A stretch of 64,000 nt of DNA from Aggregatimonas sangjinii (GTDB taxonomy: Bacteria; Bacteroidota; Bacteroidia; Flavobacteriales; Flavobacteriaceae), in assembly GCF_005943945.1 (NCBI RefSeq), contig NZ_CP040710.1, positions 3,331,501-3,395,500 of the forward strand, given 5' to 3'. The position numbers and the translations under genes were made by a program. Each line of letters opens with the position of its first letter. Position 1 is the first letter of the stretch. This document shows positions 1 through 64,000 of this stretch, in pieces. The notes beneath the pieces were generated by a model that saw nothing but the letters and a program-made list of their open reading frames with translations, was not told the origin of the DNA and searched no databases.

Positions 1-228
1 ATGCATACCAACCGCGCAGGGGCTTCCAAGCTCTTAAAGCGATGCTCGCTACCATTGACGGGTGTGGGCTGTGTGAAAAAAATAGTGACCAACCTTGCCG
101 TACTGGAGGTGACCCATGAAGGCTTTCGACTTTTGGAAAGAGCGCCAGGGGTAAGTGTTGAAGAGATAAAAGCAGCTACCGAAGGAACTTTGATCGTCGC
201 CGGGGATATTCCTGAAATGGATATTTGA
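1..228 (+). CDS. scoB: 3-oxoacid CoA-transferase subunit B, C-terminal fragment
   Basis: Only the last 75 codons are in the window; the ATG at position 1 is probably an internal methionine, since the conserved fold begins well before it. The stretch PLTGVGCVKKIVTNLAV followed by APGVSVEEIKAATE is the typical end of the beta subunit of succinyl-CoA/acetoacetate CoA-transferase (family I CoA-transferases). The enzyme moves CoA between succinyl-CoA and acetoacetate in ketone-body use and works with a separate alpha subunit, expected just upstream of this window. The stop is the TGA at 226-228. Family assignment is firm; the exact substrate pair is inferred from the family. Confidence 0.85.
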   Translation: MHTNRAGASKLLKRCSLPLTGVGCVKKIVTNLAVLEVTHEGFRLLERAPGVSVEEIKAATEGTLIVAGDIPEMDI

Positions 229-349
229 CACTTGGCTATACCTAAATAGCTTTCTATGCGTTTTAAAAAGACACTGCATGGCATGTAGTACATGGTAAAC
301 GCAAAATTTGCGCTTCTATAACCTATCTTCGATGCGCTGACCTGCTCCG

Positions 350-985
350 ATGAAAAAAAAGCACTACAAAATACTGGGAGGGCTATTACTCTCTTTATTC
401 TTGATCGTATGGGCCTGTAATTATAGGATCGATAGTGCAACCGAGGGAAAAACCTATTCCGAACTCAGCGAGTTACCTAAAAATAGAGTCGGGATTGTTC
501 TCGGTACCTCGAGCAAATTGGCTAAGGGTGGTGCCAACCCCTACTATACCTATAGAATCAATGCCGCAGTAAAACTTTATCGAGCGGGTAAGATAGAATT
601 CATCCTCGTAAGTGGTGATAATAGCACACACTACTACAACGAACCTAAAACCATCAAAAAAGATCTCATAAAGGAAGGGATACCCGCCGAAAAAATATTC
701 TTGGATTATGCCGGCTTTAGAACTCTGGATTCGATGGTACGGGCGAAAGAAGTCTTCGGGTTGCAGCGCGTTACGGTCATCTCCCAGAAATTCCATAATG
801 AACGGGCCATTTATCTGGCCGAAAAGAAGGGATTAATGGCCGTTGGTTTTAACGCAAGGGATGTTTCCGCCCGAAATGGGGCGAAGGTTCAGTTCAGGGA
901 GTATTTCGCCCGCGTGAAAGTGTTTTTAGACCTTCTCTTCAACACCCAGCCAAAATTCTATGGCGACAAAGTGGAAATCAAGTAA
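350..985 (+). CDS. SanA/YdcF-like DUF218 membrane protein
   Basis: This 211-residue protein has one N-terminal membrane segment (about residues 8-24) followed by a DUF218 domain. Family features visible are VGIVLGTS near 47-54, LVSGDNS near 86-92 and VISQKFHNERA near 143-153. DUF218 proteins such as SanA and ElyC are envelope proteins linked in Proteobacteria to barrier function and vancomycin tolerance; the biochemical activity is unsettled. It stands alone between scoB and the Nramp gene, with 40 bp to the next start. The ATG at 350 gives a normal family length. The family is well supported; the function is inferred only. Confidence 0.85.
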   Translation: MKKKHYKILGGLLLSLFLIVWACNYRIDSATEGKTYSELSELPKNRVGIVLGTSSKLAKGGANPYYTYRINAAVKLYRAGKIEFILVSGDNSTHYYNEPKTIKKDLIKEGIPAEKIFLDYAGFRTLDSMVRAKEVFGLQRVTVISQKFHNERAIYLAEKKGLMAVGFNARDVSARNGAKVQFREYFARVKVFLDLLFNTQPKFYGDKVEIK

Positions 986-1025
986 AAGGATTTTCCTATT
1001 TTTAGGAACATCCATCTAAACCCCA

Positions 1026-2282
1026 ATGTCAAAAACCAGAACCTTTATCAAAAACCTAGGGCCTGGGCTACTATTTGCAAGTATGGCCATCGGCACTTCC
1101 CATTTAGTCCTTTCTACAAAAGCAGGCGCCCAATATGGTTGGCTTATGATCATTCCTATTGTTTTGGCCAATATTTTTAAATATCCGTTCTTCGAATTCG
1201 GGATTCGCTACACGCACCTGACCGATAAAACGCTGATAGAAGGGTATCTGAACCGCGGTAAGGGCTACTTATGGTTCTATGCCGCAATAACCCTGGTGAC
1301 CACCTTTACCATTTTGGCTGCGCTGTATACTGTTACGGCGGGACTGTTCATTAATCTTTTTAAGGTAGGCTCGATTTCGTTGAGCATGGTCGCATTGTGT
1401 CTTTTTGTATTTATTAGTGCGGTATTGATCATTGGTCGGTATCGTTTTTTGGAAAATTCCTTAAAACTGGTCGTCTCTATATTGTTTATCGCATTGCTGG
1501 TCACTACGATTTTGGTCATATATAGTGGCCAGGTGGAGGCCGCTCCTGATTTTAAACCCACACCCTTATTCAATGAAGCAGGTATTCTTTTTTTGATAGG
1601 ATTAATGGGATGGATGCCCACCACTGTAGAGGCATCCAGTTGGGTCAGCCTTTGGAGTATTGAAAAATGGAAAGATTCTGGCGCGAAGCCCACTTTTAGA
1701 CAGGCATTACAGGAATTCAATACGGGATATGTTCTTACGGGACTACTGGCGATTTTCTTTTTAACTATCGGCTGTATGACCCTTTATGGCACTGGCACAG
1801 AACTCAGCGGGAATGGTGTCATTTTTGCCGATCAAGTCGTTAGCCTATTCACAACTCATATCGGGTCCTGGGCGTATGTTTTCATCGCCGTGGCCGCCTT
1901 TGCGACGATGTTCAGCACTTGTATGACCGCCCATGATGCCGTGGCAAGGGTAAGCCTGGATATCATCGGATTGTTGTACCCAAAGCCGAAACAATTGCGT
2001 AATCGTGCCAACTTCGCGGTTGCGATTATTATTCTGGCCATAGTAAATTACGTGGTAATCGCGGCGTTCAGTGCGAATATGGGGCAGTTGGTCGCACTGG
2101 CTACCTTTGTTTCTTTTGTGGTGGCCCCGATTATCGGTTATATGAACCTGAAGAATGTGATGAGCGACGACCTACCAATGCAAAACAAGCCTAAACGATG
2201 GCTTCAGATACTTACCTATTTGGGTATTGTGTTTCTGACCTGCTTCTCCCTACTCTATTTCGGGATGGTACTCTTCCCTTAA
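1026..2282 (+). CDS. Nramp-family transporter lacking the canonical metal-binding motif
   Basis: A 418-residue polytopic protein with about eleven hydrophobic segments and the Nramp opening LGPGLLFASMAIG at residues 11-23. In classical Nramp/MntH proteins the broken first helix carries DPGN, whose Asp and Asn bind Mn2+ or Fe2+. Here the matching place reads AIGTSH. The helix 6 motif, classically MPH, reads W196-M-P-T-T, so Met and Pro remain but His is lost. The fold is therefore Nramp (LeuT-like), while the ion and coupling may differ. The small neighbouring gene sanA gives no help. Related atypical Nramps are common in Bacteroidetes; substrate unknown. Confidence 0.85.
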   Translation: MSKTRTFIKNLGPGLLFASMAIGTSHLVLSTKAGAQYGWLMIIPIVLANIFKYPFFEFGIRYTHLTDKTLIEGYLNRGKGYLWFYAAITLVTTFTILAALYTVTAGLFINLFKVGSISLSMVALCLFVFISAVLIIGRYRFLENSLKLVVSILFIALLVTTILVIYSGQVEAAPDFKPTPLFNEAGILFLIGLMGWMPTTVEASSWVSLWSIEKWKDSGAKPTFRQALQEFNTGYVLTGLLAIFFLTIGCMTLYGTGTELSGNGVIFADQVVSLFTTHIGSWAYVFIAVAAFATMFSTCMTAHDAVARVSLDIIGLLYPKPKQLRNRANFAVAIIILAIVNYVVIAAFSANMGQLVALATFVSFVVAPIIGYMNLKNVMSDDLPMQNKPKRWLQILTYLGIVFLTCFSLLYFGMVLFP

Positions 2283-2419
2283 AATTATCGACTTTGTGCT
2301 ATTTGAAAGTGGTAGATGTGCTGAACTTACATGAAAATTGCGCAATACATCGTCTTGAGATTCCACATCAGAAAAAAACCTTTAAAGTTAGACGTGTTAG
2401 TTAAGGAGGGTGCGCTAAA

Positions 2420-4366
2420 TTACTCGTTTAGCTCATCAAAATTGAGCACAACGAAAAGACTACGTCTGTTTTGATCATGTAAAAAATCAAGGCAGTAGAC
2501 CCCGTTTTTACAATTATTCACGATTTGCGTCTCGCCATACCCGATGGCGGTCTCGATATTGCTTTTGGGTACACCGTTCTTTAAAAGATAGGAACGAATC
2601 GCATCGGCCCGTGCTTGTGATAATCGCTTGTTACTGCTGTCCCTGCCTTTACTACTTGTGTGCGTTTCTATTCTTAATCTGATTTCAGGAAATTGTTCAA
2701 TTATACCGATGACCTTAATCAATTCTTTCGCAACTTCCGGATTCATACTGCTTTTTCCGTTCCCAAAAAAGAAATTATCAAGTTTTAGAACGGTCTTGTT
2801 CTCCTTTTCCTCAACAATATCATTTAGGAATGACATCTCGATATTCATGTTGCTCGTCTCTAAAGAATTATCGGGCGACGACTGCTCAAAGGTCTTAAAG
2901 TACATCGAATGTTTTGGTTTGGTCGCTTCGAGCGCTACTTGTTCTCTCCAAGGAATTTCCAAGCGATACGCCCCATCTGGTCCGGTAATCACTTCTTTTA
3001 TCGGGTTTCGTTCCGCATCTAGGAGTTTCACCGAAACATCGGCTACACCAAGGTTCGTCTTAGAAGAAACCACGGCACCCTGGAACACCAACGTTTTTAG
3101 ACCAGGCTTCCCAGCAACCTTAAATCCGTAAATATCGTCATTGCCGACTCCACCTGCCCTATTTGAAGCAAAATAGCCCTTAAAACCTTCTCCTTGGTCG
3201 TCCGGCCTGATGATCATACCAAAATCATCCGCCTGGGAATTGATGCCCGGTCCGAGGTTCACGGGAATACTGAAACTATTATCCGGTTGAATGTTACTTT
3301 TATAAATATCCATCCCGCCCAGACCATAAAAAATATCCGACGAAAAGTACAGGCTGTTATCTTGTATAAATGGAGCTATCTCATTTCCGGGGGTATTTAT
3401 TCGAGGACCGAGATTTACTGGCTCGGACATCACTTGTGCTTCATTGGTAAAGACGTAGTAGATATCCGTTCCCCCGTATCCATCGTCAAAATTCGCCGCA
3501 AAATACAATTTACCAGATCCATCGTCATAAAACGGATAGTAGAAAGAAGTACTTAAATCCTTCAACACATACCTAAAAGAGCCACTGGCATCGATAAGAC
3601 CAATGGCCAAGGAATTTTTGCGTTTGGAATCAAAAGCAAGATCACCATCCTTGTCAACGTTGGAGCTTACGTAAAATATGCTATTAAGCCCTTCCGAATA
3701 GAAAGGCGTGGCCTTGTGATAATCGACCTTCGGCATGCGCTTAAATGAGGACTGGTTCGTAAGCACGCCCCCCTGCCCTATATTCGCTTCAAAAATATCG
3801 AGATATGATTCTCCAGAAGGCCCGTAAATCTGTTTGGAATTACTTTTTCGACTCGTACTAAATAACAACTTGTCTTTATAGAATGCCGGGGAGATATCGG
3901 TTTGCGGACTGTTCGTATTCAGGTTGACAATATTAAAATCAGGCCCTGTATTGGTATTCCCCTCTAAAATCTCGAAGTTGAAGGTGGCGTTTTCCATCAG
4001 CTCATTGGTCATTCTGTCGCTCTTGGATTTTAAAAACGCTCGAACCCGCTGCGGTTCAGATGTTTTTGCCAAACTCTGGAGCATTTTATTAAAACGATTA
4101 TCCGACATGATGCTATCCCTCTTGTTAATGTCAAGATAGATTTTCGCAGCGCTTTGATAATCGCCGGTTTTAAAATAGGAATCGGCAAGATTCAATAGCT
4201 GATGGTTTGAAATTATTTCACCTTGCTGCATCTGCTTCTCATAAGCCTTGATGGCATCGGCATAGGCATATCCATAGAAATACTTATCCCCATCATCCTT
4301 TAAGTCCTGTGCGGTTACAGCAAAGCATGCAATGAGAAAAAATAATATGAAACTTCTTAGCTGCAT
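2420..4366 (-). CDS. PorE-like OmpA-family outer-membrane protein of the T9SS
   Basis: The 648-residue protein starts at MQLRSFILFFLIACF, a signal peptide ending at VTAQ. A longer start at 4402 would overlap the upstream stop and hide the signal peptide. Domains in order: TPR-like helices (about 20-130), a PD40/WD40-like beta-propeller (about 150-400, with repeated LYFSSD/LYFAAN strands and NLGP.IN motifs), a carboxypeptidase-regulatory-like beta-sandwich (about 410-500), and an OmpA C-terminal domain (about 530-648). The last keeps THTSSKGRD..N..LSQARA, with the Asp and Arg expected to bind peptidoglycan. This domain order is that of PorE, which anchors the T9SS to peptidoglycan. It lies 13 bp behind a PorP/SprF gene, as usual in Flavobacteria. 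Confidence 0.88.
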   Translation of the reverse strand: MQLRSFILFFLIACFAVTAQDLKDDGDKYFYGYAYADAIKAYEKQMQQGEIISNHQLLNLADSYFKTGDYQSAAKIYLDINKRDSIMSDNRFNKMLQSLAKTSEPQRVRAFLKSKSDRMTNELMENATFNFEILEGNTNTGPDFNIVNLNTNSPQTDISPAFYKDKLLFSTSRKSNSKQIYGPSGESYLDIFEANIGQGGVLTNQSSFKRMPKVDYHKATPFYSEGLNSIFYVSSNVDKDGDLAFDSKRKNSLAIGLIDASGSFRYVLKDLSTSFYYPFYDDGSGKLYFAANFDDGYGGTDIYYVFTNEAQVMSEPVNLGPRINTPGNEIAPFIQDNSLYFSSDIFYGLGGMDIYKSNIQPDNSFSIPVNLGPGINSQADDFGMIIRPDDQGEGFKGYFASNRAGGVGNDDIYGFKVAGKPGLKTLVFQGAVVSSKTNLGVADVSVKLLDAERNPIKEVITGPDGAYRLEIPWREQVALEATKPKHSMYFKTFEQSSPDNSLETSNMNIEMSFLNDIVEEKENKTVLKLDNFFFGNGKSSMNPEVAKELIKVIGIIEQFPEIRLRIETHTSSKGRDSSNKRLSQARADAIRSYLLKNGVPKSNIETAIGYGETQIVNNCKNGVYCLDFLHDQNRRSLFVVLNFDELNE

Positions 4367-4379
4367 AATTCTAGCTGAT

Positions 4380-5381
4380 TTAGAAAAATCTGGGTGTATC
4401 AATCTGTTTTGGATCTTTCTTTAAATTATTGCTCTTTCCGCTTCTACTGCTGCTACCGGTCCTACCGATTTGAAAGCGCAGCACTACCTCGGGGGTACCA
4501 CTGTTATACTCACCTAAACCATTGGTGCTGTAATCATACGACACCCCAAAATAAATGGGATCCGATATCTGAAAACCCGCCAGGGCACTTACGGCATTTC
4601 CGAAACGGTACGAAGCCCCGAACACGAATTTTTCATTGAACAAAAAGTTTGCCGAAACATTGGTGTTCAAAGGAGCTCCATTGATATAATTGATAAGGAA
4701 AGCTGGCTTGAACTTCGTATTCGGCGAGAGTTCAAAAACGTAGCCTCCGATAAAATTGAACTGCATCTTGTCCTCGATTACCGTGGCCACCTCCTGATTG
4801 TAGGTGGCGTCGGTCAAGAAATTCGGGACAGAAGCCCCAAAATACCAATTCTCGTCGTACAGAAAAAGTCCCGCACCGATCGTCAGATAAAAATTGTTGA
4901 TTTGTTCTTCACCTAATATCGGTTCTCCGGGATTTTCGAACGTACCCTTAGAGAAATCTACGTTCAACAACGATCCGCCTGCATCAACACCGAAAGACAG
5001 TTTCGTACTCTCGCTCACATTCAATTGATAACTGTAGGCCACATCGATAAAAGTCTGGCTCATCGGCCCTAATTGGTCGTTGATAACGTTGAACCCTAGG
5101 CCCATCTTTTCATTGGACAAAGGGATATTGGTTCCCAAGCGAAGGGTAGTTGGTGCCCCATCCAAGCCAATCCATTGCGTTCGGTACATGGCCGTGATTT
5201 CCGGGGTCTCGGTGGTACCAACATAAGCAGGATTAAAACTACCTATATTGTACATATACTGGGTGTACTGTGGTTCTTTCTGCCCGTAACCTATACTTGT
5301 CAACACAATGGCTATCGCAAACAACAACAGCGATCGATGACGGTAAATTATACGTGCGGGGTATTGCATTGGTTTCTTCAT
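4380..5381 (-). CDS. sprF: PorP/SprF-family type IX secretion membrane protein
   Basis: A 333-residue outer-membrane beta-barrel protein. The chosen start MKKPMQYPARII at 5381 makes an ATGA overlap with the upstream adhesin stop (TGA at 5380-5378), which indicates translational coupling. The signal peptide is followed by the family hallmark QYTQYMYNIGSFNPAYVG and, later, repeated barrel strands such as FVFGASYRFGNAVSALAGF. In Flavobacterium johnsoniae SprF is needed to secrete SprB and acts on cargo with type B C-terminal domains. The cargo here is very likely the adhesin encoded directly upstream. The C-terminus is Ser/Lys-rich after the last strand. Family is certain; pairing with the neighbour is inferred from gene order. 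Confidence 0.92.
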   Translation of the reverse strand: MKKPMQYPARIIYRHRSLLLFAIAIVLTSIGYGQKEPQYTQYMYNIGSFNPAYVGTTETPEITAMYRTQWIGLDGAPTTLRLGTNIPLSNEKMGLGFNVINDQLGPMSQTFIDVAYSYQLNVSESTKLSFGVDAGGSLLNVDFSKGTFENPGEPILGEEQINNFYLTIGAGLFLYDENWYFGASVPNFLTDATYNQEVATVIEDKMQFNFIGGYVFELSPNTKFKPAFLINYINGAPLNTNVSANFLFNEKFVFGASYRFGNAVSALAGFQISDPIYFGVSYDYSTNGLGEYNSGTPEVVLRFQIGRTGSSSRSGKSNNLKKDPKQIDTPRFF

Positions 5382-8300
5382 CTGATCAGCTGTATCCAAC
5401 CTTTACTCGTTATTGTCTCGCTTGGTTCGCCCTCATTAAGTACGGTCACATTGAGACCGTAGAAATAGGTGCCATCGGGTACTTGTTCTCCCTTCCAGGT
5501 GCCGTCCCATGCTTCTGGTTCTGTAAGTCCCGAGGCTTCATACACTACATTACCATATCTATTGTATACATCTATACTGTAGTTGATATCAACCGCTTCA
5601 TCAAGGCCTAATTCATTCTTACGAAGGTTGTTCACCTTTAACACATCGTTGATACCATCGGAATTCGGAGAAAATTGATTGTACAATATGCCGATTTCCA
5701 ATTCGTTTCGCGTCGTTATCTCCAGAGTGACGGATGAAGTGCTGTCCGCAGCTTCCGGATCTGTTTCTTGCGGAGCGATAATTTGGGCCGTGTTGGTGAC
5801 CGTCCCCGTACCTTCAAAAACCACTAGGTAAGACAACTCTATTTCCTCATCTACCTCAAGACTTCTGTTGATAGTCCATAGTCCCGTAGTACTATTAAAA
5901 TCAGTTCCATCCGGTGCAGGAATCGTGTCCCTGATTTCAAAGGTGAGGCTCGAAAGGCTGTCCACTTCAAATGCATCCCGTACCCTGATATTCCCAATAC
6001 TACCTTGTTCCGATTTGTTGGTGACCTTTATAAAATATTCCACCGTAAGGGTATTCTCGATATCGTTTACCAATCCGGTCAATTGCTGGAGTCTTTGCGT
6101 ATCCGGACCCAATCTTGCGGTTTTCTCTACGACAAGATTTATGCCTTCAGGTTGTTCAACACCCAAAGCGACCGTGCTACTGTCGTTTTCTGGATTGCTA
6201 TCGTCAGGACTGGACTCCAGCAACTGAGCGGTATTGCTGTACATCTCATTTTCATCAATTACTACTGTTGCGGTAATCAAAAGGCTTGCAGCCTCACCTA
6301 CCTCCAAATCGGTAAAATCCCAGTAGCCTGTATCCAAATCATATGCCCCAGCGGAGGCGCTCTGGGATACGTATTCAAACCCACTTTCCAAAAGATCACC
6401 TATACGCACCTCTTCCGCTGTTCTGGGACCCAAATTATTGACTGTAATCGTAAATACGACATCTGTCTCTATCTCTGCATTTGGATTATCAATTGTTTTG
6501 ATAACCTCTAGATCTATTGGTTCATCACAATTGCCGTTGTTAATATCGGGAATGCAAGCATTATTATTAGCAGGGTCTAATTGGTCTACTACGCCATCAT
6601 CATCGGAATCGGCAAGATTGGAATCCAAAGCGTCGATGATACCATCATCGTCCTGATCTAAGGGGTTATCCGTTTCAGGACCTACCTCAACGTCATCGTT
6701 AATTAAATCATCGTCGGAATCGACATCATTGGGGTCGGTACCCAAAATCGCCTCCAGACCACCTAACAGGCCATCACCATCATCATCGGTATCGCAGCTA
6801 CTTACCGATATACTCAGCGAAACCGATTCGTTGGTACAGGGCGCTTGCGCACCTGAGGTGGTAAAGGTGTAGACATAGTTGCCATTCGGTCTTCCGTTAA
6901 AATCGACAATATTTTGATTATCAAAAGGCACGTTTTCCGGACCGGATTCATAAACCCAAACACCGGCATCCTCATCGGTCAATAAAGTATCCAAATCCAA
7001 TGTCGTTGTACCAAATGCGGGATTATTACAGGAAGAACCTCCAGTCGCCGCGGTACCTGTGGAGGGTTGGACAAGAACAGTTCCCGTAACCGGTACTCTT
7101 GGTGTTGAACAGCCATTCTCGGTAGCTTCAAGATAGTAGGTTGTTGTTTGATTCAATTGTCGTGATACGTTTGCTCCCTCAAATAAAACTGCACCACCGG
7201 TCGCAGCGGTATACCAATTAAAAGTTGCATTACTATTGGATGATGCTGAGAAGGTCACAGGACCTTCGCCGCAGCGTGTGCCTCCTTCTGCATTAATAAT
7301 TTCCGGCGCGGTATTCTGGGTAATAACTAACTGCAATGCGGGACTTGCACAATCGTTCGTTGAATCATAAAAATAACCATAGTAAGTACCCCTTTGATTA
7401 ACAATAGGCGGATTGGCAATCGGATTTGGAACACTGTCATCTGTGGGCGCGGTAAGACTCCACCTTAAAGCCGTTCCCATCGGGGGAACACTGTTCGTAT
7501 AATCGTTGAGATTAACTGTGAAATCATCACAAAAAATTCTCATTTCTGTCGTGTCCAGCTCCGGAGCGACATTTCCAGCAATACAGGGGTCACAGTCCGA
7601 AACGGAAATGGTAACATCTTCAAAATCGTCATCGCAGGCTCCATCTCCCTCCAAGGTGTAACGGAAAACATAACTACCCGATGGCCTATTATTAAAGTCG
7701 ACCATGCCACTATTTGGCACATTGATGTTCCCTCCGGGTCCGGATTCCTTAGTCCATTCGCCACCCGCATCCGCACCACTAAGTGCTGTATCCAGATCAA
7801 ATTCGGTGGCGCCATTTGCCGCTTCATTACAACTGAACAATCCTGTATCGGCCGTTCCTGCATCCGGAGATTGATTGATGGTAATCGTGAGCGGGCCTTC
7901 GGACGGGCTCGCACAGGTTTGCGCGGCAGACCAGAAAACAGCGTAATACGTATCGGCCGGGGCGTTCGATGCCGCAGCTGGAGTCAGCAACTGGGCAGCG
8001 ACCGCGGGGTCTTCTACCGTACTCCATCGCAGGGCGGTTCCCGCAGGAGCCGTGTCGTCAAAATAGGTGTTCAGGTCTACCCCGACTACATCGCAAAGGT
8101 CCGTCTCATTATTGTTCAAATCCGGTTCTTCATCCCCGGCGGGACAATCATTATCGGCTATGACCACCTCCCCGGAATTGGCGTCCGTAGCAATAACGAA
8201 ACGATTGCTGATGGGTGTAGGCTCTGGCGTACCTAAGGTCAACACTACTATTTCGTCTGACTCAGGTTCGGAATCATCATCTGGAATGATATTAAGCGCC

Positions 8301-8986
8301 CTGGCCATCTGGGCTTCGTTTGGGAACGTAAATACAGTCTGACCCGTTGTTGTATAGTCCGAGGGACTTGCACCGTTTGTTGGTGGAGCGCTTAAGGTGT
8401 AGGGAACGGATATGGTTTGACCGGTCGCATTCACTTTATCAAGCCTAATAATGAATCGACCTCTAACCTCGTCTTCTTCGGCGGCATTGGGTTCCGTTAC
8501 CTCCAAAGAAAAGGTCCCGATATCGTCGTCATCAATCGTCGCGGTTGCACTGTTTGCAGTACCACTCACGAAATAACCCGAACCGGGACTTGGCGGGTCT
8601 AGGGTAATGGTGATTTCCTCATCGATTTCAACTAAATCGTCGTCGATTATCTCTACGGTAATATCTACGTTGGTTACTCCTCCTCCAGGAACTGTAACAA
8701 CTCCACTCAGCGTAGTATAATCGGTACCATTGACCGCATTGCCAGCGCCTGTGGTAATCGTGTAAGTTACCGAATAACTTGCAAAAAGGCCGCCTGCACT
8801 TTTTCTGACCCTAAAAGTAATGTCATCATTGGCCGTTCCTTCCGTACCTTCGTTATCCGGGACCGAAATCGACATCGTCTGTCCTTGAACCGCAGCGAAC
8901 GAGAAGAGAAAAAAGAGAAGAAGAAAATAATTATATAACCGCCGATTCCCACTGGGAAGCAAACATGCGTTTTTTTTCAAATTCAT
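5378..8986 (-). CDS. Giant surface adhesin with gliding-motility type (CHU_C) C-terminal domain
   Basis: A 1202-residue secreted protein. The signal peptide ends near AAVQGQ (about residue 36). Two Calx-beta-like domains follow (about 38-155 and 160-275, with acidic strands such as IIDDDLVEIDEEITI), then Cys-containing Ig-like repeats (about 280-780). A calcium-binding thrombospondin type 3 segment comes next (about 780-865, DTDDDGDGL and DSDDDGVVD). Two DUF11-like domains follow, and then the T9SS type B C-terminal domain, marked by QFSPNSDGINDVLKV, VYNRYGNVVYE and WDGTWKGEQVPDGTYFY, ending KGWIQLIR. Proteins of this class are exported by SprA and held on the surface for adhesion or gliding. 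It heads the adhesin-SprF-PorE operon. The ligand cannot be told from sequence. Confidence 0.93.
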   Translation of the reverse strand: MNLKKNACLLPSGNRRLYNYFLLLFFLFSFAAVQGQTMSISVPDNEGTEGTANDDITFRVRKSAGGLFASYSVTYTITTGAGNAVNGTDYTTLSGVVTVPGGGVTNVDITVEIIDDDLVEIDEEITITLDPPSPGSGYFVSGTANSATATIDDDDIGTFSLEVTEPNAAEEDEVRGRFIIRLDKVNATGQTISVPYTLSAPPTNGASPSDYTTTGQTVFTFPNEAQMARALNIIPDDDSEPESDEIVVLTLGTPEPTPISNRFVIATDANSGEVVIADNDCPAGDEEPDLNNNETDLCDVVGVDLNTYFDDTAPAGTALRWSTVEDPAVAAQLLTPAAASNAPADTYYAVFWSAAQTCASPSEGPLTITINQSPDAGTADTGLFSCNEAANGATEFDLDTALSGADAGGEWTKESGPGGNINVPNSGMVDFNNRPSGSYVFRYTLEGDGACDDDFEDVTISVSDCDPCIAGNVAPELDTTEMRIFCDDFTVNLNDYTNSVPPMGTALRWSLTAPTDDSVPNPIANPPIVNQRGTYYGYFYDSTNDCASPALQLVITQNTAPEIINAEGGTRCGEGPVTFSASSNSNATFNWYTAATGGAVLFEGANVSRQLNQTTTYYLEATENGCSTPRVPVTGTVLVQPSTGTAATGGSSCNNPAFGTTTLDLDTLLTDEDAGVWVYESGPENVPFDNQNIVDFNGRPNGNYVYTFTTSGAQAPCTNESVSLSISVSSCDTDDDGDGLLGGLEAILGTDPNDVDSDDDLINDDVEVGPETDNPLDQDDDGIIDALDSNLADSDDDGVVDQLDPANNNACIPDINNGNCDEPIDLEVIKTIDNPNAEIETDVVFTITVNNLGPRTAEEVRIGDLLESGFEYVSQSASAGAYDLDTGYWDFTDLEVGEAASLLITATVVIDENEMYSNTAQLLESSPDDSNPENDSSTVALGVEQPEGINLVVEKTARLGPDTQRLQQLTGLVNDIENTLTVEYFIKVTNKSEQGSIGNIRVRDAFEVDSLSSLTFEIRDTIPAPDGTDFNSTTGLWTINRSLEVDEEIELSYLVVFEGTGTVTNTAQIIAPQETDPEAADSTSSVTLEITTRNELEIGILYNQFSPNSDGINDVLKVNNLRKNELGLDEAVDINYSIDVYNRYGNVVYEASGLTEPEAWDGTWKGEQVPDGTYFYGLNVTVLNEGEPSETITSKGWIQLIR

Positions 8987-9127
8987 AGCTGTTCAATTGA
9001 ATCAAATAAATTCAATGTGTTTCATAGCCGGCAGGTCACATAAAATGGGCCTCAATATTACTAAAAAAAATACCCACAACCTTGTGAAAATGCCTTAAAT
9101 ATGGGTTTTTGTCGATAAAATGCCTAC

Positions 9128-10012
9128 TCAATCGATTTCCGCACTGGCCGTTTGTGCCTCTTGGTGTATTTTTCTTACAAGGCCCTGTAAAACCTTTCCA
9201 GGCCCTACTTCAATGAAATTATTGGCACCATCCTTGACCATATTTCGAACACTTTGCGTCCACTTTACGGGAGCGGTCAATTGAGAAATCAGGTTGTTTT
9301 TTATTTCCGTGGCATCCGTCACCGCAATAGTGGGTACGTTTTGGTAGATGGGACATTTTGGAGTGCCAAAGTTGGTATTTTCGATAGCAGTTGCCAGTTC
9401 CTCCCTAGCAGGTTCCATTAAGGGAGAATGAAACGCCCCGCCTACTGGAAGCACCAAAGCCCGTCGAGCGCCTGCTTCCTTCATTTTTTCACAAGCAAGA
9501 TTGATCGCCTCCACCTCACCGGAAATAACCAATTGTCCGGGGCAATTATAATTTGCCGGCACAACGATTCCATCAATTTTGGAGCAAATTTCGGCAACGA
9601 CCTCATCATCCAAACCAAGAACGGCAGCCATAGTGCTCGACTGCATCTCGCAGGCCTTTTGCATGGCAAGTGCCCGTTTTGAAACCAATTGCAGTCCGTC
9701 TTCGAAATTCAATGTGCCATTGGCCACCAAGGCAGAAAATTCACCCAACGAATGCCCCGCAACCATATCCGGCTGAAAGCGCTCGCCCATTACCTTGCTA
9801 ATGATCACGGAATGCAAAAAAATCGCCGGCTGAGTAACTTTGGTTTCCTTTAAATCTTCGGGAGTACCCTCGAACATCGTATCGGTAATGTGGAAACCCA
9901 AGATATCATTGGCATTTTCGAAAAGCTCTTGCGCCAAAGGGAATTTCTCATAGAGATCGAGTCCCATTCCCACGAACTGAGCCCCCTGGCCGGGAAAAAT
10001 ATATGCATTCAT
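9128..10012 (-). CDS. fabD: Malonyl CoA-acyl carrier protein transacylase
   Basis: A 294-residue FabD that loads malonyl groups from CoA onto ACP for fatty acid elongation. The oxyanion loop is FPGQGAQ at residues 6-12, the nucleophile is Ser88 in AGHSLGEF, and the catalytic His is in GGAFHSPLM near residue 195. The end carries EVGPGKVLQGL, also typical. Length equals the usual 290-310 residues. It is monocistronic on the reverse strand with a good promoter just upstream (10032-10062). No other fatty-acid synthesis gene is adjacent, which is common in Flavobacteriaceae. Confidence 0.96.
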   Translation of the reverse strand: MNAYIFPGQGAQFVGMGLDLYEKFPLAQELFENANDILGFHITDTMFEGTPEDLKETKVTQPAIFLHSVIISKVMGERFQPDMVAGHSLGEFSALVANGTLNFEDGLQLVSKRALAMQKACEMQSSTMAAVLGLDDEVVAEICSKIDGIVVPANYNCPGQLVISGEVEAINLACEKMKEAGARRALVLPVGGAFHSPLMEPAREELATAIENTNFGTPKCPIYQNVPTIAVTDATEIKNNLISQLTAPVKWTQSVRNMVKDGANNFIEVGPGKVLQGLVRKIHQEAQTASAEID

Positions 10013-10031
10013 TCTTTCTTGTTTTATGGGA

Positions 10032-10062
10032 CAAAAATAAACATATTAAAATCAGACGCAAA
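10032..10062 (-). promoter_or_regulatory. Promoter of fabD
   Basis: On the reverse strand TTTG (10062-10059) is followed after 19 bases by TATTTTTG (10039-10032). This is an exact match to the Bacteroidetes sigma-A form TTTG-N19-TAnnTTTG, and it lies 20 bp before the fabD start codon. Confidence 0.7.
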
Positions 10063-10244
10063 CCGAGGCTGAACGATCAAATACGAACTCAGGTTTAAAT
10101 TCAAATACAAATGTCAAATACAATATCAGATTCAAACAAAAAATGTGAAATCAAACAGAAGGTGCGCTGCTTAAGGGGTGAGCTTGACTGGTGGAGGAAG
10201 GATTAGGGTATATGAATTTCGCAGAATTGAATTACCATGACCTC

Positions 10245-10268
10245 AACTCATAACTCATAACTCATAAC
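10245..10268. repeat. Short heptamer repeat AACTCAT x3
   Basis: Three exact head-to-tail copies of AACTCAT plus a further AAC, lying 11 bp beyond the stop of the carbonic anhydrase gene. The surrounding 10013-10278 stretch has no gene. It also carries an A-rich piece with TTCAAATACAAAT near 10100, a motif seen again near 31798 and 49376 close to other heptamer arrays. Confidence 0.7.
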
Positions 10269-10278
10269 AAAGTAAGAT

Positions 10279-10791
10279 TCACTCTTTAAACCAACTGGAA
10301 TATTTAATGTAGTTCTCCGCAATCCTATCGATTTCCCCCTTGCTAAGTTCCGGACTGATATCTTTTATCTTCTTAGCGGGCATTCCTGCGAAAACAGTTC
10401 CTGGTGGCACATGGGTACCTTTGGTTAAAACGGCACCTGCCGCAATAATGCTATTACTTTCCACCACGCAATCGTCCATCACAATACTTCCCATTCCGAT
10501 CAGCACGTTATCGTGTATGGTGCAGCCATGAACGATGGCATTATGTCCTATGGAAACATTATTGCCGATAGTGGTGGGCGACTTTTGATAGGTGCAGTGT
10601 ACGACGGCACCATCCTGTACATTCACCTTATTGCCCAATTTGATAAAGTGCACATCGCCACGAAGCACGGCATTGTACCAAATACTGCATTGACTCCCCA
10701 TACTTACCTCCCCTACGATCACCGCGTTTTCGGCTATAAAACAATCTTCCCCTATTTCGGGACTTTTTCCGTTGATGGTTTTTGTTATCAT
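10279..10791 (-). CDS. Gamma-carbonic anhydrase-like hexapeptide-repeat protein
   Basis: A 170-residue left-handed beta-helix protein of the YrdA/PaaY gamma-carbonic anhydrase family. Starting at MITKTINGKS (10791), the three expected zinc ligands are His65 (VVHCT), His83 (IGHNA) and His88 (IVHGC). Arg44 in LRGD and Gln59 in VQDG, which support the active site, are also present. Hexapeptide turns run from about 20 to 135, followed by C-terminal helices. A longer reading frame up to 10926 exists only because the upstream heptamer array is free of stops; 170 residues is the family norm. The start codon lies 9 bp after the array. Enzyme activity is plausible but some family members are inactive. 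Confidence 0.88.
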   Translation of the reverse strand: MITKTINGKSPEIGEDCFIAENAVIVGEVSMGSQCSIWYNAVLRGDVHFIKLGNKVNVQDGAVVHCTYQKSPTTIGNNVSIGHNAIVHGCTIHDNVLIGMGSIVMDDCVVESNSIIAAGAVLTKGTHVPPGTVFAGMPAKKIKDISPELSKGEIDRIAENYIKYSSWFKE

Positions 10792-10800
10792 AGTTTCGGG

Positions 10801-10898
10801 TTTGTGGTTTGTGGTTTGCGGTTTGTGGTTTGTGGTTTGTGGTTTGTGGTTTGTGGTTTGTGGTTTGTGGTTTGTGGTTTGTGGTTTGTGGTTTGTGG
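10801..10898. repeat. Heptanucleotide tandem array TTTGTGG x14
   Basis: Fourteen contiguous 7-bp units, all TTTGTGG on the plus strand except the third (TTTGCGG). It fills the gap between the LytTR regulator stop and the carbonic anhydrase start, ending 9 bp before that start codon. Read on the reverse strand (CCACAAA) every frame gives the same cyclic heptapeptide PQTTNHK, and the forward strand gives FVVCGLW, so no frame contains a stop. That explains the spurious long reading frames here. Confidence 0.97.
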
Positions 10899-10946
10899 AT
10901 AAAAGCATCTTTTTTGGAAGGCACAAATCGAGTTGCCATGATAATT

Positions 10947-11675
10947 TTAAAAATAAGCCAGTAGCTCTTTCTTTTTGGAAGCGGAGACCAACAGCTCTTT
11001 TCCGTTCGAAACGACCACGCTCCCTCCTTTGCCCTTCCTGTATTTGATTACCTCGTTCACATTTACCAAATACGATTTATGTATGCGTGCAAATGGAAAT
11101 TCCGAAAGCGCTTCCTCAAAATATTTTAAGGTTTTACTGACCAAGATCTTCTTGTTTTCCAGATAAATTTCGGTATAATTATCATCGGCCTTGCAGTAAA
11201 GGATGTCCTTTACATTCAATACCTGAAAACCATCTTGCTGCGGCAAGGTAATTTTCCCTTCAACGGACTTCAACCGCGGCTGAAGTACTTTATCCTCTAA
11301 AGCACTCTCTTTTCTGCGGATATCCGAAACATATGCTACGGCTTTCACCAATTCATCGATATTGATCGGTTTCATCAGGTAATAGGCCGCGTGATTGTTC
11401 AAAGCATCTTTCGCATAATGATCGTAGGCCGTAACAAAAACCGTTTCAAAGGTCCTGTCCGGAACCTGATCTAATAAATCAAAGGCATTTCCGAAGGGCA
11501 TCTCCACATCCAAAAAAACCAGGTCGAGGGTATGTTGGTCGATGAGTTTTAATCCTTCCTGAATCGACGGCGCTTCTCCTACTAGGTTTACATCCGAACA
11601 ATACTTGGCGAGATAGTTTCGAAGTATTTCCCGACTGTTCGATTCGTCTTCAACGATAATAGCGTTTAATTTCAT
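10947..11675 (-). CDS. LytTR-family response regulator
   Basis: A 242-residue two-component regulator. The N-terminal receiver (1-120) has the acidic pair VEDE at 8-11, phosphoacceptor Asp56 in VFLDVEMP, Thr in FVTAY and Lys in LMKPINIDEL. The C-terminal LytTR DNA-binding domain (about 140-242) shows DILYCKADDNYTEIYL and FARIHKSYLVN. The start overlaps the stop of the upstream kinase by one base (TGATG), so the pair is coupled. LytTR regulators bind paired direct repeats upstream of targets; no such site is claimed here. Target genes unknown. Confidence 0.94.
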   Translation of the reverse strand: MKLNAIIVEDESNSREILRNYLAKYCSDVNLVGEAPSIQEGLKLIDQHTLDLVFLDVEMPFGNAFDLLDQVPDRTFETVFVTAYDHYAKDALNNHAAYYLMKPINIDELVKAVAYVSDIRRKESALEDKVLQPRLKSVEGKITLPQQDGFQVLNVKDILYCKADDNYTEIYLENKKILVSKTLKYFEEALSEFPFARIHKSYLVNVNEVIKYRKGKGGSVVVSNGKELLVSASKKKELLAYF

Positions 11676-13879
11676 CAGTCTTTCTTTAAAGTAAGCTTTA
11701 CACGGGTACCCGATCCATCGGTTTCCAGATTGGAAATACGAACGGCCACCTTATCCTTATACATATCGTTTAAAATTGCGATACGCTTCTTTATATTACC
11801 CATGCCCTTCGACTTGCGTTTCTTTTGGTTCATGGTCTTGAGCTCAGCGGATTTCTTTCTGCCGATGCCGTTATCCTTGATGACGATTTCAAGCGTTTCC
11901 TTATCTGTTTGCTTTACTTCGATCCGTAGATAGCCCTTTTCTTCTTTATAGCGCAACCCATGCCAAATCGCATTTTCAATATATGGTTGAAGCAACATAG
12001 GCGGAATTTGAAAGGATGCAACAGCTACATCTTCCTCAACATGTATCTTGTAGTCGAACTTTTCAGGGAAACGGGAATGCTCGAGCTTTACGTATAATTC
12101 CAACAATTCAAGCTCTTGGGCCAAGGGAATAAAATCTTCTTCCGAATTTTCCAATACCGAACGCATGAGGGTCGAAAACTCGCTCAGGTAGCGATTCGCA
12201 CTTCGTTCATCACTTTTGGCGATGTAATTGTTTACCGAGTTCAAGGCATTGAAAATAAAATGCGGATTCATTTGTGAGCGCAGCGATTTCAATGCCAATA
12301 GGTTGTTCGCCAACTTCTGTTGTTGGTTGCTACGGTAAAAAAAGAAAGTGGCCAAGCCCATAAGAATCAGACCGATGATCAACGAATAGATTACATAGCG
12401 TTGCATTCTATTGTTTTCTTGGAACAACCTTTGTTCGGTTACGGCGAGATCGTATTTACTCTGGGAGAGTTCCCGTTCCTGTTCCAAACCTTTTATTCGG
12501 CTTTGTTTTGTGGATATCTCCCGGTTAAAACGTGCGGCCCTGGAAATCTCCTGCTCCTTGCGTACGTACAACGTATCTACTAGTGCCACGTACTCTTGGT
12601 AGGTCGCCAAGGCTTTCGTAAAATCGCCACGGCTTTCATACACCTCCGACAATTTGTAGGTAGCGTCTTTTTGTACGACAAGATCATCATCTACATCGGC
12701 CGCCACGATACTACGCTGCAAGTAGGGAATCGCCTCATCGTATTTGTCTTGGGCGATGTAGGCATTCGCAATTTTGTAGTTGATCCGCTGGGTCGTTATC
12801 GAGTCTGCCTCAATACCCTTTTCTTTGCGGGCCGTTTTTGGTTTGGGCAATTTTTCAAGTTCGCTCAAACTCCTTTTACGCATCTGTATTTCTTCAGGGT
12901 AGCGGCTCTTTTCGTTATAGTAGTCCGCTACCTTTTCCTTCTCTTGTATAGATCGTTGGGGTGCCTGTTGCGAGGCCAATTCCAATGAGTTCTTATAGAA
13001 TCCTTCCGCTTCAATACCCCGGTTATCCAAAGCGTAGGCATCCGCTATCTTCGAATTGAGATCGGCCATTTTCGGAGCGATTTGGTTCTTTTTGGCAACC
13101 TTAAGACCCTCTTCATAGAATGCAACTGCCTCATCGATATCTTTTTGGCCCTTGTAGGCGTCGCCCAAGCCCTCGTACAATGCTACCTTTTGAAAAGGAA
13201 CCATAGTCTTTATTTTCAACAAGGGCCGAAACTCGGCCTCCGCCGACGTGTAGTCGCCATTCAATACGTAGGTCCTTCCCAGTAAAAGTGCTGTGCGAAT
13301 GGTTTTTTTCGCCGCCAAGGCATCTTGGTAACTTGTAATCGCCAAATCGTATTGTTTGTGGTATTGATAGACCTCACCCAAGGTGGTCAGCGAACGTGCA
13401 AGCTCTGTCTTATTGCCCCTTGTGCCTAACTGCGCGATGGACTGGGTAATAAAGTCAATGCTTTTTTCCAAATCTATTCGTTTATAGAAAATAGCGGAAT
13501 CAAGATAGGTTTTGTGCAACGAGACATCCCTTCGAGTAGAATCGCTGCTTGAGCTTCTTGAGTTGCCTGAGTATCCCTCTACCAATACCGAAATATCCTC
13601 ATCACTTTTTATCAGATAGCGTACTGTTTCCAATTCAGGGCTTTCGACAATCAGTTCATCACCTACATTAGCATCGATTTCAAATTCGCCCAAAAAATTG
13701 GTTACGGTATACTCCCCCCTATTGGTCGACACGGCCACACCGGAGAGTGGCTCCAGTGTCTCCTTAACTTTCACCGAACCCTTGATTTGCAGGCTTTTGT
13801 TCGCATTTTCGGATACTTGTGAAAAGGCCATTGCCGTAGCAAAAAAAAGGACTACCGCTATGTGAATTCTTCGTTTCAT
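11675..13879 (-). CDS. TPR sensor histidine kinase of the LytS/YehU type
   Basis: A 734-residue kinase. After a signal peptide (to about residue 20) there is a carboxypeptidase-regulatory-like sandwich (about 27-105), then TPR helices (about 120-450, for example YQYHKQYDLAITSYQDAL), a coiled-coil, and one membrane segment (about 477-498, YVIYSLIIGLILMGL). The His_kinase domain follows, with His540 in QMNPHFIFNALNSV, and a GHKL ATPase end with IENAIWHGL, DNGIG and GMGNIKKR. So it likely senses in the periplasm with TPRs and phosphorylates the overlapping LytTR regulator. The signal sensed cannot be told. Confidence 0.92.
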   Translation of the reverse strand: MKRRIHIAVVLFFATAMAFSQVSENANKSLQIKGSVKVKETLEPLSGVAVSTNRGEYTVTNFLGEFEIDANVGDELIVESPELETVRYLIKSDEDISVLVEGYSGNSRSSSSDSTRRDVSLHKTYLDSAIFYKRIDLEKSIDFITQSIAQLGTRGNKTELARSLTTLGEVYQYHKQYDLAITSYQDALAAKKTIRTALLLGRTYVLNGDYTSAEAEFRPLLKIKTMVPFQKVALYEGLGDAYKGQKDIDEAVAFYEEGLKVAKKNQIAPKMADLNSKIADAYALDNRGIEAEGFYKNSLELASQQAPQRSIQEKEKVADYYNEKSRYPEEIQMRKRSLSELEKLPKPKTARKEKGIEADSITTQRINYKIANAYIAQDKYDEAIPYLQRSIVAADVDDDLVVQKDATYKLSEVYESRGDFTKALATYQEYVALVDTLYVRKEQEISRAARFNREISTKQSRIKGLEQERELSQSKYDLAVTEQRLFQENNRMQRYVIYSLIIGLILMGLATFFFYRSNQQQKLANNLLALKSLRSQMNPHFIFNALNSVNNYIAKSDERSANRYLSEFSTLMRSVLENSEEDFIPLAQELELLELYVKLEHSRFPEKFDYKIHVEEDVAVASFQIPPMLLQPYIENAIWHGLRYKEEKGYLRIEVKQTDKETLEIVIKDNGIGRKKSAELKTMNQKKRKSKGMGNIKKRIAILNDMYKDKVAVRISNLETDGSGTRVKLTLKKD

Positions 13880-14105
13880 TACGCTTTTAAGATAACGTAA
13901 ACTTAGCGGATTTATGCGGTACTAAAAAATGGCAAAAACCTTAAAAAAGGACTAGAAAAGCTGTTTTTCATAGGCTTACGCAACCGGAAAACCGTTTCAC
14001 TCGATCAAAAGGTGATTTCACTCATTACCTGTTTTTTTTGAACTACTTCGGAGATACATTTATCCCGAAATGAATTTGTTCAACATCTATAAAACCACAG
14101 ATAAA

Positions 14106-14618
14106 ATGAAACAAATGACGCTATACCTAACTCTTCTATTTATTGCCGGAAATTCGGTAAATGCCCAAAAGACGAATTCGCCCGAAGTAGATTACAATGG
14201 CTTTCTCGATATCACTCAAGAGCTGGTGGAGTATCGGGAATCTAGACTGATCGATATCGAATCCTTTAATAGTTATAGTCAGGAATCCAATACTATTATA
14301 CTGGATACACGCTCAAAAAAGGCTTTTGATGAAATACACCTCAAGGGTGCAATTCACCTAAATTTTTCAGATTTCACTAAGGTTTCTTTGGAACGGGTTA
14401 TCAGTGATAAGAATACCAGAATACTTATTTACTGTAACAATAATTTCGATAGTCCGTTGGAAGCGCTAATGAGTAAAAGTCGACCCCTTGCCCTCAACAT
14501 CCCCACATTCATAAATCTGTACGGTTACGGGTATAAGAACATTTATGAGCTAGACGCTTATTTAGACCAAGAAGATTCGCAGATACAATTCGCAGGAACG
14601 GAAGTCATTAACAACTAG
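14106..14618 (+). CDS. Secreted rhodanese-like domain protein
   Basis: A 170-residue protein with a signal peptide (MKQMTLYLTLLFIAG...NAQ) and one rhodanese domain (about 45-165). The CH2A-like motif is LDTRSKKAFDEIHLKGAIHLN (about 67-87), and Cys110 in LIYCNNNFDS lies where the catalytic Cys belongs. The usual Arg six residues later is not obvious, so sulfur-transfer activity is doubtful. A start at 14070 is possible but would place 12 polar residues before the signal peptide. The next gene begins 8 bp downstream, suggesting co-transcription with the DUF4349 and VWA genes. Confidence 0.75.
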   Translation: MKQMTLYLTLLFIAGNSVNAQKTNSPEVDYNGFLDITQELVEYRESRLIDIESFNSYSQESNTIILDTRSKKAFDEIHLKGAIHLNFSDFTKVSLERVISDKNTRILIYCNNNFDSPLEALMSKSRPLALNIPTFINLYGYGYKNIYELDAYLDQEDSQIQFAGTEVINN

Positions 14619-14626
14619 GCAACGAT

Positions 14627-15475
14627 ATGAAACTATATATCAAGAAAAATATTAAAAAAACTATCGTATGGCTTTTAGGGCTATTCGTGCTAATGTTTGC
14701 CTTCCGGTTGATTTACGGTTATCAAACCGTTACCGAAGTTGCCCCGACGGACGTGTTTCTGCAACTCGAATCGGGAATGGAGATGAACGCACGTAAAAAC
14801 TACGCAAGCATGAAGTATAAGGTCGGAGTCGCGCAATCGCCCATAGGAGTGGACCAGAAATATGAAAAAATAGCCGATATCAGAACATACTCAACCCAAT
14901 TTGATGCCGAGGAAACGGCTATTAGAAAAGAGGTTGAAAATTATAAAGGGCTTATTCAGTTCGAGAATAAAAGCGGAAACGAAGGCTACAGAAAGTTGGA
15001 TTTGATCATCGGAGTGCCTCCGCAACATTTTGATTTCATTTATGGGAACCTTATTAAAATTGGCCAGGTTCAAGCCAAGCAAATCACCAAAACCGACAAG
15101 ACGAACGAATACAAGGAGCTGAACGCTAAAAAGACCTCTTTGGAAAAAATCAGGCAATCGTTGATCGGCTTAAAGGAAAAAGGGGGCAAAATCGAAGAGT
15201 TTATGCAGCTTGAAAATCGCATCTTGGAAATCGAGCAGCAACTTCAGGAGCTCGGGGTCAGCTTGGGCAACTTTGACGACGAAAATGAATTTTGCACGGT
15301 TAAGGTAGCCCTATCAGAAGGTAAAGAACTTCACATCGGGCTACTTCAACGCATAAAAGTAGCTCTGGAATGGACCATAAAATACTATCTCTTGGCCATG
15401 TTGGCGTTTTCATTTATGGCGTTTTTCGCCTATTTGGCACTACTATCCATCGAAAAAATTAAATCCAATAATTAA
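14627..15475 (+). CDS. DUF4349 membrane protein
   Basis: A 282-residue protein with an N-terminal membrane anchor (about 11-31), an extracytoplasmic DUF4349 domain (about 60-245) and a C-terminal hydrophobic segment (about 250-275). Within the domain a heptad-rich coiled coil covers roughly 165-215 (KKTSLEKIRQSL and LENRILEIEQQLQELG). DUF4349 proteins are widespread in envelopes, but their role is not established. It sits 8 bp after the rhodanese gene and 90 bp before the VWA lipoprotein gene. Confidence 0.82.
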   Translation: MKLYIKKNIKKTIVWLLGLFVLMFAFRLIYGYQTVTEVAPTDVFLQLESGMEMNARKNYASMKYKVGVAQSPIGVDQKYEKIADIRTYSTQFDAEETAIRKEVENYKGLIQFENKSGNEGYRKLDLIIGVPPQHFDFIYGNLIKIGQVQAKQITKTDKTNEYKELNAKKTSLEKIRQSLIGLKEKGGKIEEFMQLENRILEIEQQLQELGVSLGNFDDENEFCTVKVALSEGKELHIGLLQRIKVALEWTIKYYLLAMLAFSFMAFFAYLALLSIEKIKSNN

Positions 15476-15565
15476 AATTACGCAATAACAACATTCCATG
15501 TCTGTACGAAAAGCCCACAAGTCTTGGAGGCATTAAGGACAAAGGAGTATAATCACATCATAATC

Positions 15566-16744
15566 ATGAAAAATTTAAAAAATCTTATCGGAATGGGCTT
15601 GATGACCCTTGCTTTTACAACGACCTACGGCTGTGAAACAAAAATCAAAAAAGAGACCAAAACCTTAATCGCCCATGCCGTAACCGCTGACGACAGCGAG
15701 CCAAAGAACAATACGGTCAAAATCGCTTTATTATTGGATACCAGTAACAGTATGGATGGGCTGATCAATCAAGCCAAAGCCCAGCTTTGGGATATCGTAA
15801 ACAAATTCACCCATGCCAAATGCGGCAATGAAGAGCGACCGGCATTACAGATTGCCCTTTATCAATATGGCAACGATAATCTTTCCTCAAGGGAAGGTTA
15901 TGTACAACAGGTCTTGGGATTCAGTGATGACTTGGACGAGATTTCGGAAAAACTCTTTTCATTGACCACCAATGGCGGTGAAGAATTCTGTGGGGAGGTC
16001 ATTCAAACCTCATTGAAACAATTGGATTGGGGCAAGAACGAAGATCATCTCAAAATGATATTCATTGCCGGAAACGAGCCTTTTGACCAAGGCAAACTGA
16101 ATTATCAGGATGCAGTGACCAATGCCAAGGAAAAAGACGTGGTAGTGAATACCATATTCTGTGGTAACTACGAACAGGGTATCAACACCTACTGGAAGAA
16201 CGGAGCGCGTCTTACCGGTGGGGAATACATAGCGATAGACCATAACCGGGAAATCGTTCATATAGATACGCCGTACGACGAAATTATCATCAAGCTCAAT
16301 TCAAAATTGAACAAAACCTATATCTCCTACGGTGCTTTGGGAGCCTCGAAAATGGAATCACAGCGAATACAGGATTCCAATGCCATGGAAATGGAGGAAG
16401 CCGTGGCGGTAAAGCGGGCCGTGAGCAAAAGCTCTACACTCTACAAAAATTCGAAATGGGATTTGGTAGATGCCGTCGAAGATGAGATGGTCGAGGTTTC
16501 GGATATCCCCAAAGAAGATCTCCCCTCTGAATTAAGAGGAAAATCCAACACCGAAATAGAAAACTATATCGATACAAAAAAGGCGGAACGCAAAAGAATT
16601 CAAAAAGAGATCCAAGAAGCCAATAAAAAGCGTGAGGCCTATATCGCCAAGAACCAAAAAGAAGGTAGCACTGGGGAATTGGAAAATGCCATGCTCAACG
16701 CTATAAAAAAACAAGCGGAGAAAAAGAACTACACTTGGGATTAA
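15566..16744 (+). CDS. VWA-domain lipoprotein
   Basis: A 392-residue protein started at MKNLKNLIGMGL, since an upstream ATG at 15524 would displace the signal peptide. The lipobox is TYGC with lipid Cys23. A von Willebrand A domain occupies about 50-265 and has a full MIDAS signature at Asp58, Ser60 and Ser62 in LDTSNSMDG, so divalent-metal-dependent ligand binding is likely. The C-terminal third is highly charged and helical (about 330-385, KAERKRIQKEIQEANKKR), probably a coiled coil. It is the last gene of the rhodanese-DUF4349-VWA group. The ligand is unknown. Confidence 0.82.
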   Translation: MKNLKNLIGMGLMTLAFTTTYGCETKIKKETKTLIAHAVTADDSEPKNNTVKIALLLDTSNSMDGLINQAKAQLWDIVNKFTHAKCGNEERPALQIALYQYGNDNLSSREGYVQQVLGFSDDLDEISEKLFSLTTNGGEEFCGEVIQTSLKQLDWGKNEDHLKMIFIAGNEPFDQGKLNYQDAVTNAKEKDVVVNTIFCGNYEQGINTYWKNGARLTGGEYIAIDHNREIVHIDTPYDEIIIKLNSKLNKTYISYGALGASKMESQRIQDSNAMEMEEAVAVKRAVSKSSTLYKNSKWDLVDAVEDEMVEVSDIPKEDLPSELRGKSNTEIENYIDTKKAERKRIQKEIQEANKKREAYIAKNQKEGSTGELENAMLNAIKKQAEKKNYTWD

Positions 16745-16754
16745 GAAAACGATT

Positions 16755-16859
16755 GTTTCAGGTTTCAGGTTTCAGGTTTCAGGTTTCAGGTTTCAGGTTT
16801 CAGGTTTCAGGTTTCAGGTTTCAGGTTTCAGGTTTCAGGTTTCAGGTTTCAGGTTTCAG
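16755..16859. repeat. Heptanucleotide tandem array GTTTCAG x15
   Basis: Fifteen exact head-to-tail copies of the 7-bp unit GTTTCAG begin 11 bp after the VWA gene stop and lie between two convergent genes. Every forward frame gives the same heptapeptide cycle (FQVSGFR), which creates a spurious short reading frame over 16735-16965. Confidence 0.97.
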
Positions 16860-16966
16860 GGAAATTAGAAATAACAGTTTAGGAAGGCAATTCGGCAACT
16901 CGGAGAAACGAATTCAGGTTAGAAAAGGGCCTTTACAAAAATTTTTAGGTTGGTTGGTGTTGTAAG

Positions 16967-16998
16967 TGGGTCTACTTTGGGAAGGGTAGGCCCATTTT
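16967..16998 (+). terminator. Likely terminator after the VWA gene
   Basis: TGGGTCTAC (16967-16975) and GTAGGCCCA (16986-16994) form a 9-bp stem with one G-U pair, followed by TTTT. It reads best on the plus strand and would close the rhodanese-DUF4349-VWA transcript. It abuts the end of the convergent PorP gene. Confidence 0.5.
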
Positions 16999-18022
16999 AC
17001 TGTGCAGCAGGGCAATAGCAGTCGTATTTGCGTTCCGACTGGCCAAAATCATACCCCAGTGTAATTTGGTGAAAACCGCCATTATCTATAATGGCCGAAC
17101 CCGACTGATAAGAATAGTTGTAGGACACCAAAAAGTTCTTTATGTTCGCGCCGATAATAGGCGTAAAAAGCTGTAGTTTTTGCTCTCCGAAATTATCGCC
17201 ATCGATAAATTGGGCGCCGTCAAAACTTCTTCGATACGAGATACCGCCCCAAATTCTTCCGAACGATACATCGCGATACGCCTTCATATTGATATCTATG
17301 GTTTTCTCCTTGGTCCACTCGGTCAGTTGAAATAACAACGAGGGTTCGTATTGCCACACATTTCGCCCGAAAATATAACCAGCGGAAACCAAGTACCTTC
17401 TTAGATTGTCGATAGCCGGTACATTATCAGGGTTGTTTCGGTTCACGCGATACAAGTTGCGTTCAGAACCCGTTAGGAGATTCGTAATTGCGAAATGGGA
17501 ATAGAACTCCATTTTGTTATACGACATACCAAAATCAACATTGTAGTAACCTGCATTGATAGTACCATTACCAACAGCGCCATCGGGAACGCCCCCAGGA
17601 GAAACAAATTCGCTCTCGTCCAGTCTGCTCTGTAAATAGGTTGGACTCAGCCCAAAAGAGAGCTGGTTCAAATACCTATCATCGCCTCCTAATTTAAGGT
17701 GGTGGGCATAGGTTACTTTCACACCCGATTGGGAATGATAGCCATTCGCATCATTAAAAACCTGAATACCAAAACCGCTATTGCTGTCACCCGCTCTCAT
17801 GTGAAAATTGGCGGTCTGCAAGTTCGGTGCATCCTGCACATCAAACCATTGCTTTCTTGCCGTAACCCTAATTTTGGCCCCTTCGCCGATTCCGGCCATC
17901 GACGGATAAACCAAATAATAGTTATCGGCCAAATAGTCGAAATATACAGGAATACCCTCTTGGGAAAAGGAGAGGTGGCTAAAGGTAAAAATTGATAAGA
18001 CGATTAAAAGGCGCTGTATCAT
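16997..18022 (-). CDS. Second PorP/SprF-family type IX secretion protein (orphan)
   Basis: A 341-residue outer-membrane barrel of the PorP/SprF family. Start at MIQRLLIVLSIFTF gives a clean signal peptide ending at LSFSQ; the reading frame extends 20 codons upstream without adding anything. The family's N-terminal pattern appears as YFDYLADNYYLVYPSMAGIG rather than the usual QYMFNxxxxNPAYAG. It ends in KYDCYCPAAQ with two cysteines close together. Unlike the copy at 4380 it has no adhesin or PorE gene beside it, so its cargo is not suggested by context. It is divergent from nfu. Confidence 0.85.
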   Translation of the reverse strand: MIQRLLIVLSIFTFSHLSFSQEGIPVYFDYLADNYYLVYPSMAGIGEGAKIRVTARKQWFDVQDAPNLQTANFHMRAGDSNSGFGIQVFNDANGYHSQSGVKVTYAHHLKLGGDDRYLNQLSFGLSPTYLQSRLDESEFVSPGGVPDGAVGNGTINAGYYNVDFGMSYNKMEFYSHFAITNLLTGSERNLYRVNRNNPDNVPAIDNLRRYLVSAGYIFGRNVWQYEPSLLFQLTEWTKEKTIDINMKAYRDVSFGRIWGGISYRRSFDGAQFIDGDNFGEQKLQLFTPIIGANIKNFLVSYNYSYQSGSAIIDNGGFHQITLGYDFGQSERKYDCYCPAAQ

Positions 18023-18114
18023 AAGGTTGATTGGGAATGAAAAGTAGACTAAATAATACTTATAACGGTTGAAATGCAACATTATTATATACCGCTTACC
18101 ATAGAAAATCGTTG

Positions 18115-18122
18115 TATTTTTG
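18115..18122 (+). promoter_or_regulatory. Candidate -7 box of nfu
   Basis: TATTTTTG fits the TAnnTTTG consensus exactly and ends 15 bp before the nfu start codon. No clear TTG element is found at the expected distance, so support is partial. Confidence 0.4.
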
Positions 18123-18137
18123 CATCAAATAGGCATT

Positions 18138-19040
18138 ATGAAAGAGTTTTCCATTACAGTTATCGAAACCAACAATCCGGCGATTTTGAAATTTGAGGCG
18201 AATCATTTTCTTGTGCAGCATCAAAACTTCGAATTCAAAAATATAGACGAAGCCAAGAATTCCCCTTTGGCGCAGCAATTGTTCTATCTGCCCTTTGTGA
18301 AAACCGTATATATCTCCAGCAATTTTATCGCCATCGAGCGCTATGATATTGTCGATTGGAAGGATGTAAAAGACGAAGTGGCCCAACAGCTGGTAGAATA
18401 TCTTAACACCGACGCCCCAATCGTAATCCAGGAAGATGCGACTGCAAAGGTAGCGGTAAGCGTATATGCCGAGGTGACACCCAATCCCGCGGTAATGAAA
18501 TTCGTTGCGAGTCGGAAAATCGTACCCGCCACGCTAGAATACAAGAATATTGATGAAGCCAAAGACTCCGAATTGGCCAAGGAACTCTTCCATTTCCCCT
18601 TTGTAAAAGAGGTTTTTATGGACGAGAATTACGTATCGGTCACCAAATTCGATGTGGCCGAATGGGACGACATCACGCTCCCGTTGCGTGAACATATCCG
18701 CGATTTTATAGCTGCGGGAAAAGAAGTCGCTTCGACACGCAGTATCGTTCAAAAATCCAAAGAAGCCCCAGCCCAAAAATTGCAGGACGAACATCTTGAC
18801 GATACGTCAAAACAAATTATAGACATCCTAGAGGAATATGTAAAACCGGCCGTTGCCAGTGATGGTGGTAACATTCTATTTCAATCCTATACCGAAGATA
18901 CCAAGACTGTAAACGTAATTTTACAAGGCGCCTGTAGCGGATGCCCTTCTTCAACATTCACGCTCAAAAACGGCATCGAAACAATGCTCAAGAACATGAT
19001 GGGCGACAAAGTCAATGAAGTGGTAGCACTCAATGGGTAA
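18138..19040 (+). CDS. Nfu-type iron-sulfur cluster carrier with two N-terminal domains
   Basis: A 300-residue scaffold or carrier for Fe-S clusters. Two tandem Nfu_N domains (about 2-87 and 105-190) share the pattern NIDEAK(N/D)S.LA..LF..PFVK. A C-terminal NifU domain (about 215-300) follows, with the cluster ligands Cys266 and Cys269 in GACSGCPSS. One Nfu_N domain is usual in many bacteria; a doubled one is typical of Bacteroidetes. The start at MKEFSITVIE (18138) is preferred over 18120, because a promoter-like TATTTTTG spans 18115-18122. Dodecin follows 127 bp later. Confidence 0.92.
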   Translation: MKEFSITVIETNNPAILKFEANHFLVQHQNFEFKNIDEAKNSPLAQQLFYLPFVKTVYISSNFIAIERYDIVDWKDVKDEVAQQLVEYLNTDAPIVIQEDATAKVAVSVYAEVTPNPAVMKFVASRKIVPATLEYKNIDEAKDSELAKELFHFPFVKEVFMDENYVSVTKFDVAEWDDITLPLREHIRDFIAAGKEVASTRSIVQKSKEAPAQKLQDEHLDDTSKQIIDILEEYVKPAVASDGGNILFQSYTEDTKTVNVILQGACSGCPSSTFTLKNGIETMLKNMMGDKVNEVVALNG

Positions 19041-19167
19041 ATCTCAAATGTTGGAAATAGCGACCGAATGTTAACGCTTTTCAGATGAAAGCTTGCGCAA
19101 TCGCGATAAGTCCTTTCGATTATGCCCTCAAATCAGTATATTGGGATATAATCAAAAATCTATAATT

Positions 19168-19368
19168 ATGGCAGTTTTAAAAGTTATCGAAATTTTAGCG
19201 AATTCTGACAAAAGTTGGGAAGACGCTACTAAAAAAGCAGTATCGCATGCATCAAAGTCGGTCAAAAATATCCGTTCCGTATATATCAAAGAACAGAGTG
19301 CCGGTGTTAAAGATGGCGAAGTAACCGAATTCAGGGTGAACGTTAAAATTACCTTCGAAGTTAAATAA
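19168..19368 (+). CDS. Dodecin, flavin-storage protein
   Basis: A 66-residue dodecin started at MAVLKVIEILANS; 25 extra upstream codons in the same frame are unlike the family. Dodecins assemble as dodecamers that bind and buffer flavins. The conserved Trp that stacks on flavin is present in SDKSWEDATKKAV, and VKNIRSVYIKEQSA plus FRVNVKITFEVK match the second and third strands. A strong terminator follows at 19391. Confidence 0.95.
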   Translation: MAVLKVIEILANSDKSWEDATKKAVSHASKSVKNIRSVYIKEQSAGVKDGEVTEFRVNVKITFEVK

Positions 19369-19390
19369 GCTCGAAAAACTATATTTTGAC

Positions 19391-19420
19391 AGCGCTACGA
19401 AATCGTGGCGCTTTTTTTTT
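19391..19420 (+). terminator. Rho-independent terminator after dodecin
   Basis: AGCGCTACG and CGTGGCGCT form a 9-bp stem with one G-U pair and an AAAT loop, followed by nine or more T residues. It lies 23 bp after the dodecin stop. Confidence 0.9.
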
Positions 19421-19573
19421 AAACTCCATTCGTCCGCTTCATTAAATATTCTTCCCAGATTCAATAGAAATTTGCCTGGATTCACCTATATTTTTACTTA
19501 GGCTACAGCATTGTGTCTGTTGTCCCCTATTCTTTTCGGTATAGCCCCTAAAATCCCTAAACACAATAAAACA

Positions 19574-21622
19574 ATGTCCCATACATTCACGAACGACCTC
19601 ATTCATGAAACCAGCCCTTATCTTTTACAACATGCCCACAATCCCGTTAATTGGGAAGCTTGGCAGCCAGAAGTACTGCAACGTGCAAAAAAGGAAAACA
19701 AGCTACTATTGATCAGCATCGGTTATGCGGCCTGCCACTGGTGCCACGTGATGGAACATGAATGTTTTGAGGACGAAGCCGTCGCCCAGGTCATGAACAC
19801 CCATTTCATTAATATTAAAATCGATCGGGAAGAACGCCCGGATATTGACCATATTTATATGGATGCGCTTCAACTCATGACCGGAAGTGGAGGCTGGCCC
19901 CTGAATATTGTCGCACTCCCCGATGGCAGACCCTTTTGGGGTGCAACCTATGTGCAAAAAGACAATTGGACAAAGGTTTTGGAACAACTCTCTAAGACCT
20001 ATCAGGAAGAGCCTATTAAGGTTAGGGAATATGCCGAGAATTTGGCCAACGGCATCAAACAGGTCAATTTGATTCCCGCTAAGCCGGACAATACAATCTT
20101 GACCACCAAGCAACTCGAAAAAGTCATTGCAGATTGGTCGAAATACTTCGATACCTTTTTAGGAGGTTATAAACGCGCACCCAAGTTTATGATGCCCGTA
20201 AACCTGAATTTTCTCTTGCACTATAGTACCGCTACAAATGATGAAAGCGTCCTGGAGTACGTAAACACTACTCTTACCCGGATGGCTTGGGGCGGAATTT
20301 TCGATCATGTCGCAGGTGGTTTTTCTCGTTATTCGGTCGACACCAAATGGCATGTACCCCATTTCGAAAAAATGTTATATGATAATGGGCAGCTCGTAAG
20401 CCTGTATTCCCAAGCCTATGCCGCTACTGGAAATGAACTGTACAAAGAGACCGCCGAGCGCACAATCGATTTCGTTCAAAATGAATTGATGAACGAGAAC
20501 AATGGTTTCTATTCTTCCCTCGATGCCGATAGTCTGACACCTGAAGGAAAATTGGAAGAAGGTGCCTATTATGTATGGAAGGAAGAAGCATTGAAAAAAC
20601 TTTTAGGGACTGATTTTCCTGTATTCAAAGACTATTTCAACATTAACGCGTATGGGCATTGGGAACATGGCAATTACGTTTTAATTAGGGATGCATCCCT
20701 AAATGCTCTCGCCATGAAACATGACCTAAAGCCAGAAGAATTGCAAAAAATCATCAATCGTAATCTTGCGCTTCTGGCCACCGAGCGAGAGAAACGGGAA
20801 CGCCCGAGACTGGACGACAAAATACTGACCTCTTGGAATGGGTTGATGCTCAAAGGCCTTACCGATGCCTATCGCTATTTTAGAGATAAGAAGTACGTAG
20901 AGCTTGCCATAAAAAATGCTTTATTTATCGAAAAGAATATGCTTCGGGAAGATGGCTTCTTGTTCCATAATCACAAGAATGGAAAAAGCTCAATCAACGG
21001 GTATCTTGAGGATTACGCCGCTGTAATAGATGCCTACATTGGTTTATATGAGGTCTGTGCCGATGCAAAATGGCTTCACCTCGCCAAGAAGTTGACCGAT
21101 TATTGTCTTGAAAACTTTTTGGATAAAGCGAGTGGGCTCTTCTTTTTCACTTCAAAGAGAGACGATTTCATCATCCGAAGAACTTTAGAAACTACTGATA
21201 ATGTAGTGCCCGCGTCGAACTCGATAATGGCAAAGAACCTGTTTAAACTATCCCGATTCTACTTTGAAAAAGGCTATGAAGAGCAAGCAAGGGAAATGCT
21301 AAGGCACATGCAAGAAAACCTGACCGAAAATGGGCAAAACCATGCCAACTGGTTGCAGTTGAATTTGTTACTGACCCAAGAGTTTTATGAAGTGGCCGTT
21401 GTTGGGGACGCATATGCCGGAAAACTTTCGGACTTACAGAAAACTTACTTGCCCAACGTGATTATGGCCGGTGCCGGCGAGGATAGCAAAATACCCCTTT
21501 TATCCAATCGGTTCATAAACGACCGAACGCTGCTTTATGTCTGCCAACATGGTTCGTGCAAGTTGCCAGTTTCCGAAACATCCGAGGCTTTGGACTCCGT
21601 ATCGATATCGACTGGGCATTAA
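19574..21622 (+). CDS. DUF255 thioredoxin-fold protein (YyaL/SPATA20 family)
   Basis: A 682-residue protein. An N-terminal thioredoxin-like DUF255 domain (about 1-170) begins [21 protein letters not shown] and has the CHWC pair Cys54/Cys57 in [14 protein letters not shown] long alpha/alpha-barrel of six-hairpin glycosidase type follows (about 200-640, with [10 protein letters not shown] and [13 protein letters not shown]). Family members (bacterial YyaL, animal SPATA20) are conserved, but the reaction is not known. Length matches the usual 670-700. The ATG at 19574 is chosen because the family starts a few residues before the NDLI motif. Confidence 0.92.
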
Positions 21623-21693
21623 CAAATCTTTGCATGTCTAATCTTGTGAAATAATCCTATTTTGGGTAGCTTGCGCCCCATTAAAAAATAGTT

Positions 21694-22515
21694 ATGGATA
21701 AATTGACCAATTACGAAGTACATGTAGAAAATGCCATTAAATGGTTTTGGGACGCGCTCCCTAGTCTGCTTATGGCCTTGGCCATTCTATTTATCGGTAT
21801 CTATGTGGTTCGCTTTATCAACCGAATGGTGAAAAAGTTCTTTGCCAAGAAAGACTACGACCCTGCCCTTGAAACGTTTTTGCAAAGTTTTATCAGCATT
21901 GCGCTCAAGCTTATACTCTTCGTTCTGGTAATTACACAATTGGGTGTACAATCCTCATCTTTGGTGGCCATTGTCGGTGCGGCAGGTCTTGCCATTGGCT
22001 TGGCCTTACAAGGTTCCCTATCCAATTTTGCGGGAGGCGTGCTTATCTTGGTTTTTAAACCTTTTAAGGTAGGAGATTTTATTTCTGCCCAAGGTTTGGA
22101 TGGCACCGTAAGGGAAATTACCATATTTTACACGAAACTGACCACCTTCGGCAATCAGGTCGCCATCATCCCGAACGGGAAACTATCCAACGACAATGTG
22201 GTCAATTACAACATGATGCCCACTCGAAGGGACAATATAAAAGTAGGTATCGGATATGGCTCGAACATCAAGGCCGCAAAAGATATTCTGTTACAAATCT
22301 GCGCGGATAATGAAAACATCCTAAAAGAACCCGTTCCTGAAGTGTATGTTGATGGTCTAGGCGACAGCTCGGTAAACCTTACGCTCCGATTCTGGGCGGA
22401 TGTTACCGTCTTCTGGCCCGCACATTTCTATGTCATCGAGGAGACAAAAAGTCGTTTTGATGCCGCAGGAATCGAGATTCCGTTTCCACAGCGTGATGTT
22501 CATATGAAGAGCTAG
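21694..22515 (+). CDS. mscS: Small-conductance mechanosensitive channel
   Basis: A 273-residue MscS with three N-terminal membrane helices. The pore helix TM3 carries the Gly/Ala pattern VGAAGLAIGLALQGSLSNFAGG (about 94-115), which packs the pore. After it come the beta domain (VGDFISAQGLDGTVREI) and the C-terminal vestibule ending FPQRDVHM. It opens on membrane stretch to release solutes during hypo-osmotic shock. It is monocistronic and convergent with tsaB. Size matches the E. coli protein (286). Confidence 0.95.
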   Translation: MDKLTNYEVHVENAIKWFWDALPSLLMALAILFIGIYVVRFINRMVKKFFAKKDYDPALETFLQSFISIALKLILFVLVITQLGVQSSSLVAIVGAAGLAIGLALQGSLSNFAGGVLILVFKPFKVGDFISAQGLDGTVREITIFYTKLTTFGNQVAIIPNGKLSNDNVVNYNMMPTRRDNIKVGIGYGSNIKAAKDILLQICADNENILKEPVPEVYVDGLGDSSVNLTLRFWADVTVFWPAHFYVIEETKSRFDAAGIEIPFPQRDVHMKS

Positions 22516-22653
22516 ACACCATCAAACGTAAGATTTGAGATGTAAGTGGTGAGGTAATAACCAAGAAAAATACTTCTATTTGACCACTCTGGTCTTAGAG
22601 TTCTTGTGCTGTGTTCCAATTAATTCAGGCGCGCATCAAACTTTAAATCGCTA

Positions 22654-23325
22654 TTACTTCTTTTTCTTCATCACTACGAAATCTTTGAGATAGTAAGGTT
22701 CGAAGTAGGCAACATTTTCGAATTGTTTTTTACTGAATTTCTGATGGGAGAGGGTCGCCATTTGCCTAGCGGAAGGTACTACATTCGTATCGAAGGTAGT
22801 GTTGTGCGATAAAAACTCCTTACATTTTTCAGAGCCGCTTCCCAAAAGCAGCACTTTACCATTTCTAGAAAATTCCTGAAACGAATGTGCATCGATAATC
22901 TCGGCTTTTGTTGGCCGTACTTCTTTCAATTCGCCGTCGAATACACAGGAATATACTTCCATGCGGCGGGCATCCAATAGCGGGATTATAAAATCCACCT
23001 CGGCTTCCCTTGCTTGAAATGCCATGCTTTGTAAGGTGGGAACGGAAATGAGCGGAATATCCAATGAAAAACAGAGCCCTTTGGCTGCCGAAACCCCGAT
23101 TCGAAGCCCGGTATAGGAACCTGGACCCTTACTCACGGCAATCGCATCGAGATTCGCCAAAGATACGGAAGCCTGTTCCAGCACTTCTTGAATAAAGACA
23201 TGTAATTGTTCGGAGTGGGAGTAATTGGGCGTATCGTGCTCCTTAATTGCCAATAACCCACCATCTTTGGCCACACTTACCGAACAATTCGTAGTCGCCG
23301 TTTCCAAGTTTAGAATCAATCCCAT
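22654..23325 (-). CDS. tsaB: tRNA threonylcarbamoyladenosine biosynthesis protein TsaB
   Basis: A 223-residue ASKHA-fold protein that pairs with TsaD (and TsaE) to make t6A37 in ANN-decoding tRNAs. It starts ILNLETATTNCSVSV and has the family's conserved SKGPGSYTGLRIGVSAAKGL (about 65-84). The C-terminal part is short and ends in lysines. It is the only gene between the tolC terminator and the convergent mscS gene, so it has its own promoter (box at 23334-23341). Confidence 0.95.
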   Translation of the reverse strand: MGLILNLETATTNCSVSVAKDGGLLAIKEHDTPNYSHSEQLHVFIQEVLEQASVSLANLDAIAVSKGPGSYTGLRIGVSAAKGLCFSLDIPLISVPTLQSMAFQAREAEVDFIIPLLDARRMEVYSCVFDGELKEVRPTKAEIIDAHSFQEFSRNGKVLLLGSGSEKCKEFLSHNTTFDTNVVPSARQMATLSHQKFSKKQFENVAYFEPYYLKDFVVMKKKK

Positions 23326-23333
23326 ATCGGCGG

Positions 23334-23341
23334 CAAAGATA
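23334..23341 (-). promoter_or_regulatory. Candidate -7 box of tsaB
   Basis: On the reverse strand TATCTTTG matches TAnnTTTG and lies 8 bp before the tsaB start codon. The -33 element is not clear. Confidence 0.4.
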
Positions 23342-23360
23342 TTCCTATTATCAATAAACT

Positions 23361-23396
23361 AAAAAGACCCGGGCGTTTTTCCATTGCGCGCGGGTC
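23361..23396 (-). terminator. Terminator of the export operon, after tolC
   Basis: Read on the reverse strand, GACCCGCGCG (23396-23387) pairs with CGCCCGGGTC (23375-23366) with one mismatch, followed by TTTTTAG. It closes the ATPase-permease-adaptor-tolC transcript before tsaB begins. Confidence 0.85.
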
Positions 23397-23418
23397 CTCT
23401 AATAATTTCACAGCTATT

Positions 23419-24768
23419 TTAGTCGAGCTGCAACGGCAAACCAAAATAGAATTCCAATACTTTTAATCGAAAGATATAGTTATACTTCGTGCGAATCACA
23501 TCTGCTTCGGCATTATCTACCTGCGACTGCGCCTGACTAAAATCAAAAGCATTCAATAACCCTACGTCGTACCTTTCTTTTGAATAATTATACGCCAACC
23601 GTCTTGCTTCCAGTGTTTTCATCGCTGCTTCATATGCTTTGGAAAAACTCTTAACATCAACGTAAGCCTGGTTTATATCGGTCTCCAAAGCCAATTTATC
23701 CTGTTCGAACTGTAATTTGGCACGCTCTACCGCGAGCTGAGATCGTTTGATATTGTTTTTCACCGAAAAACCATTGAAAACTGGAATGTTCATCTGCAGC
23801 CCGTATGATATCCCATCGTTCAACCAAAGTTGGTCCTGAAAGCTCTCCCGAAAGAGCATCCCGGTAACATTGTCAAAACGTTCTTGATCGGAATAGCGCG
23901 TGTTGTAATTGAAAAAAGCACCTAAAGTCGGGTATCTGGCTCCTTTGGAAATAGCGAGATCTTTCACCGCCAAATCGATATTGGATTGCGAAAATTTGAT
24001 ATCGTTTCGAAACGTCAAGGCCTCCGCGAAAATTTCCTCTGCCGACTTGTTCACGATATCGGAAGGTGGAATCTCAAAGTCTTCATCCACTACATCAAAA
24101 TTGGCGTAATCGGTTATTTGTAACAATTGCGCTAGGTTTATGCGCGAAATCAACACAAGGTTTTCGGTATTTACAATCTGCTGTTCAATGCCCGCGGCAG
24201 TAGCCTCTACTTGCAACAAATCACCTTTGGGCAAAACTCCTGCATCTACCAATTCCTTTGTTCTTTTTAGGTCCTGTTCGGTTACCGCATATTGCGCTTC
24301 AAAGACTTTTAAACTTTCCTTGTTGGATACGATCTGCAAATAGGCAAGCGCTACTTGAAGTCTGATATCGTCCTTCAAGTCATCTAGGCGATACTGACTG
24401 GCGATAGTATTAATTTTCGCTCGGTTCAACCGATGAATATTTCTAAGCCCGTCGAACAGTGTCACCGCTGATGTCAGTCCGCCCGATCCGGTGATAATCG
24501 TCGTAGTTACCGGTTCCTGAGTGGTCGGGTCAAAAGATAGCCCCGTGTTTCCTGAGGTGCTGATAGAGCCGTTCAAATTGGGTAAAAAAGCACCTATGGC
24601 ATCCGATTTATCGATTTGCGTACTAAGCAAGTCTATTTCGAACTGTTCAATGGTTAGGTTATTTTCTACCGCATAGGCGACACATTCTTCGAGCGTCCAC
24701 TTTTTTTGTTGTGCCGATAGCATTCCCAAGGAAAATACCGCCAACAGAGCCGTTAGTTTAAAATTCAT
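23419..24768 (-). CDS. TolC-family outer-membrane efflux protein
   Basis: A 449-residue TolC-like protein with signal peptide (to LSAQ). It has two repeats of long helices with barrel strands: KWTLEECVAYAVENNLTIEQ opens the first, and LAVERAKLQFEQDKLALETDINQAYVDV lies in the second. It forms the outer-membrane exit duct for the adaptor and ABC genes just upstream and is the last gene of the operon. The substrate is unknown; such systems export peptides, lipids or drugs. Confidence 0.93.
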   Translation of the reverse strand: MNFKLTALLAVFSLGMLSAQQKKWTLEECVAYAVENNLTIEQFEIDLLSTQIDKSDAIGAFLPNLNGSISTSGNTGLSFDPTTQEPVTTTIITGSGGLTSAVTLFDGLRNIHRLNRAKINTIASQYRLDDLKDDIRLQVALAYLQIVSNKESLKVFEAQYAVTEQDLKRTKELVDAGVLPKGDLLQVEATAAGIEQQIVNTENLVLISRINLAQLLQITDYANFDVVDEDFEIPPSDIVNKSAEEIFAEALTFRNDIKFSQSNIDLAVKDLAISKGARYPTLGAFFNYNTRYSDQERFDNVTGMLFRESFQDQLWLNDGISYGLQMNIPVFNGFSVKNNIKRSQLAVERAKLQFEQDKLALETDINQAYVDVKSFSKAYEAAMKTLEARRLAYNYSKERYDVGLLNAFDFSQAQSQVDNAEADVIRTKYNYIFRLKVLEFYFGLPLQLD

Positions 24769-24800
24769 TGTATTGATTTTATGATTTTGATTGATGTCTA

Positions 24801-25961
24801 TTATTCGTCTTCGTCGGCCGCTTCCCCGCCTTCTTCACCTTCTTCCTCACCCTTTTTGATCGGTTCGGTCTTGTTCCATTGTTTTATGTTGTCCTCCTCC
24901 GTTAATCCGGAAACAATTTCAATGTTGACCCCGTCGGAAATACCCACTTCAATATCCCTACGTTCGAACTTTTGCTCGCTCTCAGCCCCGACAGCGACCT
25001 CAACATAGGGTTTGTTCGTCTTTTTATCGAATTGCAATAAGGCTTCGGAAATAACAAGAATATCATCTTTCTTTTCCAAGACTATGGATGCATTGGCACT
25101 GTAACCCGCACGGATAAATACATCGTCCTTGGTCTCAACATCACCCTCGATCCTAAATTGAACGGCCCCGGTTTCCTCCAACCCTTTTGGAGCGATAAAT
25201 TTTAGTTTGGCATCCAATTCTTGCCCTTCAATCGCCCCCAGGCTAATTTTTAAAGGGATACCCACCTTTAGTTTACCTACTTCTCCCTCGTCTACCTTGC
25301 CTTCAAAAATCATTTTGGTGAGGTCGGCAATCGATGCGATGGTGGTACCATCGTTGAAGTTGTTGCTTTGTATGACCTGATCTCCCTCTTCTACCGGAAT
25401 CTCTAGAATGGTCCCCGCCACCGTTGCACGTATATTCGTATTTGCCGAAGCCGAACCGCCCGCAGAACCCTTTCGAATAATTTGATAGTCCGCTTGGGCG
25501 TTGGACAATTCCTGCTTTGCCTGATCTATTTGCAATTGTAGGTTATTGAAATCTTGGCTCGATATGACCCCTTTGTCGAACAAGGACTTGTTTCTATTGT
25601 ATTCGATGGTGATATTGTTCAGGGCGATTTCGGCATTTCGTACTCGCCCACGCGCCGAGTTCAAGGCTTGTTCATTAGGAACGATTTTAATCTTAGCGAT
25701 CAAATCCCCTGCTTTGACCTCAGCACCCTCCTCCAAGTATATTTTTTCGATGATACCGGAAATTTGGGGCTTGATCTCAACCTCGTCCTCCGGAATAACC
25801 TTACCCGTTGCTACTGTTTTCTTTTCGATACTTGAAATAAACGGTTTTTGCGTTTCATAGGTAATCACCGATTTACTGTTCGATTTTATGAAAAATACCG
25901 CCGCCCAGAGTGCGGCTATTACCAATACTGCTATTAAAACATATTTAACATACTTGTTCAT
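24801..25961 (-). CDS. Periplasmic adaptor (MacA/HlyD family), first copy
   Basis: A 386-residue membrane-fusion protein. One N-terminal membrane anchor (about 5-24), lipoyl-type half motifs either side of a coiled coil (about 95-150, QDFNNLQLQIDQAKQELSNAQADYQ), a beta-barrel domain and a membrane-proximal domain. The tail is strongly acidic (EEGEEGGEAADEDE). It links a MacB-like permease to TolC. It is about half identical by eye to the second adaptor at 29319, with the shared blocks VIQSNNFNDGTTIASIADL and MIFEGKVDEGEVGK. Gap to tolC is 32 bp. Confidence 0.93.
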   Translation of the reverse strand: MNKYVKYVLIAVLVIAALWAAVFFIKSNSKSVITYETQKPFISSIEKKTVATGKVIPEDEVEIKPQISGIIEKIYLEEGAEVKAGDLIAKIKIVPNEQALNSARGRVRNAEIALNNITIEYNRNKSLFDKGVISSQDFNNLQLQIDQAKQELSNAQADYQIIRKGSAGGSASANTNIRATVAGTILEIPVEEGDQVIQSNNFNDGTTIASIADLTKMIFEGKVDEGEVGKLKVGIPLKISLGAIEGQELDAKLKFIAPKGLEETGAVQFRIEGDVETKDDVFIRAGYSANASIVLEKKDDILVISEALLQFDKKTNKPYVEVAVGAESEQKFERRDIEVGISDGVNIEIVSGLTEEDNIKQWNKTEPIKKGEEEGEEGGEAADEDE

Positions 25962-26027
25962 TTGTAAGTGTATTTGTTATTTGGTGGTTTAGATTTTTGT
26001 TTCGAATTAGCTCAATACTATTGTTAA

Positions 26028-27290
26028 TTACTCTTCTCTTAATGCATCGATTGGTTTAATACTTACCGCTCGTTGTGCCGGTATCATTCCGATAAGGATT
26101 CCCAATACGACCATCAACAATAAGGACCCGATGACATACGGTATCGGCACGGTCGGATTGGTGTATGGGAAATCACCCCCTGCCGTAAACGAATCGATTG
26201 CTTTTAGCGTGGCTGCGCCAAATATTATTCCGATGACCCCTGCCAAGAGGGTAAGAACAAGCGCTTCAATAATAATTTGGTTTCTGACCTCGGCCGGTGT
26301 CGCCCCAAGTGCCCGGCGTACCCCTAACTCCTTGGTACGCTCTTTTACCGAGATCAATAGGATGTTTCCGATACCGATAACCCCAGCCAATATGGTCGCT
26401 ATACCTACGATAAGCGACAAGAAGGTAAGCCCACTAGAGAACCCGAATATTTTCTTGAATACCTCGCCCAAATTAAATGCCCCGATGGCCTTTTCGTCTG
26501 TAGGGTCTACCTTATGGATACGTCTCAAAGTCGCTTTGATATCCTGCTCGGCTTGAATTACGTCGGCATCATCATAAGCTGCAATCGTAAACCATGCGAC
26601 ATCGTCCCCGGTATTGTACAATTTTCTATAGGTGCTAAAGGGGATAAAAATATCGCTATCATTATCAAAAGGGCTGCCGGAAGTGAACTTATGCACGCCG
26701 ACAACCTGAAAATTCACGCCTTCTATGGCCACATACCCGCCAATGGGGTCCTCATCCTCTTCAAATAGTTCTTTCTGGGTGCGCTCACCAATAACACATA
26801 CCTTGCGCTCCTGTTCGATATCCGCGTCGTTTATAAATCTTCCCCCGTCATAAATCTTTTTTGTGGCTATCTCCGTAAATTCCGGGAAATCGCCGAAAAC
26901 GGAATAATTACCGGAACGCAGGCCACGGGTGATGACACCGGGGTCGCTTCCGAAGATGCCCCTTACATTTCTGGGAGCGATGGCCATAATCTCCGGAACT
27001 TGTTGGCGGAGCACATCTACATCCTGAAGTTTTAATTGAATGCGACGCCCCGTTTTATAACCGGCGTAGGGCTTACTGGTGCTTTGTGAAAAAACGAACA
27101 TACTGTTTCGGGCAATGGTTTCGAACTCCCGCTCAAACCCGTTATCAAGCCCTTTGGAAGCTCCTGAAAGTCCGATATAGATATAGATACCGATAAATAC
27201 CCCGAGCATCGTTAAAAACGTACGAAGTTTGTTCTTTCGAATAGATTGAAAGATTTCGACCCAAGTATCCCTATCAAATAGTTGTCTCAT
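26028..27290 (-). CDS. MacB-like ABC transporter permease, copy 1
   Basis: A 420-residue permease. The N-terminal membrane helix (about 20-38) follows the amphipathic FQSIRKNKLRTFLTMLG, then a periplasmic MacB core domain (about 45-275) and an FtsX domain with three helices (about 285-420). The conserved cytoplasmic coupling segment ISVKERTKELGVRRALGATP is present. It lacks an ATPase domain, so it must use the separate ATPase at 28517. Start is 1 bp after the stop of permease copy 2, suggesting a heteromeric pair. Confidence 0.93.
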   Translation of the reverse strand: MRQLFDRDTWVEIFQSIRKNKLRTFLTMLGVFIGIYIYIGLSGASKGLDNGFEREFETIARNSMFVFSQSTSKPYAGYKTGRRIQLKLQDVDVLRQQVPEIMAIAPRNVRGIFGSDPGVITRGLRSGNYSVFGDFPEFTEIATKKIYDGGRFINDADIEQERKVCVIGERTQKELFEEDEDPIGGYVAIEGVNFQVVGVHKFTSGSPFDNDSDIFIPFSTYRKLYNTGDDVAWFTIAAYDDADVIQAEQDIKATLRRIHKVDPTDEKAIGAFNLGEVFKKIFGFSSGLTFLSLIVGIATILAGVIGIGNILLISVKERTKELGVRRALGATPAEVRNQIIIEALVLTLLAGVIGIIFGAATLKAIDSFTAGGDFPYTNPTVPIPYVIGSLLLMVVLGILIGMIPAQRAVSIKPIDALREE

Positions 27291-27291
27291 G

Positions 27292-28527
27292 CTAGTCGTC
27301 CCTTAGTGCTACTATCGGTTTTATTCGCGATGCTTTTCGCGCCGGCACGTACGCAGCCAACGTGCCACATATAATCAATAAAATCGTTACGAATATGGCC
27401 ATACCTGAATCGATTCCAGGGTTGGTGATAAAGTAATCATCTTCAAGCACCTTACCCTGAATAGAATTCAGGGTTACAATACCCAATACCATGCCTACAA
27501 AACCGAACAGTGCGGTAATGAAAATAGATTCCAACAAAATAGAACTGATGATGGTCTTTGGTGTGGCCCCCATCGCCTTTCGGATGCCAATTTCCTTCGT
27601 ACGCTCTTTAACGACAAACACCATAATATTACTGATACCAATTACACCTGAGATGATGACCACAAAGGCGATAGCCGCGATAATAATTTGAAGCACACCC
27701 GCGAACTGTTGGTTTCGTTTCAGGTTTTCTGCAACATTTTCGATAAAAATACCTCTTGGATCTTTCGGACTGATTATTTTCTTCTTACGGATATATTGTT
27801 CAAGATTTTTTTCAAACCTAAGTGCGCCGTCATAGCCGATAGCTTCGTTGAAAGCCAATGTAATCTGTCCTATCTTATCATTGTTTCCTTCAAGTAGTTG
27901 CCGCGTAGTGAACGGAATAAAAATATTACGCTCTTCGTTATCACCCCCATCGTCTTGAAAGACCCCTATGACTTTGAAAGCACTGCCAGCTACATCAATA
28001 TATTCCCCGAGCGCATCCTGTCCCCCGAAGATATCTTTCTCGACCATTCTGCCGATAACGGCATACTTGGCTTTCTCACGTATATCCCTAGTACTGATAT
28101 ACCTGCCTTTCATCATAATCGTCTTTTCGGCAAACTGCATACCCGGACCTACGCCCATCGTAGTATAGTTGTCAGATTTATCTTTGTAGGTAACCAATCC
28201 GCCACGTCTGATACTGGGGGTTATGTAATCGACTAACGGACCAAATTCCTCAATGATATCGTCAAGATCCCCATTGTCGAATTCAATCCGTCGTTTGGCT
28301 TTATAGCCCCCAAAAGGAATGGTTGTCTCTGAGGGGTAAATTCTAAATATATTGGTGGCATCGTCGCCAAAGAACTTCATAAAGGTATTGTTGAGGCCGT
28401 TGCCCATACCAAAAAGAGTGACGAAAATAAAAATACCCAGCGCTACGGTAAAGCCCGTCAGAAAAGTACGGAGCTTATTTTTCTGAATCGCTTCGAATAT
28501 TTCTTTCCAAACGTCTCTACTGAACAT
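27292..28527 (-). CDS. MacB-like ABC transporter permease, copy 2
   Basis: A 411-residue permease of the same architecture as its neighbours: FEAIQKNKLRTFLTGF before the first membrane helix, a periplasmic domain (about 45-265) and an FtsX end with VKERTKEIGIRKAMGATPKTI. Its start overlaps the ATPase stop by 11 bp, the tightest coupling in the operon. Together with copy 1 it likely forms the transporter's two membrane halves. Confidence 0.93.
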   Translation of the reverse strand: MFSRDVWKEIFEAIQKNKLRTFLTGFTVALGIFIFVTLFGMGNGLNNTFMKFFGDDATNIFRIYPSETTIPFGGYKAKRRIEFDNGDLDDIIEEFGPLVDYITPSIRRGGLVTYKDKSDNYTTMGVGPGMQFAEKTIMMKGRYISTRDIREKAKYAVIGRMVEKDIFGGQDALGEYIDVAGSAFKVIGVFQDDGGDNEERNIFIPFTTRQLLEGNNDKIGQITLAFNEAIGYDGALRFEKNLEQYIRKKKIISPKDPRGIFIENVAENLKRNQQFAGVLQIIIAAIAFVVIISGVIGISNIMVFVVKERTKEIGIRKAMGATPKTIISSILLESIFITALFGFVGMVLGIVTLNSIQGKVLEDDYFITNPGIDSGMAIFVTILLIICGTLAAYVPARKASRIKPIVALRDD

Positions 28528-29221
28528 ATTGCTGTGCTCTAACCTGTTCCACTTTCTTATCCTCTATGATAATCCCATCTTTAAGATGCACGATGCGTTT
28601 GCACATATGTGCGATATCTTCTTCATGGGTCACGACCAAAATCGTGTTTCCTTTGTCGTTGATTTTTTGAATCAGGTCCATCACTTCATACGAAGTTTTA
28701 CTATCCAAAGCGCCCGTTGGTTCATCCGCCAAGAGCACTTTAGGCTCCGCAGCCATGGCCCTAGCTATAGCGACACGTTGCTTCTGCCCTCCGGAAAGTT
28801 CGCTGGGCAAATGGTCTGCCCATTCCCTCAATCCTACTTGCTCCAAATACTTCAAGGCTTTTTCCTGACGTTCCTTTCGGCCTACCCTTTGATAATAGAG
28901 GGGTAAGGCCACATTTTCCATGGCATTTTTGTAATTGATTAAATTAAAGGATTGGAAAACAAAGCCCAAAAACTTATTGCGGTAGTTGGCCGCCTTGGTC
29001 TCGTTCAGGTTTTTAATGGGAACACCATCCAAGGTATAAGCACCCTCGTCCAATTCATCCAACATTCCCAAAATATTCAACAAGGTCGACTTTCCCGAAC
29101 CGGAAGATCCCATTATTGCGACTAACTCACCTGCTTCTACCGAAAAATTGATGCCTTTTAATACGTGCAGGGAATTGCTCCCCATCTTATAAGACTTATG
29201 AAGATCTTTAATTTGAATCAT
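28517..29221 (-). CDS. ABC transporter ATP-binding protein (MacB/LolD type)
   Basis: A 234-residue ATPase with Walker A GSSGSGKST (38-46), the signature LSGGQKQRVAIARA (about 142-155), Walker B VLLADEPTGALD and the switch His in VVTHEED. It belongs to the LolD/MacB/FtsE group that powers mechanotransmission rather than classical import. It is the only ATPase in the 10-kb export locus, although four permease genes flank it. Confidence 0.95.
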   Translation of the reverse strand: MIQIKDLHKSYKMGSNSLHVLKGINFSVEAGELVAIMGSSGSGKSTLLNILGMLDELDEGAYTLDGVPIKNLNETKAANYRNKFLGFVFQSFNLINYKNAMENVALPLYYQRVGRKERQEKALKYLEQVGLREWADHLPSELSGGQKQRVAIARAMAAEPKVLLADEPTGALDSKTSYEVMDLIQKINDKGNTILVVTHEEDIAHMCKRIVHLKDGIIIEDKKVEQVRAQQYVQ

Positions 29222-29318
29222 GTTGGTTTGCTTAGTTTTGGGAGCATACTATTGCAACATCCCGGGTATATGACCTACAAGGTGCCGAAATGTTACAATA
29301 CTAACTCTAAATTTTATG

Positions 29319-30434
29319 TTAATTGTTGGCGAACTCTTCTGGTTCCAGAGCGTTCCAGACCTTGATTTTGTCGTTTGCATCAAGACCTGATTTTATTTCT
29401 ACGAAGATACCATCACTAATGCCCAACTCAATATCCTGACGTTCAAATTGTTGGTTTCCTTTTTCGATTTCAACAAAAGGTTTTTTGGTCTTATCGTCGA
29501 ACTGTATCAGAGCCTCCTTTACCGAAAGAACGCTATCGGCCCTTCCCAAAATTATCGAAGCATTCGCACTTAGTCCCGCTCGAATAAAAATAGAGTCCTG
29601 TTTTTTCATGGTTCCCTTTATTTCAAATTGGATAGCACCGTTCTCTTCCTTCCCCTTGGGAGCGATATAGTCCAATACGGCATCGAAAACCGTGTTTTCA
29701 ATAGCACCAACGGTTATTTCCAAAGGAAGATCTTCATTTATCTTACCCACTTCCGATTCATCTACCTTTCCCTCGAAAATCATCTTTTCGATATCCGCGA
29801 TAGCCGCTATGGTAGTACCTTCGTTAAAATTATTGCTCTCGATGACTTGATTGCCCACTTCTACGGGAACTTCTAAGACCATACCGCTTACCGTAGCTCG
29901 GATCTGGGTGTTCGCAGCATTACCGAATCCCCTAGTCGTACCTGTTTTCACAATATCGTACCGCTTATTTGCCGCAGCGTAAGCTTGTTTAGATTGATCA
30001 TAAGCTACTTGTGCCCGCTCCAAATCTACTTTTGAGATTACACCTTTGGCAAATAGGCCTTTTTGACGTTCCAGATTGCGCAGTTGATCGTCCAATCCGA
30101 TTTTAGCCTCATCGATGGCATTCCTAGCATCGTTAAGGGCGTTCAGATTGGGTACCACCTTTATCCGACAAAGAAGGTCTCCCGACTTCACGTAGTCGCC
30201 ACCCTCGACGAATACTTCTTCGATGACACCCGAAATATTCGGCTTGATTAGCACTTCTTCCAAGGGTAGTATGCTGCCAGTGGCGACCGTTTTTTTGATA
30301 ATAGTGCGTTTGGAAGCTTGCTCGGTTTCATAAACTACCGGGTCCTCGGCATTTTTAGAATAGAGATAGTACATTGATCCTCCGAAGGCGACAACGATAA
30401 GGAGCAAAATAATCCGGGTTACTGATTTTTTCAT
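29319..30434 (-). CDS. Periplasmic adaptor (MacA/HlyD family), second copy
   Basis: A 371-residue membrane-fusion protein with an N-terminal anchor (about 7-24), a coiled-coil hairpin (about 95-150, SKVDLERAQVAYDQSKQAY) and the beta-barrel/membrane-proximal domains. Blocks such as VIESNNFNEGTTIAAIADI and MIFEGKVDESEVGKI match the adaptor at 24801 closely, pointing to duplication. It lacks the long acidic tail of that copy. Gap to the ATPase start is 97 bp. Confidence 0.93.
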   Translation of the reverse strand: MKKSVTRIILLLIVVAFGGSMYYLYSKNAEDPVVYETEQASKRTIIKKTVATGSILPLEEVLIKPNISGVIEEVFVEGGDYVKSGDLLCRIKVVPNLNALNDARNAIDEAKIGLDDQLRNLERQKGLFAKGVISKVDLERAQVAYDQSKQAYAAANKRYDIVKTGTTRGFGNAANTQIRATVSGMVLEVPVEVGNQVIESNNFNEGTTIAAIADIEKMIFEGKVDESEVGKINEDLPLEITVGAIENTVFDAVLDYIAPKGKEENGAIQFEIKGTMKKQDSIFIRAGLSANASIILGRADSVLSVKEALIQFDDKTKKPFVEIEKGNQQFERQDIELGISDGIFVEIKSGLDANDKIKVWNALEPEEFANN

Positions 30435-30460
30435 TTTTGTTTTGTTTTATGATTTGTTGC

Positions 30461-30477
30461 ACCTGCCGTTGGCAGGT
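30461..30477. repeat. Perfect small hairpin ACCTGCC-GTT-GGCAGGT
   Basis: A perfect 7-bp inverted repeat with a 3-base loop in the 63-bp gap between permease copy 3 and the second adaptor. There is no T-run, so it is not a typical terminator. It may be an mRNA stability element or a dispersed palindrome. Confidence 0.7.
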
Positions 30478-30497
30478 TGGTGATGAATATAATTGTG

Positions 30498-31757
30498 TTA
30501 TTCCGTTCTTAAAGCATCTATAGGTCGGACCTTTATCGCACTATTAGCGGGTATAAACCCGGCCAAAAGACCCGATACCATCAATATCAACAGCGCACCC
30601 AAAACGACCCCTAAACTCACACTTGGGTTCAGAAACATATCGACTGGGCCATTGGCATCCAACAGCGCATTTACCGCATAAATGAAGAAAGCCCCGAATA
30701 TTATCCCTGTCATTCCCGACATGATGGTCAAGAAAATGGATTCCATTAAAATCTGTAGCTTTATCGACCAAGGATTCTCGCCCAACGCACGTCTAATACC
30801 AATCTCCTTCGTACGCTCTTTTACCACGATGAGCATGATATTGCTCACGCCGATTATTCCGGATAGCAGTACCAAAATACCAACGAAATAGGCAATAAAC
30901 TGGAGTGCCCCAAAGAGACTTTCCACCCTGTTGTACTGCTCGTATAAATCAAAGTAGCCTACAGCGCGTTTGTCTTCCGGATGTATTTTTCGGCTTGTTT
31001 TGACGACGTCTACGATGGCTTCCTTTAAGCTTGTAATGGAGCTGCCATCCTGGGCGGTTATGGCCATCCAACCCACATCATTTCCCCTATTAAAGGCTTG
31101 CGAGAATGCCGTAAAAGGCACAAAAATCTGTTTCTGTCCTTCCTCGCCATCGCCATCATTACTTTTCTTTTTGTAAATTCCGACCACCATGAAATTTACA
31201 CCCTGAATCTTGATGTAGGTTCCCAAAACCTGCTCGTCTTTATCGTAGAGTCCGTTTCTTACCCCATCGCCAATAATGGCCACCTTGCGCTTTTCATTGA
31301 TATCGTTGTAATTGATAAAGCGACCTGCGGTAATGCTCATTGGGTCTTGATTGATGATTTCAGGATAATCGCCATATACATTGTAGGCCCCTGCGTTGAT
31401 GCCTCTGATCACATTGTTGCCCCCTCTAAAACCACTAAGTCTGTTTCTGGGTGATATGTATCGCAAATTAGGGACGTTGTCCCAAATGGATTGTACGTCC
31501 TCTACCTTAAAATTAAACTCCCTACCCTTTGGGAGTCCCTTGTAAGGCTTTGAGGTTGCCTGAGACCACATGAACATGGTATTGGTAGCGATATCGCCAA
31601 AGTCCTGTTTGATTCCGTTTTCAAGACCTTTTCCCGCAGAAAGCAGGATGATCAAGATGGCAATGCCCCAGAAAACCCCGAACGCCGTCAATACCGTACG
31701 GAACCAATTGCTGGTCAGTACTTCCAAAATCTCTTTCCAACGATCTTTGTTGAACAT
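30498..31757 (-). CDS. MacB-like ABC transporter permease, copy 3
   Basis: A 419-residue permease: LEVLTSNWFRTVLTAFGVFWG before and in helix 1, a periplasmic MacB core (about 45-280), and the FtsX end with VKERTKEIGIRRALGENPWSI. It has the same order and size as copies 1, 2 and 4. It is followed after 63 bp by the second adaptor. No ATPase is fused or adjacent on its upstream side. Confidence 0.93.
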   Translation of the reverse strand: MFNKDRWKEILEVLTSNWFRTVLTAFGVFWGIAILIILLSAGKGLENGIKQDFGDIATNTMFMWSQATSKPYKGLPKGREFNFKVEDVQSIWDNVPNLRYISPRNRLSGFRGGNNVIRGINAGAYNVYGDYPEIINQDPMSITAGRFINYNDINEKRKVAIIGDGVRNGLYDKDEQVLGTYIKIQGVNFMVVGIYKKKSNDGDGEEGQKQIFVPFTAFSQAFNRGNDVGWMAITAQDGSSITSLKEAIVDVVKTSRKIHPEDKRAVGYFDLYEQYNRVESLFGALQFIAYFVGILVLLSGIIGVSNIMLIVVKERTKEIGIRRALGENPWSIKLQILMESIFLTIMSGMTGIIFGAFFIYAVNALLDANGPVDMFLNPSVSLGVVLGALLILMVSGLLAGFIPANSAIKVRPIDALRTE

Positions 31758-31922
31758 GGGTTCGCGGTTTATGATTTAAAATACAAACGCAAATTTCAAA
31801 TACAAATACAAAACTTTATTAGCTGAAATCCTCTTTTCGGTTACGAGAGTATTCCTTAACTTTTTTTGAATTTAAATATGCGTTTGTATTCTCTTTTGGA
31901 CTTGATACCTGAACTTGACCTT

Positions 31923-31991
31923 CTTTGCGCTTTGCGGTCCCTGGACTATGCTCAGGGAAATTGTCAAGGGTTAAGGTTCAAGGTTCAAAGA
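31923..31991. repeat. Composite intergenic repeat: heptamers plus a dispersed hairpin
   Basis: TTTGCGC/TTTGCGG is a 7-bp doublet (31924-31937). CCCTG-N9-CAGGG (31939-31957) is a hairpin whose loop reads GACTATGCT. TCAAGGG, TTAAGGT, TCAAGGT and TCAAAGA (31964-31991) are four degenerate 7-bp units. The loop core recurs near 49463. Confidence 0.65.
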
Positions 31992-32003
31992 AAAACTACT
32001 TAA

Positions 32004-32043
32004 AATTCTTAATTCCTAATTCTTAATTCTTAATTCTTAATTC
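32004..32043. repeat. Heptanucleotide tandem array AATTCTT x5.7
   Basis: Five full copies of AATTCTT (the second is AATTCCT) plus AATTC, ending 8 bp before the stop of permease copy 4. It lies in the gap that separates copy 4 from copy 3. Confidence 0.9.
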
Positions 32044-32051
32044 AAAATATA

Positions 32052-33296
32052 TTATTCGTCCCGTATGGCATCGATGGTGTGTATATTAGCGGCCCGCCAG
32101 GCAGGAAAAAATCCCGCAACCGCACCTGCAAAAATCAATACGAAAACAGTGGTAATGGCCACATTAAAATTGACTGACGGGTTCATGATATAATCGACCT
32201 CGATGTGGGGCCCAACGATTTCAAGCAATCCCATACTAAATATGAGTCCCCCAAAACCGGAAATGGCGGTCACGAAAATGGCCTCATGTAAAATCATACC
32301 TATAATCGACCATGGTTTTGCACCCAATGCTTTGCGAATTCCGATTTCCCTAGTGCGTTCTTTGACAACGATCAGCATAATATTGCTTACACCCACTACC
32401 CCGGCCACTATGGTACAGATGCCCACAAACCAGAAAAAGAGTTTAATGTTCCCTGTCAACCCATAGTATCGTTTTGCCTCTTCCATAGCACTCCAAACCT
32501 CAACACCGCCCCCGTCGTTCGGGGCAATGGTGTGTGCTTGTTTCAGATAGTCCTGAAGTTCATCCTTAAACTGAACGGCTTGCGCTACGGCCTCATCAAA
32601 ATTTTCAACTTCCGGCAGTGTAAAGGCCATATTGTTGATGCGATCGCCCCCGTTGAACACTTTTTGGGCCGTGGTAATCGGAATATAGATGCGTTCTTCT
32701 TCGCGGTCTTCGGTTTCCGAATAGACCCCCACGATTTTAAACTGCACCCCTGAGATATCGATGAGCTCGCCAATCGGCGTATCGACCTCATTAAAGACGT
32801 CATTCTTGATTTTCTTACCAATGACCGCTACCTTGGCAGTATTGACCTCGTCTTGGTAGATTAGAAAACGCCCCTCGTGCATTTTCGCATTCTCTATTTG
32901 CTGAAATTGGTAAGACACTCCCTGAACCCCATATATAAGGGCCTCCTTCCCATAATTGACGGTAATATCCCGAACAAAAATCCGTGGCGATTTATGCTCG
33001 ATAGCATCTTGCAGTAAATTGGATGAAAATTGATAGTTCTCGTTGCGAAGTTGAATTCGGCGACCGGGATTCAAGCCTTTGAACTCTTTTGTGGTAACAC
33101 CGGGCCATGCCCAAACACTGGTCGATGCATCCTGTTCGAATTCGTGGGCGATACCATTTTGCATACCTTGACCAAAGCCCAATAAGATTACCAGAATAAA
33201 AATACCGGAGGCTACGGATAGCCCAGTTAGGAAGGTCCGTAATTTATTTTTACGGATGGTATCGAAGATTTCCTGCCATCTTTCGATGTCGAACAT
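32052..33296 (-). CDS. MacB-like ABC transporter permease, copy 4
   Basis: A 414-residue permease with FDTIRKNKLRTFLTGLSVASG around helix 1, a periplasmic core (about 45-270) and the FtsX end VKERTREIGIRKALGAKPWSI. It is the first gene of the export locus but is set apart from copy 3 by 294 bp made of repeats and low-complexity sequence. It may be transcribed together with the rest or separately; no promoter is clear. Confidence 0.93.
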   Translation of the reverse strand: MFDIERWQEIFDTIRKNKLRTFLTGLSVASGIFILVILLGFGQGMQNGIAHEFEQDASTSVWAWPGVTTKEFKGLNPGRRIQLRNENYQFSSNLLQDAIEHKSPRIFVRDITVNYGKEALIYGVQGVSYQFQQIENAKMHEGRFLIYQDEVNTAKVAVIGKKIKNDVFNEVDTPIGELIDISGVQFKIVGVYSETEDREEERIYIPITTAQKVFNGGDRINNMAFTLPEVENFDEAVAQAVQFKDELQDYLKQAHTIAPNDGGGVEVWSAMEEAKRYYGLTGNIKLFFWFVGICTIVAGVVGVSNIMLIVVKERTREIGIRKALGAKPWSIIGMILHEAIFVTAISGFGGLIFSMGLLEIVGPHIEVDYIMNPSVNFNVAITTVFVLIFAGAVAGFFPAWRAANIHTIDAIRDE

Positions 33297-33408
33297 GTGA
33301 TTGATTTGATGATTGATTGATGATGCCTTGGGGAACTAGCACTTTTATTAGACTGTTCTTGCGGAGGATTGTTACAGTCCGATATCTTAAAAATATGTTA
33401 AAACCATT

Positions 33409-33618
33409 TTAGGCGTTCTTCATTTTACGGTAGACGAAATAAAACAATACTCCAACCAAAATATAGGGTATGGCCATGAGGTATACAATGCCATTATTGA
33501 TACCCTCAGCAGCGGAAACATTCCCCTCGCTTTCCAGCACGGCACGGCACATGGCGCATTGGGCTGCACCAATTTGGGGCAGTAACACTATTCCTATAAC
33601 AATTAAAAGTCTCTTCAT
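33409..33618 (-). CDS. Small membrane protein with CxxC
   Basis: A 69-residue protein with an N-terminal signal segment ending near GAAQ, then CAMCR, a short polar loop and one membrane helix (about 43-64). The two cysteines would face the periplasm. It sits last in the SCO/DUF420 set, which suggests a part in cytochrome oxidase assembly or redox handling. That role rests on context only; no family name is claimed. Confidence 0.7.
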   Translation of the reverse strand: MKRLLIVIGIVLLPQIGAAQCAMCRAVLESEGNVSAAEGINNGIVYLMAIPYILVGVLFYFVYRKMKNA

Positions 33619-33667
33619 AACATTCCCTTTGAATACGTTAAGGGCGACATTTTGTTTACAAATCGCT

Positions 33668-34201
33668 TCAACTCGGGTAGTATGGCGAAATCATCAAATA
33701 GACCACTACCCCGGTAATCGCGACATAAAGCCATATCGGGAAGGTAATCCTTGCCAATTTACGATGCGCTTCATATTTCTTTAAATACGCCCGCGCATAC
33801 GTCTTCAGCACGAGCGGAATAATACCTATCGACAAAATAATATGTGATACAAGGATGAAATAATACACATATCGCAGCATCCCTTCCCCACCATAGCTCG
33901 TTGAATCGGAAGTCATATGGTATGCGATATACAATATCAAAAACAACAACGATAACGCAATACAACTCGTCATAACGTTTTGATGTAATTGCTTTTTCCC
34001 ACTTTTAATGGCAAGTAGCCCAACAATCAACAAGACGGCTGTCAGTCCGTTTATAGAAGCATAAATCGGAGGTAAAAAGCCCATTCGTTCCACGCCTGGT
34101 ACTTTCACCCTGAATAGTAGCGCAACGACCAAGGGAACCACAATCGATACAATGGTGATAATCCTATTAAAATTTCTTTCTTTCTTGGCTATGGCATCCA
34201 T
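33668..34201 (-). CDS. DUF420 membrane protein
   Basis: A 177-residue protein with five hydrophobic segments and the DUF420 pattern. His residues sit at QLHQNVM, AYHMTSD, LVSHIIL and EAHRKLAR. DUF420 proteins (Bacillus YozB) are regularly found near heme-copper oxidase genes, and the His pattern suggests heme or copper handling; function is unproven. It starts 1 bp after the SCO stop, so the two are surely co-expressed. Confidence 0.9.
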   Translation of the reverse strand: MDAIAKKERNFNRIITIVSIVVPLVVALLFRVKVPGVERMGFLPPIYASINGLTAVLLIVGLLAIKSGKKQLHQNVMTSCIALSLLFLILYIAYHMTSDSTSYGGEGMLRYVYYFILVSHIILSIGIIPLVLKTYARAYLKKYEAHRKLARITFPIWLYVAITGVVVYLMISPYYPS

Positions 34202-34927
34202 CTATTCCTGCAACAGTTTTTCAATATCTTTCTTTAGGGCTGAAATCTGCTCTGTTTCCCCATGTTCATTCGTTCCCTGCTCTTCGGTAATTGCCCCCCG
34301 ATAATACACGATCGGATTTCCGAACTTATCCACCCGAGAACGGATATACCCATTCTTATCAATCAAAGCGAACATTCCGGAATGTTCGAACCCACCCGGA
34401 GCATCTGGAACTTCGGCGGCAAAAATATTAAACCCTGCGTTCGCAAGGTCATAGATTTTTTCTTGATCGCCCGTCATTAAGTTCCAATCCAGATCCGTAA
34501 TGCCATATCGCTCGGCGTACTCTTTTAAGACCTTTGGGGTATCGTGTTCCGGTGTAATGGAAAAAGATGCAATCCCGAAATCCGGATTTTCACCAAATTC
34601 GTTCTGTATCTCAACCAGATTCTTGTTCATGATAGGACAGATGCTCGGGCAAGTGGTGAAGAAGAACTCAACGACGAACACCTTACCCTCATAATCGGTA
34701 TTGGAAATAAGCAAGCTATCCTGATTGGTAAAGGCAAACTCTGGAACCCTGCGTTTTTTACCATTCAAAAGTACGTAGGCCAGTTCTCCACTATTGTCCT
34801 TTACGTTCATTCGATCATTCTGAACGACAGTACCTGATTTTATCCGATCAATAATTCGCGGAATAACAATAATGCCAAAAACTAAAACGATTAGAGACAC
34901 CCAGACGTATGTGTATTTGTTTTTCAT
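34202..34927 (-). CDS. SCO1/SenC copper chaperone
   Basis: A 241-residue membrane-anchored thioredoxin-fold protein (anchor about 8-25). It has the copper motif CPSICP (Cys93, Cys97) and a later His in FEHSGMFALID, the three expected Cu ligands. SCO proteins deliver copper to the CuA centre of cytochrome oxidase subunit II. Its neighbours (oxidase subunits III and IV, ctaB, DUF420) agree with this. The gap to the upstream thioredoxin-like gene is 9 bp. Confidence 0.95.
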   Translation of the reverse strand: MKNKYTYVWVSLIVLVFGIIVIPRIIDRIKSGTVVQNDRMNVKDNSGELAYVLLNGKKRRVPEFAFTNQDSLLISNTDYEGKVFVVEFFFTTCPSICPIMNKNLVEIQNEFGENPDFGIASFSITPEHDTPKVLKEYAERYGITDLDWNLMTGDQEKIYDLANAGFNIFAAEVPDAPGGFEHSGMFALIDKNGYIRSRVDKFGNPIVYYRGAITEEQGTNEHGETEQISALKKDIEKLLQE

Positions 34928-34936
34928 TCCGGTGGA

Positions 34937-35569
34937 CTAGATTTCCCTTCTTGTTTTATTCTTCTTGAGTGCCAATCGATACTCCGCCAAAATGATTTTT
35001 ACATCATCGACCATCTTATTGTTCAAGTCAGCGATAGACGAGCTATTGAAACCGTATTTTGTCTGTTCATCTTCATCATCATTACGACCACGCAGACTAC
35101 GATCTTTGTCAATAATAAAAACCAGAGGGGTAGCCATATTTTCATCTAAGGTGACGTCTGTTTTGAGTCCGTCGAAAAACGTCTGTATTTTGGTCTTATC
35201 CATAAAAACAAAGTGCCATTTTTTGGTATCGGCCAACGCCCCAAGTTCTTTTTGCAATTCCGCGACATCGCTTTCGGTGCCTTCCGGTACGACCATTATA
35301 AACTGAAAGTCGTTGAACTCGTAAAAACGCTTGTAAATTTTTTGATTGAGGTTGAGCGCGTTTGTTCGCTTCACGTTGATGTCACTTCCTAAAAAACCAA
35401 GAACGGTAATTTTTTCATTTAGGGTAATATCATCATCAGAGGAAGGTATTTCCCCTATATTTTCAGTAAGAACGGCCAACTTTCCAAAATTCGTCGTCCC
35501 CGATAAAAAGAAGAGGTACACTACAATGGGAAGTACAAAAAGCACCACTAAAACTAATGTTTTCTTCAT
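34937..35569 (-). CDS. Cysteine-free thioredoxin-like membrane protein
   Basis: A 210-residue protein with an N-terminal anchor (MKKTLVLVVLFVLPIVVYLF) and a domain that looks like a thioredoxin/SCO fold: strand KITVLGFLGSD, helix, FQFIMVVPEGTESD, and MATPLVFIIDKDRSLRGR as the expected cis-Pro strand. No cysteine occurs in the whole chosen product, so it cannot do thiol redox or SCO-type copper binding. It is the first gene of the SCO-DUF420 set. A start at 35602 is less likely because it adds a second hydrophobic stretch. Likely a degenerate SCO relative with a structural role; inferred. Confidence 0.7.
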   Translation of the reverse strand: MKKTLVLVVLFVLPIVVYLFFLSGTTNFGKLAVLTENIGEIPSSDDDITLNEKITVLGFLGSDINVKRTNALNLNQKIYKRFYEFNDFQFIMVVPEGTESDVAELQKELGALADTKKWHFVFMDKTKIQTFFDGLKTDVTLDENMATPLVFIIDKDRSLRGRNDDEDEQTKYGFNSSSIADLNNKMVDDVKIILAEYRLALKKNKTRREI

Positions 35570-35586
35570 AGCCAAAAGAGTTATCG

Positions 35587-35594
35587 CAAAGATA
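35587..35594 (-). promoter_or_regulatory. Candidate -7 box of the SCO operon
   Basis: On the reverse strand TATCTTTG matches TAnnTTTG and lies 17 bp before the chosen start at 35569. It sits beyond the terminator at 35661-35690, which separates this set from the oxidase genes. No well-spaced TTG is found. Confidence 0.4.
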
Positions 35595-35660
35595 AAACAC
35601 AAACGTCAAACGGACTTACAATTCTTCCCAACATTATCTAAATACTCATTTTCAGGCATA

Positions 35661-35690
35661 AAAAAAGACGATATCGCATCGTCTTTTTAT
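35661..35690 (-). terminator. Terminator of the ctaB-coxIII-coxIV operon
   Basis: AAAAAGACGAT (35662-35672) and ATCGTCTTTTT (35678-35688) form an 11-bp perfect stem with a 5-base loop, with A/T runs on both sides. It lies about 25 bp after the subunit IV stop. Confidence 0.88.
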
Positions 35691-35710
35691 TTTCGTCTAG
35701 CTGTTTTGTT

Positions 35711-36094
35711 TTAGAAATTCCATTCAACAAATCCGGTTTTATATACCTCATAGACATAGTCAGCTTCCAACAACAATATAAAGACCAAATACGCAACGAG
35801 AAAAATGGGCGTCCATACGATCGCCCTTCTCAGTGCCGTCTTCTCATCGCGCAAGTGCATGAAATCCCAGGCGATATAATAGGCCTTGACCAGCGTAAGG
35901 ATGATAAAAATCCAGTTAAGGATTTTCATTCCCAAAAACGTATTCTGGATAAGCACTGCTGGTTTAACAATACCTAATGCCACCTCAACCGTGGTTACAA
36001 TGGTAAGAAAAATCAATACGCCCCAAATTTTCGAGGTGTTCGATTTGAATTTTACCAATCCTCTGAAAATCTCAAGTTTGTGCTCGTGTGCCAT
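35711..36094 (-). CDS. Cytochrome c oxidase subunit IV family protein
   Basis: A 127-residue protein with three hydrophobic segments (about 25-45, 50-72 and 88-110) and the caa3/bo3-type subunit IV pattern, including YYIAWDFMHLRDEKTALRR. Small subunits of this kind stabilise the heme-copper oxidase core. It follows the two subunit III genes, 76 bp downstream, and precedes the operon terminator. Confidence 0.85.
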   Translation of the reverse strand: MAHEHKLEIFRGLVKFKSNTSKIWGVLIFLTIVTTVEVALGIVKPAVLIQNTFLGMKILNWIFIILTLVKAYYIAWDFMHLRDEKTALRRAIVWTPIFLVAYLVFILLLEADYVYEVYKTGFVEWNF

Positions 36095-36170
36095 TATAGT
36101 TCGTTAATCGTTAACTAATATTATTCTAGTACTTTTAATAGCTTCCCTCACTAGCGGGAATTATGGTACC

Positions 36171-37145
36171 TTAAACTAAATAGAAGAAGGTAAATACAAA
36201 TACCCACACTAAATCTACAAAGTGCCAGTACAGTCCCACTTTTTCCACCATTTCGTAATGCCCTCTTTTCTCGTAGGTTCCCAAAATCACATTGAAGAAA
36301 ATAATCAAATTGATCATGACCCCTGAGAATACGTGAAAACCGTGAAAGCCCGTAATAAAGAAAAAGAAATCGGCAAAAAGCCTACTACCATATTCATTCC
36401 GCACCAAGTTAGCTCCCTCGACTACCATGACCCCGTCGTTTATCTTAGCCAAGGTTTCCTCTCTATTCAACAAGGTCTTTTCCCCCTCCTCATTGATCAA
36501 CTCCGTTCTGATAAGAATATTCGGGTTGGCCTTTAATCCGGCAACGACCTCATTTAAGTTGTAGCTCGTTTGGTAACCTTCATCGTAATACCAGATACCG
36601 TTCTTTCTTTCGTGCGCCTCGCGATCGCTGCTGATTTCCTTTGCGAAATCGGCCAGAGCGGCCCGCTCGCCCGTATCGGCCTTTACAAATTGAAGGATTC
36701 GCCCTCCTTTGGTTTCGACGGCGCCATAATCCCCACTGATAAAAGTCGCCCATTCCCATGCTTGGGAACCAACGAAAATTGCACCTCCGATAATGGTCAG
36801 GAACATGTACCAGATAACGGCATTTTTTTTCATTTTATGCCCTGCATCCACCGCCAAAACCATCGTGACCGATGACATGATCAGAATAAAGGTCATGAAG
36901 GCCACATAGTACATTGGAAAGTTGCCATGGAAGAAGGGAACGTGAGTAAACACTTCATCGGCTATTGGCCAGGTTTCGATAAACTTGAACCTTGAAAAAC
37001 CATAGGCTGCCAAGAAACCGGAAAATGTCAGGGCATCCGAAACCAAGAAGAACCACATCATTAATTTGCCATAACTGGCACCTAAAGGCCGATTACCGCC
37101 TCCCCAAACATTTTCTTCAGAACCTGTAGCTACAGTAGAATCCAT
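36171..37145 (-). CDS. Cytochrome c oxidase subunit III with a large internal insert
   Basis: A 324-residue subunit III. Helices near 25-50, 75-100 and 108-130 precede a polar stretch of about 110 residues (about 140-250), rich in charged residues, with KNGIWYYDEGYQTSYNLNEV. The remaining helices follow with the family's FFFITGFHGFHVFSGV and KVGLYWHFVDLVWVFVFTFFY. Typical bacterial subunit III proteins of this branch are about 200 residues, so the insert explains the size. Subunit III surrounds the catalytic core and guides O2. It lies 96 bp after the shorter subunit III gene. Confidence 0.92.
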   Translation of the reverse strand: MDSTVATGSEENVWGGGNRPLGASYGKLMMWFFLVSDALTFSGFLAAYGFSRFKFIETWPIADEVFTHVPFFHGNFPMYYVAFMTFILIMSSVTMVLAVDAGHKMKKNAVIWYMFLTIIGGAIFVGSQAWEWATFISGDYGAVETKGGRILQFVKADTGERAALADFAKEISSDREAHERKNGIWYYDEGYQTSYNLNEVVAGLKANPNILIRTELINEEGEKTLLNREETLAKINDGVMVVEGANLVRNEYGSRLFADFFFFITGFHGFHVFSGVMINLIIFFNVILGTYEKRGHYEMVEKVGLYWHFVDLVWVFVFTFFYLV

Positions 37146-37241
37146 ATATTAAAATCGTAATGTTAAAACTTGCACAAATTTACAGCTTTCTGCGTGCATT
37201 CAAAACCGAATCTTTATCAAAACAGACTTTATCTCAAAATA

Positions 37242-37826
37242 TTATTGCACAAAGCTCATAAATAACATCAGATACACCCAGAGGAGGTCTAAAAAGTGCC
37301 AAAAAGTGGCTCCCAACGAGACACCCAGGTACTCCTCGGAAGAGTACCTTCCTTTAACCTGCTTGTACAAAACAACCAAAAGCGATATGATCCCGGCCAC
37401 CAAGTGTGCAATGTGCACCGCGGCGATTAGGAATACGTACGACATTTTAATACTGCTCGTAGGGCCGGTAAAAAAGTAGCCGTTCGCCAACATTTGGCGA
37501 AAACCCTGAAACTGAGTGACGATAAAAAGGACACCTAGGAAAAGGGTGGTCACCAGCATATAAGTACAAAGCTTCCTATTGTCTTTTTGAATAGCCCTTT
37601 TTGCGATGATATACGTGATGCTGCTCAAGACAATTATTGCGGTACTAATAAGAAAGGCATCGGGCAGCTGTATATCCGAAATCCAATCTTCGCGACTACT
37701 GCGACTGACTATATACGCACTTGTCCACCCCGCGAAACCCATGAGCAGACTCACGATTCCGAACCAGAGCATCATTTTTTTCGCCCTGTCTTTTTTTACT
37801 TTCTGTGTACCCTGTGTTAAATCCAT
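37242..37826 (-). CDS. Cytochrome c oxidase subunit III, short form
   Basis: A 194-residue, five-helix subunit III with AHLVAGIISLLVVLY and GATFWHFLDLLWVYLMLFM, the usual end of the family. It starts 10 bp inside the end of ctaB, so the two are coupled. Two adjacent subunit III genes, one of them enlarged, are typical of the caa3-like oxidase clusters in Flavobacteriaceae. Subunits I and II are not in this window. Confidence 0.92.
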   Translation of the reverse strand: MDLTQGTQKVKKDRAKKMMLWFGIVSLLMGFAGWTSAYIVSRSSREDWISDIQLPDAFLISTAIIVLSSITYIIAKRAIQKDNRKLCTYMLVTTLFLGVLFIVTQFQGFRQMLANGYFFTGPTSSIKMSYVFLIAAVHIAHLVAGIISLLVVLYKQVKGRYSSEEYLGVSLGATFWHFLDLLWVYLMLFMSFVQ

Positions 37827-38728
37827 CCTCGTATCATCTTATCCCCTACATAAACCAGCTGCATTAGCGTAATGTAACTTACACTGGCCAACATCAGCTT
37901 TTTGGCGGAGGTATTATCTCTTCTTTCATACAATCGAAATGCAAAAAACAGCATTACCGCACCCATGAGGAAAACGATGACCGCTGCGAGTATCGAGAGC
38001 TGCAGGTCGCCAGTTATCCCGAATACGGGGATTATGGAAATCAGCAACATCCAAAAGGTGTACATAATAATCTGTAGGGCCGTTCCCTTATCCTTTTTTC
38101 CGGTTGGCAACATTTTAAAGCCGCCTTTTTTGTAGTCGTCATCAAGCATCCATCCTAAGGCCCAAAAATGCGGAAACTGCCAAAAGAACTGTATCATGAA
38201 CAAGGTTCCCGGCTCTATACCGAAATCATCGGTGGCCGCCACCCACCCCAACATAAAGGGAATGGCGCCCGGTATGGCACCGACGAAAACCGCAAGAGGC
38301 GTTTTCGTTTTTAAAGGGGTATAGCAACTGGTGTATAGAAAAATGGATATGGCTCCGAACATCGCCGTTTTCGGGTTCAGGTAGTACAATGCGATAACAC
38401 CGAGAACCGTCATGATTATTGCAATGACCATCGCCTTATTGACCGTCATTCTTCCTGCGGGAATCGGTCTGTTCATGGTACGCTTCATGAGCGCATCCAA
38501 ATCCTTTTCAATGACCTGATTGTATGCGTTGGAAGCCCCAACCATACAGTAGCCACCAAAAGACAATAACAGAATAGAAAACCAATTGATTTCCGGAGCC
38601 CCTAAAAAATACCCTGCTACCGAAGAAAACACCACACTAATGGCAAGGCGTGCCTTCGTTATTTCCTTGAAATCGGAAAAACCTAGGGCCCAAGTATTGT
38701 TTTTTGCCGTGCCAACCGCCGTTTTCAT
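37817..38728 (-). CDS. ctaB: Protoheme IX farnesyltransferase (heme O synthase)
   Basis: A 303-residue UbiA-family enzyme with about nine membrane helices. It adds a farnesyl group to heme B to form heme O for the oxidase. The first Asp-rich motif is in NAYNQVIEKDLDALMKRTMNRP (about 85-106, split here from longer context), and the second is LGWMLDDDYKKGGFKMLP (about 196-213). It heads the oxidase operon with a well-formed promoter at 38748-38778, and its end overlaps the next gene. Confidence 0.95.
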   Translation of the reverse strand: MKTAVGTAKNNTWALGFSDFKEITKARLAISVVFSSVAGYFLGAPEINWFSILLLSFGGYCMVGASNAYNQVIEKDLDALMKRTMNRPIPAGRMTVNKAMVIAIIMTVLGVIALYYLNPKTAMFGAISIFLYTSCYTPLKTKTPLAVFVGAIPGAIPFMLGWVAATDDFGIEPGTLFMIQFFWQFPHFWALGWMLDDDYKKGGFKMLPTGKKDKGTALQIIMYTFWMLLISIIPVFGITGDLQLSILAAVIVFLMGAVMLFFAFRLYERRDNTSAKKLMLASVSYITLMQLVYVGDKMIRGWI

Positions 38729-38747
38729 CTATCCTATTTAACGGCTG

Positions 38748-38778
38748 CAAAGATAGGCCCCAAAGGCTATTTCTGCAA
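38748..38778 (-). promoter_or_regulatory. Promoter of the ctaB oxidase operon
   Basis: On the reverse strand TTG (38778-38776), 20 bases, then TATCTTTG (38755-38748). This matches TTG-N19-20-TAnnTTTG and lies 19 bp before the ctaB start codon. Confidence 0.65.
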
Positions 38779-38819
38779 CGAAAAGGAACTATTTATCCCA
38801 AGGGGCGATCGGAGTTGTT

Positions 38820-38827
38820 TATATTTG
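38820..38827 (+). promoter_or_regulatory. Candidate -7 box of the metallo-hydrolase gene
   Basis: TATATTTG matches TAnnTTTG and ends 21 bp before the start at 38849. It is divergent from the ctaB promoter, about 40 bp away. The -33 element is not clear. Confidence 0.45.
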
Positions 38828-38848
38828 AAAACCAAAAAAATAGCGAAA

Positions 38849-39751
38849 ATGAAAAAACATTTATTTATGTCCTTAATACTGCTCTTCACGTTGGGTACTT
38901 CGCTGTTAATGGCGCAGGACGAAGAGGTTGTCATAAAAATCGATACGCTTTCGACCCAGGTTTTCATGCTTACCGGCCAAGGTGGTAATATCGGTATTTA
39001 TGTGGGGCTGGACTATGTATTTATGATCGATGACCAATTCGATAGGCTGAGCGGGAAACTAAAAACAGCCATTACATCGTTGACCGACAAGCCGATCGCC
39101 TTTCTTTTCAACACCCACATGCATGGCGACCATTCCGGCGGTAATGCCAAATTCAATTCAGATGCCGTTACGCTTGTGGCACAGGACAACGTACGGAATA
39201 GGATAAAAAGCAACCAGCAAAAGAAATTGGACGAAGGTGAGATTACCACTGAATACTTCTCGAAAATGTTACCCGAAGTGACTTTTTCCGAAGACATCAC
39301 CTTTTACGATGGTGATGAGACCATCATGGCTTTTCACGTGCATAATGCCCATACCGATGGTGATGCGATGGTTTATTTTACCCAAAACAATGTTTTGCAC
39401 ATGGGCGACACCTATTTTTCCGAGCGCTACCCATATATCGATTTAAAAAGTGGTGGAAGTATAAGGGGCTATATCGCCGCGCATAAAAAAGCGCTAATGA
39501 TAATTAATGAGGATACCAAGATCATACCAGGGCACGGACGCCCCTCTACATTCTCAGAGCTCCAGAGCTATGTGGTGATGTTAGAGGATATTATGGAGAA
39601 TGTTCAGGAACAAATGGCTGCCGGAAAAACCTTGGAAGAGGTGATTTCTGATACTTCGTTAACCTCTAAGTACGATGCGAACCGAGGTGATGGTTTTATC
39701 AAGCCGGAAAGACTGCGGCAAACGATTTACGAGAGTCTAATGGGAGAATAG
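38849..39751 (+). CDS. Periplasmic metallo-beta-lactamase-fold hydrolase
   Basis: A 300-residue protein with a signal peptide ending at LLMAQ (start MKKHLF at 38849). The zinc motif is HMHGDHSGG (about 98-106), with further ligands in HNAHTDGDAMVYF, HMGDTYF and PGHGRPS. This is the general MBL fold used by lactamases, glyoxalase II-like enzymes and quorum-quenching lactonases. The sequence does not let me choose among these. It is divergent from ctaB and convergent with tonB, sharing a terminator. Confidence 0.88.
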   Translation: MKKHLFMSLILLFTLGTSLLMAQDEEVVIKIDTLSTQVFMLTGQGGNIGIYVGLDYVFMIDDQFDRLSGKLKTAITSLTDKPIAFLFNTHMHGDHSGGNAKFNSDAVTLVAQDNVRNRIKSNQQKKLDEGEITTEYFSKMLPEVTFSEDITFYDGDETIMAFHVHNAHTDGDAMVYFTQNNVLHMGDTYFSERYPYIDLKSGGSIRGYIAAHKKALMIINEDTKIIPGHGRPSTFSELQSYVVMLEDIMENVQEQMAAGKTLEEVISDTSLTSKYDANRGDGFIKPERLRQTIYESLMGE

Positions 39752-39760
39752 CAAACAAAA

Positions 39761-39790
39761 AAAATCCCAAGTCTTAACTCGGGATTTTTA
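39761..39790. terminator. Bidirectional terminator between the MBL gene and tonB
   Basis: AAAATCCC (39761-39768) pairs with GGGATTTT (39781-39788), extended by AGT/ACT around a CTTA loop. A-runs on one side and T-runs on the other let it serve both convergent genes. Confidence 0.88.
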
Positions 39791-39806
39791 TGTGAAAATA
39801 AGGTCT

Positions 39807-40511
39807 CTATTGTAATTTGAAGGTAATCGGAATACTGAAAGGTACCCTAACCGCTCTACCCCTTTGCTTACCAGGCGTCATTTTGGGCAGCTTACTTATG
39901 ATACGGGCAGCTTCTTTTTCTAAGTTCTTATCGGGGCCACGCATTCTTACGTTTCCGATGCTACCATCCTTTTGAATGGTGAACATTACACTTACCCTAC
40001 CTTGAACACCCATATCTTGAGCGATTTCAGGATAACGGAAGTTTTTACTAATGTGCTTTTGCATCATTTTTTGAAAACAGGCTCTTTTATTGCTTTCCCC
40101 CTCACATCCTGGGAAGATGGGTACGTCTTCAATAACCGCAAAAGGAACATCGATATCTTCGTCAACCTCTTCAGTTGCCACGTCCTCTACTTCGATGATT
40201 TCCTCTTCTTGTGAGGTCTCCGTAGATTCGATCACCGTTTCCTCAACCTCCTCTTCGTCTTCAACCACCTCGATAATTTCAGGAGCCGCTGGTGGCGGTG
40301 GCGGTGGCGGTGTTTTAATTTGCTCTGTCATCGGCACTTCTTCATCTAAATCATCATCAACGTTCATAGAAATGTCGTACTCGCCGCTGTCGTCGTATGT
40401 TTTCCATTCGAGCGCACCGTATGTAAGCGCCATTACCAACGCCAGCCCTATAACGAAATAGAGTCCGCTATTGCGGCCTACATCGGCTTTCGGATTTTTT
40501 TTCAGTTCCAT
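39807..40511 (-). CDS. tonB: Energy transducer TonB
   Basis: A 234-residue TonB-like protein. The inner-membrane anchor is at about 19-35 (FVIGLALVMALTYGALEW). A periplasmic spacer starts with PPPPPPPAAPE and then is very acidic (VVEDEEEVEET to EDVATEEVDEDIDV). The TonB C-terminal domain (about 150-234) shows YPEIAQDMGVQGRVSVMFTIQKDGSI and VPFSIPITF. It couples proton-motive force through ExbBD to outer-membrane receptors; ExbBD are not nearby. Several TonB paralogs are usual in Flavobacteria. Confidence 0.92.
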   Translation of the reverse strand: MELKKNPKADVGRNSGLYFVIGLALVMALTYGALEWKTYDDSGEYDISMNVDDDLDEEVPMTEQIKTPPPPPPPAAPEIIEVVEDEEEVEETVIESTETSQEEEIIEVEDVATEEVDEDIDVPFAVIEDVPIFPGCEGESNKRACFQKMMQKHISKNFRYPEIAQDMGVQGRVSVMFTIQKDGSIGNVRMRGPDKNLEKEAARIISKLPKMTPGKQRGRAVRVPFSIPITFKLQ

Positions 40512-40632
40512 ATCTTCAAATTTTAAGGTTTGCTAATTTAATTAAATAATCGGTTCAAGCAAAATTTATTAAGGCATTCGTTCCCGATTTTCGGTACGTA
40601 TTTTCAACCTTTTACAAGAGCAGTAAAAATTC

Positions 40633-41034
40633 TTACGGCCTCCATTTTAAACGACCATTTGATGAAAACACCACAATTATAATCAGTGCACCGACAAAAG
40701 TACCCGTTATGTTGGCCAAAGCATCGAATATATTTCCGTCTCTGGTAACGGTTAACTTGTGTTGTAATACCTCAATAATTATTCCATAAATGATAGTTAC
40801 CAATGAAAAAATCATGGTAGCTTTCTGAAGTTTCAGCTTACCATCGGTGCGTTCCCTTGCGAAAAAACAGCCTAAAATCGTTGCAACGAAGTAAAAGGTA
40901 AAGTGTACGATTTTATCCATATGTGGAATACGCAGTGTAGGGGCACTAACACCGGATAAAGAAATGAGACTCATAACGGTCACAAAACCCATCCAAAGTA
41001 AAAAAACAATGGTGAATCCGGAGTTTTTAAGCAC
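40633..41034 (-). CDS. VanZ-family membrane protein
   Basis: A 133-residue protein with four hydrophobic segments and VanZ-like motifs: [18 protein letters not shown] (about 38-55), [10 protein letters not shown] and [17 protein letters not shown]. VanZ family proteins give low-level teicoplanin resistance in Enterococcus; in most bacteria the function is unknown. The start overlaps the end of gcvH by 8 bp, so translation is coupled, a placement common in Flavobacteriaceae. Confidence 0.85.
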
Positions 41035-41407
41035 CGATTAATTCTTTGTAGGCATCGGCATCGAGCAGATCATCAACCTCCGATGGTTCTGAGAGTTTTA
41101 TTTTAACCATCCATCCATCACCATAGGGATCTGAATTTACTTTTTCCGGTTCGTCCTCCAACTCCGTATTAAAAGCAACGATTTCACCGCTTAAGGGTTG
41201 AAACAGGTCAGAAACCGTTTTTACTGCTTCAACGGTGCCGAAAACTTCGTCCTTGGCCAAGGTCTCATCCAAAGTTTCTACCTCTACATAAACGATGTCG
41301 CCGAGTTCGCCTTGTGCAAAATCGGTAATTCCGACAACGGCCACATCACCTTCTATTCGTACCCACTCATGGTCTTTGGTGTATTTTAATTCTGATGGTA
41401 TGTTCAT
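41027..41407 (-). CDS. gcvH: Glycine cleavage system H protein
   Basis: A 126-residue lipoyl carrier that shuttles the aminomethyl group between the P, T and L proteins of the glycine cleavage system. The lipoylated Lys63 is in [16 protein letters not shown], and the front end [24 protein letters not shown] is typical. The other cleavage genes are not in the window. A clear promoter precedes it at 41432-41462. Confidence 0.97.
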
Positions 41408-41431
41408 TCTTAATAATTTTAATTAGCAGAG

Positions 41432-41462
41432 CAAATGTAGCGGATTCCCAAGGAGTATTCAA
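41432..41462 (-). promoter_or_regulatory. Promoter of gcvH-vanZ
   Basis: On the reverse strand TTG (41462-41460), 20 bases, then TACATTTG (41439-41432), an exact TAnnTTTG box 24 bp before the gcvH start. It lies in the 125-bp gap after sprA. Confidence 0.7.
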
Positions 41463-41532
41463 GGGAAAATAATTTTTGGAAAACAAATCTTCAGACAACC
41501 GGAAGCGATTGCTTCTTTGCGAATTTCGGACC

Positions 41533-44500
41533 TTAATTGCCGAAGTTATACCTCAGCGTGAAACCCGAGTTGATGGTTGTTTGCGGGAAGGCCGTCGATA
41601 CCGCGAATTGCGAGAATGAATGGTCGTAAAAGAAGAGCGCGTTCAGGTTCTTGGTCAACGCGTAATCGGCCGTGAACTTAATCGACAACAGATTCTGACC
41701 GGACGTAATCTGATTGTTATCGATATCCAGATTTCGGATGATGGTAATATTATCACGTAGACTCAAATCGGCCTTTAAATTCAAATCGCCTTTTAATCGA
41801 GTCTTGTTCCCACCGATATTCGTAACGAACTTAACATCCTTGATCCGGTAACCCAAACCAAGGGTGTATTCCTTACCATTGATCTCGGTCATCAAATTAT
41901 TGTCTAAGCTCAACGAAAGGGTACGATCGGTGCGAACCTCGGCCAATACGCTTACCGAATTCTTCATTTCAAAATCTACCCGTAGCAAGGGGTTGAAGGC
42001 GTCGTTCAAAACTACATTGTTGAGAATAAGGTCTGGAAGCAAATCCCCGTTCTCAGGATTAAACGCACCTAAATCGTCCTTCAAAAGCTGTTGTTTTTCT
42101 AAATTCGTCTGGAACGAATTGATACTATAGGCCGCGCGATATCCATGCTGCAATGAAAAACGGGTGAATTTTTTCTTGAACCATTTGTTGCGCATCAGAC
42201 CGGTGTATTTAATATTCCAGTTAGGTATTGGAATGCTACGGAAAATGTCTAGATTCACGCGATCCGCACTCTGACCGGTATAGGCTGCAAAGAAAGCGGG
42301 AAGCAAAACATCTTGGCTTGTCTTCCCATATCGCTCGGGAAAACCATCTTCATCCGGTGTACCAAAAGGCTGTGCCCTATCGGAAATGATTCGATTGGCG
42401 ATGGTAATCCTATTCTGCTTGAATTCCTCGAAGTTTTCAGAATCGAACTCATCGCTTTTTCCGAAGGCCGTACCGATCATCATTGTAGAAATACTGAAGT
42501 TTCCAAAATTATTCGGTGTTTGCGGCACGTATTGCTGTTCACCGTCAACGATATCGATTTGATAGTTCTCCTGAAGGCTCTCCGAGAACTGTCTATCGGC
42601 CACCAAATCAATGGTCAAATCCTGCACCGGTTGCGCGGTCGCCGTAATGTTCAATTGTTTGGTGGTGCGTCTTATAAATTGCTCATTGAAGCCATCGAAA
42701 CCGGTCAGCCATCCGTTGCGAGCGGCGTCAAAACGCACATCGGCCTGACTCCCGAAAACAAAACCGATCGTAGGTCTTGCCGAGCCGATAAAGCCCACGC
42801 TCTGGGTATACCCCGGTAACACTGTACCATTGCTCTCATTGTAATTGACGTTCAATCGTTTGACCATAGTCACAATGTCTACAGCAGTGTTCCATAGTTT
42901 ACTCGTCTTGGCGGGTGTTTTCTTCTTCTCTTTCTCATTATTGCCCGCTTTGTCCGTTTTGACAGGAGCTTGCTGCTGTGATTTTCCACTCCGCTTTTTC
43001 AATCCTATCAAATCATAAAACTTTTGCATGGTAAGCGAGGCGGTCAGGTTATGCGTATTGGCATTTTGTACTGTATTTATCGAGACAATATCCAATTCAC
43101 CCGAAGCCACTCCAGGATTCTGTTCTTGGGCAACTGCCAGGTTTAAAGCGTCCCCACCGCGTTGCCAGTCAAAATTACTAGTGTAAGAATATTGTGCATC
43201 TATAAAATCCAAAGCAGGGATTTTCGCAAACGGTATTTCATAATTCAACTGCATTTGCTGCGAATGTCGGTTCGGTTCCCCCAAATCCCAAAAGCCGTCC
43301 CAAAGTCGCAAGGCCTTATCTACCTCCGATTCCGGATTGTTGGGATCGTCTAAATAATTCCGTACGATATTATTGTTCGATCCTATAAAATTCAACCGCA
43401 ACGATTTCGTTAGACTATAATTTACCGTATACTGCCAGTTGAACAGATAGTTTCGTTGCTGTAGTTCGGGCAATGATAAGAAATTGGCGGGATCTTCTCC
43501 CGCCGGAATCACATTCCTGAACGTTTGCCTATTGAATTGCCTGTTGATATCGGAATTGACCGAAATCGTGGTCGGCAAAAGACTTAGATTCAATTCTTTC
43601 AGCCATTGCCAATACCTACCATTGAAAAGGGAATCTTTTTTCGCGAAGGGGGCTACTTCTACCGGTTTGAAATTATGATTGTACACGAAACCGGCAACAA
43701 CGCTTTGATCCTTCAGATCTTCAACTTCAAAATCGCGGTGATCGGTCTGGTTATAGGAGTAATTGAACGTGAAGTTTTCGATATCATAGAAATTCGCATC
43801 GGCCTCCTCACCTCTATTCTTTCTTACACCGATCAAGTTGATACTCGTTCGCTTCGTATAATCCTCGGCACGTTCCCTAATATTTTCGGCATCCTCTTCA
43901 CTACTTGCGGTTTCCACCAAATCCTCCAACCTAAGGTCATCGAATTCAGGATCGAATTCCGGGGTAATCAATTGTTCTGAAATTCCGTAGTTGAACGGCA
44001 ATTGAATGCCCCACTTGGGCGGTAATAACTGCCCCAAATTCAGATTGGTCACTACATCATAGGAAATGGCATCTTCACGGGCCCGTTCATTCGGCATTTG
44101 GTCTATGGCGCCAAAACCCGAAGTACTCTGACTGCCCGTAGCCGTGATATTTGCAAAGTCGGCAATATTGGCATCCATTGCCACTACGCTGGCCCAACCA
44201 CCTTTGTTGTCAAGACCCGCCAAACGCAATTCGTTGAACCAGACTTCACCATCGGCGGTACGATCGCTAATGTTCTTTATCCCGACCATCATAGAGCGTA
44301 TGTTCCCCAACGATGGGTTTCCTTTGATTCCGATACGCAACCTGCCGTCGGCTCTTGGGTCGGTCGCCAATTTTTCTACAGGTTCGCCATCCTCTATTTC
44401 GTAGTAACGGGTTTCGTTCAGTGGAACGCCATCGTTTCTAAGATTGATACGGAGGGATTTAATTTTCTTCAGATCATCCAACAACACATCCATCTCATTG

Positions 44501-47500
44501 GCTTCGGGCCAAATATCCCTAGGGCTGATTGCGCCCCATTCGGTAAATTGCAGGGGAAGCTCTATCTGATAAAAGTTCTCTGAAAAGTCAGTTCCTATGC
44601 GAAGGAAACCGACCAATGGAGAAATAGATGGTCGCAATTCTATACCTACCTCTTCGGCATGCATGAACATCTTGATTTTTTCGTACTGTCGTAAGTCTAT
44701 GTTCAAGCTCTTGAACACCGCACGCGAATCTTCCGGTTCTAGATTGTTGACCACTAAGGAAAGAGATTGCTCGTTCTGGCGCACCACGGTATTGTTGTTG
44801 TTGAGCGGCTCGCGAATTACATCGGGTGGCAGGACATAGCGAATCGGACTTCTTTGCTCATTTTCCTGTATGTTTACCGCATTTACATCGAGCGAAGTCG
44901 CGTCGGAGGAAGGCAAGTCACCATTCTCCTCAAGACTTTTGGTATACGTACGCCAATCGCCACGCACCAGATCCAGCGTCGCGAAACGTAGCACGACGTC
45001 ATCGGTGAAATCGGTAAGGTACATGCGCATGGTACTGACGGACCTCAAATCACTGATACCACCAAAGGTATTTTCCTCCGTGATATCGCTTAACGGAATT
45101 TTATACTGAATCCAGCGACTTCTTTTTTGACTACCATCGGGAATTCTAGGAGCGGCATAAAGTGTGTCCCGAATATCAGTAACGTATTGGTCGCCGATAT
45201 TGGTTCCAGGCTTGATTTCAACTTCATAACGGTAATAACTGTCTATGGTGTTCATGGTCAAATCCCTATCGATATCCTCAACGTCTGGCAAGGTGGTATT
45301 GCCCCGGTTGTCGTTGGTTACCTCGATAGGAGAGTTACCCTCGGTGTTGTTGAAATTAAGGTATCGGTTGAGGATACTTCCTTCCCGCTGTAAGAAGTAT
45401 TCGTAATTGTCATTGGCGGGGTCGGGACCCGTGCCATATCGGCCTTCATCGACATCCGCTAATCCATCGAGACCCACGTCTTGCGCGGTCCTGGAGGCTT
45501 CATCAACATCAAAGGCATATACCAGCGCCTGTGTTTGCGGTACCTCTCCCCAATCGGTCGGTCTGGTATCGGTGTCTTGCTCGGTTACAGGGAGACCGTT
45601 TTCATATTGTTTTCTACCATCAGGAAGAATATCTTCCGAAATGTTCCCTAATTCGATTACTAATTTACCAGGGGTGGTGCCCACATTATCCTCATAGGGG
45701 TCCATTACCCAGAATTGAATGAACTCTACATTGGCCTGTTCGAAGTTGGTACTGTTCAACGAGCGCATGACCCCTCCCCAGTTTTCCTGCGGATTATCGG
45801 TAAAACCCTCTTCCGTATTCGCATTGTAGGGCCCTTTGATGGTTGGATAATAAGCAAGGTCAAAAGTGGTTTGCTGTTGTGTCTGGCCTTGTGCCACCTC
45901 TACCCTAGGAAAAACCTCATCGATAAAAATACGTCGTGATTCGTTTAAGGAAATATCGCTGTCACTAATACTTGCAGGTCTTTGGCTCGTATAAAAAATC
46001 GGATCAATAGTATACCACGCTACCTTGGCCCGATTGAATCCGGCACCGAGTGGATCTCCCGAAGGACCGCGCCTGTCGGTTGGTATACTTGCGAGGGTCC
46101 ATCCGAGGGAAGACCGGATATCGATCAACGCCTGCGCCCCTTCAAAATCATCTAAATAGGTAGTGGTTTCGCCTTGGAAGTCCGCATTTTTCGGGGAACC
46201 TGGCTTTAACCAAGCGACTTCACCACGTAGCGAGAGATTGGAAGGCACATCGGTGTCGATATTCGGTAGTTTATTGACCATTCTTGTGAGAAAGGGCACT
46301 TCCGTTGAAAAGTTCCCGTTGAATCCGAATATCGTATTGTTGACTGGCTCTACGCCGAAGTTCGATTTTTGGGTAAGCGGGCGTTCGTTCAGCTTTAAAA
46401 GCGTACCGCCCAAGACAAAATTCTTATTCACCTGATGTTCTACATTTATTCCGGTAAAATTTCTGGTCTGCTGCCCGAAAACGGCATTATTCTCTACCGA
46501 AATATTGATCGGCACATTGGAAGCCTCCAGATTGGGGTCGAGAATCTGAACCGTACCCGCCTGATAATTTACCGTATAGTCGATGCCCTCCTGTAGCGTT
46601 CTGCCGCCGGCTGTAACCCTTACCGAACCACGTGGCACATTAAAGGCCCCGATGGGAATACCATTGCTCCCCTCCGATTTGTAACGCCCTTTTAAAATAA
46701 ACTTATTTTTTTCGGGATCTTGCAATGCAGCTGCCTTGGTAAGCTCGTACATATCACGGAATACATACTTTTCCTGATTGGCGTCATAATTCTCCGGAGA
46801 ACCATAACCTTCAATACTTCCGCCGTTCAATCTACGATACAGGAAGCCTCCAAAAGGTTCCGCCTTGGTGAAAATGATACGCCCGTTTCGCGTATCGACC
46901 GTTAAACCGGGCACAAAATCGAAAAAGCCATCACCACCCGGTTGAAGATCGTTATAAACGTTCAATCGGTCTAAGTTAAAGACATTCAATAGGATATCCT
47001 CCTCGAGTCCCTCCGGCCAATTGGTGCCGGGGCCTTCGTCTACAGGGGTGATATAGTTTCTCGGCGTTGGATCAGAATACAGAATATTCATCTTAAAGTC
47101 TTCCTGGCTCAATTGAAAGGCGCCCGTAGCATAGATATTCTTCATCATCAAATCCCAAATTGGATCGCTGATATTGGTAATATTACTTTTAAGAAGTTTT
47201 AAGATCAATGTATTGTTATCGATAATCGGATTCGCGGGCCCTACCTGTACCGTAGTGGCTTCAAGGCCTCCATTAGCGAACTCCCCTACCTGATAGACAT
47301 TCCCGTTAAAGGTATATTGGTACGCCACGCCCAGCACCTCATCGTTACTCAATCGTTGGTTTAATGAGATGTAGCCTAATTGCGTATTAAAATCATAATC
47401 CCTCCCCTGTTCCAATTTCCGAGCATTTTCCAGAATGGCGAAATCAGTACCTTGACTTGGGGAATAGCCCGCATTAAATGACGCGGAATTAAATCCGCTA

Positions 47501-48777
47501 TCTACGGTTGCGATGTCTCTAATATTGTCATTTAAGGCGCCTGAACCCGAGGCAATCAATGCGGGATCATAATCATTGGCATTGTTTCTGGGTAAATTAC
47601 CCGTTGCAGGATTTGTATTGAAGAATCCGGGTGCCGCGGCGCCTACGTTCCCCAATCTGGTCTGCTCGGAAAGGGCCTCCCCTAAATCCTGAAGGGCCAC
47701 GATATTCCTGACATTCAATGTCTGTTGGTTCCGGTTCGTTACCCATACCTCCAAACGGGTAATCTGTACCTGACTCCGGATATACGGATAGCTCTCCATC
47801 GCCGTATCGTAGTTATCCCTAAAGTACTGTCCGAGAAAAAAGTGTTTGTCCTCATCATAATCCAGGGCGGAAAGCGAAAAGTCGTTAATGGTACCACCAC
47901 CTTGCGCAACGACCGTATTGTTTTGGGATTGTTGTTGTGAGAATACCGCGGTCACGGTAGTCTTACCGAATTGCAATTGTGTCTTTACCCCGAAAAGGCT
48001 TTGCGCCCCTTGGATGAGCGAACTGTTCAAGGGCATATTTACATTACCGAATTCTATTTTTCGAATGATATCGTCATCGGTGGGCGTATAATCGATCTTG
48101 AATATATTCTGAAAATCGAAAGTAGCCTCGGTATCGTAATTTACGTTTGCCTGTAGGCGGGTTCCGATGGTACCAAGCATACTTAAGCTAATGCGCTGAT
48201 CGAAATCGAAAGAAAGATTGCTTCTGTTCCGTGGTGAAAGTGCGGGGTTGTCGTTTTTTTGCCAGATGACCCCTAAATCCATCGCGACAGAACCTTGTGG
48301 ATCTATCTGGATTTCGGTTCCCCCGAAAATCGATTCGAAAAATTTGTTGTTTACATAAAAGTTAGGAAGCAAGTTTTTGCGCGCTTCCTCACTCCCCTCC
48401 TTCTTGCCGGAAAACGCATCTGCCTTTTCCTTGAAATAAGCCTTCATTCCCTCTTTGCGAGCCAGCTCATAATATTGTTCCGGAGTGAGTATGATAGGGT
48501 AACCGATATCGAAATCCCCTAGTTTCTCAGAATAGACATACCCATTGATTTTCGGGTCGTAGATGTATTTTGACACGATGCTGTCCGGATTCTCCAAAAG
48601 GATTTTTCCCAGATCGAATCCGGTCTTAACAGAATCTACTTGTTGGGTGAGAGAATCCTGCTCTTGTTCGGTGGGGTTATCCTGTGCATTAACCGCACCG
48701 GTGCCAAGAAAGCACAGTGCGAATAGGATGGTAAGCTTAAATGAAAATTTAAGAATGGTTGTGGCCCCTGTTTTCAA
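41533..48777 (-). CDS. sprA: SprA, outer-membrane channel of the type IX secretion system
   Basis: A 2414-residue protein, the usual size for SprA/Sov. It has a signal peptide ending near AVNAQ and repeated long beta-barrel segments across the whole chain, with many strands such as NTIFGFNGNFSTEVPFLTRM near 760. It ends NSGFTLRYNFGN. SprA forms the giant single-chain barrel through which T9SS cargo (type A and B C-terminal domain proteins) passes, and it is essential for gliding and secretion. It starts 5 bp after ruvA ends. The order maeB-ruvA-sprA-gcvH is widely kept in Flavobacteriaceae, which supports the call. A Lys-rich region near 1940 (KTDKAGNNEKEKKKTPAK) is likely a loop. Confidence 0.96.
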   Translation of the reverse strand: MKTGATTILKFSFKLTILFALCFLGTGAVNAQDNPTEQEQDSLTQQVDSVKTGFDLGKILLENPDSIVSKYIYDPKINGYVYSEKLGDFDIGYPIILTPEQYYELARKEGMKAYFKEKADAFSGKKEGSEEARKNLLPNFYVNNKFFESIFGGTEIQIDPQGSVAMDLGVIWQKNDNPALSPRNRSNLSFDFDQRISLSMLGTIGTRLQANVNYDTEATFDFQNIFKIDYTPTDDDIIRKIEFGNVNMPLNSSLIQGAQSLFGVKTQLQFGKTTVTAVFSQQQSQNNTVVAQGGGTINDFSLSALDYDEDKHFFLGQYFRDNYDTAMESYPYIRSQVQITRLEVWVTNRNQQTLNVRNIVALQDLGEALSEQTRLGNVGAAAPGFFNTNPATGNLPRNNANDYDPALIASGSGALNDNIRDIATVDSGFNSASFNAGYSPSQGTDFAILENARKLEQGRDYDFNTQLGYISLNQRLSNDEVLGVAYQYTFNGNVYQVGEFANGGLEATTVQVGPANPIIDNNTLILKLLKSNITNISDPIWDLMMKNIYATGAFQLSQEDFKMNILYSDPTPRNYITPVDEGPGTNWPEGLEEDILLNVFNLDRLNVYNDLQPGGDGFFDFVPGLTVDTRNGRIIFTKAEPFGGFLYRRLNGGSIEGYGSPENYDANQEKYVFRDMYELTKAAALQDPEKNKFILKGRYKSEGSNGIPIGAFNVPRGSVRVTAGGRTLQEGIDYTVNYQAGTVQILDPNLEASNVPINISVENNAVFGQQTRNFTGINVEHQVNKNFVLGGTLLKLNERPLTQKSNFGVEPVNNTIFGFNGNFSTEVPFLTRMVNKLPNIDTDVPSNLSLRGEVAWLKPGSPKNADFQGETTTYLDDFEGAQALIDIRSSLGWTLASIPTDRRGPSGDPLGAGFNRAKVAWYTIDPIFYTSQRPASISDSDISLNESRRIFIDEVFPRVEVAQGQTQQQTTFDLAYYPTIKGPYNANTEEGFTDNPQENWGGVMRSLNSTNFEQANVEFIQFWVMDPYEDNVGTTPGKLVIELGNISEDILPDGRKQYENGLPVTEQDTDTRPTDWGEVPQTQALVYAFDVDEASRTAQDVGLDGLADVDEGRYGTGPDPANDNYEYFLQREGSILNRYLNFNNTEGNSPIEVTNDNRGNTTLPDVEDIDRDLTMNTIDSYYRYEVEIKPGTNIGDQYVTDIRDTLYAAPRIPDGSQKRSRWIQYKIPLSDITEENTFGGISDLRSVSTMRMYLTDFTDDVVLRFATLDLVRGDWRTYTKSLEENGDLPSSDATSLDVNAVNIQENEQRSPIRYVLPPDVIREPLNNNNTVVRQNEQSLSLVVNNLEPEDSRAVFKSLNIDLRQYEKIKMFMHAEEVGIELRPSISPLVGFLRIGTDFSENFYQIELPLQFTEWGAISPRDIWPEANEMDVLLDDLKKIKSLRINLRNDGVPLNETRYYEIEDGEPVEKLATDPRADGRLRIGIKGNPSLGNIRSMMVGIKNISDRTADGEVWFNELRLAGLDNKGGWASVVAMDANIADFANITATGSQSTSGFGAIDQMPNERAREDAISYDVVTNLNLGQLLPPKWGIQLPFNYGISEQLITPEFDPEFDDLRLEDLVETASSEEDAENIRERAEDYTKRTSINLIGVRKNRGEEADANFYDIENFTFNYSYNQTDHRDFEVEDLKDQSVVAGFVYNHNFKPVEVAPFAKKDSLFNGRYWQWLKELNLSLLPTTISVNSDINRQFNRQTFRNVIPAGEDPANFLSLPELQQRNYLFNWQYTVNYSLTKSLRLNFIGSNNNIVRNYLDDPNNPESEVDKALRLWDGFWDLGEPNRHSQQMQLNYEIPFAKIPALDFIDAQYSYTSNFDWQRGGDALNLAVAQEQNPGVASGELDIVSINTVQNANTHNLTASLTMQKFYDLIGLKKRSGKSQQQAPVKTDKAGNNEKEKKKTPAKTSKLWNTAVDIVTMVKRLNVNYNESNGTVLPGYTQSVGFIGSARPTIGFVFGSQADVRFDAARNGWLTGFDGFNEQFIRRTTKQLNITATAQPVQDLTIDLVADRQFSESLQENYQIDIVDGEQQYVPQTPNNFGNFSISTMMIGTAFGKSDEFDSENFEEFKQNRITIANRIISDRAQPFGTPDEDGFPERYGKTSQDVLLPAFFAAYTGQSADRVNLDIFRSIPIPNWNIKYTGLMRNKWFKKKFTRFSLQHGYRAAYSINSFQTNLEKQQLLKDDLGAFNPENGDLLPDLILNNVVLNDAFNPLLRVDFEMKNSVSVLAEVRTDRTLSLSLDNNLMTEINGKEYTLGLGYRIKDVKFVTNIGGNKTRLKGDLNLKADLSLRDNITIIRNLDIDNNQITSGQNLLSIKFTADYALTKNLNALFFYDHSFSQFAVSTAFPQTTINSGFTLRYNFGN

Positions 48778-48782
48778 ACTAA

Positions 48783-49364
48783 TTACAGATTTTTCAGCGT
48801 CTGTTTTATAATATTTTCGACGCTTAAGGAGGAATCTTGGGCAAGCACTTTATCGATCACGCGCTCTGCCTGCTTACGTGCGAATCCAAGAACCTCTAAA
48901 GCTGATAACGCTTCATCTTTATTTGTATTGTTCGAACTGAGGGAAACTTCATCAATATCGTAGATTTTTAAAATCTTGTCTTTTAGGTCCAAGATGACCC
49001 GCTGTGCCGTTTTCGCTCCAATGCCTTTGATACCCTGTATCGTAGGTACGTCGCCAGTTGCAATAGCGTCCCTGATTTGAAGGGGTGACAACGAAGACAA
49101 CATGCTTCGTGCAGTGCTCGATCCTATACCCGAAACAGAGAGTAAAAGCCTAAAAATCTCGCGTTCCGATTTTTCGGCAAAACCGAACAAGGTATGGGAG
49201 TCTTCCTTAACCTGCAGGTGGGTAAACACTTGAATCTGTTCGGCATCGGATATCTTGGAAAAGGTGTTCAACGATATGTTCACAAAATAGCCAACTCCAC
49301 CACACTCGATTATCAAGTTGGTGGGGTTCTTTTCTACTAGTTTTCCTTTTAGGTGGTGGATCAT
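48783..49364 (-). CDS. ruvA: Holliday junction branch migration protein RuvA
   Basis: A 193-residue RuvA. Domain I is an OB fold with MIHHLKGKLVEKNPTNLIIECGGVGYFVNI (split across 1-30). Domain II has two helix-hairpin-helix motifs, LLSVSGIGSSTARSML and IQGIKGIGAKTAQRVI. Domain III (about 145-193) binds RuvB. RuvA holds the four-way junction for the RuvB motor. It lies just upstream of sprA. A heptamer array and a dispersed hairpin fill the 293-bp gap before its start. Confidence 0.96.
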   Translation of the reverse strand: MIHHLKGKLVEKNPTNLIIECGGVGYFVNISLNTFSKISDAEQIQVFTHLQVKEDSHTLFGFAEKSEREIFRLLLSVSGIGSSTARSMLSSLSPLQIRDAIATGDVPTIQGIKGIGAKTAQRVILDLKDKILKIYDIDEVSLSSNNTNKDEALSALEVLGFARKQAERVIDKVLAQDSSLSVENIIKQTLKNL

Positions 49365-49456
49365 GGGTTACGGTTCAAATACAAATTCAAGAATCAGGTT
49401 ACAAGTTTCGAAGAATTGATGCATTGTTGTGATTGGTAATGACTTTTAAGTGTTGG

Positions 49457-49478
49457 CACTTCGACTGCGCTCAGTGTG
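49457..49478. repeat. Dispersed hairpin with GACTGCGCTCAG core
   Basis: CACT and AGTG flank a loop reading TCGACTGCGCTC. The core GACT-GC-GCTCAG matches GACT-AT-GCTCAG at 31945-31956. It lies just before the TGCTCGG array. Confidence 0.6.
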
Positions 49479-49488
49479 ACATTTAAGA

Positions 49489-49613
49489 TGCTCGGTGCTC
49501 GGTGCTCGGTGCTCGGTGCTCGGTGCTCGGTGCTCGGTGCTCGGTGCTCGGTGCTCGGTGCTCGGTGCTCGGTGCTCGGTGCTCGGTGCTCGGTGCTCGG
49601 TGCTCGGTGCTCG
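49489..49613. repeat. Heptanucleotide tandem array TGCTCGG x17
   Basis: Seventeen exact copies of TGCTCGG plus TGCTCG, between the end of maeB and the start of ruvA. This is the longest repeat in the window. It ends 44 bp from the maeB stop and begins 125 bp before the ruvA start. Confidence 0.97.
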
Positions 49614-49657
49614 TAAAACGTAAAAACAAGGTCATGACCGAAAAAGTTTAGCGCTAA

Positions 49658-51955
49658 CTATTTTCCTCCGGTTTTTGCCTTCCATCTTTTCTCCCGTTCC
49701 TGTGCGTCGATAGCGGCAATCGCTGTCATGTTCACCATTTCGTCAACACTAGCGCCCAGTTGTAGAATATGTACCGACCTCCTTAATCCGATCATAATAG
49801 GACCTATCGAATCGGCACCGTTCAGTTCCTTCATCAGTTTGAAGGTGATGTTCGCGCTCTCCAGATTTGGAAATATTAAGGTGTTCACTTTTTTACCGGC
49901 CAATTTTGAAAACGGGAACTGACTTTCGTGCAATTCCTTATTCAATGCAAAATCTACCTGTATTTCTCCATCCACTGGTAAATCGGGATTCCGCTCATGC
50001 AAAATCTTAACCGCATCCCTCACCTTTTTACCATTTGGGTGGCCAGAGGAACCAAAATTTGCATAAGACAGCAAAGCGATTACTGGATCAAAACCAAAAG
50101 TCGTCGCTACGTTCGCCGTCATTTGTGCAATTTCTGCAATCTGTTCGGCGTTCGGGTCAATATTTATGGAAGTATCCGCCAAGAACATCGGACCTCTTTT
50201 GGTAATCATTATATTAACCGTGGAAGCCCTAGTAACGCCGGAAGCCCTGCCAATTACTTCAAATACCGGTTTCACCACTCTTGGGTATGCCCTAGAGTAA
50301 CCTGAAATCATACCATCGGCATCACCTTCCAACACCATCATCGATCCAAAATAGTTTCGTTCGCGCATTTTAGACTGCGCGTTGTAGAGCGTGGTACCGC
50401 TACGTCTTCTATTTTCCCAAAAACGTTTCGCGTACTGGTCCCTTTTTTTATCGGATGCGGACGTACTCGGATCAATAATCTCAATATCCGCATCGAACTC
50501 CAGTTCCTGCTTTAATTCCGTAATGATTTCTGTATTTCCTAATAGCACTGGAATCGCGATACCTTCTTCATGAACGATTTGTGCCGCTTTTAGCACATCT
50601 AAGTGATCGGCCTCGGCAAAAACGATTCGTTTTAGGTTCATTTTGGCCCGAGTGTGCAGTAACCGCACGACCTTATTGTCATTTCCGGAGCGTTGCATCA
50701 GTTCTTCCCGATACTTTTCCCAATCCGTAATCGGGGCCTTTGCCACGCCACTGTCCATTGCCGCCTTGGCAATAGCGGGCGGGATTTCAGAAATCAATCT
50801 AGGATCGAAGGGCTTAGGAATGATATAATCCTTACCAAAGGTCATTCTAGTCTCTCCGTAAGCAATATTTACCTGTTCCGGTACCGGTGCGCGGGTCAAT
50901 TCGGCCAAGGCCTTTACAGCGGCCATTTTCATAGGTTCGTTGATAGAGGTGGCACGAACATCCAACGCCCCTCGAAAAATAAAGGGGAAGCCCAATACAT
51001 TGTTCACTTGGTTCGGATGATCCGAACGCCCGGTAGCCATGATAATATCTTTTCGGGTCGCCACTGCCAAATCGTACTTGATTTCCGGATCGGGATTGGC
51101 CATGGCAAAAACGATAGGATCCTTGGCCATTGACAATAACATCTCTGGCGATACGATATCGGCTATAGAAAGCCCAACAAAAACATCGGCATCGCGCATG
51201 GCCTCTTCGAGGGTATCAATTTTGCGATCCGATGCGAACTCCAATTTTTCTTTGGAAAGGCTCTCCCTATCGCTTCGGATCACCCCTTTGCTATCTAACA
51301 TCACGATGTTCTTGTCACTTGCGCCAAAGGCCTTGTACAAACGCGTACAAGAGACTGCTGCGGCACCGGCGCCACTTACGACTATCCGAACCTCCTCCAT
51401 TTTTTTTCCCGTAAGCTCCAAGGCATTTAATAGTGCCGCCGCAGAGATGATGGCGGTACCGTGCTGGTCATCGTGCATGACCGGAATGTCTAGCTCTTCT
51501 TTTAGCCTTCGCTCTATTTCAAAGGCTTCCGGCGCTTTAATATCCTCTAAATTGATACCGCCGAAGGTGGGGGCAATCATTTTAACGGTTTCTATGAATT
51601 TATCAACATCTTCGGTGTCGACCTCGATGTCGATACCATCGATATCGGCAAAAATCTTAAAGAGCAGGCCCTTGCCTTCCATGACCGGTTTTGAAGCTTC
51701 CGGGCCAATGTTCCCCAATCCCAAAACGGCGGTCCCATTAGAGATGACGGCCACCAGATTTCCTTTTGAAGTGTATTTGTATGCGTTATCCTTGTCCTTT
51801 GCTATTTCGAGGCAGGGCTCTGCAACCCCCGGGGAATACGCCAAGGCTAAATCACGCTGGGTGGCATAGGGCTTGGTGGGCACGATTTTTATTTTTCCCG
51901 GCTGGGGTTTCGCATGGTATACCAATGCTTCGCGCCTCGTCTTTTGTTTGCTCAT
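49658..51955 (-). CDS. maeB: NADP-dependent malic enzyme with phosphotransacetylase-like domain
   Basis: A 765-residue fusion enzyme. The N-terminal malic enzyme part (about 1-425) has the metal/substrate motif MHDDQHGTAIISAAALLNAL and the NAD(P) fold VVSGAGAAAVSC. The C-terminal part (about 430-760) is phosphotransacetylase-like, and in this family is thought to be regulatory. It decarboxylates malate to pyruvate, giving NADPH. Length matches E. coli MaeB (759). It has its own promoter at 51975-52007. Confidence 0.96.
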   Translation of the reverse strand: MSKQKTRREALVYHAKPQPGKIKIVPTKPYATQRDLALAYSPGVAEPCLEIAKDKDNAYKYTSKGNLVAVISNGTAVLGLGNIGPEASKPVMEGKGLLFKIFADIDGIDIEVDTEDVDKFIETVKMIAPTFGGINLEDIKAPEAFEIERRLKEELDIPVMHDDQHGTAIISAAALLNALELTGKKMEEVRIVVSGAGAAAVSCTRLYKAFGASDKNIVMLDSKGVIRSDRESLSKEKLEFASDRKIDTLEEAMRDADVFVGLSIADIVSPEMLLSMAKDPIVFAMANPDPEIKYDLAVATRKDIIMATGRSDHPNQVNNVLGFPFIFRGALDVRATSINEPMKMAAVKALAELTRAPVPEQVNIAYGETRMTFGKDYIIPKPFDPRLISEIPPAIAKAAMDSGVAKAPITDWEKYREELMQRSGNDNKVVRLLHTRAKMNLKRIVFAEADHLDVLKAAQIVHEEGIAIPVLLGNTEIITELKQELEFDADIEIIDPSTSASDKKRDQYAKRFWENRRRSGTTLYNAQSKMRERNYFGSMMVLEGDADGMISGYSRAYPRVVKPVFEVIGRASGVTRASTVNIMITKRGPMFLADTSINIDPNAEQIAEIAQMTANVATTFGFDPVIALLSYANFGSSGHPNGKKVRDAVKILHERNPDLPVDGEIQVDFALNKELHESQFPFSKLAGKKVNTLIFPNLESANITFKLMKELNGADSIGPIMIGLRRSVHILQLGASVDEMVNMTAIAAIDAQEREKRWKAKTGGK

Positions 51956-51974
51956 AAACTCAAAATTAACGAAA

Positions 51975-52007
51975 CAAATATAATCCTATTCTTATCAGGA
52001 TGTGCAA
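51975..52007 (-). promoter_or_regulatory. Promoter of maeB
   Basis: On the reverse strand TTG (52007-52005), 22 bases, then TATATTTG (51982-51975), an exact TAnnTTTG box 19 bp before the maeB start. Spacing is at the long end of the usual range. Confidence 0.55.
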
Positions 52008-52044
52008 TTAAAGAGAAGGCAATCTCCAAGGTATCGGACTAAAT

Positions 52045-53604
52045 TCAATGTCCACTAACTGGGGCGACGATATTTCCATCTTCATTTGTTGCAGGCTCCC
52101 TTAAACGCATAGCCAATAGACCTGCTATAATGAAAAATACACCACCGAATAGAATCGCGTAAACAGCATTGTCATCCAAAACATGTTCGATAATCGGCCC
52201 GAACGACACCGTTTGAATTAGCATGGGAATGACGATCATCATGTTAACGATACCCATGTAAACACCTCTTCTCTCCGACGGAATTACTTTGGAAACCATT
52301 GCGTAGGGAATGCCCATCATCGCTGCCCAGCCAATACCGAAAAAGACCATCGGGACCAAGAGCGCATATTGATTCTGGATGTAGGGCATGGACAACATAG
52401 CGATACCGGTCAGAAAAAGACTCACCACGTAAACCCATTTCGAGCTATATTTTTTTGCAATTGGTACGAGCGCCAAAGCGACAATCATGGTCACGAAATT
52501 ATAGGTACCGTTCATTAGACCTACTTGCCCTAATGCCTCGTCTGGGGTGATTCCTGGAATTGAAGCCTTAAGCATAGGCGCTATGAATTGCCAGTAAACA
52601 AAAAGAGCATACCACTGAAAGAAGTAGACCGCGGAAAGTTTCCACATGAACTTTGACATGTCTTGAATAGCCTCTGCTGCTTCCATCAGCGGCATGAGTA
52701 AATCACCGAATTTCCTTATTGTACTATTTTCAGGGTTATTTTTAATCAACCGATACAGGAAAAACAGCCAGATAAAAGCGATGACCAACATGATTATGAC
52801 TAGCAAATTATAATTCTCAAAGAGATAGGGTATAACTTGACCCAATAGTAAACCGAATAACAAGGGAACAGAAAGCACTGCGATCAATGCCCCGAACACT
52901 TGAATAATGGGATGGGGCTTCCCCGCGTTGAACTTCTTTATTTCCATTAATTCTTCCTCCGACGGTGGTATTTCCGGCGTTTTCCAGACCGACCAAGCGA
53001 CAGTGGCAACGGATGCGAATGCTCCTAAGAAAAAAGAATAATATACCCAAGTTGGAATCGCACTTATCGATTCTACCATTTCAGTTGGGGCGCTGAACCA
53101 ATCTTGAAATAGAAAAAGTGAGAAGTTTGCTATTGTAATACCCGCACCGACAAATAGACTTTGCATTTGGTATCCAAAGGTCAGCTGCCCATCGGGAAGC
53201 TTATCACCAACAAATGCCCTGTAAGGTTCCATTGCAGTATTGTTCGCGGCATCTAAAATCCATAATAAGCCCACCGCGAACCACAGTGTAGAACTGTAAG
53301 GAAATGCGAACAAACATAGGCTAGCCAGAATCGCACCGATTAAAAAGAAAGGTTTCCGCCTACCGTATTTAGTAGACCATGTTTTATCTGAAATAGCACC
53401 GATAATTGGCTGAATTAACAAACCGGTAACCGGCCCCGCAAGATTGAGGAGCGGTAATTCCTGATGGTGGGCCCCCAAATATTCAAAAATCGGATTTACC
53501 GCACTTTGCTGAAGACCAAAACTAAATTGAATCCCAAAAAATCCGACATTCATATTCCAAATCTGCCAGAAATTTAAGCGTGGCTTTTTTATCATGTTCA
53601 TCAT
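52045..53604 (-). CDS. MFS transporter, SLC45/sugar symporter-like
   Basis: A 519-residue twelve-helix major facilitator protein. The RWxxGRR-type loop between helices 2 and 3 is SDKTWSTKYGRRKPFFLIG (about 72-90). The conserved DAANNTAMEPYRAFVGD segment lies in helices 4-5. The pattern matches sucrose/maltose-type symporters of the SLC45/GPH branch. No polysaccharide genes lie nearby, so the sugar is unknown. Three ATG codons occur at the start (53604, 53601, 53595); any would give the same protein apart from the first residues. Confidence 0.88.
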   Translation of the reverse strand: MMNMIKKPRLNFWQIWNMNVGFFGIQFSFGLQQSAVNPIFEYLGAHHQELPLLNLAGPVTGLLIQPIIGAISDKTWSTKYGRRKPFFLIGAILASLCLFAFPYSSTLWFAVGLLWILDAANNTAMEPYRAFVGDKLPDGQLTFGYQMQSLFVGAGITIANFSLFLFQDWFSAPTEMVESISAIPTWVYYSFFLGAFASVATVAWSVWKTPEIPPSEEELMEIKKFNAGKPHPIIQVFGALIAVLSVPLLFGLLLGQVIPYLFENYNLLVIIMLVIAFIWLFFLYRLIKNNPENSTIRKFGDLLMPLMEAAEAIQDMSKFMWKLSAVYFFQWYALFVYWQFIAPMLKASIPGITPDEALGQVGLMNGTYNFVTMIVALALVPIAKKYSSKWVYVVSLFLTGIAMLSMPYIQNQYALLVPMVFFGIGWAAMMGIPYAMVSKVIPSERRGVYMGIVNMMIVIPMLIQTVSFGPIIEHVLDDNAVYAILFGGVFFIIAGLLAMRLREPATNEDGNIVAPVSGH

Positions 53605-53794
53605 AATCGAGGTATAGGCGATTTATCTGGTTAACAATATAGCATTTTATAGTCTTGTTTGATATAAACTTGGCAATAAAGGGCTGCCGATTTCCCACGA
53701 AAACGTTGTAGTGCTTAGCGATAAACCCAACGCATGCTTAAAATGTAAGCCTGAAGTCTTGGTTTGTCCTTCTGCAAAAGGACCTCACCCCCAA

Positions 53795-53815
53795 CCCCTC
53801 TCCCAGGGAGAGGGG
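53795..53815. repeat. Near-perfect palindrome CCCCTCTCCC-A-GGGAGAGGGG
   Basis: A perfect 10-bp inverted repeat around a single central A, in the 253-bp gap between queG and the MFS gene. The surrounding piece CCTCACCCCCAACCCCTCTC is a common dispersed-repeat context in many bacterial genomes. A weaker hairpin (GTCCTT-N6-AAGGAC) precedes it at 53766. There is no T-run, so it is not a plain terminator. Confidence 0.85.
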
Positions 53816-53857
53816 AGAGTATTTAGAAGGCCGGAAAATATGGAGCGGAGGACAAGT

Positions 53858-54778
53858 TCACTTTAAAAATTCGATATTTCGTTTTAAACCTGAAAACTTG
53901 GTGCGCTTTACAGCGGACTTTTGAAATACTTTTTTGAAGACATCTTCCGTAATCTCTTCCCAATCTTTTTTGGTCATTGATAGTAGATCGAGGTGAGGAT
54001 TAAAGAGCGGTTCGCGGTGTGGTTTTGAAAATTTATTCCATGGGCAGACGTCTTGGCAGATATCGCAGCCAAAGGCCCAGTCTTCGAACTTGCCATGAAA
54101 CTCCTTGGGAATTTCGTTCTTTAATTCTATCGTAAAGTACGAGATGCACTTGCTACCGTCCACTACATAGGGCTCAACGATTGCTTCGGTAGGACAAGCA
54201 TCGATGCAAGCGGTACAAGTACCGCAATGGTCGGTAACAGGCGAGTCATATTCTAGTTCCAAATCGACTATCAGTTCCGCGATAAAGTAAAACGACCCGA
54301 CTTGCTGCGTCAACAGATTACTGTGCTTGCCGATCCACCCGAGTCCACTTTTGGCCGCCCATGCTTTGTCCAAAACCGGGGCGGAATCTACAAAGGCGCG
54401 ACCGGACACTTCGCCTATTTCCTCGGAAATAAAATTTTGGAGTTGCCGTAGTTTTGATTTGATCACATGATGGTAATCTTGCCCGTACGCGTATTTTGAA
54501 ATCTTGAAGGTGTCTTGGCTTTGCGTTTCTTCGGGAAAATAATTAAGTAAAAGGGAAATCACCGACTTGGCACCATCGACCAGCAAACGCGGGTCCAAAC
54601 GTTTATCGAAATGGTTCTCCATATAGCTCATTTCACCGTGCATGTTCTTGTTGAGCCATTTCTCAAGGCGAGACGCTTCTTCTTCCAGAAACTCGGCTTT
54701 GGAAATACCGCATGACAAAAAACCGAGGCGCTTGGCTTCGGTTTTGATAGCTTCAGTATATTGTTGTTTAGAATGCAG
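53858..54778 (-). CDS. queG: Epoxyqueuosine reductase QueG, start codon unclear
   Basis: This cobalamin and [4Fe-4S] enzyme makes the last step of queuosine in tRNA. Cluster motifs [15 protein letters not shown] and [11 protein letters not shown] are intact, and the B12-domain features [25 protein letters not shown] are present. Conserved coding begins [23 protein letters not shown], upstream of the first common-type start (TTG at 54718). In that frame there is no ATG, GTG or TTG between the in-frame TAA just upstream and this conserved part; the best-placed codon is CTG at 54778-54776, giving about 306 residues as expected (family about 310). Either CTG (or ATT at 54793) is used, or a start lesion exists. 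Confidence 0.85.
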
Positions 54779-54928
54779 TCTGAACCAATTAATAGGGCCA
54801 AATTACAAAAATCCAAAGCCCTAGACTTCGGATCTTAAAAGATTCTTACTAGCAAGCCCGTCACATTTATAGGGCCATTACTTAAATTGACCAATGCTAT
54901 CTATCCCTTTCAGAAGTAAATTCCCTAG

Positions 54929-55540
54929 CTAAAATCGATACCCTAAGGAAAGTCCGCCTCGCGTGACCCCTTCACCGCCACCATAGTTAAGACCAGTTCC
55001 CACGCCCGTGTAAAATTCTAAGAGAAAACCCTTTTTAAAAGTAACCTTCCCTCCCAATGAAATGCCCAAAGCAAAGTGGGTATAGGTGTCGTATGTCCTC
55101 AATTCGGTAAACATTGATTCAGATTCCATGTCTTCGGGCTGATTATCTATATAATCTATAGCAACGGTTTCCCCTGAATTGAGCATTCCAAAGCCCTCGA
55201 TAAAAAATCCATTGGAATACCCTCGGGAAAAATACCTTCTGTAGTAAGGAGTGAATGAATAACTACGATTATTCTCAACTTCAAAGGTCAACCATCCAAA
55301 CTTTTCGACCTCGGCCTTGTCTACCTTAAAAAACACGCCCAAGCCAAAGGAGGAATTTTCATTTAACACGTATTCGTAATTTACATCAATGGCCTTAAAA
55401 GCCATGGCATTAAAAAGGTTCATCTTTAATTCATGGGATGACTCTAAAACAGAAGCTTGCTTTTCCTTGGCCTGCCCGTACCCTAAAATGGTAATACCAC
55501 TTAGCAACAGGAGTATCGTTAATTTCTTCACAATCTTCAT
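54929..55540 (-). CDS. Outer-membrane beta-barrel protein (DUF3575-like)
   Basis: A 203-residue secreted protein with signal peptide (to GYGQ) and a small barrel. Alternating strands occur (for example SFTPYYRRYFSRGYSNGFFIEGFGML), and the chain ends with Phe in GGLSLGYRF, as outer-membrane barrels do. Flavobacterial DUF3575 proteins look like this; the role is unknown. It stands alone, 163 bp from its upstream neighbour. Confidence 0.72.
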   Translation of the reverse strand: MKIVKKLTILLLLSGITILGYGQAKEKQASVLESSHELKMNLFNAMAFKAIDVNYEYVLNENSSFGLGVFFKVDKAEVEKFGWLTFEVENNRSYSFTPYYRRYFSRGYSNGFFIEGFGMLNSGETVAIDYIDNQPEDMESESMFTELRTYDTYTHFALGISLGGKVTFKKGFLLEFYTGVGTGLNYGGGEGVTRGGLSLGYRF

Positions 55541-55703
55541 TTCTTAGTAAATGCCCTATTACTTTCTAAATACGTGGATTGGTGTCAGAATTCATGAAAT
55601 GTAAACATGACGATACGGAAAAAATCCGACCCTGGCTCATTAAAAATTTTCCTTAAACATACTATCCGTGGCGGCAGTGCCGGCGCCGAGGCTTTCTTTA
55701 GGC

Positions 55704-56228
55704 TTATTCTTTCGTTGGTGACTTCTGTATTTCCTGAGAAGAAATGTCTATTTCAAACCTCCATTTTTTGTTGATGTTGTAGCCTTTATTAAGATTAGGT
55801 CCCTTTATGGCTCCATATAATCCGGCTGCAAAAATAACCCCTCCACTGATAAGTGGTATAATGTTCAGGTTTCCATCTTCGGTTGTTGCACTACCTACAG
55901 AAGTGGCGAGAAAACCAAAAAATAACCCTAAAGTCCCGATATGGACAAGATTGGTATTAATGAAAATAGAATTAAAAAGAGGGTGTCGCCTTATTTTTTC
56001 AATTTCAGACAAGGATATTTCTACCCCATCGAGCGCTATGGTGTTTTCATCAACTATTGCAAAACGACCTTGAAATTTTTCACCTGAAATTTTGGTTACC
56101 CTTATTCGCTTGCGCTCTTTGACTACCCTTTCTTTTTGGGTTTTATTGTTGGTCATTAAAATTACACGGTTTTGGGTGTACGATTGCCGTGTTATCATCA
56201 GAAAAAGTAGTATCAGAATCGCTTTCAT
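55704..56228 (-). CDS. Hypothetical membrane protein
   Basis: A 174-residue protein with a signal-like start (MKAILILLFLMITRQSYTQ), a basic patch (KERVVKERKRIRVTKISGE), a small beta region FQGRFAIVDENTIALDGVEI and two hydrophobic helices (about 95-115 and 125-145). I do not recognise a family beyond a loose resemblance to SH3-like beta-barrels in the 50-85 part. It starts 2 bp after the previous gene ends and seems to close the surface-lipoprotein operon. Confidence 0.6.
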   Translation of the reverse strand: MKAILILLFLMITRQSYTQNRVILMTNNKTQKERVVKERKRIRVTKISGEKFQGRFAIVDENTIALDGVEISLSEIEKIRRHPLFNSIFINTNLVHIGTLGLFFGFLATSVGSATTEDGNLNIIPLISGGVIFAAGLYGAIKGPNLNKGYNINKKWRFEIDISSQEIQKSPTKE

Positions 56229-56230
56229 TG

Positions 56231-56542
56231 TTATGATTTCTTTTTGGCACTTTTAAAAATGAAGCGATTAAAATCACCTAACTCCAATTCACAATTATGT
56301 CTAAATCTTTTGAGCCATTGGTTTAGGAAGTAGCCAAATAGCAACAAGCTTTCCGTAGCGGCAAAGACCCAGGGGTTTATGCCTTCTACCAAAAGGGCAA
56401 CGGGTTCGGCCAGCAGCAGGGTCGTATTTAAGAAAATTGCGATAACTAACAGTAGTGATGTTTTCATCTTGTTGGCTTTTTTGATTAAGAGCCGTTCGGT
56501 TCCCTCGATAAAAAAAGTTACCGGCTTGTCCTGTTCATTCAT
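56231..56542 (-). CDS. Small hypothetical membrane protein
   Basis: Up to 103 residues. The long start (56542) overlaps the upstream lipoprotein stop by 8 bp in an ATGAATGA arrangement; a shorter start at MKTSLLLVIAIFL (56467, 78 residues) gives a cleaner membrane or signal segment. A second hydrophobic stretch follows (about 33-60 in the short form), then a basic tail RFIFKSAKKKS. No family recognised. Location inside the lipoprotein operon is the only context. Confidence 0.45.
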   Translation of the reverse strand: MNEQDKPVTFFIEGTERLLIKKANKMKTSLLLVIAIFLNTTLLLAEPVALLVEGINPWVFAATESLLLFGYFLNQWLKRFRHNCELELGDFNRFIFKSAKKKS

Positions 56543-57764
56543 CTAGATACCGCCAATCTCTTTTACGGTTGCCTAACATGGCGGATATAGGATAATCGTC
56601 ATGTCCATAAACATAGTCGAAATAATAAGTATCGCCTAAGCTTAAATTATCCTGTTCATCAAATACCTCGTAAGCTGTAATGTTGTTGAAACTCTGCCAT
56701 TGGATTATGCCGAAATCGAAACTTTCCATACCAGTGGGTGTGTTGGTCAACATATTAAAGGATCCAAATCCAAATTGTTCAGAGATAATCCGGGAATAGG
56801 GATTAATGTTGTCGTCATAAGCGATTTTCACCAAAGCCTCAAATTGAAACCCGCTTCCCAGGCCATAATCTACTTCCGAAAGAATCTCCACAATATTGTC
56901 TCCTTCCCATTGCAGGGTATTCCTAAACGTCACTTCATCTTCAAAGGAAATTTCAATTTCAGCTGGATGTTCGCTGGTGGCATCATTATATTTAAACACA
57001 GCGTTATCTTCAACTACGGAAATACCTCCCTTCCCCAAATCTATTATTGTCACCTTGGTTACAATGGTGGCTCTATCGCTGTCGTCATATTCAAAAGTCC
57101 ACTGCATGCCCTCATGCCCGTCCCCGACACTCACTTCAAGTTGTTTACCAGAAGTGGTGTATTTATATTCATATACTTCGTTTTTTGAATTCCGCAATCG
57201 TTCAAGTCTGGATGGGTCACCTTGATAGGTTGTCAAATAGTCGTCGAACTTCGTTAATTTACCATTGTCAAAGTCGAATTCAATAGGACCTCCTTCATTG
57301 TTCGCATCATAATGAATTAGCCATTTTATAGGAATTTTGATAATCAAAGGTCGGGAGCTTTCAGATGTTGCCCCTTTTGCATCTTTTGCAACCACCTTCC
57401 AGTAATATTGGGTCTCGAAATCTAAATTTTCAGTCAGCTTAAAACTCGTAGTGCCGAGATTTTTCGCAAGTAAGGTACCGGGGTCATCCTGGGTGTCTAA
57501 ATAAAGATCGTAGGTTACGCTACCCCCATCTGGATCGGTGGCCTGTTCCCAAGAAAAAGTGGGTCTGCGATTTACAATCGTACTATCACTTTCCGGTGTC
57601 AATAGCAGAAAATCATTAGGCGCTCGGTTTACGGGATCGGGCTTGTCAATGACGTCGGGTTTGGGTGCTATCGGGCTATCGTCTTTGTTGCAGCCTAACA
57701 CCAGCAACAGCATGAGTGCCAACATCAATGCCCATCTAAAAATTCGTTTTTCTTCTATTTCCAT
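56535..57764 (-). CDS. Lipoprotein with FnIII-like domain and unknown C-terminal domain
   Basis: A 409-residue lipoprotein with lipobox LVLGC and acidic residues right after (NKDD), a pattern linked in Bacteroidetes to surface export. A fibronectin III-like domain (about 50-145) shows the same plan as its Kelch neighbours: PTFSWEQATDPDGGSVTYDLYL and FETQYYWKVVAKDAKGATSES. The rest (about 160-400) is beta-rich with repeats like YEYKYTTSGKQLEVSV and LQWEGDNIVEI, resembling DUF4595-type secreted proteins. It starts 9 bp after the upstream Kelch gene. Confidence 0.82.
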   Translation of the reverse strand: MEIEEKRIFRWALMLALMLLLVLGCNKDDSPIAPKPDVIDKPDPVNRAPNDFLLLTPESDSTIVNRRPTFSWEQATDPDGGSVTYDLYLDTQDDPGTLLAKNLGTTSFKLTENLDFETQYYWKVVAKDAKGATSESSRPLIIKIPIKWLIHYDANNEGGPIEFDFDNGKLTKFDDYLTTYQGDPSRLERLRNSKNEVYEYKYTTSGKQLEVSVGDGHEGMQWTFEYDDSDRATIVTKVTIIDLGKGGISVVEDNAVFKYNDATSEHPAEIEISFEDEVTFRNTLQWEGDNIVEILSEVDYGLGSGFQFEALVKIAYDDNINPYSRIISEQFGFGSFNMLTNTPTGMESFDFGIIQWQSFNNITAYEVFDEQDNLSLGDTYYFDYVYGHDDYPISAMLGNRKRDWRYLDE

Positions 57765-57773
57765 GATTTTAAT

Positions 57774-59027
57774 TTATTCAAGTACCCAAACATCATTTTT
57801 TAAACTACCCCCGTCACCGCCAATCACCCAGATTTTTTTATTGAATAAGACCGTTGCATGTAGATTGCGTATCGGGAAATTGGCAGCATCGGTACTAAGC
57901 AGCCACTCCGTACCATCACTGCTATACCAAATGTAATTTTGGTCGGTTCCCGTTGCTCCTCCTATGAGCCACATTTTATTGGCATAAGTGGTCACCGTAT
58001 GTTGTTGCCGCGCCCTAAAGGCACCTTCTTCTGTTGCCAAGGCCCATGTTTCACCATCGGTACTATACCAAGCATCATTTTTATTGATACCATCGTTGCC
58101 ACCGATCACCCACATTTTATCATCAAAAACGGTAGTGGCATGTTCTTCTCTTGCTGTAAAATCGGCGTTCGCGGTGGCCATTTTCCAATCCACTCCGTTT
58201 GAACTTGACCATACATCATTTCTTCGAGTGCCATCGTACCCACCTATGACCCATAACTTCTTATTAAAGACTACCGTTGAATGCAGGTTCCTGCCCGAAA
58301 AAGCAGCGGCTTCGGTTGCCAATTTCCAATCAATGCCATTGTTCGAATACCACACTTGGTTGCCATATTCGTTATCGGTATTCCTACCCCCGATTACCCA
58401 AATCCTATCGTCAAAAACTGCTGTCGAAAAACCGTTTATTCTACTAAATTCAGCTGTATCGGTCATCAATTCCCAGCTATTGCCATCGATACTACTCCAT
58501 ACCTCGCTTGTGAATCCGCCTAAGGTAGTGGTGCCTCCAATAAGCCATAAACGTTGCTTGTACGCCAGAGCCCTGTGCCCTCTACGCCCAGCGAATTCGG
58601 CGTTCTCAATAACTAGACGGCCGTTTGAAATGGTTCTAGTGGTAAAGCTGGCAACAGCACTCGAATTGGCCGCCCCAAGGTCATCCTTGGCGACTACCCG
58701 CCAGTAATATTCGGTGCGTATAGCCAAAGAATCGGATAGTGTAAAATTGGTCTCGGTCAGATCGGTCGCCACTAGAGTGGTTGATTCCGCAGTGGTCCCC
58801 AGATACACGTCATAGGTGACACCATTACCTTCTGGATCTTCGGAAGCTTGCCAGCTGAGCATGGGTTGTAGCTCTGTTGCCTCAATATTCTCCCAAGGGA
58901 TAAGTTCAAAAGCCGTGGGAGGCGCATTTTCCGCATTATCCGGTGGGTTGCCGACAAAATCATCCGGGGAACAGCCAATTAACAAGGCCAAGACAATGCC
59001 AATTACAATACTATTTAATTCTTTCAT
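57774..59027 (-). CDS. Surface Kelch-repeat lipoprotein
   Basis: A 417-residue lipoprotein: lipobox LLIGC then SPDDF, which resembles the lipoprotein export signal for surface display in Flavobacterium. An FnIII-like domain (about 40-130) is followed by about six Kelch repeats (about 140-415). Each has the form H.(T/A)V.F...(L/M)W(V/L)IGG.(D/G) and then VW(S/Y)SS.DG..W, which together form one beta-propeller. Such propellers often bind carbohydrate or protein; ligand unknown. It is the middle member of the operon and a paralog of the 59050 gene. Confidence 0.85.
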   Translation of the reverse strand: MKELNSIVIGIVLALLIGCSPDDFVGNPPDNAENAPPTAFELIPWENIEATELQPMLSWQASEDPEGNGVTYDVYLGTTAESTTLVATDLTETNFTLSDSLAIRTEYYWRVVAKDDLGAANSSAVASFTTRTISNGRLVIENAEFAGRRGHRALAYKQRLWLIGGTTTLGGFTSEVWSSIDGNSWELMTDTAEFSRINGFSTAVFDDRIWVIGGRNTDNEYGNQVWYSNNGIDWKLATEAAAFSGRNLHSTVVFNKKLWVIGGYDGTRRNDVWSSSNGVDWKMATANADFTAREEHATTVFDDKMWVIGGNDGINKNDAWYSTDGETWALATEEGAFRARQQHTVTTYANKMWLIGGATGTDQNYIWYSSDGTEWLLSTDAANFPIRNLHATVLFNKKIWVIGGDGGSLKNDVWVLE

Positions 59028-59049
59028 GATTACTTTTTTTAAATTTTAA

Positions 59050-60369
59050 TTAATCAAAGACCCAGATATCGTTGTAATACTTTTCTGGGTCATCCCAATC
59101 CCAGCCTCCAATCAATACCATCTGGTCGTTAAAGGCATTTAAGGTTGGTCTTACCCTTCTTTCATAATTTCCACCAAGTGCAAAGCGTGTCCAGTCTTGA
59201 CCATTTTCCGAGTACCAGATATCGCCAAATACTCTCGAAGGGTCATCGCCCCCGTAAAGCCAGATCTTATTGTCGTACACGACTGCGGCATGAGATACCC
59301 TCGGTAAAAAAGGGGCATTAGGCGTAGCTTCTGTCCATGTAGCACCATCGGTAGTGTACCATACATCGTTCAGATAATTGGTGCCATCAAAACCTCCGAT
59401 GACCCAAAGTCTGTCGTCGAAAACCACTGAAGTATGACCAAATCTAGCAGACCAAGGAGCCGGATTATGTTCACCAGATTCATCCCATCCTTTTACATCC
59501 GCAGTAGACCACACGTCATTTAAGGGAACATCGGCAGCATTAACTCCACCCAACACCCATACCTTATCGAGGAATACGGCAGATGTATGCATTTCTCTTC
59601 GTTCCCACGGGGCATCATAAGGAGCTACACCAGGGTCAAAAAGGCCATGGCCATAAGTAGGAAACATATAACGTGATCTCGTATTTTTGCCAATTCTTGT
59701 TCTTCCACCTAGAGTCCATAATGTATCGCGAAAGGCCACCGAGGTATGGCCTCTTAACCGATCAACTCCTGCATCGTCAACACCTGTCCAAGAAATACCA
59801 TCATCCGAGTACCATACGTCTGCCAAGATGCCCGTTTCATTCTGACCGCAATGCAGCCATAGTCTGTTGTTGAAAAAAGTGACCGTATGTAACATTCTCG
59901 GGGCAAAGTTGGCCTCTGAAATCGTAGCCGACAAGGGGTTGTTCAACATGCGGGTTACAAATGAAAAGACATTAGAACTTTCCTCTTTACCCTTACCGTC
60001 TTTTGCAGTTACCTTCCAGAAATACTCGCTTGACAGAGAAAGACGGTCATTTAATGTATAGGTAGCCGTATTCAAGTCATGTGCTATACTTTCAATTTTG
60101 CCTTGTCCCTGGCCCAGCAAAAAATCATACCGTACCTTATCGCCATCAGGATCTGTCGAGGTATTCCACCTAAAAGTAGGCAACAAGCTTACTGCAGTGT
60201 CTTCGTCTTTGACTTCCAATAAGGTAAAAGCCCCCGGAGCTCGATTCTCGACTTGTGCATCGGGCTCATCTGTTGCATCTGGAACCTGGACAACATCATC
60301 ATCGTTTTTTTTGCAACTGATTAGTACGAACAGCACCAGTAACAATCCTAAATATCTAGTCTTTTTCAT
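59050..60369 (-). CDS. Surface Kelch-repeat lipoprotein, paralog
   Basis: A 439-residue lipoprotein: lipobox LISC, then KKNDDD. It has an FnIII-like domain (about 45-140, PTFRWNTSTDPDGDKVRYDFLLG) and about six Kelch repeats, with LWVIGGFDGTNYLNDVWYTTDG as a clear one. Four glycine-rich blade ends mark the propeller. It shares its plan with the 57774 gene but is divergent in sequence. Its first 30 residues closely match those of the DUF5018 gene just upstream. Confidence 0.85.
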   Translation of the reverse strand: MKKTRYLGLLLVLFVLISCKKNDDDVVQVPDATDEPDAQVENRAPGAFTLLEVKDEDTAVSLLPTFRWNTSTDPDGDKVRYDFLLGQGQGKIESIAHDLNTATYTLNDRLSLSSEYFWKVTAKDGKGKEESSNVFSFVTRMLNNPLSATISEANFAPRMLHTVTFFNNRLWLHCGQNETGILADVWYSDDGISWTGVDDAGVDRLRGHTSVAFRDTLWTLGGRTRIGKNTRSRYMFPTYGHGLFDPGVAPYDAPWERREMHTSAVFLDKVWVLGGVNAADVPLNDVWSTADVKGWDESGEHNPAPWSARFGHTSVVFDDRLWVIGGFDGTNYLNDVWYTTDGATWTEATPNAPFLPRVSHAAVVYDNKIWLYGGDDPSRVFGDIWYSENGQDWTRFALGGNYERRVRPTLNAFNDQMVLIGGWDWDDPEKYYNDIWVFD

Positions 60370-60417
60370 GGTATATCTTTATTTGACATCTATCCCAACC
60401 TACACTACGACAATAGC

Positions 60418-61626
60418 TCAAGGAGAAATGATTACCGACACTGTATAGGTGTTTGTGCTACCATCTAAACCTGTGACAGTATACTCCACCGCGTTCGAGA
60501 AATTTTGGGCACCTGTAGGACTAACCGAGGCATTACTGCCAGCGGTGACCGAAATGGATGGCGTTAAACTATTGCGCACAATCGGGCTTGTTCCCTTGGG
60601 CAGGATGACCGCGATGGTCCTCAGCTCCTCATTGATCGTGCCTATAACATCTGAGGAAAGAGTGGGATTTTGACCTCTATTAAATCGAAAACTAGTGATG
60701 CTCTTGAATGCCCTTCGAACCGTTACATTATAGGTGACCGAAACACCATTTGGAGCCAGCAACGTATAATTCACGGTATTCATGAAATTCTGTTTTCCGT
60801 CCGGGCTAATAGACAGTGGATCGACAAACATTATTTCAGGTGCCGGTAAATCAGCGACATCCGTACTTTCGGATACGATTACTTCTATTTCATTTTTTAT
60901 ATTATCAATAGTTCCTTCACCTACAACAATGTCCCCAACTATATCATTTACAAACTTCACAAAGCGGAAACTCGTTATCTTCACGGGAATCACAGTTACT
61001 TGGTAGGTGGCTGAAGAACCATCCTCGGCGGTAACCGTGTATGGGACGACATCTGTAAAATTCTGAAAACTTTGAGGGGTATAAGTCGCCGCGTCTGAAA
61101 CAAATACAGTCGGGGATAAATTTGTGACGTCGGTCGTATTAGGCACATATATAGTTATTGTTTTGGCGGATTCATCTAAGATTGATACCACGTCGTCCGA
61201 AAGTCCGTTATCATCTGCCAAGAACTGAAACTCCGTTATCGCTTTTTCATCATTCGCCTCAATGTCTACAGTTACGGTATAGTCCACTGTTGATTTATCT
61301 TCAGCAGTAACCTTGTAGACCACCGAATTGGTAAAGTCTTTGGGACCGGAAGAATCTACAGTTGCCTTTGCCGAGGCTTGGATAGTTGGTTGCAACGAGG
61401 TAACATTAGTGGAATAGGGTACCGTTGCCGATATTGTTTTGGCGCTTTCGTTAATTAGTCCCGTTACATCATTCGACAGATCATTATTCGATGAGGCATC
61501 GAACAAAAAAGAAGTGATTTTCTTTTCACTGTCAAGCATAACAGTGGTATTATCGTCATCATTTTTTTTACAATTGATCGCTAAAAAAATAAGGAATAGC
61601 AATCCTAAATACTTGGTAGCTTTCAT
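60418..61626 (-). CDS. DUF5018-repeat lipoprotein
   Basis: A 402-residue lipoprotein started at MKATKYLGLLFLIFL (61626); the TTG two codons earlier is not needed. Lipobox INC is followed by KKNDDD. Four tandem beta-sandwich repeats of the DUF5018/cadherin-like kind each begin I(T/N)SF.F or ITEFQF and end NYTVTV or TYQVTV (about 38-125, 128-215, 217-310 and 312-402). It is probably the first gene of the surface-lipoprotein operon. The repeats suggest a stalk or a binding module. Confidence 0.82.
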   Translation of the reverse strand: MKATKYLGLLFLIFLAINCKKNDDDNTTVMLDSEKKITSFLFDASSNNDLSNDVTGLINESAKTISATVPYSTNVTSLQPTIQASAKATVDSSGPKDFTNSVVYKVTAEDKSTVDYTVTVDIEANDEKAITEFQFLADDNGLSDDVVSILDESAKTITIYVPNTTDVTNLSPTVFVSDAATYTPQSFQNFTDVVPYTVTAEDGSSATYQVTVIPVKITSFRFVKFVNDIVGDIVVGEGTIDNIKNEIEVIVSESTDVADLPAPEIMFVDPLSISPDGKQNFMNTVNYTLLAPNGVSVTYNVTVRRAFKSITSFRFNRGQNPTLSSDVIGTINEELRTIAVILPKGTSPIVRNSLTPSISVTAGSNASVSPTGAQNFSNAVEYTVTGLDGSTNTYTVSVIISP

Positions 61627-61853
61627 AATCAAAATTTTTAATGGTTTTCTTTTTATAGTACTAAAATCGCGAGGGAAGAACTATTATCTTAGTGGGTGTT
61701 GGATTACAACGGGGTAAAAGTATTTTATACAGCGCGCAGAGGTTGTGAGATGAGTTCCAAAATTGAAACAATCGTTGCAAAAGAATACTTTGGACATACC
61801 AAACCATCTCTTTTACTTCGGTTTTCAAAGGCTAATGAGCTACAAAACCCCGA

Positions 61854-62366
61854 CTACGGCAACATCGGATTTCTAGGTGTAAAAATCCCCTCCGGATTTT
61901 CCATGGGCACCCAAACGTGTAAAGTCCAAAGGCTAAACTCCGTATCTATTTTCCAAACGTCATCACTACCCGAATATCCTTCGGGCGGTAGCGGAGGGTT
62001 GTCGAGATCTTCAATGGAAATTCCATATTCAACGGCCACCAATTCCATACCTCCCGAGCTGGTCTCGATAAAAATCAAAACCTCAGGATTCTCCAAATCG
62101 AAAGTGTCATCCAACAAGCCGGCATTCAAGTAATGAAAGCCCATTTGGGTACGATATTCGGTAGCTTTAATATCATAGCCTTTGCTTTTTGCGTTATCAA
62201 AATTTTTAAATGGTTCAACGGCTATTTTAAGCCGTGCCACTTCATTTTCCCAAGGTCTTATATTCTCCTTGTCGCAGGCATTGAGTATCAAGAAGGCCAA
62301 GATCAGTAGTACAAACCAGAAAAATGATTCAAAACCGGTATTTTCTCCACTTTCTAATTTTTTCAT
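61854..62366 (-). CDS. Hypothetical lipoprotein
   Basis: A 170-residue protein with a membrane/signal segment (about 15-31) and lipobox ILNAC followed by DKEN. The remainder is beta-rich and ends in a Pro-rich stretch. No family recognised. Its signal segment lies further from the start than usual (a 14-residue polar N-terminus before the hydrophobic core), so the start could be slightly downstream. It is 227 bp upstream of the DUF5018 gene and may be a separate unit. Confidence 0.62.
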   Translation of the reverse strand: MKKLESGENTGFESFFWFVLLILAFLILNACDKENIRPWENEVARLKIAVEPFKNFDNAKSKGYDIKATEYRTQMGFHYLNAGLLDDTFDLENPEVLIFIETSSGGMELVAVEYGISIEDLDNPPLPPEGYSGSDDVWKIDTEFSLWTLHVWVPMENPEGIFTPRNPMLP

Positions 62367-62510
62367 GATGTTATCATTTAAAGGTTATTGGTTCAAAACA
62401 AAATTTTGGGGAATCTTATTTTTTGAATGGAAATAGTTTGGGAAACCACCCGTCATTCGCTTTTGAAAAGTCCTGATGGGTAGATTTCCGCCTAACACTA
62501 ACTCAAACAT

Positions 62511-62903
62511 TCAATTTTTGGCTGTAGCAGGATTGATTATGGTTGCCAATTCGGTAATGCTATTTGCAGGAAAACCGCCTTTTTCGGCGTGTTCTTTAAG
62601 GGCTTCTTCATTTTCAGCCTTGTATACACAGTACACTTTATTTTCAGTTACATAACTATGTACCCATTCTAAGCCTTTGCCCATTTCTGCAACAACGGCA
62701 TTCGATTTTTGTGCGATTCCCGCCAATTGCTCCTGTGAAAGTTGACCGGCATTGGGTATATCGCGTTCTATGAGGTAGGTTTTTAAGGCTGTCGATTCCA
62801 TATTTTTTGTGGTTTGGTTCTTATCCGTTTTTTGGGCATGCGACCCCATGGTCGTCAATACCATTGAAATGATAAGCACTTTGAATACCCCCTTGGCTTT
62901 CAT
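62511..62903 (-). CDS. Secreted DUF4242 protein
   Basis: A 130-residue protein with signal peptide ending at SHAQ and a DUF4242 domain (about 40-125). It shows YLIERDIPNAGQLS, VHSYVTENKVYCVYKAENEEALKEHAEKGGFPANSITEL. DUF4242 proteins are annotated as nickel-binding in databases, though the physiological role is not firm; the His in WVHSYV and Cys in YCVYKA are notable. It is divergent in spacing from the AraC gene upstream (327-bp gap) and has a -7 box at 62930-62937. Confidence 0.85.
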   Translation of the reverse strand: MKAKGVFKVLIISMVLTTMGSHAQKTDKNQTTKNMESTALKTYLIERDIPNAGQLSQEQLAGIAQKSNAVVAEMGKGLEWVHSYVTENKVYCVYKAENEEALKEHAEKGGFPANSITELATIINPATAKN

Positions 62904-62929
62904 ATTTTCCTTGTTTAGAATTTATACTT

Positions 62930-62937
62930 CAAAAGTA
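62930..62937 (-). promoter_or_regulatory. Candidate -7 box of the DUF4242 gene
   Basis: On the reverse strand TACTTTTG matches TAnnTTTG and lies 26 bp before the start codon. No TTG at 19-22 bases upstream was found. Confidence 0.4.
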
Positions 62938-62965
62938 GCGGAGCATTTTCCCAAGAACGCCTACA

Positions 62966-62984
62966 TTTCATTCAAAAAATGAAA
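62966..62984. promoter_or_regulatory. Inverted repeat upstream of the DUF4242 promoter
   Basis: TTTCATT and AATGAAA are perfect 7-bp arms with a 5-base spacer, about 30 bp upstream of the -7 box. The position suits an activator site. Confidence 0.35.
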
Positions 62985-63230
62985 CAAATAATGCACAATG
63001 AGCTACCTCGATTCAGTAATACGGGATATCCCTCGAAATGTCGGGTTCAATAAAAACAAAGTCCAAAATCCAACAGAAAAATACATGCCACTCGAAATTA
63101 AACCCTAAGAGATTAAAGTGTAGACACACCGCTTTCAGTTGACAATATCATATTGACCAACAAACCGTTATACTGTCTTTTAAAAGTATAAGACGGTGTA
63201 AAAATTAGGTGAAGGGATTTTGGTTTTGCA

Positions 63231-64000
63231 CTACATCTTAAGGTATTGTAATGGCGCTAATCCGAAACGTTTTTGAAAACATTTCGTAAAATAGGAGGGA
63301 CTGCTAAATCCGGTTTCGAAGGTCGTTTCCGAAACGTTGTAACCAGCCTCTAGCATATGAAGGGATTCGACCAAACGGTATTCCCTGATTAAATTATTGG
63401 GCGACATCTTAAAAAGTGCAACACATTTTCGATACAACTGCGATTTGCTTAGGCTATGTTTACGACAACAGTCTTCTACGGTAAAATCGGCATCTTGCCA
63501 GTTCTTTTCCAAAACTTGCATCATCAGTTCCAAGAATTTTTCTTCCCCGATGGTCATACTTTTTACGCGTTCTAATCGCTGGTCATTTTGACGATCCGAC
63601 TTATTCAACTCATCAACTATTGAGGCCAGCACGATTTGGTTGCTATCGGCTATAGTGCAGAGGTGGCGCGCGAACCTAATAGTGGTACCGAACAGTCTAT
63701 CGCTCTTATCAACCGGTAAGCCGGCATTGAGGCTCATGCCCAAACCTATTTCCTCCGAAAGACCGGCCACTTCATTTTGAATACCAAATGCACAGTTTAT
63801 TCCTTGTGAGGCAGAAATGAACGAGACTACGAATCCCTCACCCTCCATTTCAACGAGACGCCCCTCATGTTTTGCGATCTGCTGCTTGACATTCTTTGTA
63901 AACTCGTACAAAACTTCCCTTGCCTTGGTAGTTCCTAAATCGTGCTCAAGCAGTTTTGCTTTAATTGTGGTAATAACCAATATGATTCGAAAGGCAGGGT
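63231..64000 (-). CDS. AraC-family regulator with cyclase-homology-like domain, partial
   Basis: The reading frame stays open to the right edge of the window (64000), so the N-terminus is missing; the TTG at 63980 is probably not the start. The visible part has a degenerate class III nucleotide-cyclase-like domain (EFTKNVKQQIAKHEGRLVEMEGEGFVVSF and GMSLNAGLPVDKSDRLFGTTIRFARHLC), then a C-terminal AraC domain with two helix-turn-helix motifs (SKSQLYRKCVALFKMSPN and GFSSPSYFTKCFQKRFG). The catalytic Asp residues of true cyclases are not evident, so ligand sensing is likelier than cAMP synthesis. The DUF4242 gene next to it may be its target; inferred. Confidence 0.82.
   Translation of the reverse strand, partial: PAFRIILVITTIKAKLLEHDLGTTKAREVLYEFTKNVKQQIAKHEGRLVEMEGEGFVVSFISASQGINCAFGIQNEVAGLSEEIGLGMSLNAGLPVDKSDRLFGTTIRFARHLCTIADSNQIVLASIVDELNKSDRQNDQRLERVKSMTIGEEKFLELMMQVLEKNWQDADFTVEDCCRKHSLSKSQLYRKCVALFKMSPNNLIREYRLVESLHMLEAGYNVSETTFETGFSSPSYFTKCFQKRFGLAPLQYLKM

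Follow-up and report, generated by a model that had tools for sequence, protein, structure and literature searches.

The window, by which we mean the whole 64,000-nucleotide stretch of DNA analyzed here, lies in a genome assembled as a single 4.72-Mb contig. The host belongs to the Flavobacteriaceae: the best 80 of 520 matches are titled almost wholly as that family or its genera, and the window encodes the type IX secretion genes SprA and PorP/SprF. The cyanobacterial parallel raised in the first-pass annotation is therefore inapplicable. TRF returned 26 rows for the window, and every row with a period of 7 belongs to one of six intergenic arrays, which confirms the arrays and positions given in that annotation. 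The arrays and their flanking genes are as follows.

9128 to 10012, minus strand: acyl transferase domain gene, FabD-like (PF00698)
10245 to 10268, plus strand: AACTCAT array, 3.4 copies, exact (TRF, 100%)
10279 to 10791, minus strand: hexapeptide-repeat, gamma-carbonic-anhydrase-like gene, under the NCBIfam cut-off and named by resemblance
10799 to 10898, minus strand: AACCACA array on the gene-sense strand (GGTTTGT on plus), 14.3 copies (TRF, 97%)
10947 to 11675, minus strand: LytTR response regulator
15524 to 16744, plus strand: VWA-domain protein (PF00092)
16755 to 16860, plus strand: GTTTCAG array, 15.1 copies, exact (TRF, 100%)
16997 to 18082, minus strand: PorP/SprF type IX secretion membrane protein
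30498 to 31757, minus strand: MacB/FtsX-type permease
31964 to 31988, plus strand: TCAAGGT array, 3.6 copies, degenerate (TRF, 83%)
32004 to 32043, plus strand: AATTCTT array, 5.7 copies (TRF, 93%)
32052 to 33296, minus strand: MacB/FtsX-type permease
48783 to 49364, minus strand: ruvA (TIGR00084)
49489 to 49613, plus strand: TGCTCGG array, 17.9 copies, exact (TRF, 100%)
49658 to 51955, minus strand: malic enzyme fused to phosphotransacetylase

The three long arrays are near-perfect, as first described (97% at 10799 and 100% at both 16755 and 49489 by TRF). One of them, at 10799, is start-adjacent, filling most of the gap between the stop of the response regulator and the start of the carbonic-anhydrase-like (CA) gene, hereafter the CA gap. 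The frame of gene 10279 runs open across this array as far as 10926; the homologue match begins at the ATG equivalent to the codon ending at 10791, i.e., outside the array. The arrays at 10245, 16755, 32004, and 49489 lie nearer a stop: the first is 10 bp beyond the stop of the CA gene and 232 bp ahead of the FabD-like start, the second sits in the convergent gap between the VWA-domain gene and porP, the third shares one gap between the two permease genes with the degenerate array at 31964 and has the stop codon of the right-hand permease gene 8 bp away, and the last is separated by 44 bp from the malic-enzyme stop on one side and by 124 bp from the ruvA start on the other. A structured RNA of a known family was rejected as an identity for the arrays, as no Rfam family matched anywhere in the window at gathering scores. 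A 6-bp array, GGTGGC with 3.7 copies, occurs at 40291 within an open frame of 234 amino acids.

Among exact arrays in the window with at least three copies and periods of 5 to 20, five have a 7-bp unit and one a 6-bp unit; as a chance control, 200 first-order Markov windows of equal length gave in total 22 arrays of period 5, 1 of period 6, and 1 of period 7. The window was chosen for its array richness, with 6 TRF rows per 64 kb versus 9 in the remaining 800 kb sampled. The genome-wide excess of unit length 7 on which the first-pass annotation had staked its reading was found in an 864-kb sample of the host's 4.72 Mb, where period 7 accounts for 12 of 20 TRF arrays of at least 2.8 copies and longer repeats most often have a unit of 7. 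In the host genome, exact intergenic runs numbered 20, 11, 11, and 10 at lags of 7, 14, 21, and 28, and no other lag between 1 and 30 gave more than 4. Period 7 is thus the leading period of the intergenic tandem DNA sampled from the host. The window arrays are heptanucleotide simple sequence repeats (SSRs) in the usual sense, i.e., perfect or near-perfect units arranged head to tail beyond chance expectation, the array at 31964 being degenerate (83%). At 80 loci of relatives (the best 80 of 520 matches), period 7 made up 11 of 16 arrays. The excess is uneven, since just 3 of 12 arrays in 400 kb from six other genomes of the family had this period and 40 ruvA loci, with 4, 3, 2, and 3 runs at lags 7 to 28 versus 3 or fewer elsewhere, showed a slight excess at lag 7.

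The same gaps in close relatives bear on the age of the arrays. The heptads of the CA gap are absent from all nine congeners. At the ruvA gap, a comparable array is absent from the seven of nine congeners that could be read whole; among these, one has 2 copies, and weak degenerate matches occur in two, in one case within the final part of the upstream frame. The VWA-porP gap of one relative (L037) is 99 bp long and array-free. The arrays are young, missing from congeners at the checkable sites, in agreement with the recent origin that had first been read from their near-perfection. Loss of mismatch repair was rejected as their cause on the evidence of mutS1, which scores above the cut-off in the host and in 9/9 congeners. 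We give hardly any credence to assembly artefact: arrays of this kind are error-prone assembly sites, and the copy numbers may be wrong, but the host genome is one contig, arrays of the same period recur in many independent assemblies, and the flanking genes are syntenic with those of relatives.

Beyond the genus, arrays lie at the CA gap in other genera, at 8 of the 79 readable loci in all (from the best 80 of 520 matches; the 80th, L075, has N at this gap). The same gene pair is without such an array at the other 71, so the CA-gap array is dispensable. Two loci have arrays in other gaps, and one of these gaps is orthologous to that of the 16755 array. A scripted count gave 7/60 for the CA gap versus 3/650 for other gaps (Fisher p=2e-6); a distance rule in it placed under "other gaps" the L093 gap, which by eye is the CA gap, and a further Fisher test, with other gaps taken as 650 − 67 − 78 and CA gaps as 80, is approximate. 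The CA-gap arrays differ mostly in unit between genera, and L093 and L112 have in common a run of related heptads that differs in copy number, as turnover in register would produce. The tree requires at least 6 changes of the CA-gap array trait, 3 of them forced by well-supported branches. Because array presence clusters among related branches of the tree (2/500 shuffles as low), the eight array-bearing loci do not represent eight independent origins. The reused CA gap could be under selection. A link between arrays and a REP-like element was judged only against the all-bases chance rate, not against gaps, and is not claimed.

The unit sequences had been described as freely varying, and this held approximately between genomes and failed inside the host. 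Between genomes, 40 TRF rows contained 32 distinct units (the set includes a few overlapping rows, from L225 and L093, and one in-frame array, at 14650 of L006), and the words AACCTGA and AACTCAT were each found in 3/117 family genomes, their reversed words being found in 0 and 13, respectively. Inside the host, one unit recurs at three unlinked sites: GGTTTCA x3 is present at three host sites only, and arrays with the GTTTCAG unit lie at 16755 and also at 2.60 and 3.31 Mb, although no more than 3 of the 117 family genomes contain this unit. Another unit occurs at two sites in the host sample, AACTCAT x3 has a second host position at 4.64 Mb, and the 15 host rows contain 4 same-unit pairs versus 0.15 expected (0/20000 shuffles as high). 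Units are thus common to unlinked loci within the host and seldom shared between genomes. A common element around the GGTTTCA arrays was ruled out, as the 600-bp flanks of the three sites are unrelated (matches no longer than about 12 bp, E=0.2). Abundant seed words were likewise dismissed as the source: outside arrays, GGTTTCA rotations rank at percentiles of 0.70 to 0.92 among single heptamers and ACTTCCC at 0.09 to 0.72, neither being unusually common.

This sharing raises the alternative of a dedicated process, based on a mobile or templated element, that copies heptad arrays into chosen gaps from a template specific to each genome. Such a process would fit the recurrence of one unit at three unlinked sites whose flanks show no homology and the 4 same-unit pairs in 15 rows, as well as 14-bp two-heptad composites found at unlinked places in single genomes (for example, two in G118 and five in G290) and the 918 AAC-heptad matches in G318 versus 23 for the control. 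We consider it improbable, as the flanks are unshared (at three sites only), the composites came from patterns that select heptads, and slippage with rare exchange between arrays yields the same picture. The reversed-pattern control in the composite search (including G118) was uninformative because CTTC read backwards is CTTC.

A different reading of the units, that they obey a hidden AACNNNN rule and are relatives of one repeat family, had been suggested by eye and by pattern matches. AACNNNN x5 is present in 77/117 family genomes and x6 in 89/197 class genomes, AAC exceeds the reversed pattern in 58 versus 26 and 64 versus 35 genomes (nonzero rows only, i.e., 84/117 and 103/197 genomes), and 4/6 window units contain AAC or GTT. 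However, AAC or GTT occurs in 15/32 distinct units versus 12.7 after letter shuffling (p=0.20), with no excess even though 6/40 rows came from genomes chosen as AAC-heptad-rich; the reversed pattern is also frequent (68/117 and 67/197 genomes), and the window words AACCTGA and AACTCAT are rare elsewhere. Having failed both the composition test and the word searches, the rule was rejected as a grammar of the arrays, and we regard common descent from such a family as very improbable.

Strand composition was assessed with a rule, fixed in writing before the validation sets were scored, that the G-rich strand of an array reads outward, away from the nearest gene end. The exploratory set, for which 18 arrays at locus ends, 5 in frames, and 3 without orientation were dropped from 157, followed the rule in 64/80 cases. 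Twenty of the 40 planned validation stretches gave 6 arrays, with 2/4 scorable ones following it, and two later locus sets outside the written plan, from which arrays of the exploratory set had been removed and 5/34 and 12/41 new arrays dropped, gave 14/20 and 14/21. Pooled over the validation sets the score was 30/45 (p=0.036). On the start side it was 10/11 against a baseline of 58.5% (p=0.024); on the stop side the rule was not borne out in the later sets (20/34, p=0.39) and was dropped, being retained for starts only. At starts, C outnumbers G on the sense strand in 22/23 exploratory and 10/11 later arrays (baseline, 678 to 480), and among units with at least two G+C, 15/28 are all-C or all-G versus 8.3 expected (p=0.0045).

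These patterns would suit arrays that are putative RNA-level elements under selection: unstructured, G-poor heptads ahead of start codons, or past stops, would serve as leaders, Rho-type loading sites, or sites for a protein stepping by 7 nt, with selection on the period and not on the sequence. The C/A-rich sense strand of start-side arrays, above baseline in both sets, the excess of all-C or all-G units, and the reuse of the CA gap all point in this direction. We nonetheless think this explanation unlikely: orientation failed on the stop side, 71/79 CA gaps are without an array, the longest window array (49489) violates the proximity rule at 124 bp from its start, and simple tolerance predicts a G-poor leader too. 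TAACTGA heptads, which are mostly in one orientation before starts and for which heptamer-binding cold-shock proteins have been discussed (PMC4679880), count in its favor.

Contingency-locus microsatellites, such as the tetranucleotide SSRs of Haemophilus, are slippage-prone, with mostly short units, and belong to surface genes; the present arrays differ in their 7-nt units and in lying beside ruvA, malic enzyme, porP, permease, and carbonic-anhydrase-like genes. Direct repeats of TAACTGA are known from Beggiatoaceae, Cyanobacteria, and five Bacteroidetes (MacGregor 2015, PMC4679880). Like the window arrays, they are intergenic heptamers; Gramella and Aequorivita have them in long arrays alongside further heptamer repeats, and the gaps of close relatives are shorter and repeat-free (PMC4679880). 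They differ in being one fixed word across phyla, for which transfer or a binding site has been discussed, whereas here the word varies by genome; none of the window units matches TAACTGA in any rotation or as its complement. The GGGAATC and GGGGA(C/T)T heptamers of Xanthomonas and Nostoc are quadruplex-forming, intergenic, and variable in copy number (Rehm 2015, PMC4692102). The majority of those in Xanthomonas lie between the same genes in two species, which recalls the reused gap described here, but the word is identical in both species and has GGG or GGGG in each unit, while the consensus units of the window are without GGG. As related in PMC4679880 and PMC4692102, heptanucleotides were counted in excess by Mrazek (2007), unit length 7 being the commonest class in most genomes, and the proposed cause was slippage tied to a 7-nt polymerase contact. 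The idea of slipping by 7 has therefore been in print since 2007. In the same accounts that work concerns between-genome repeat counts; the present observations are of empty sites, gap reuse, and within-genome unit sharing.

On balance we favor, with somewhat more confidence than doubt, a reading of the arrays as young, long heptanucleotide SSRs in DNA-tolerant gaps, produced by slippage growth together with a spread of units within the genome that we infer from unit identity. A pair of heptamers would grow in 7-nt steps by strand slippage or unequal exchange, and amplification of variants in register would let the period outlast the sequence. A unit may occasionally take hold at further loci of its genome through template switching or conversion between arrays, so that every genome would come to have its own word list. 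Where arrays adjoin start codons, they would be filtered toward a G-poor sense strand, as a leader probably requires, and no array-specific function would be needed. Slippage alone leaves the choice of 7 over 5, 8, 10, or 11 unexplained, and it alone fails to explain a single unit at three unlinked sites. A bolder proposal, which we hold to be possible though doubtful, is that 7-nt words spread between unlinked gaps, a restricted set of them, by templating or exchange instead of slipping separately at every site, so that the step is fixed, the sequence is not, and every Bacteroidia genome acquires a private vocabulary.

What is new here is the youth of the arrays, the presence of arrays in the same gap in other genera, and the occurrence of one unit at three unlinked host sites. 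The question of why 7 has stood since the 2007 count of heptanucleotide excess. The Flavobacteriaceae offer a system for it, with full and empty sites in one genus, gap reuse across genera, and a traceable word. Arenibacter is a clade with both kinds of site, L049 and L082 being set against L053, L054, and L115. In this family, differing, testable predictions follow from local slippage, from spread of units between sites, and from selection acting on leaders. Arrays on the start side would, if they alter expression, double as tuners of variable length.

Six intergenic tandem arrays with a 7-bp unit had been proposed for the window by the first-pass annotation, and the tandem repeat finder (TRF) recovered each of them in place and between genes; they are the period-7 rows among the 26 rows returned for the window.

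10245-10268, gap between the carbonic-anhydrase-like (CA) gene and fabD, unit AACTCAT
10799-10898, gap between a LytTR response regulator and the CA gene (the CA gap)
16755-16860, VWA-porP gap, unit GGTTTCA
31964-31988, intergenic
32004-32043, intergenic
49489-49613, gap between malic enzyme and ruvA (the ruvA gap)

One frame is open through the array at 10799, but its homologues start after the array. An exact count (at least 3 copies, periods 5 to 20) gave five 7-bp arrays and one 6-bp array in the window; 200 first-order Markov windows matched to it in length, summed, gave 22 arrays of period 5 and one each of periods 6 and 7. The window holds 6 TRF rows in 64 kb versus 9 in the other 800 kb sampled, a comparison to be read in the knowledge that the window was picked for its richness in arrays.

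The excess of unit length 7 extends beyond the window. The Aggregatimonas sangjinii genome is a single contig of 4.72 Mb; the sample taken from it covers 864 kb, made up of the window and 40 stretches of 20 kb each. Among TRF arrays of 2.8 copies or more, 12 of 20 had period 7, the other 8 being spread over periods 6, 8, 9, 11, 16, 18, and 60. Intergenic exact runs of at least 9 numbered 20, 11, 11, and 10 at lags 7, 14, 21, and 28; no other lag between 1 and 30 had more than 4. Among the 80 homologous loci of relatives (1.38 Mb; the best 80 of 520), period 7 was found in 11/16 exact arrays and 12/18 intergenic TRF arrays, multiples of three made up 9/15 coding TRF arrays, and lag counts were 17, 11, 19, and 7 at lags 7 to 28 and at most 6 elsewhere. 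At 40 ruvA loci from 40 genera, multiples of three accounted for 36/37 coding arrays and multiples of 7 for 3/6 intergenic ones. The excess is nevertheless uneven, since it is slight in these 40 ruvA loci (4, 3, 2, and 3 at lags 7 to 28; at most 3 elsewhere) and period 7 was found in only 3 of 12 arrays from 20 stretches of six family genomes. A suggested parallel with cyanobacteria is inapplicable here: the best named matches of the CA protein (best 80 of 520 relatives) are almost all from Flavobacteriaceae, at 90 to 82% identity, and SprA and PorP/SprF are encoded in the window. The original observation was correct, the repeat is of a known kind, and its first interpretation was partly right.

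The age of the arrays was assessed in a genus sample of 10 genomes, A. sangjinii included. None of the 9 congeners carried a heptad array in the CA gap, and none of the 7 whose ruvA gap was readable whole had a comparable array there, the other two loci being interrupted by contig ends. Lesser matches in the ruvA gap comprised two copies of another heptamer (L029), a degenerate 4.4-copy match at 80% (L031), and a weak match that by eye lies within the end of the upstream frame (L032). In a further locus, L037, the VWA-porP gap is 99 bp long and without an array, and the CA gap reads like that of the nearest congener, L118. These array-free gaps point either to an origin of the window arrays within the genus or to their loss in all congeners seen. 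Absence from close relatives is likewise described for the TAACTGA arrays of Gramella and Aequorivita (PMC4679880).

In other genera the CA gap has been reused. The CA gap was readable in 79 of the best 80 of 520 homologous loci (it is N in L075), and 8 of these contained heptad arrays.

Heptad arrays in the CA gap of other genera
L045: AACCACA, identical to the window's CA-gap unit
L049: CAGTAAT
L051: CACCTAA
L052: CATAACT, the window's unit at 10245
L068: CTAACCT
L082: GTCTAAA
L093: AACCGAC and CAAAACT
L112: CACCAAA

Across 650 other gaps in these best 80 of 520 loci, arrays occurred in two loci, L044 and L049, the latter in the orthologue of the 16755 gap. A scripted tally gave 7/60 CA gaps versus 3/650 others (Fisher p=2e-6); it put the L093 gap among the others, where our reading makes it a CA gap. 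The three window-array gaps pooled gave 9/225 versus 1/~505 other gaps (p=1.6e-4); the VWA-porP gap had 1/67 and the CA-fabD gap 0/78, and gap reuse is therefore carried by the CA gap. On the CA-protein tree, which is weak, the trait requires at least 6 changes, 3 of them forced by well-supported branches, and is clustered (2/500 shuffles as low). The ruvA gap held arrays in 2/28 loci of other genera (L199 and L200). Just after the CA gene, where the window has AACTCAT, L085 has a period-8 array (CCAACAAC; 10545-10598) and L052 a period-6 array (AAACTT; 10575-10640). We found no report of gap reuse with changing heptamers in a literature search covering mainly openly available papers.

The claim that unit sequences are unrelated mostly holds between genomes, where 40 period-7 TRF rows carried 32 distinct units, and fails within A. 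sangjinii, where the 15 sampled rows included 4 same-unit pairs versus 0.15 in shuffles (0/20000 as high). GGTTTCA in at least 3 exact copies occurs at exactly three places in this genome (2.60, 3.31, and 3.35 Mb) with unrelated flanks, and AACTCAT x3 recurs once, at 4.64 Mb; as single heptamers, the shared words are not unusually common there. Two-heptad composites, found by pattern, are repeated at unlinked places in other genomes (G118 and G290). Units of A. sangjinii recurred in other genomes in 3/12 cases versus 0.78 expected (p=0.023), but exact words were rare, AACCTGA x3 and AACTCAT x3 each being found in 3/117 family genomes. AAC/GTT was not enriched over composition (15/32 units versus 12.7 expected, p=0.20); in pattern searches, AACNNNN heptads were common in the class, with a slight lead over the reversed pattern. 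One genome of the class, G318, matched six AACNNNN heptads in a row 918 times and the reversed control 23 times; no other genome in that search exceeded 142.

Units were strand asymmetric: of the 28 with two or more G+C, 15 had C without any G or G without any C, where 8.3 would be expected (p=0.0045). Orientation was scored where an array lay at most 60 bp from one gene end and at least 3x further from the other. The G-rich strand read outward in 64/80 exploratory arrays; with the rule then fixed, later sets (two of them unplanned) gave 30/45. In these sets, the rule applied upstream of starts (10/11; baseline 58.5%) and was not upheld after stops (20/34). Bacteroidota rely little on Shine-Dalgarno pairing, and a G-poor sense strand just before the start codon may be a tolerable leader in these organisms. 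Inverted array pairs, GTT-type then AAC- or C-rich heptads, share one gap in L303, L305, L308, L353, and L304, and some look complementary enough for a hairpin.

Elements resembling REP sequences (near CTGAGCGNAGTCGAAG; motif by eye, at most 2 mismatches) lie at 49459-49474 and 31940-31955 of the window, 15 bp and 9 bp from two heptad arrays. The best 80 of 520 homologous loci held only two, inside the heptad islands of the sisters L093 and L112.

The L093 island reads CAAAACT x6, TAACACT x2, and TAACATT, and L112 has a like succession with fewer copies; this in-register change implies that the period can outlast the word. Arrays would grow by slippage or unequal exchange. The genome contains mutS1, and 7-nt loops exceed the size that MutS is known to handle well. 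A 14-copy GGTTTCA-type array (genome positions 3309215-3309313; L020 5215-5313) lies between a methyltransferase-like gene (by eye, minus strand) and mutS1 (match from 3309571, plus strand). The arrays at L017 7663, L020 5215, and 10799 of the window have their variant units nearer the left end and a perfect right end, possibly reflecting a polarity of array growth. Because slippage alone gives no single word at three sites, we add a step in which one array's word may seed another array. For the 7-nt step itself, two papers report a proposed polymerase contact length (PMC4679880, PMC4692102).

On balance, we lean towards young arrays grown by slippage in permissive gaps, with some spread of units within the genome. 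Three properties of the arrays are worth follow-up. Heptamer words private to a genome were not reported for Flavobacteriaceae in the mainly openly available literature searched, and such private words are the most interesting point to emerge.
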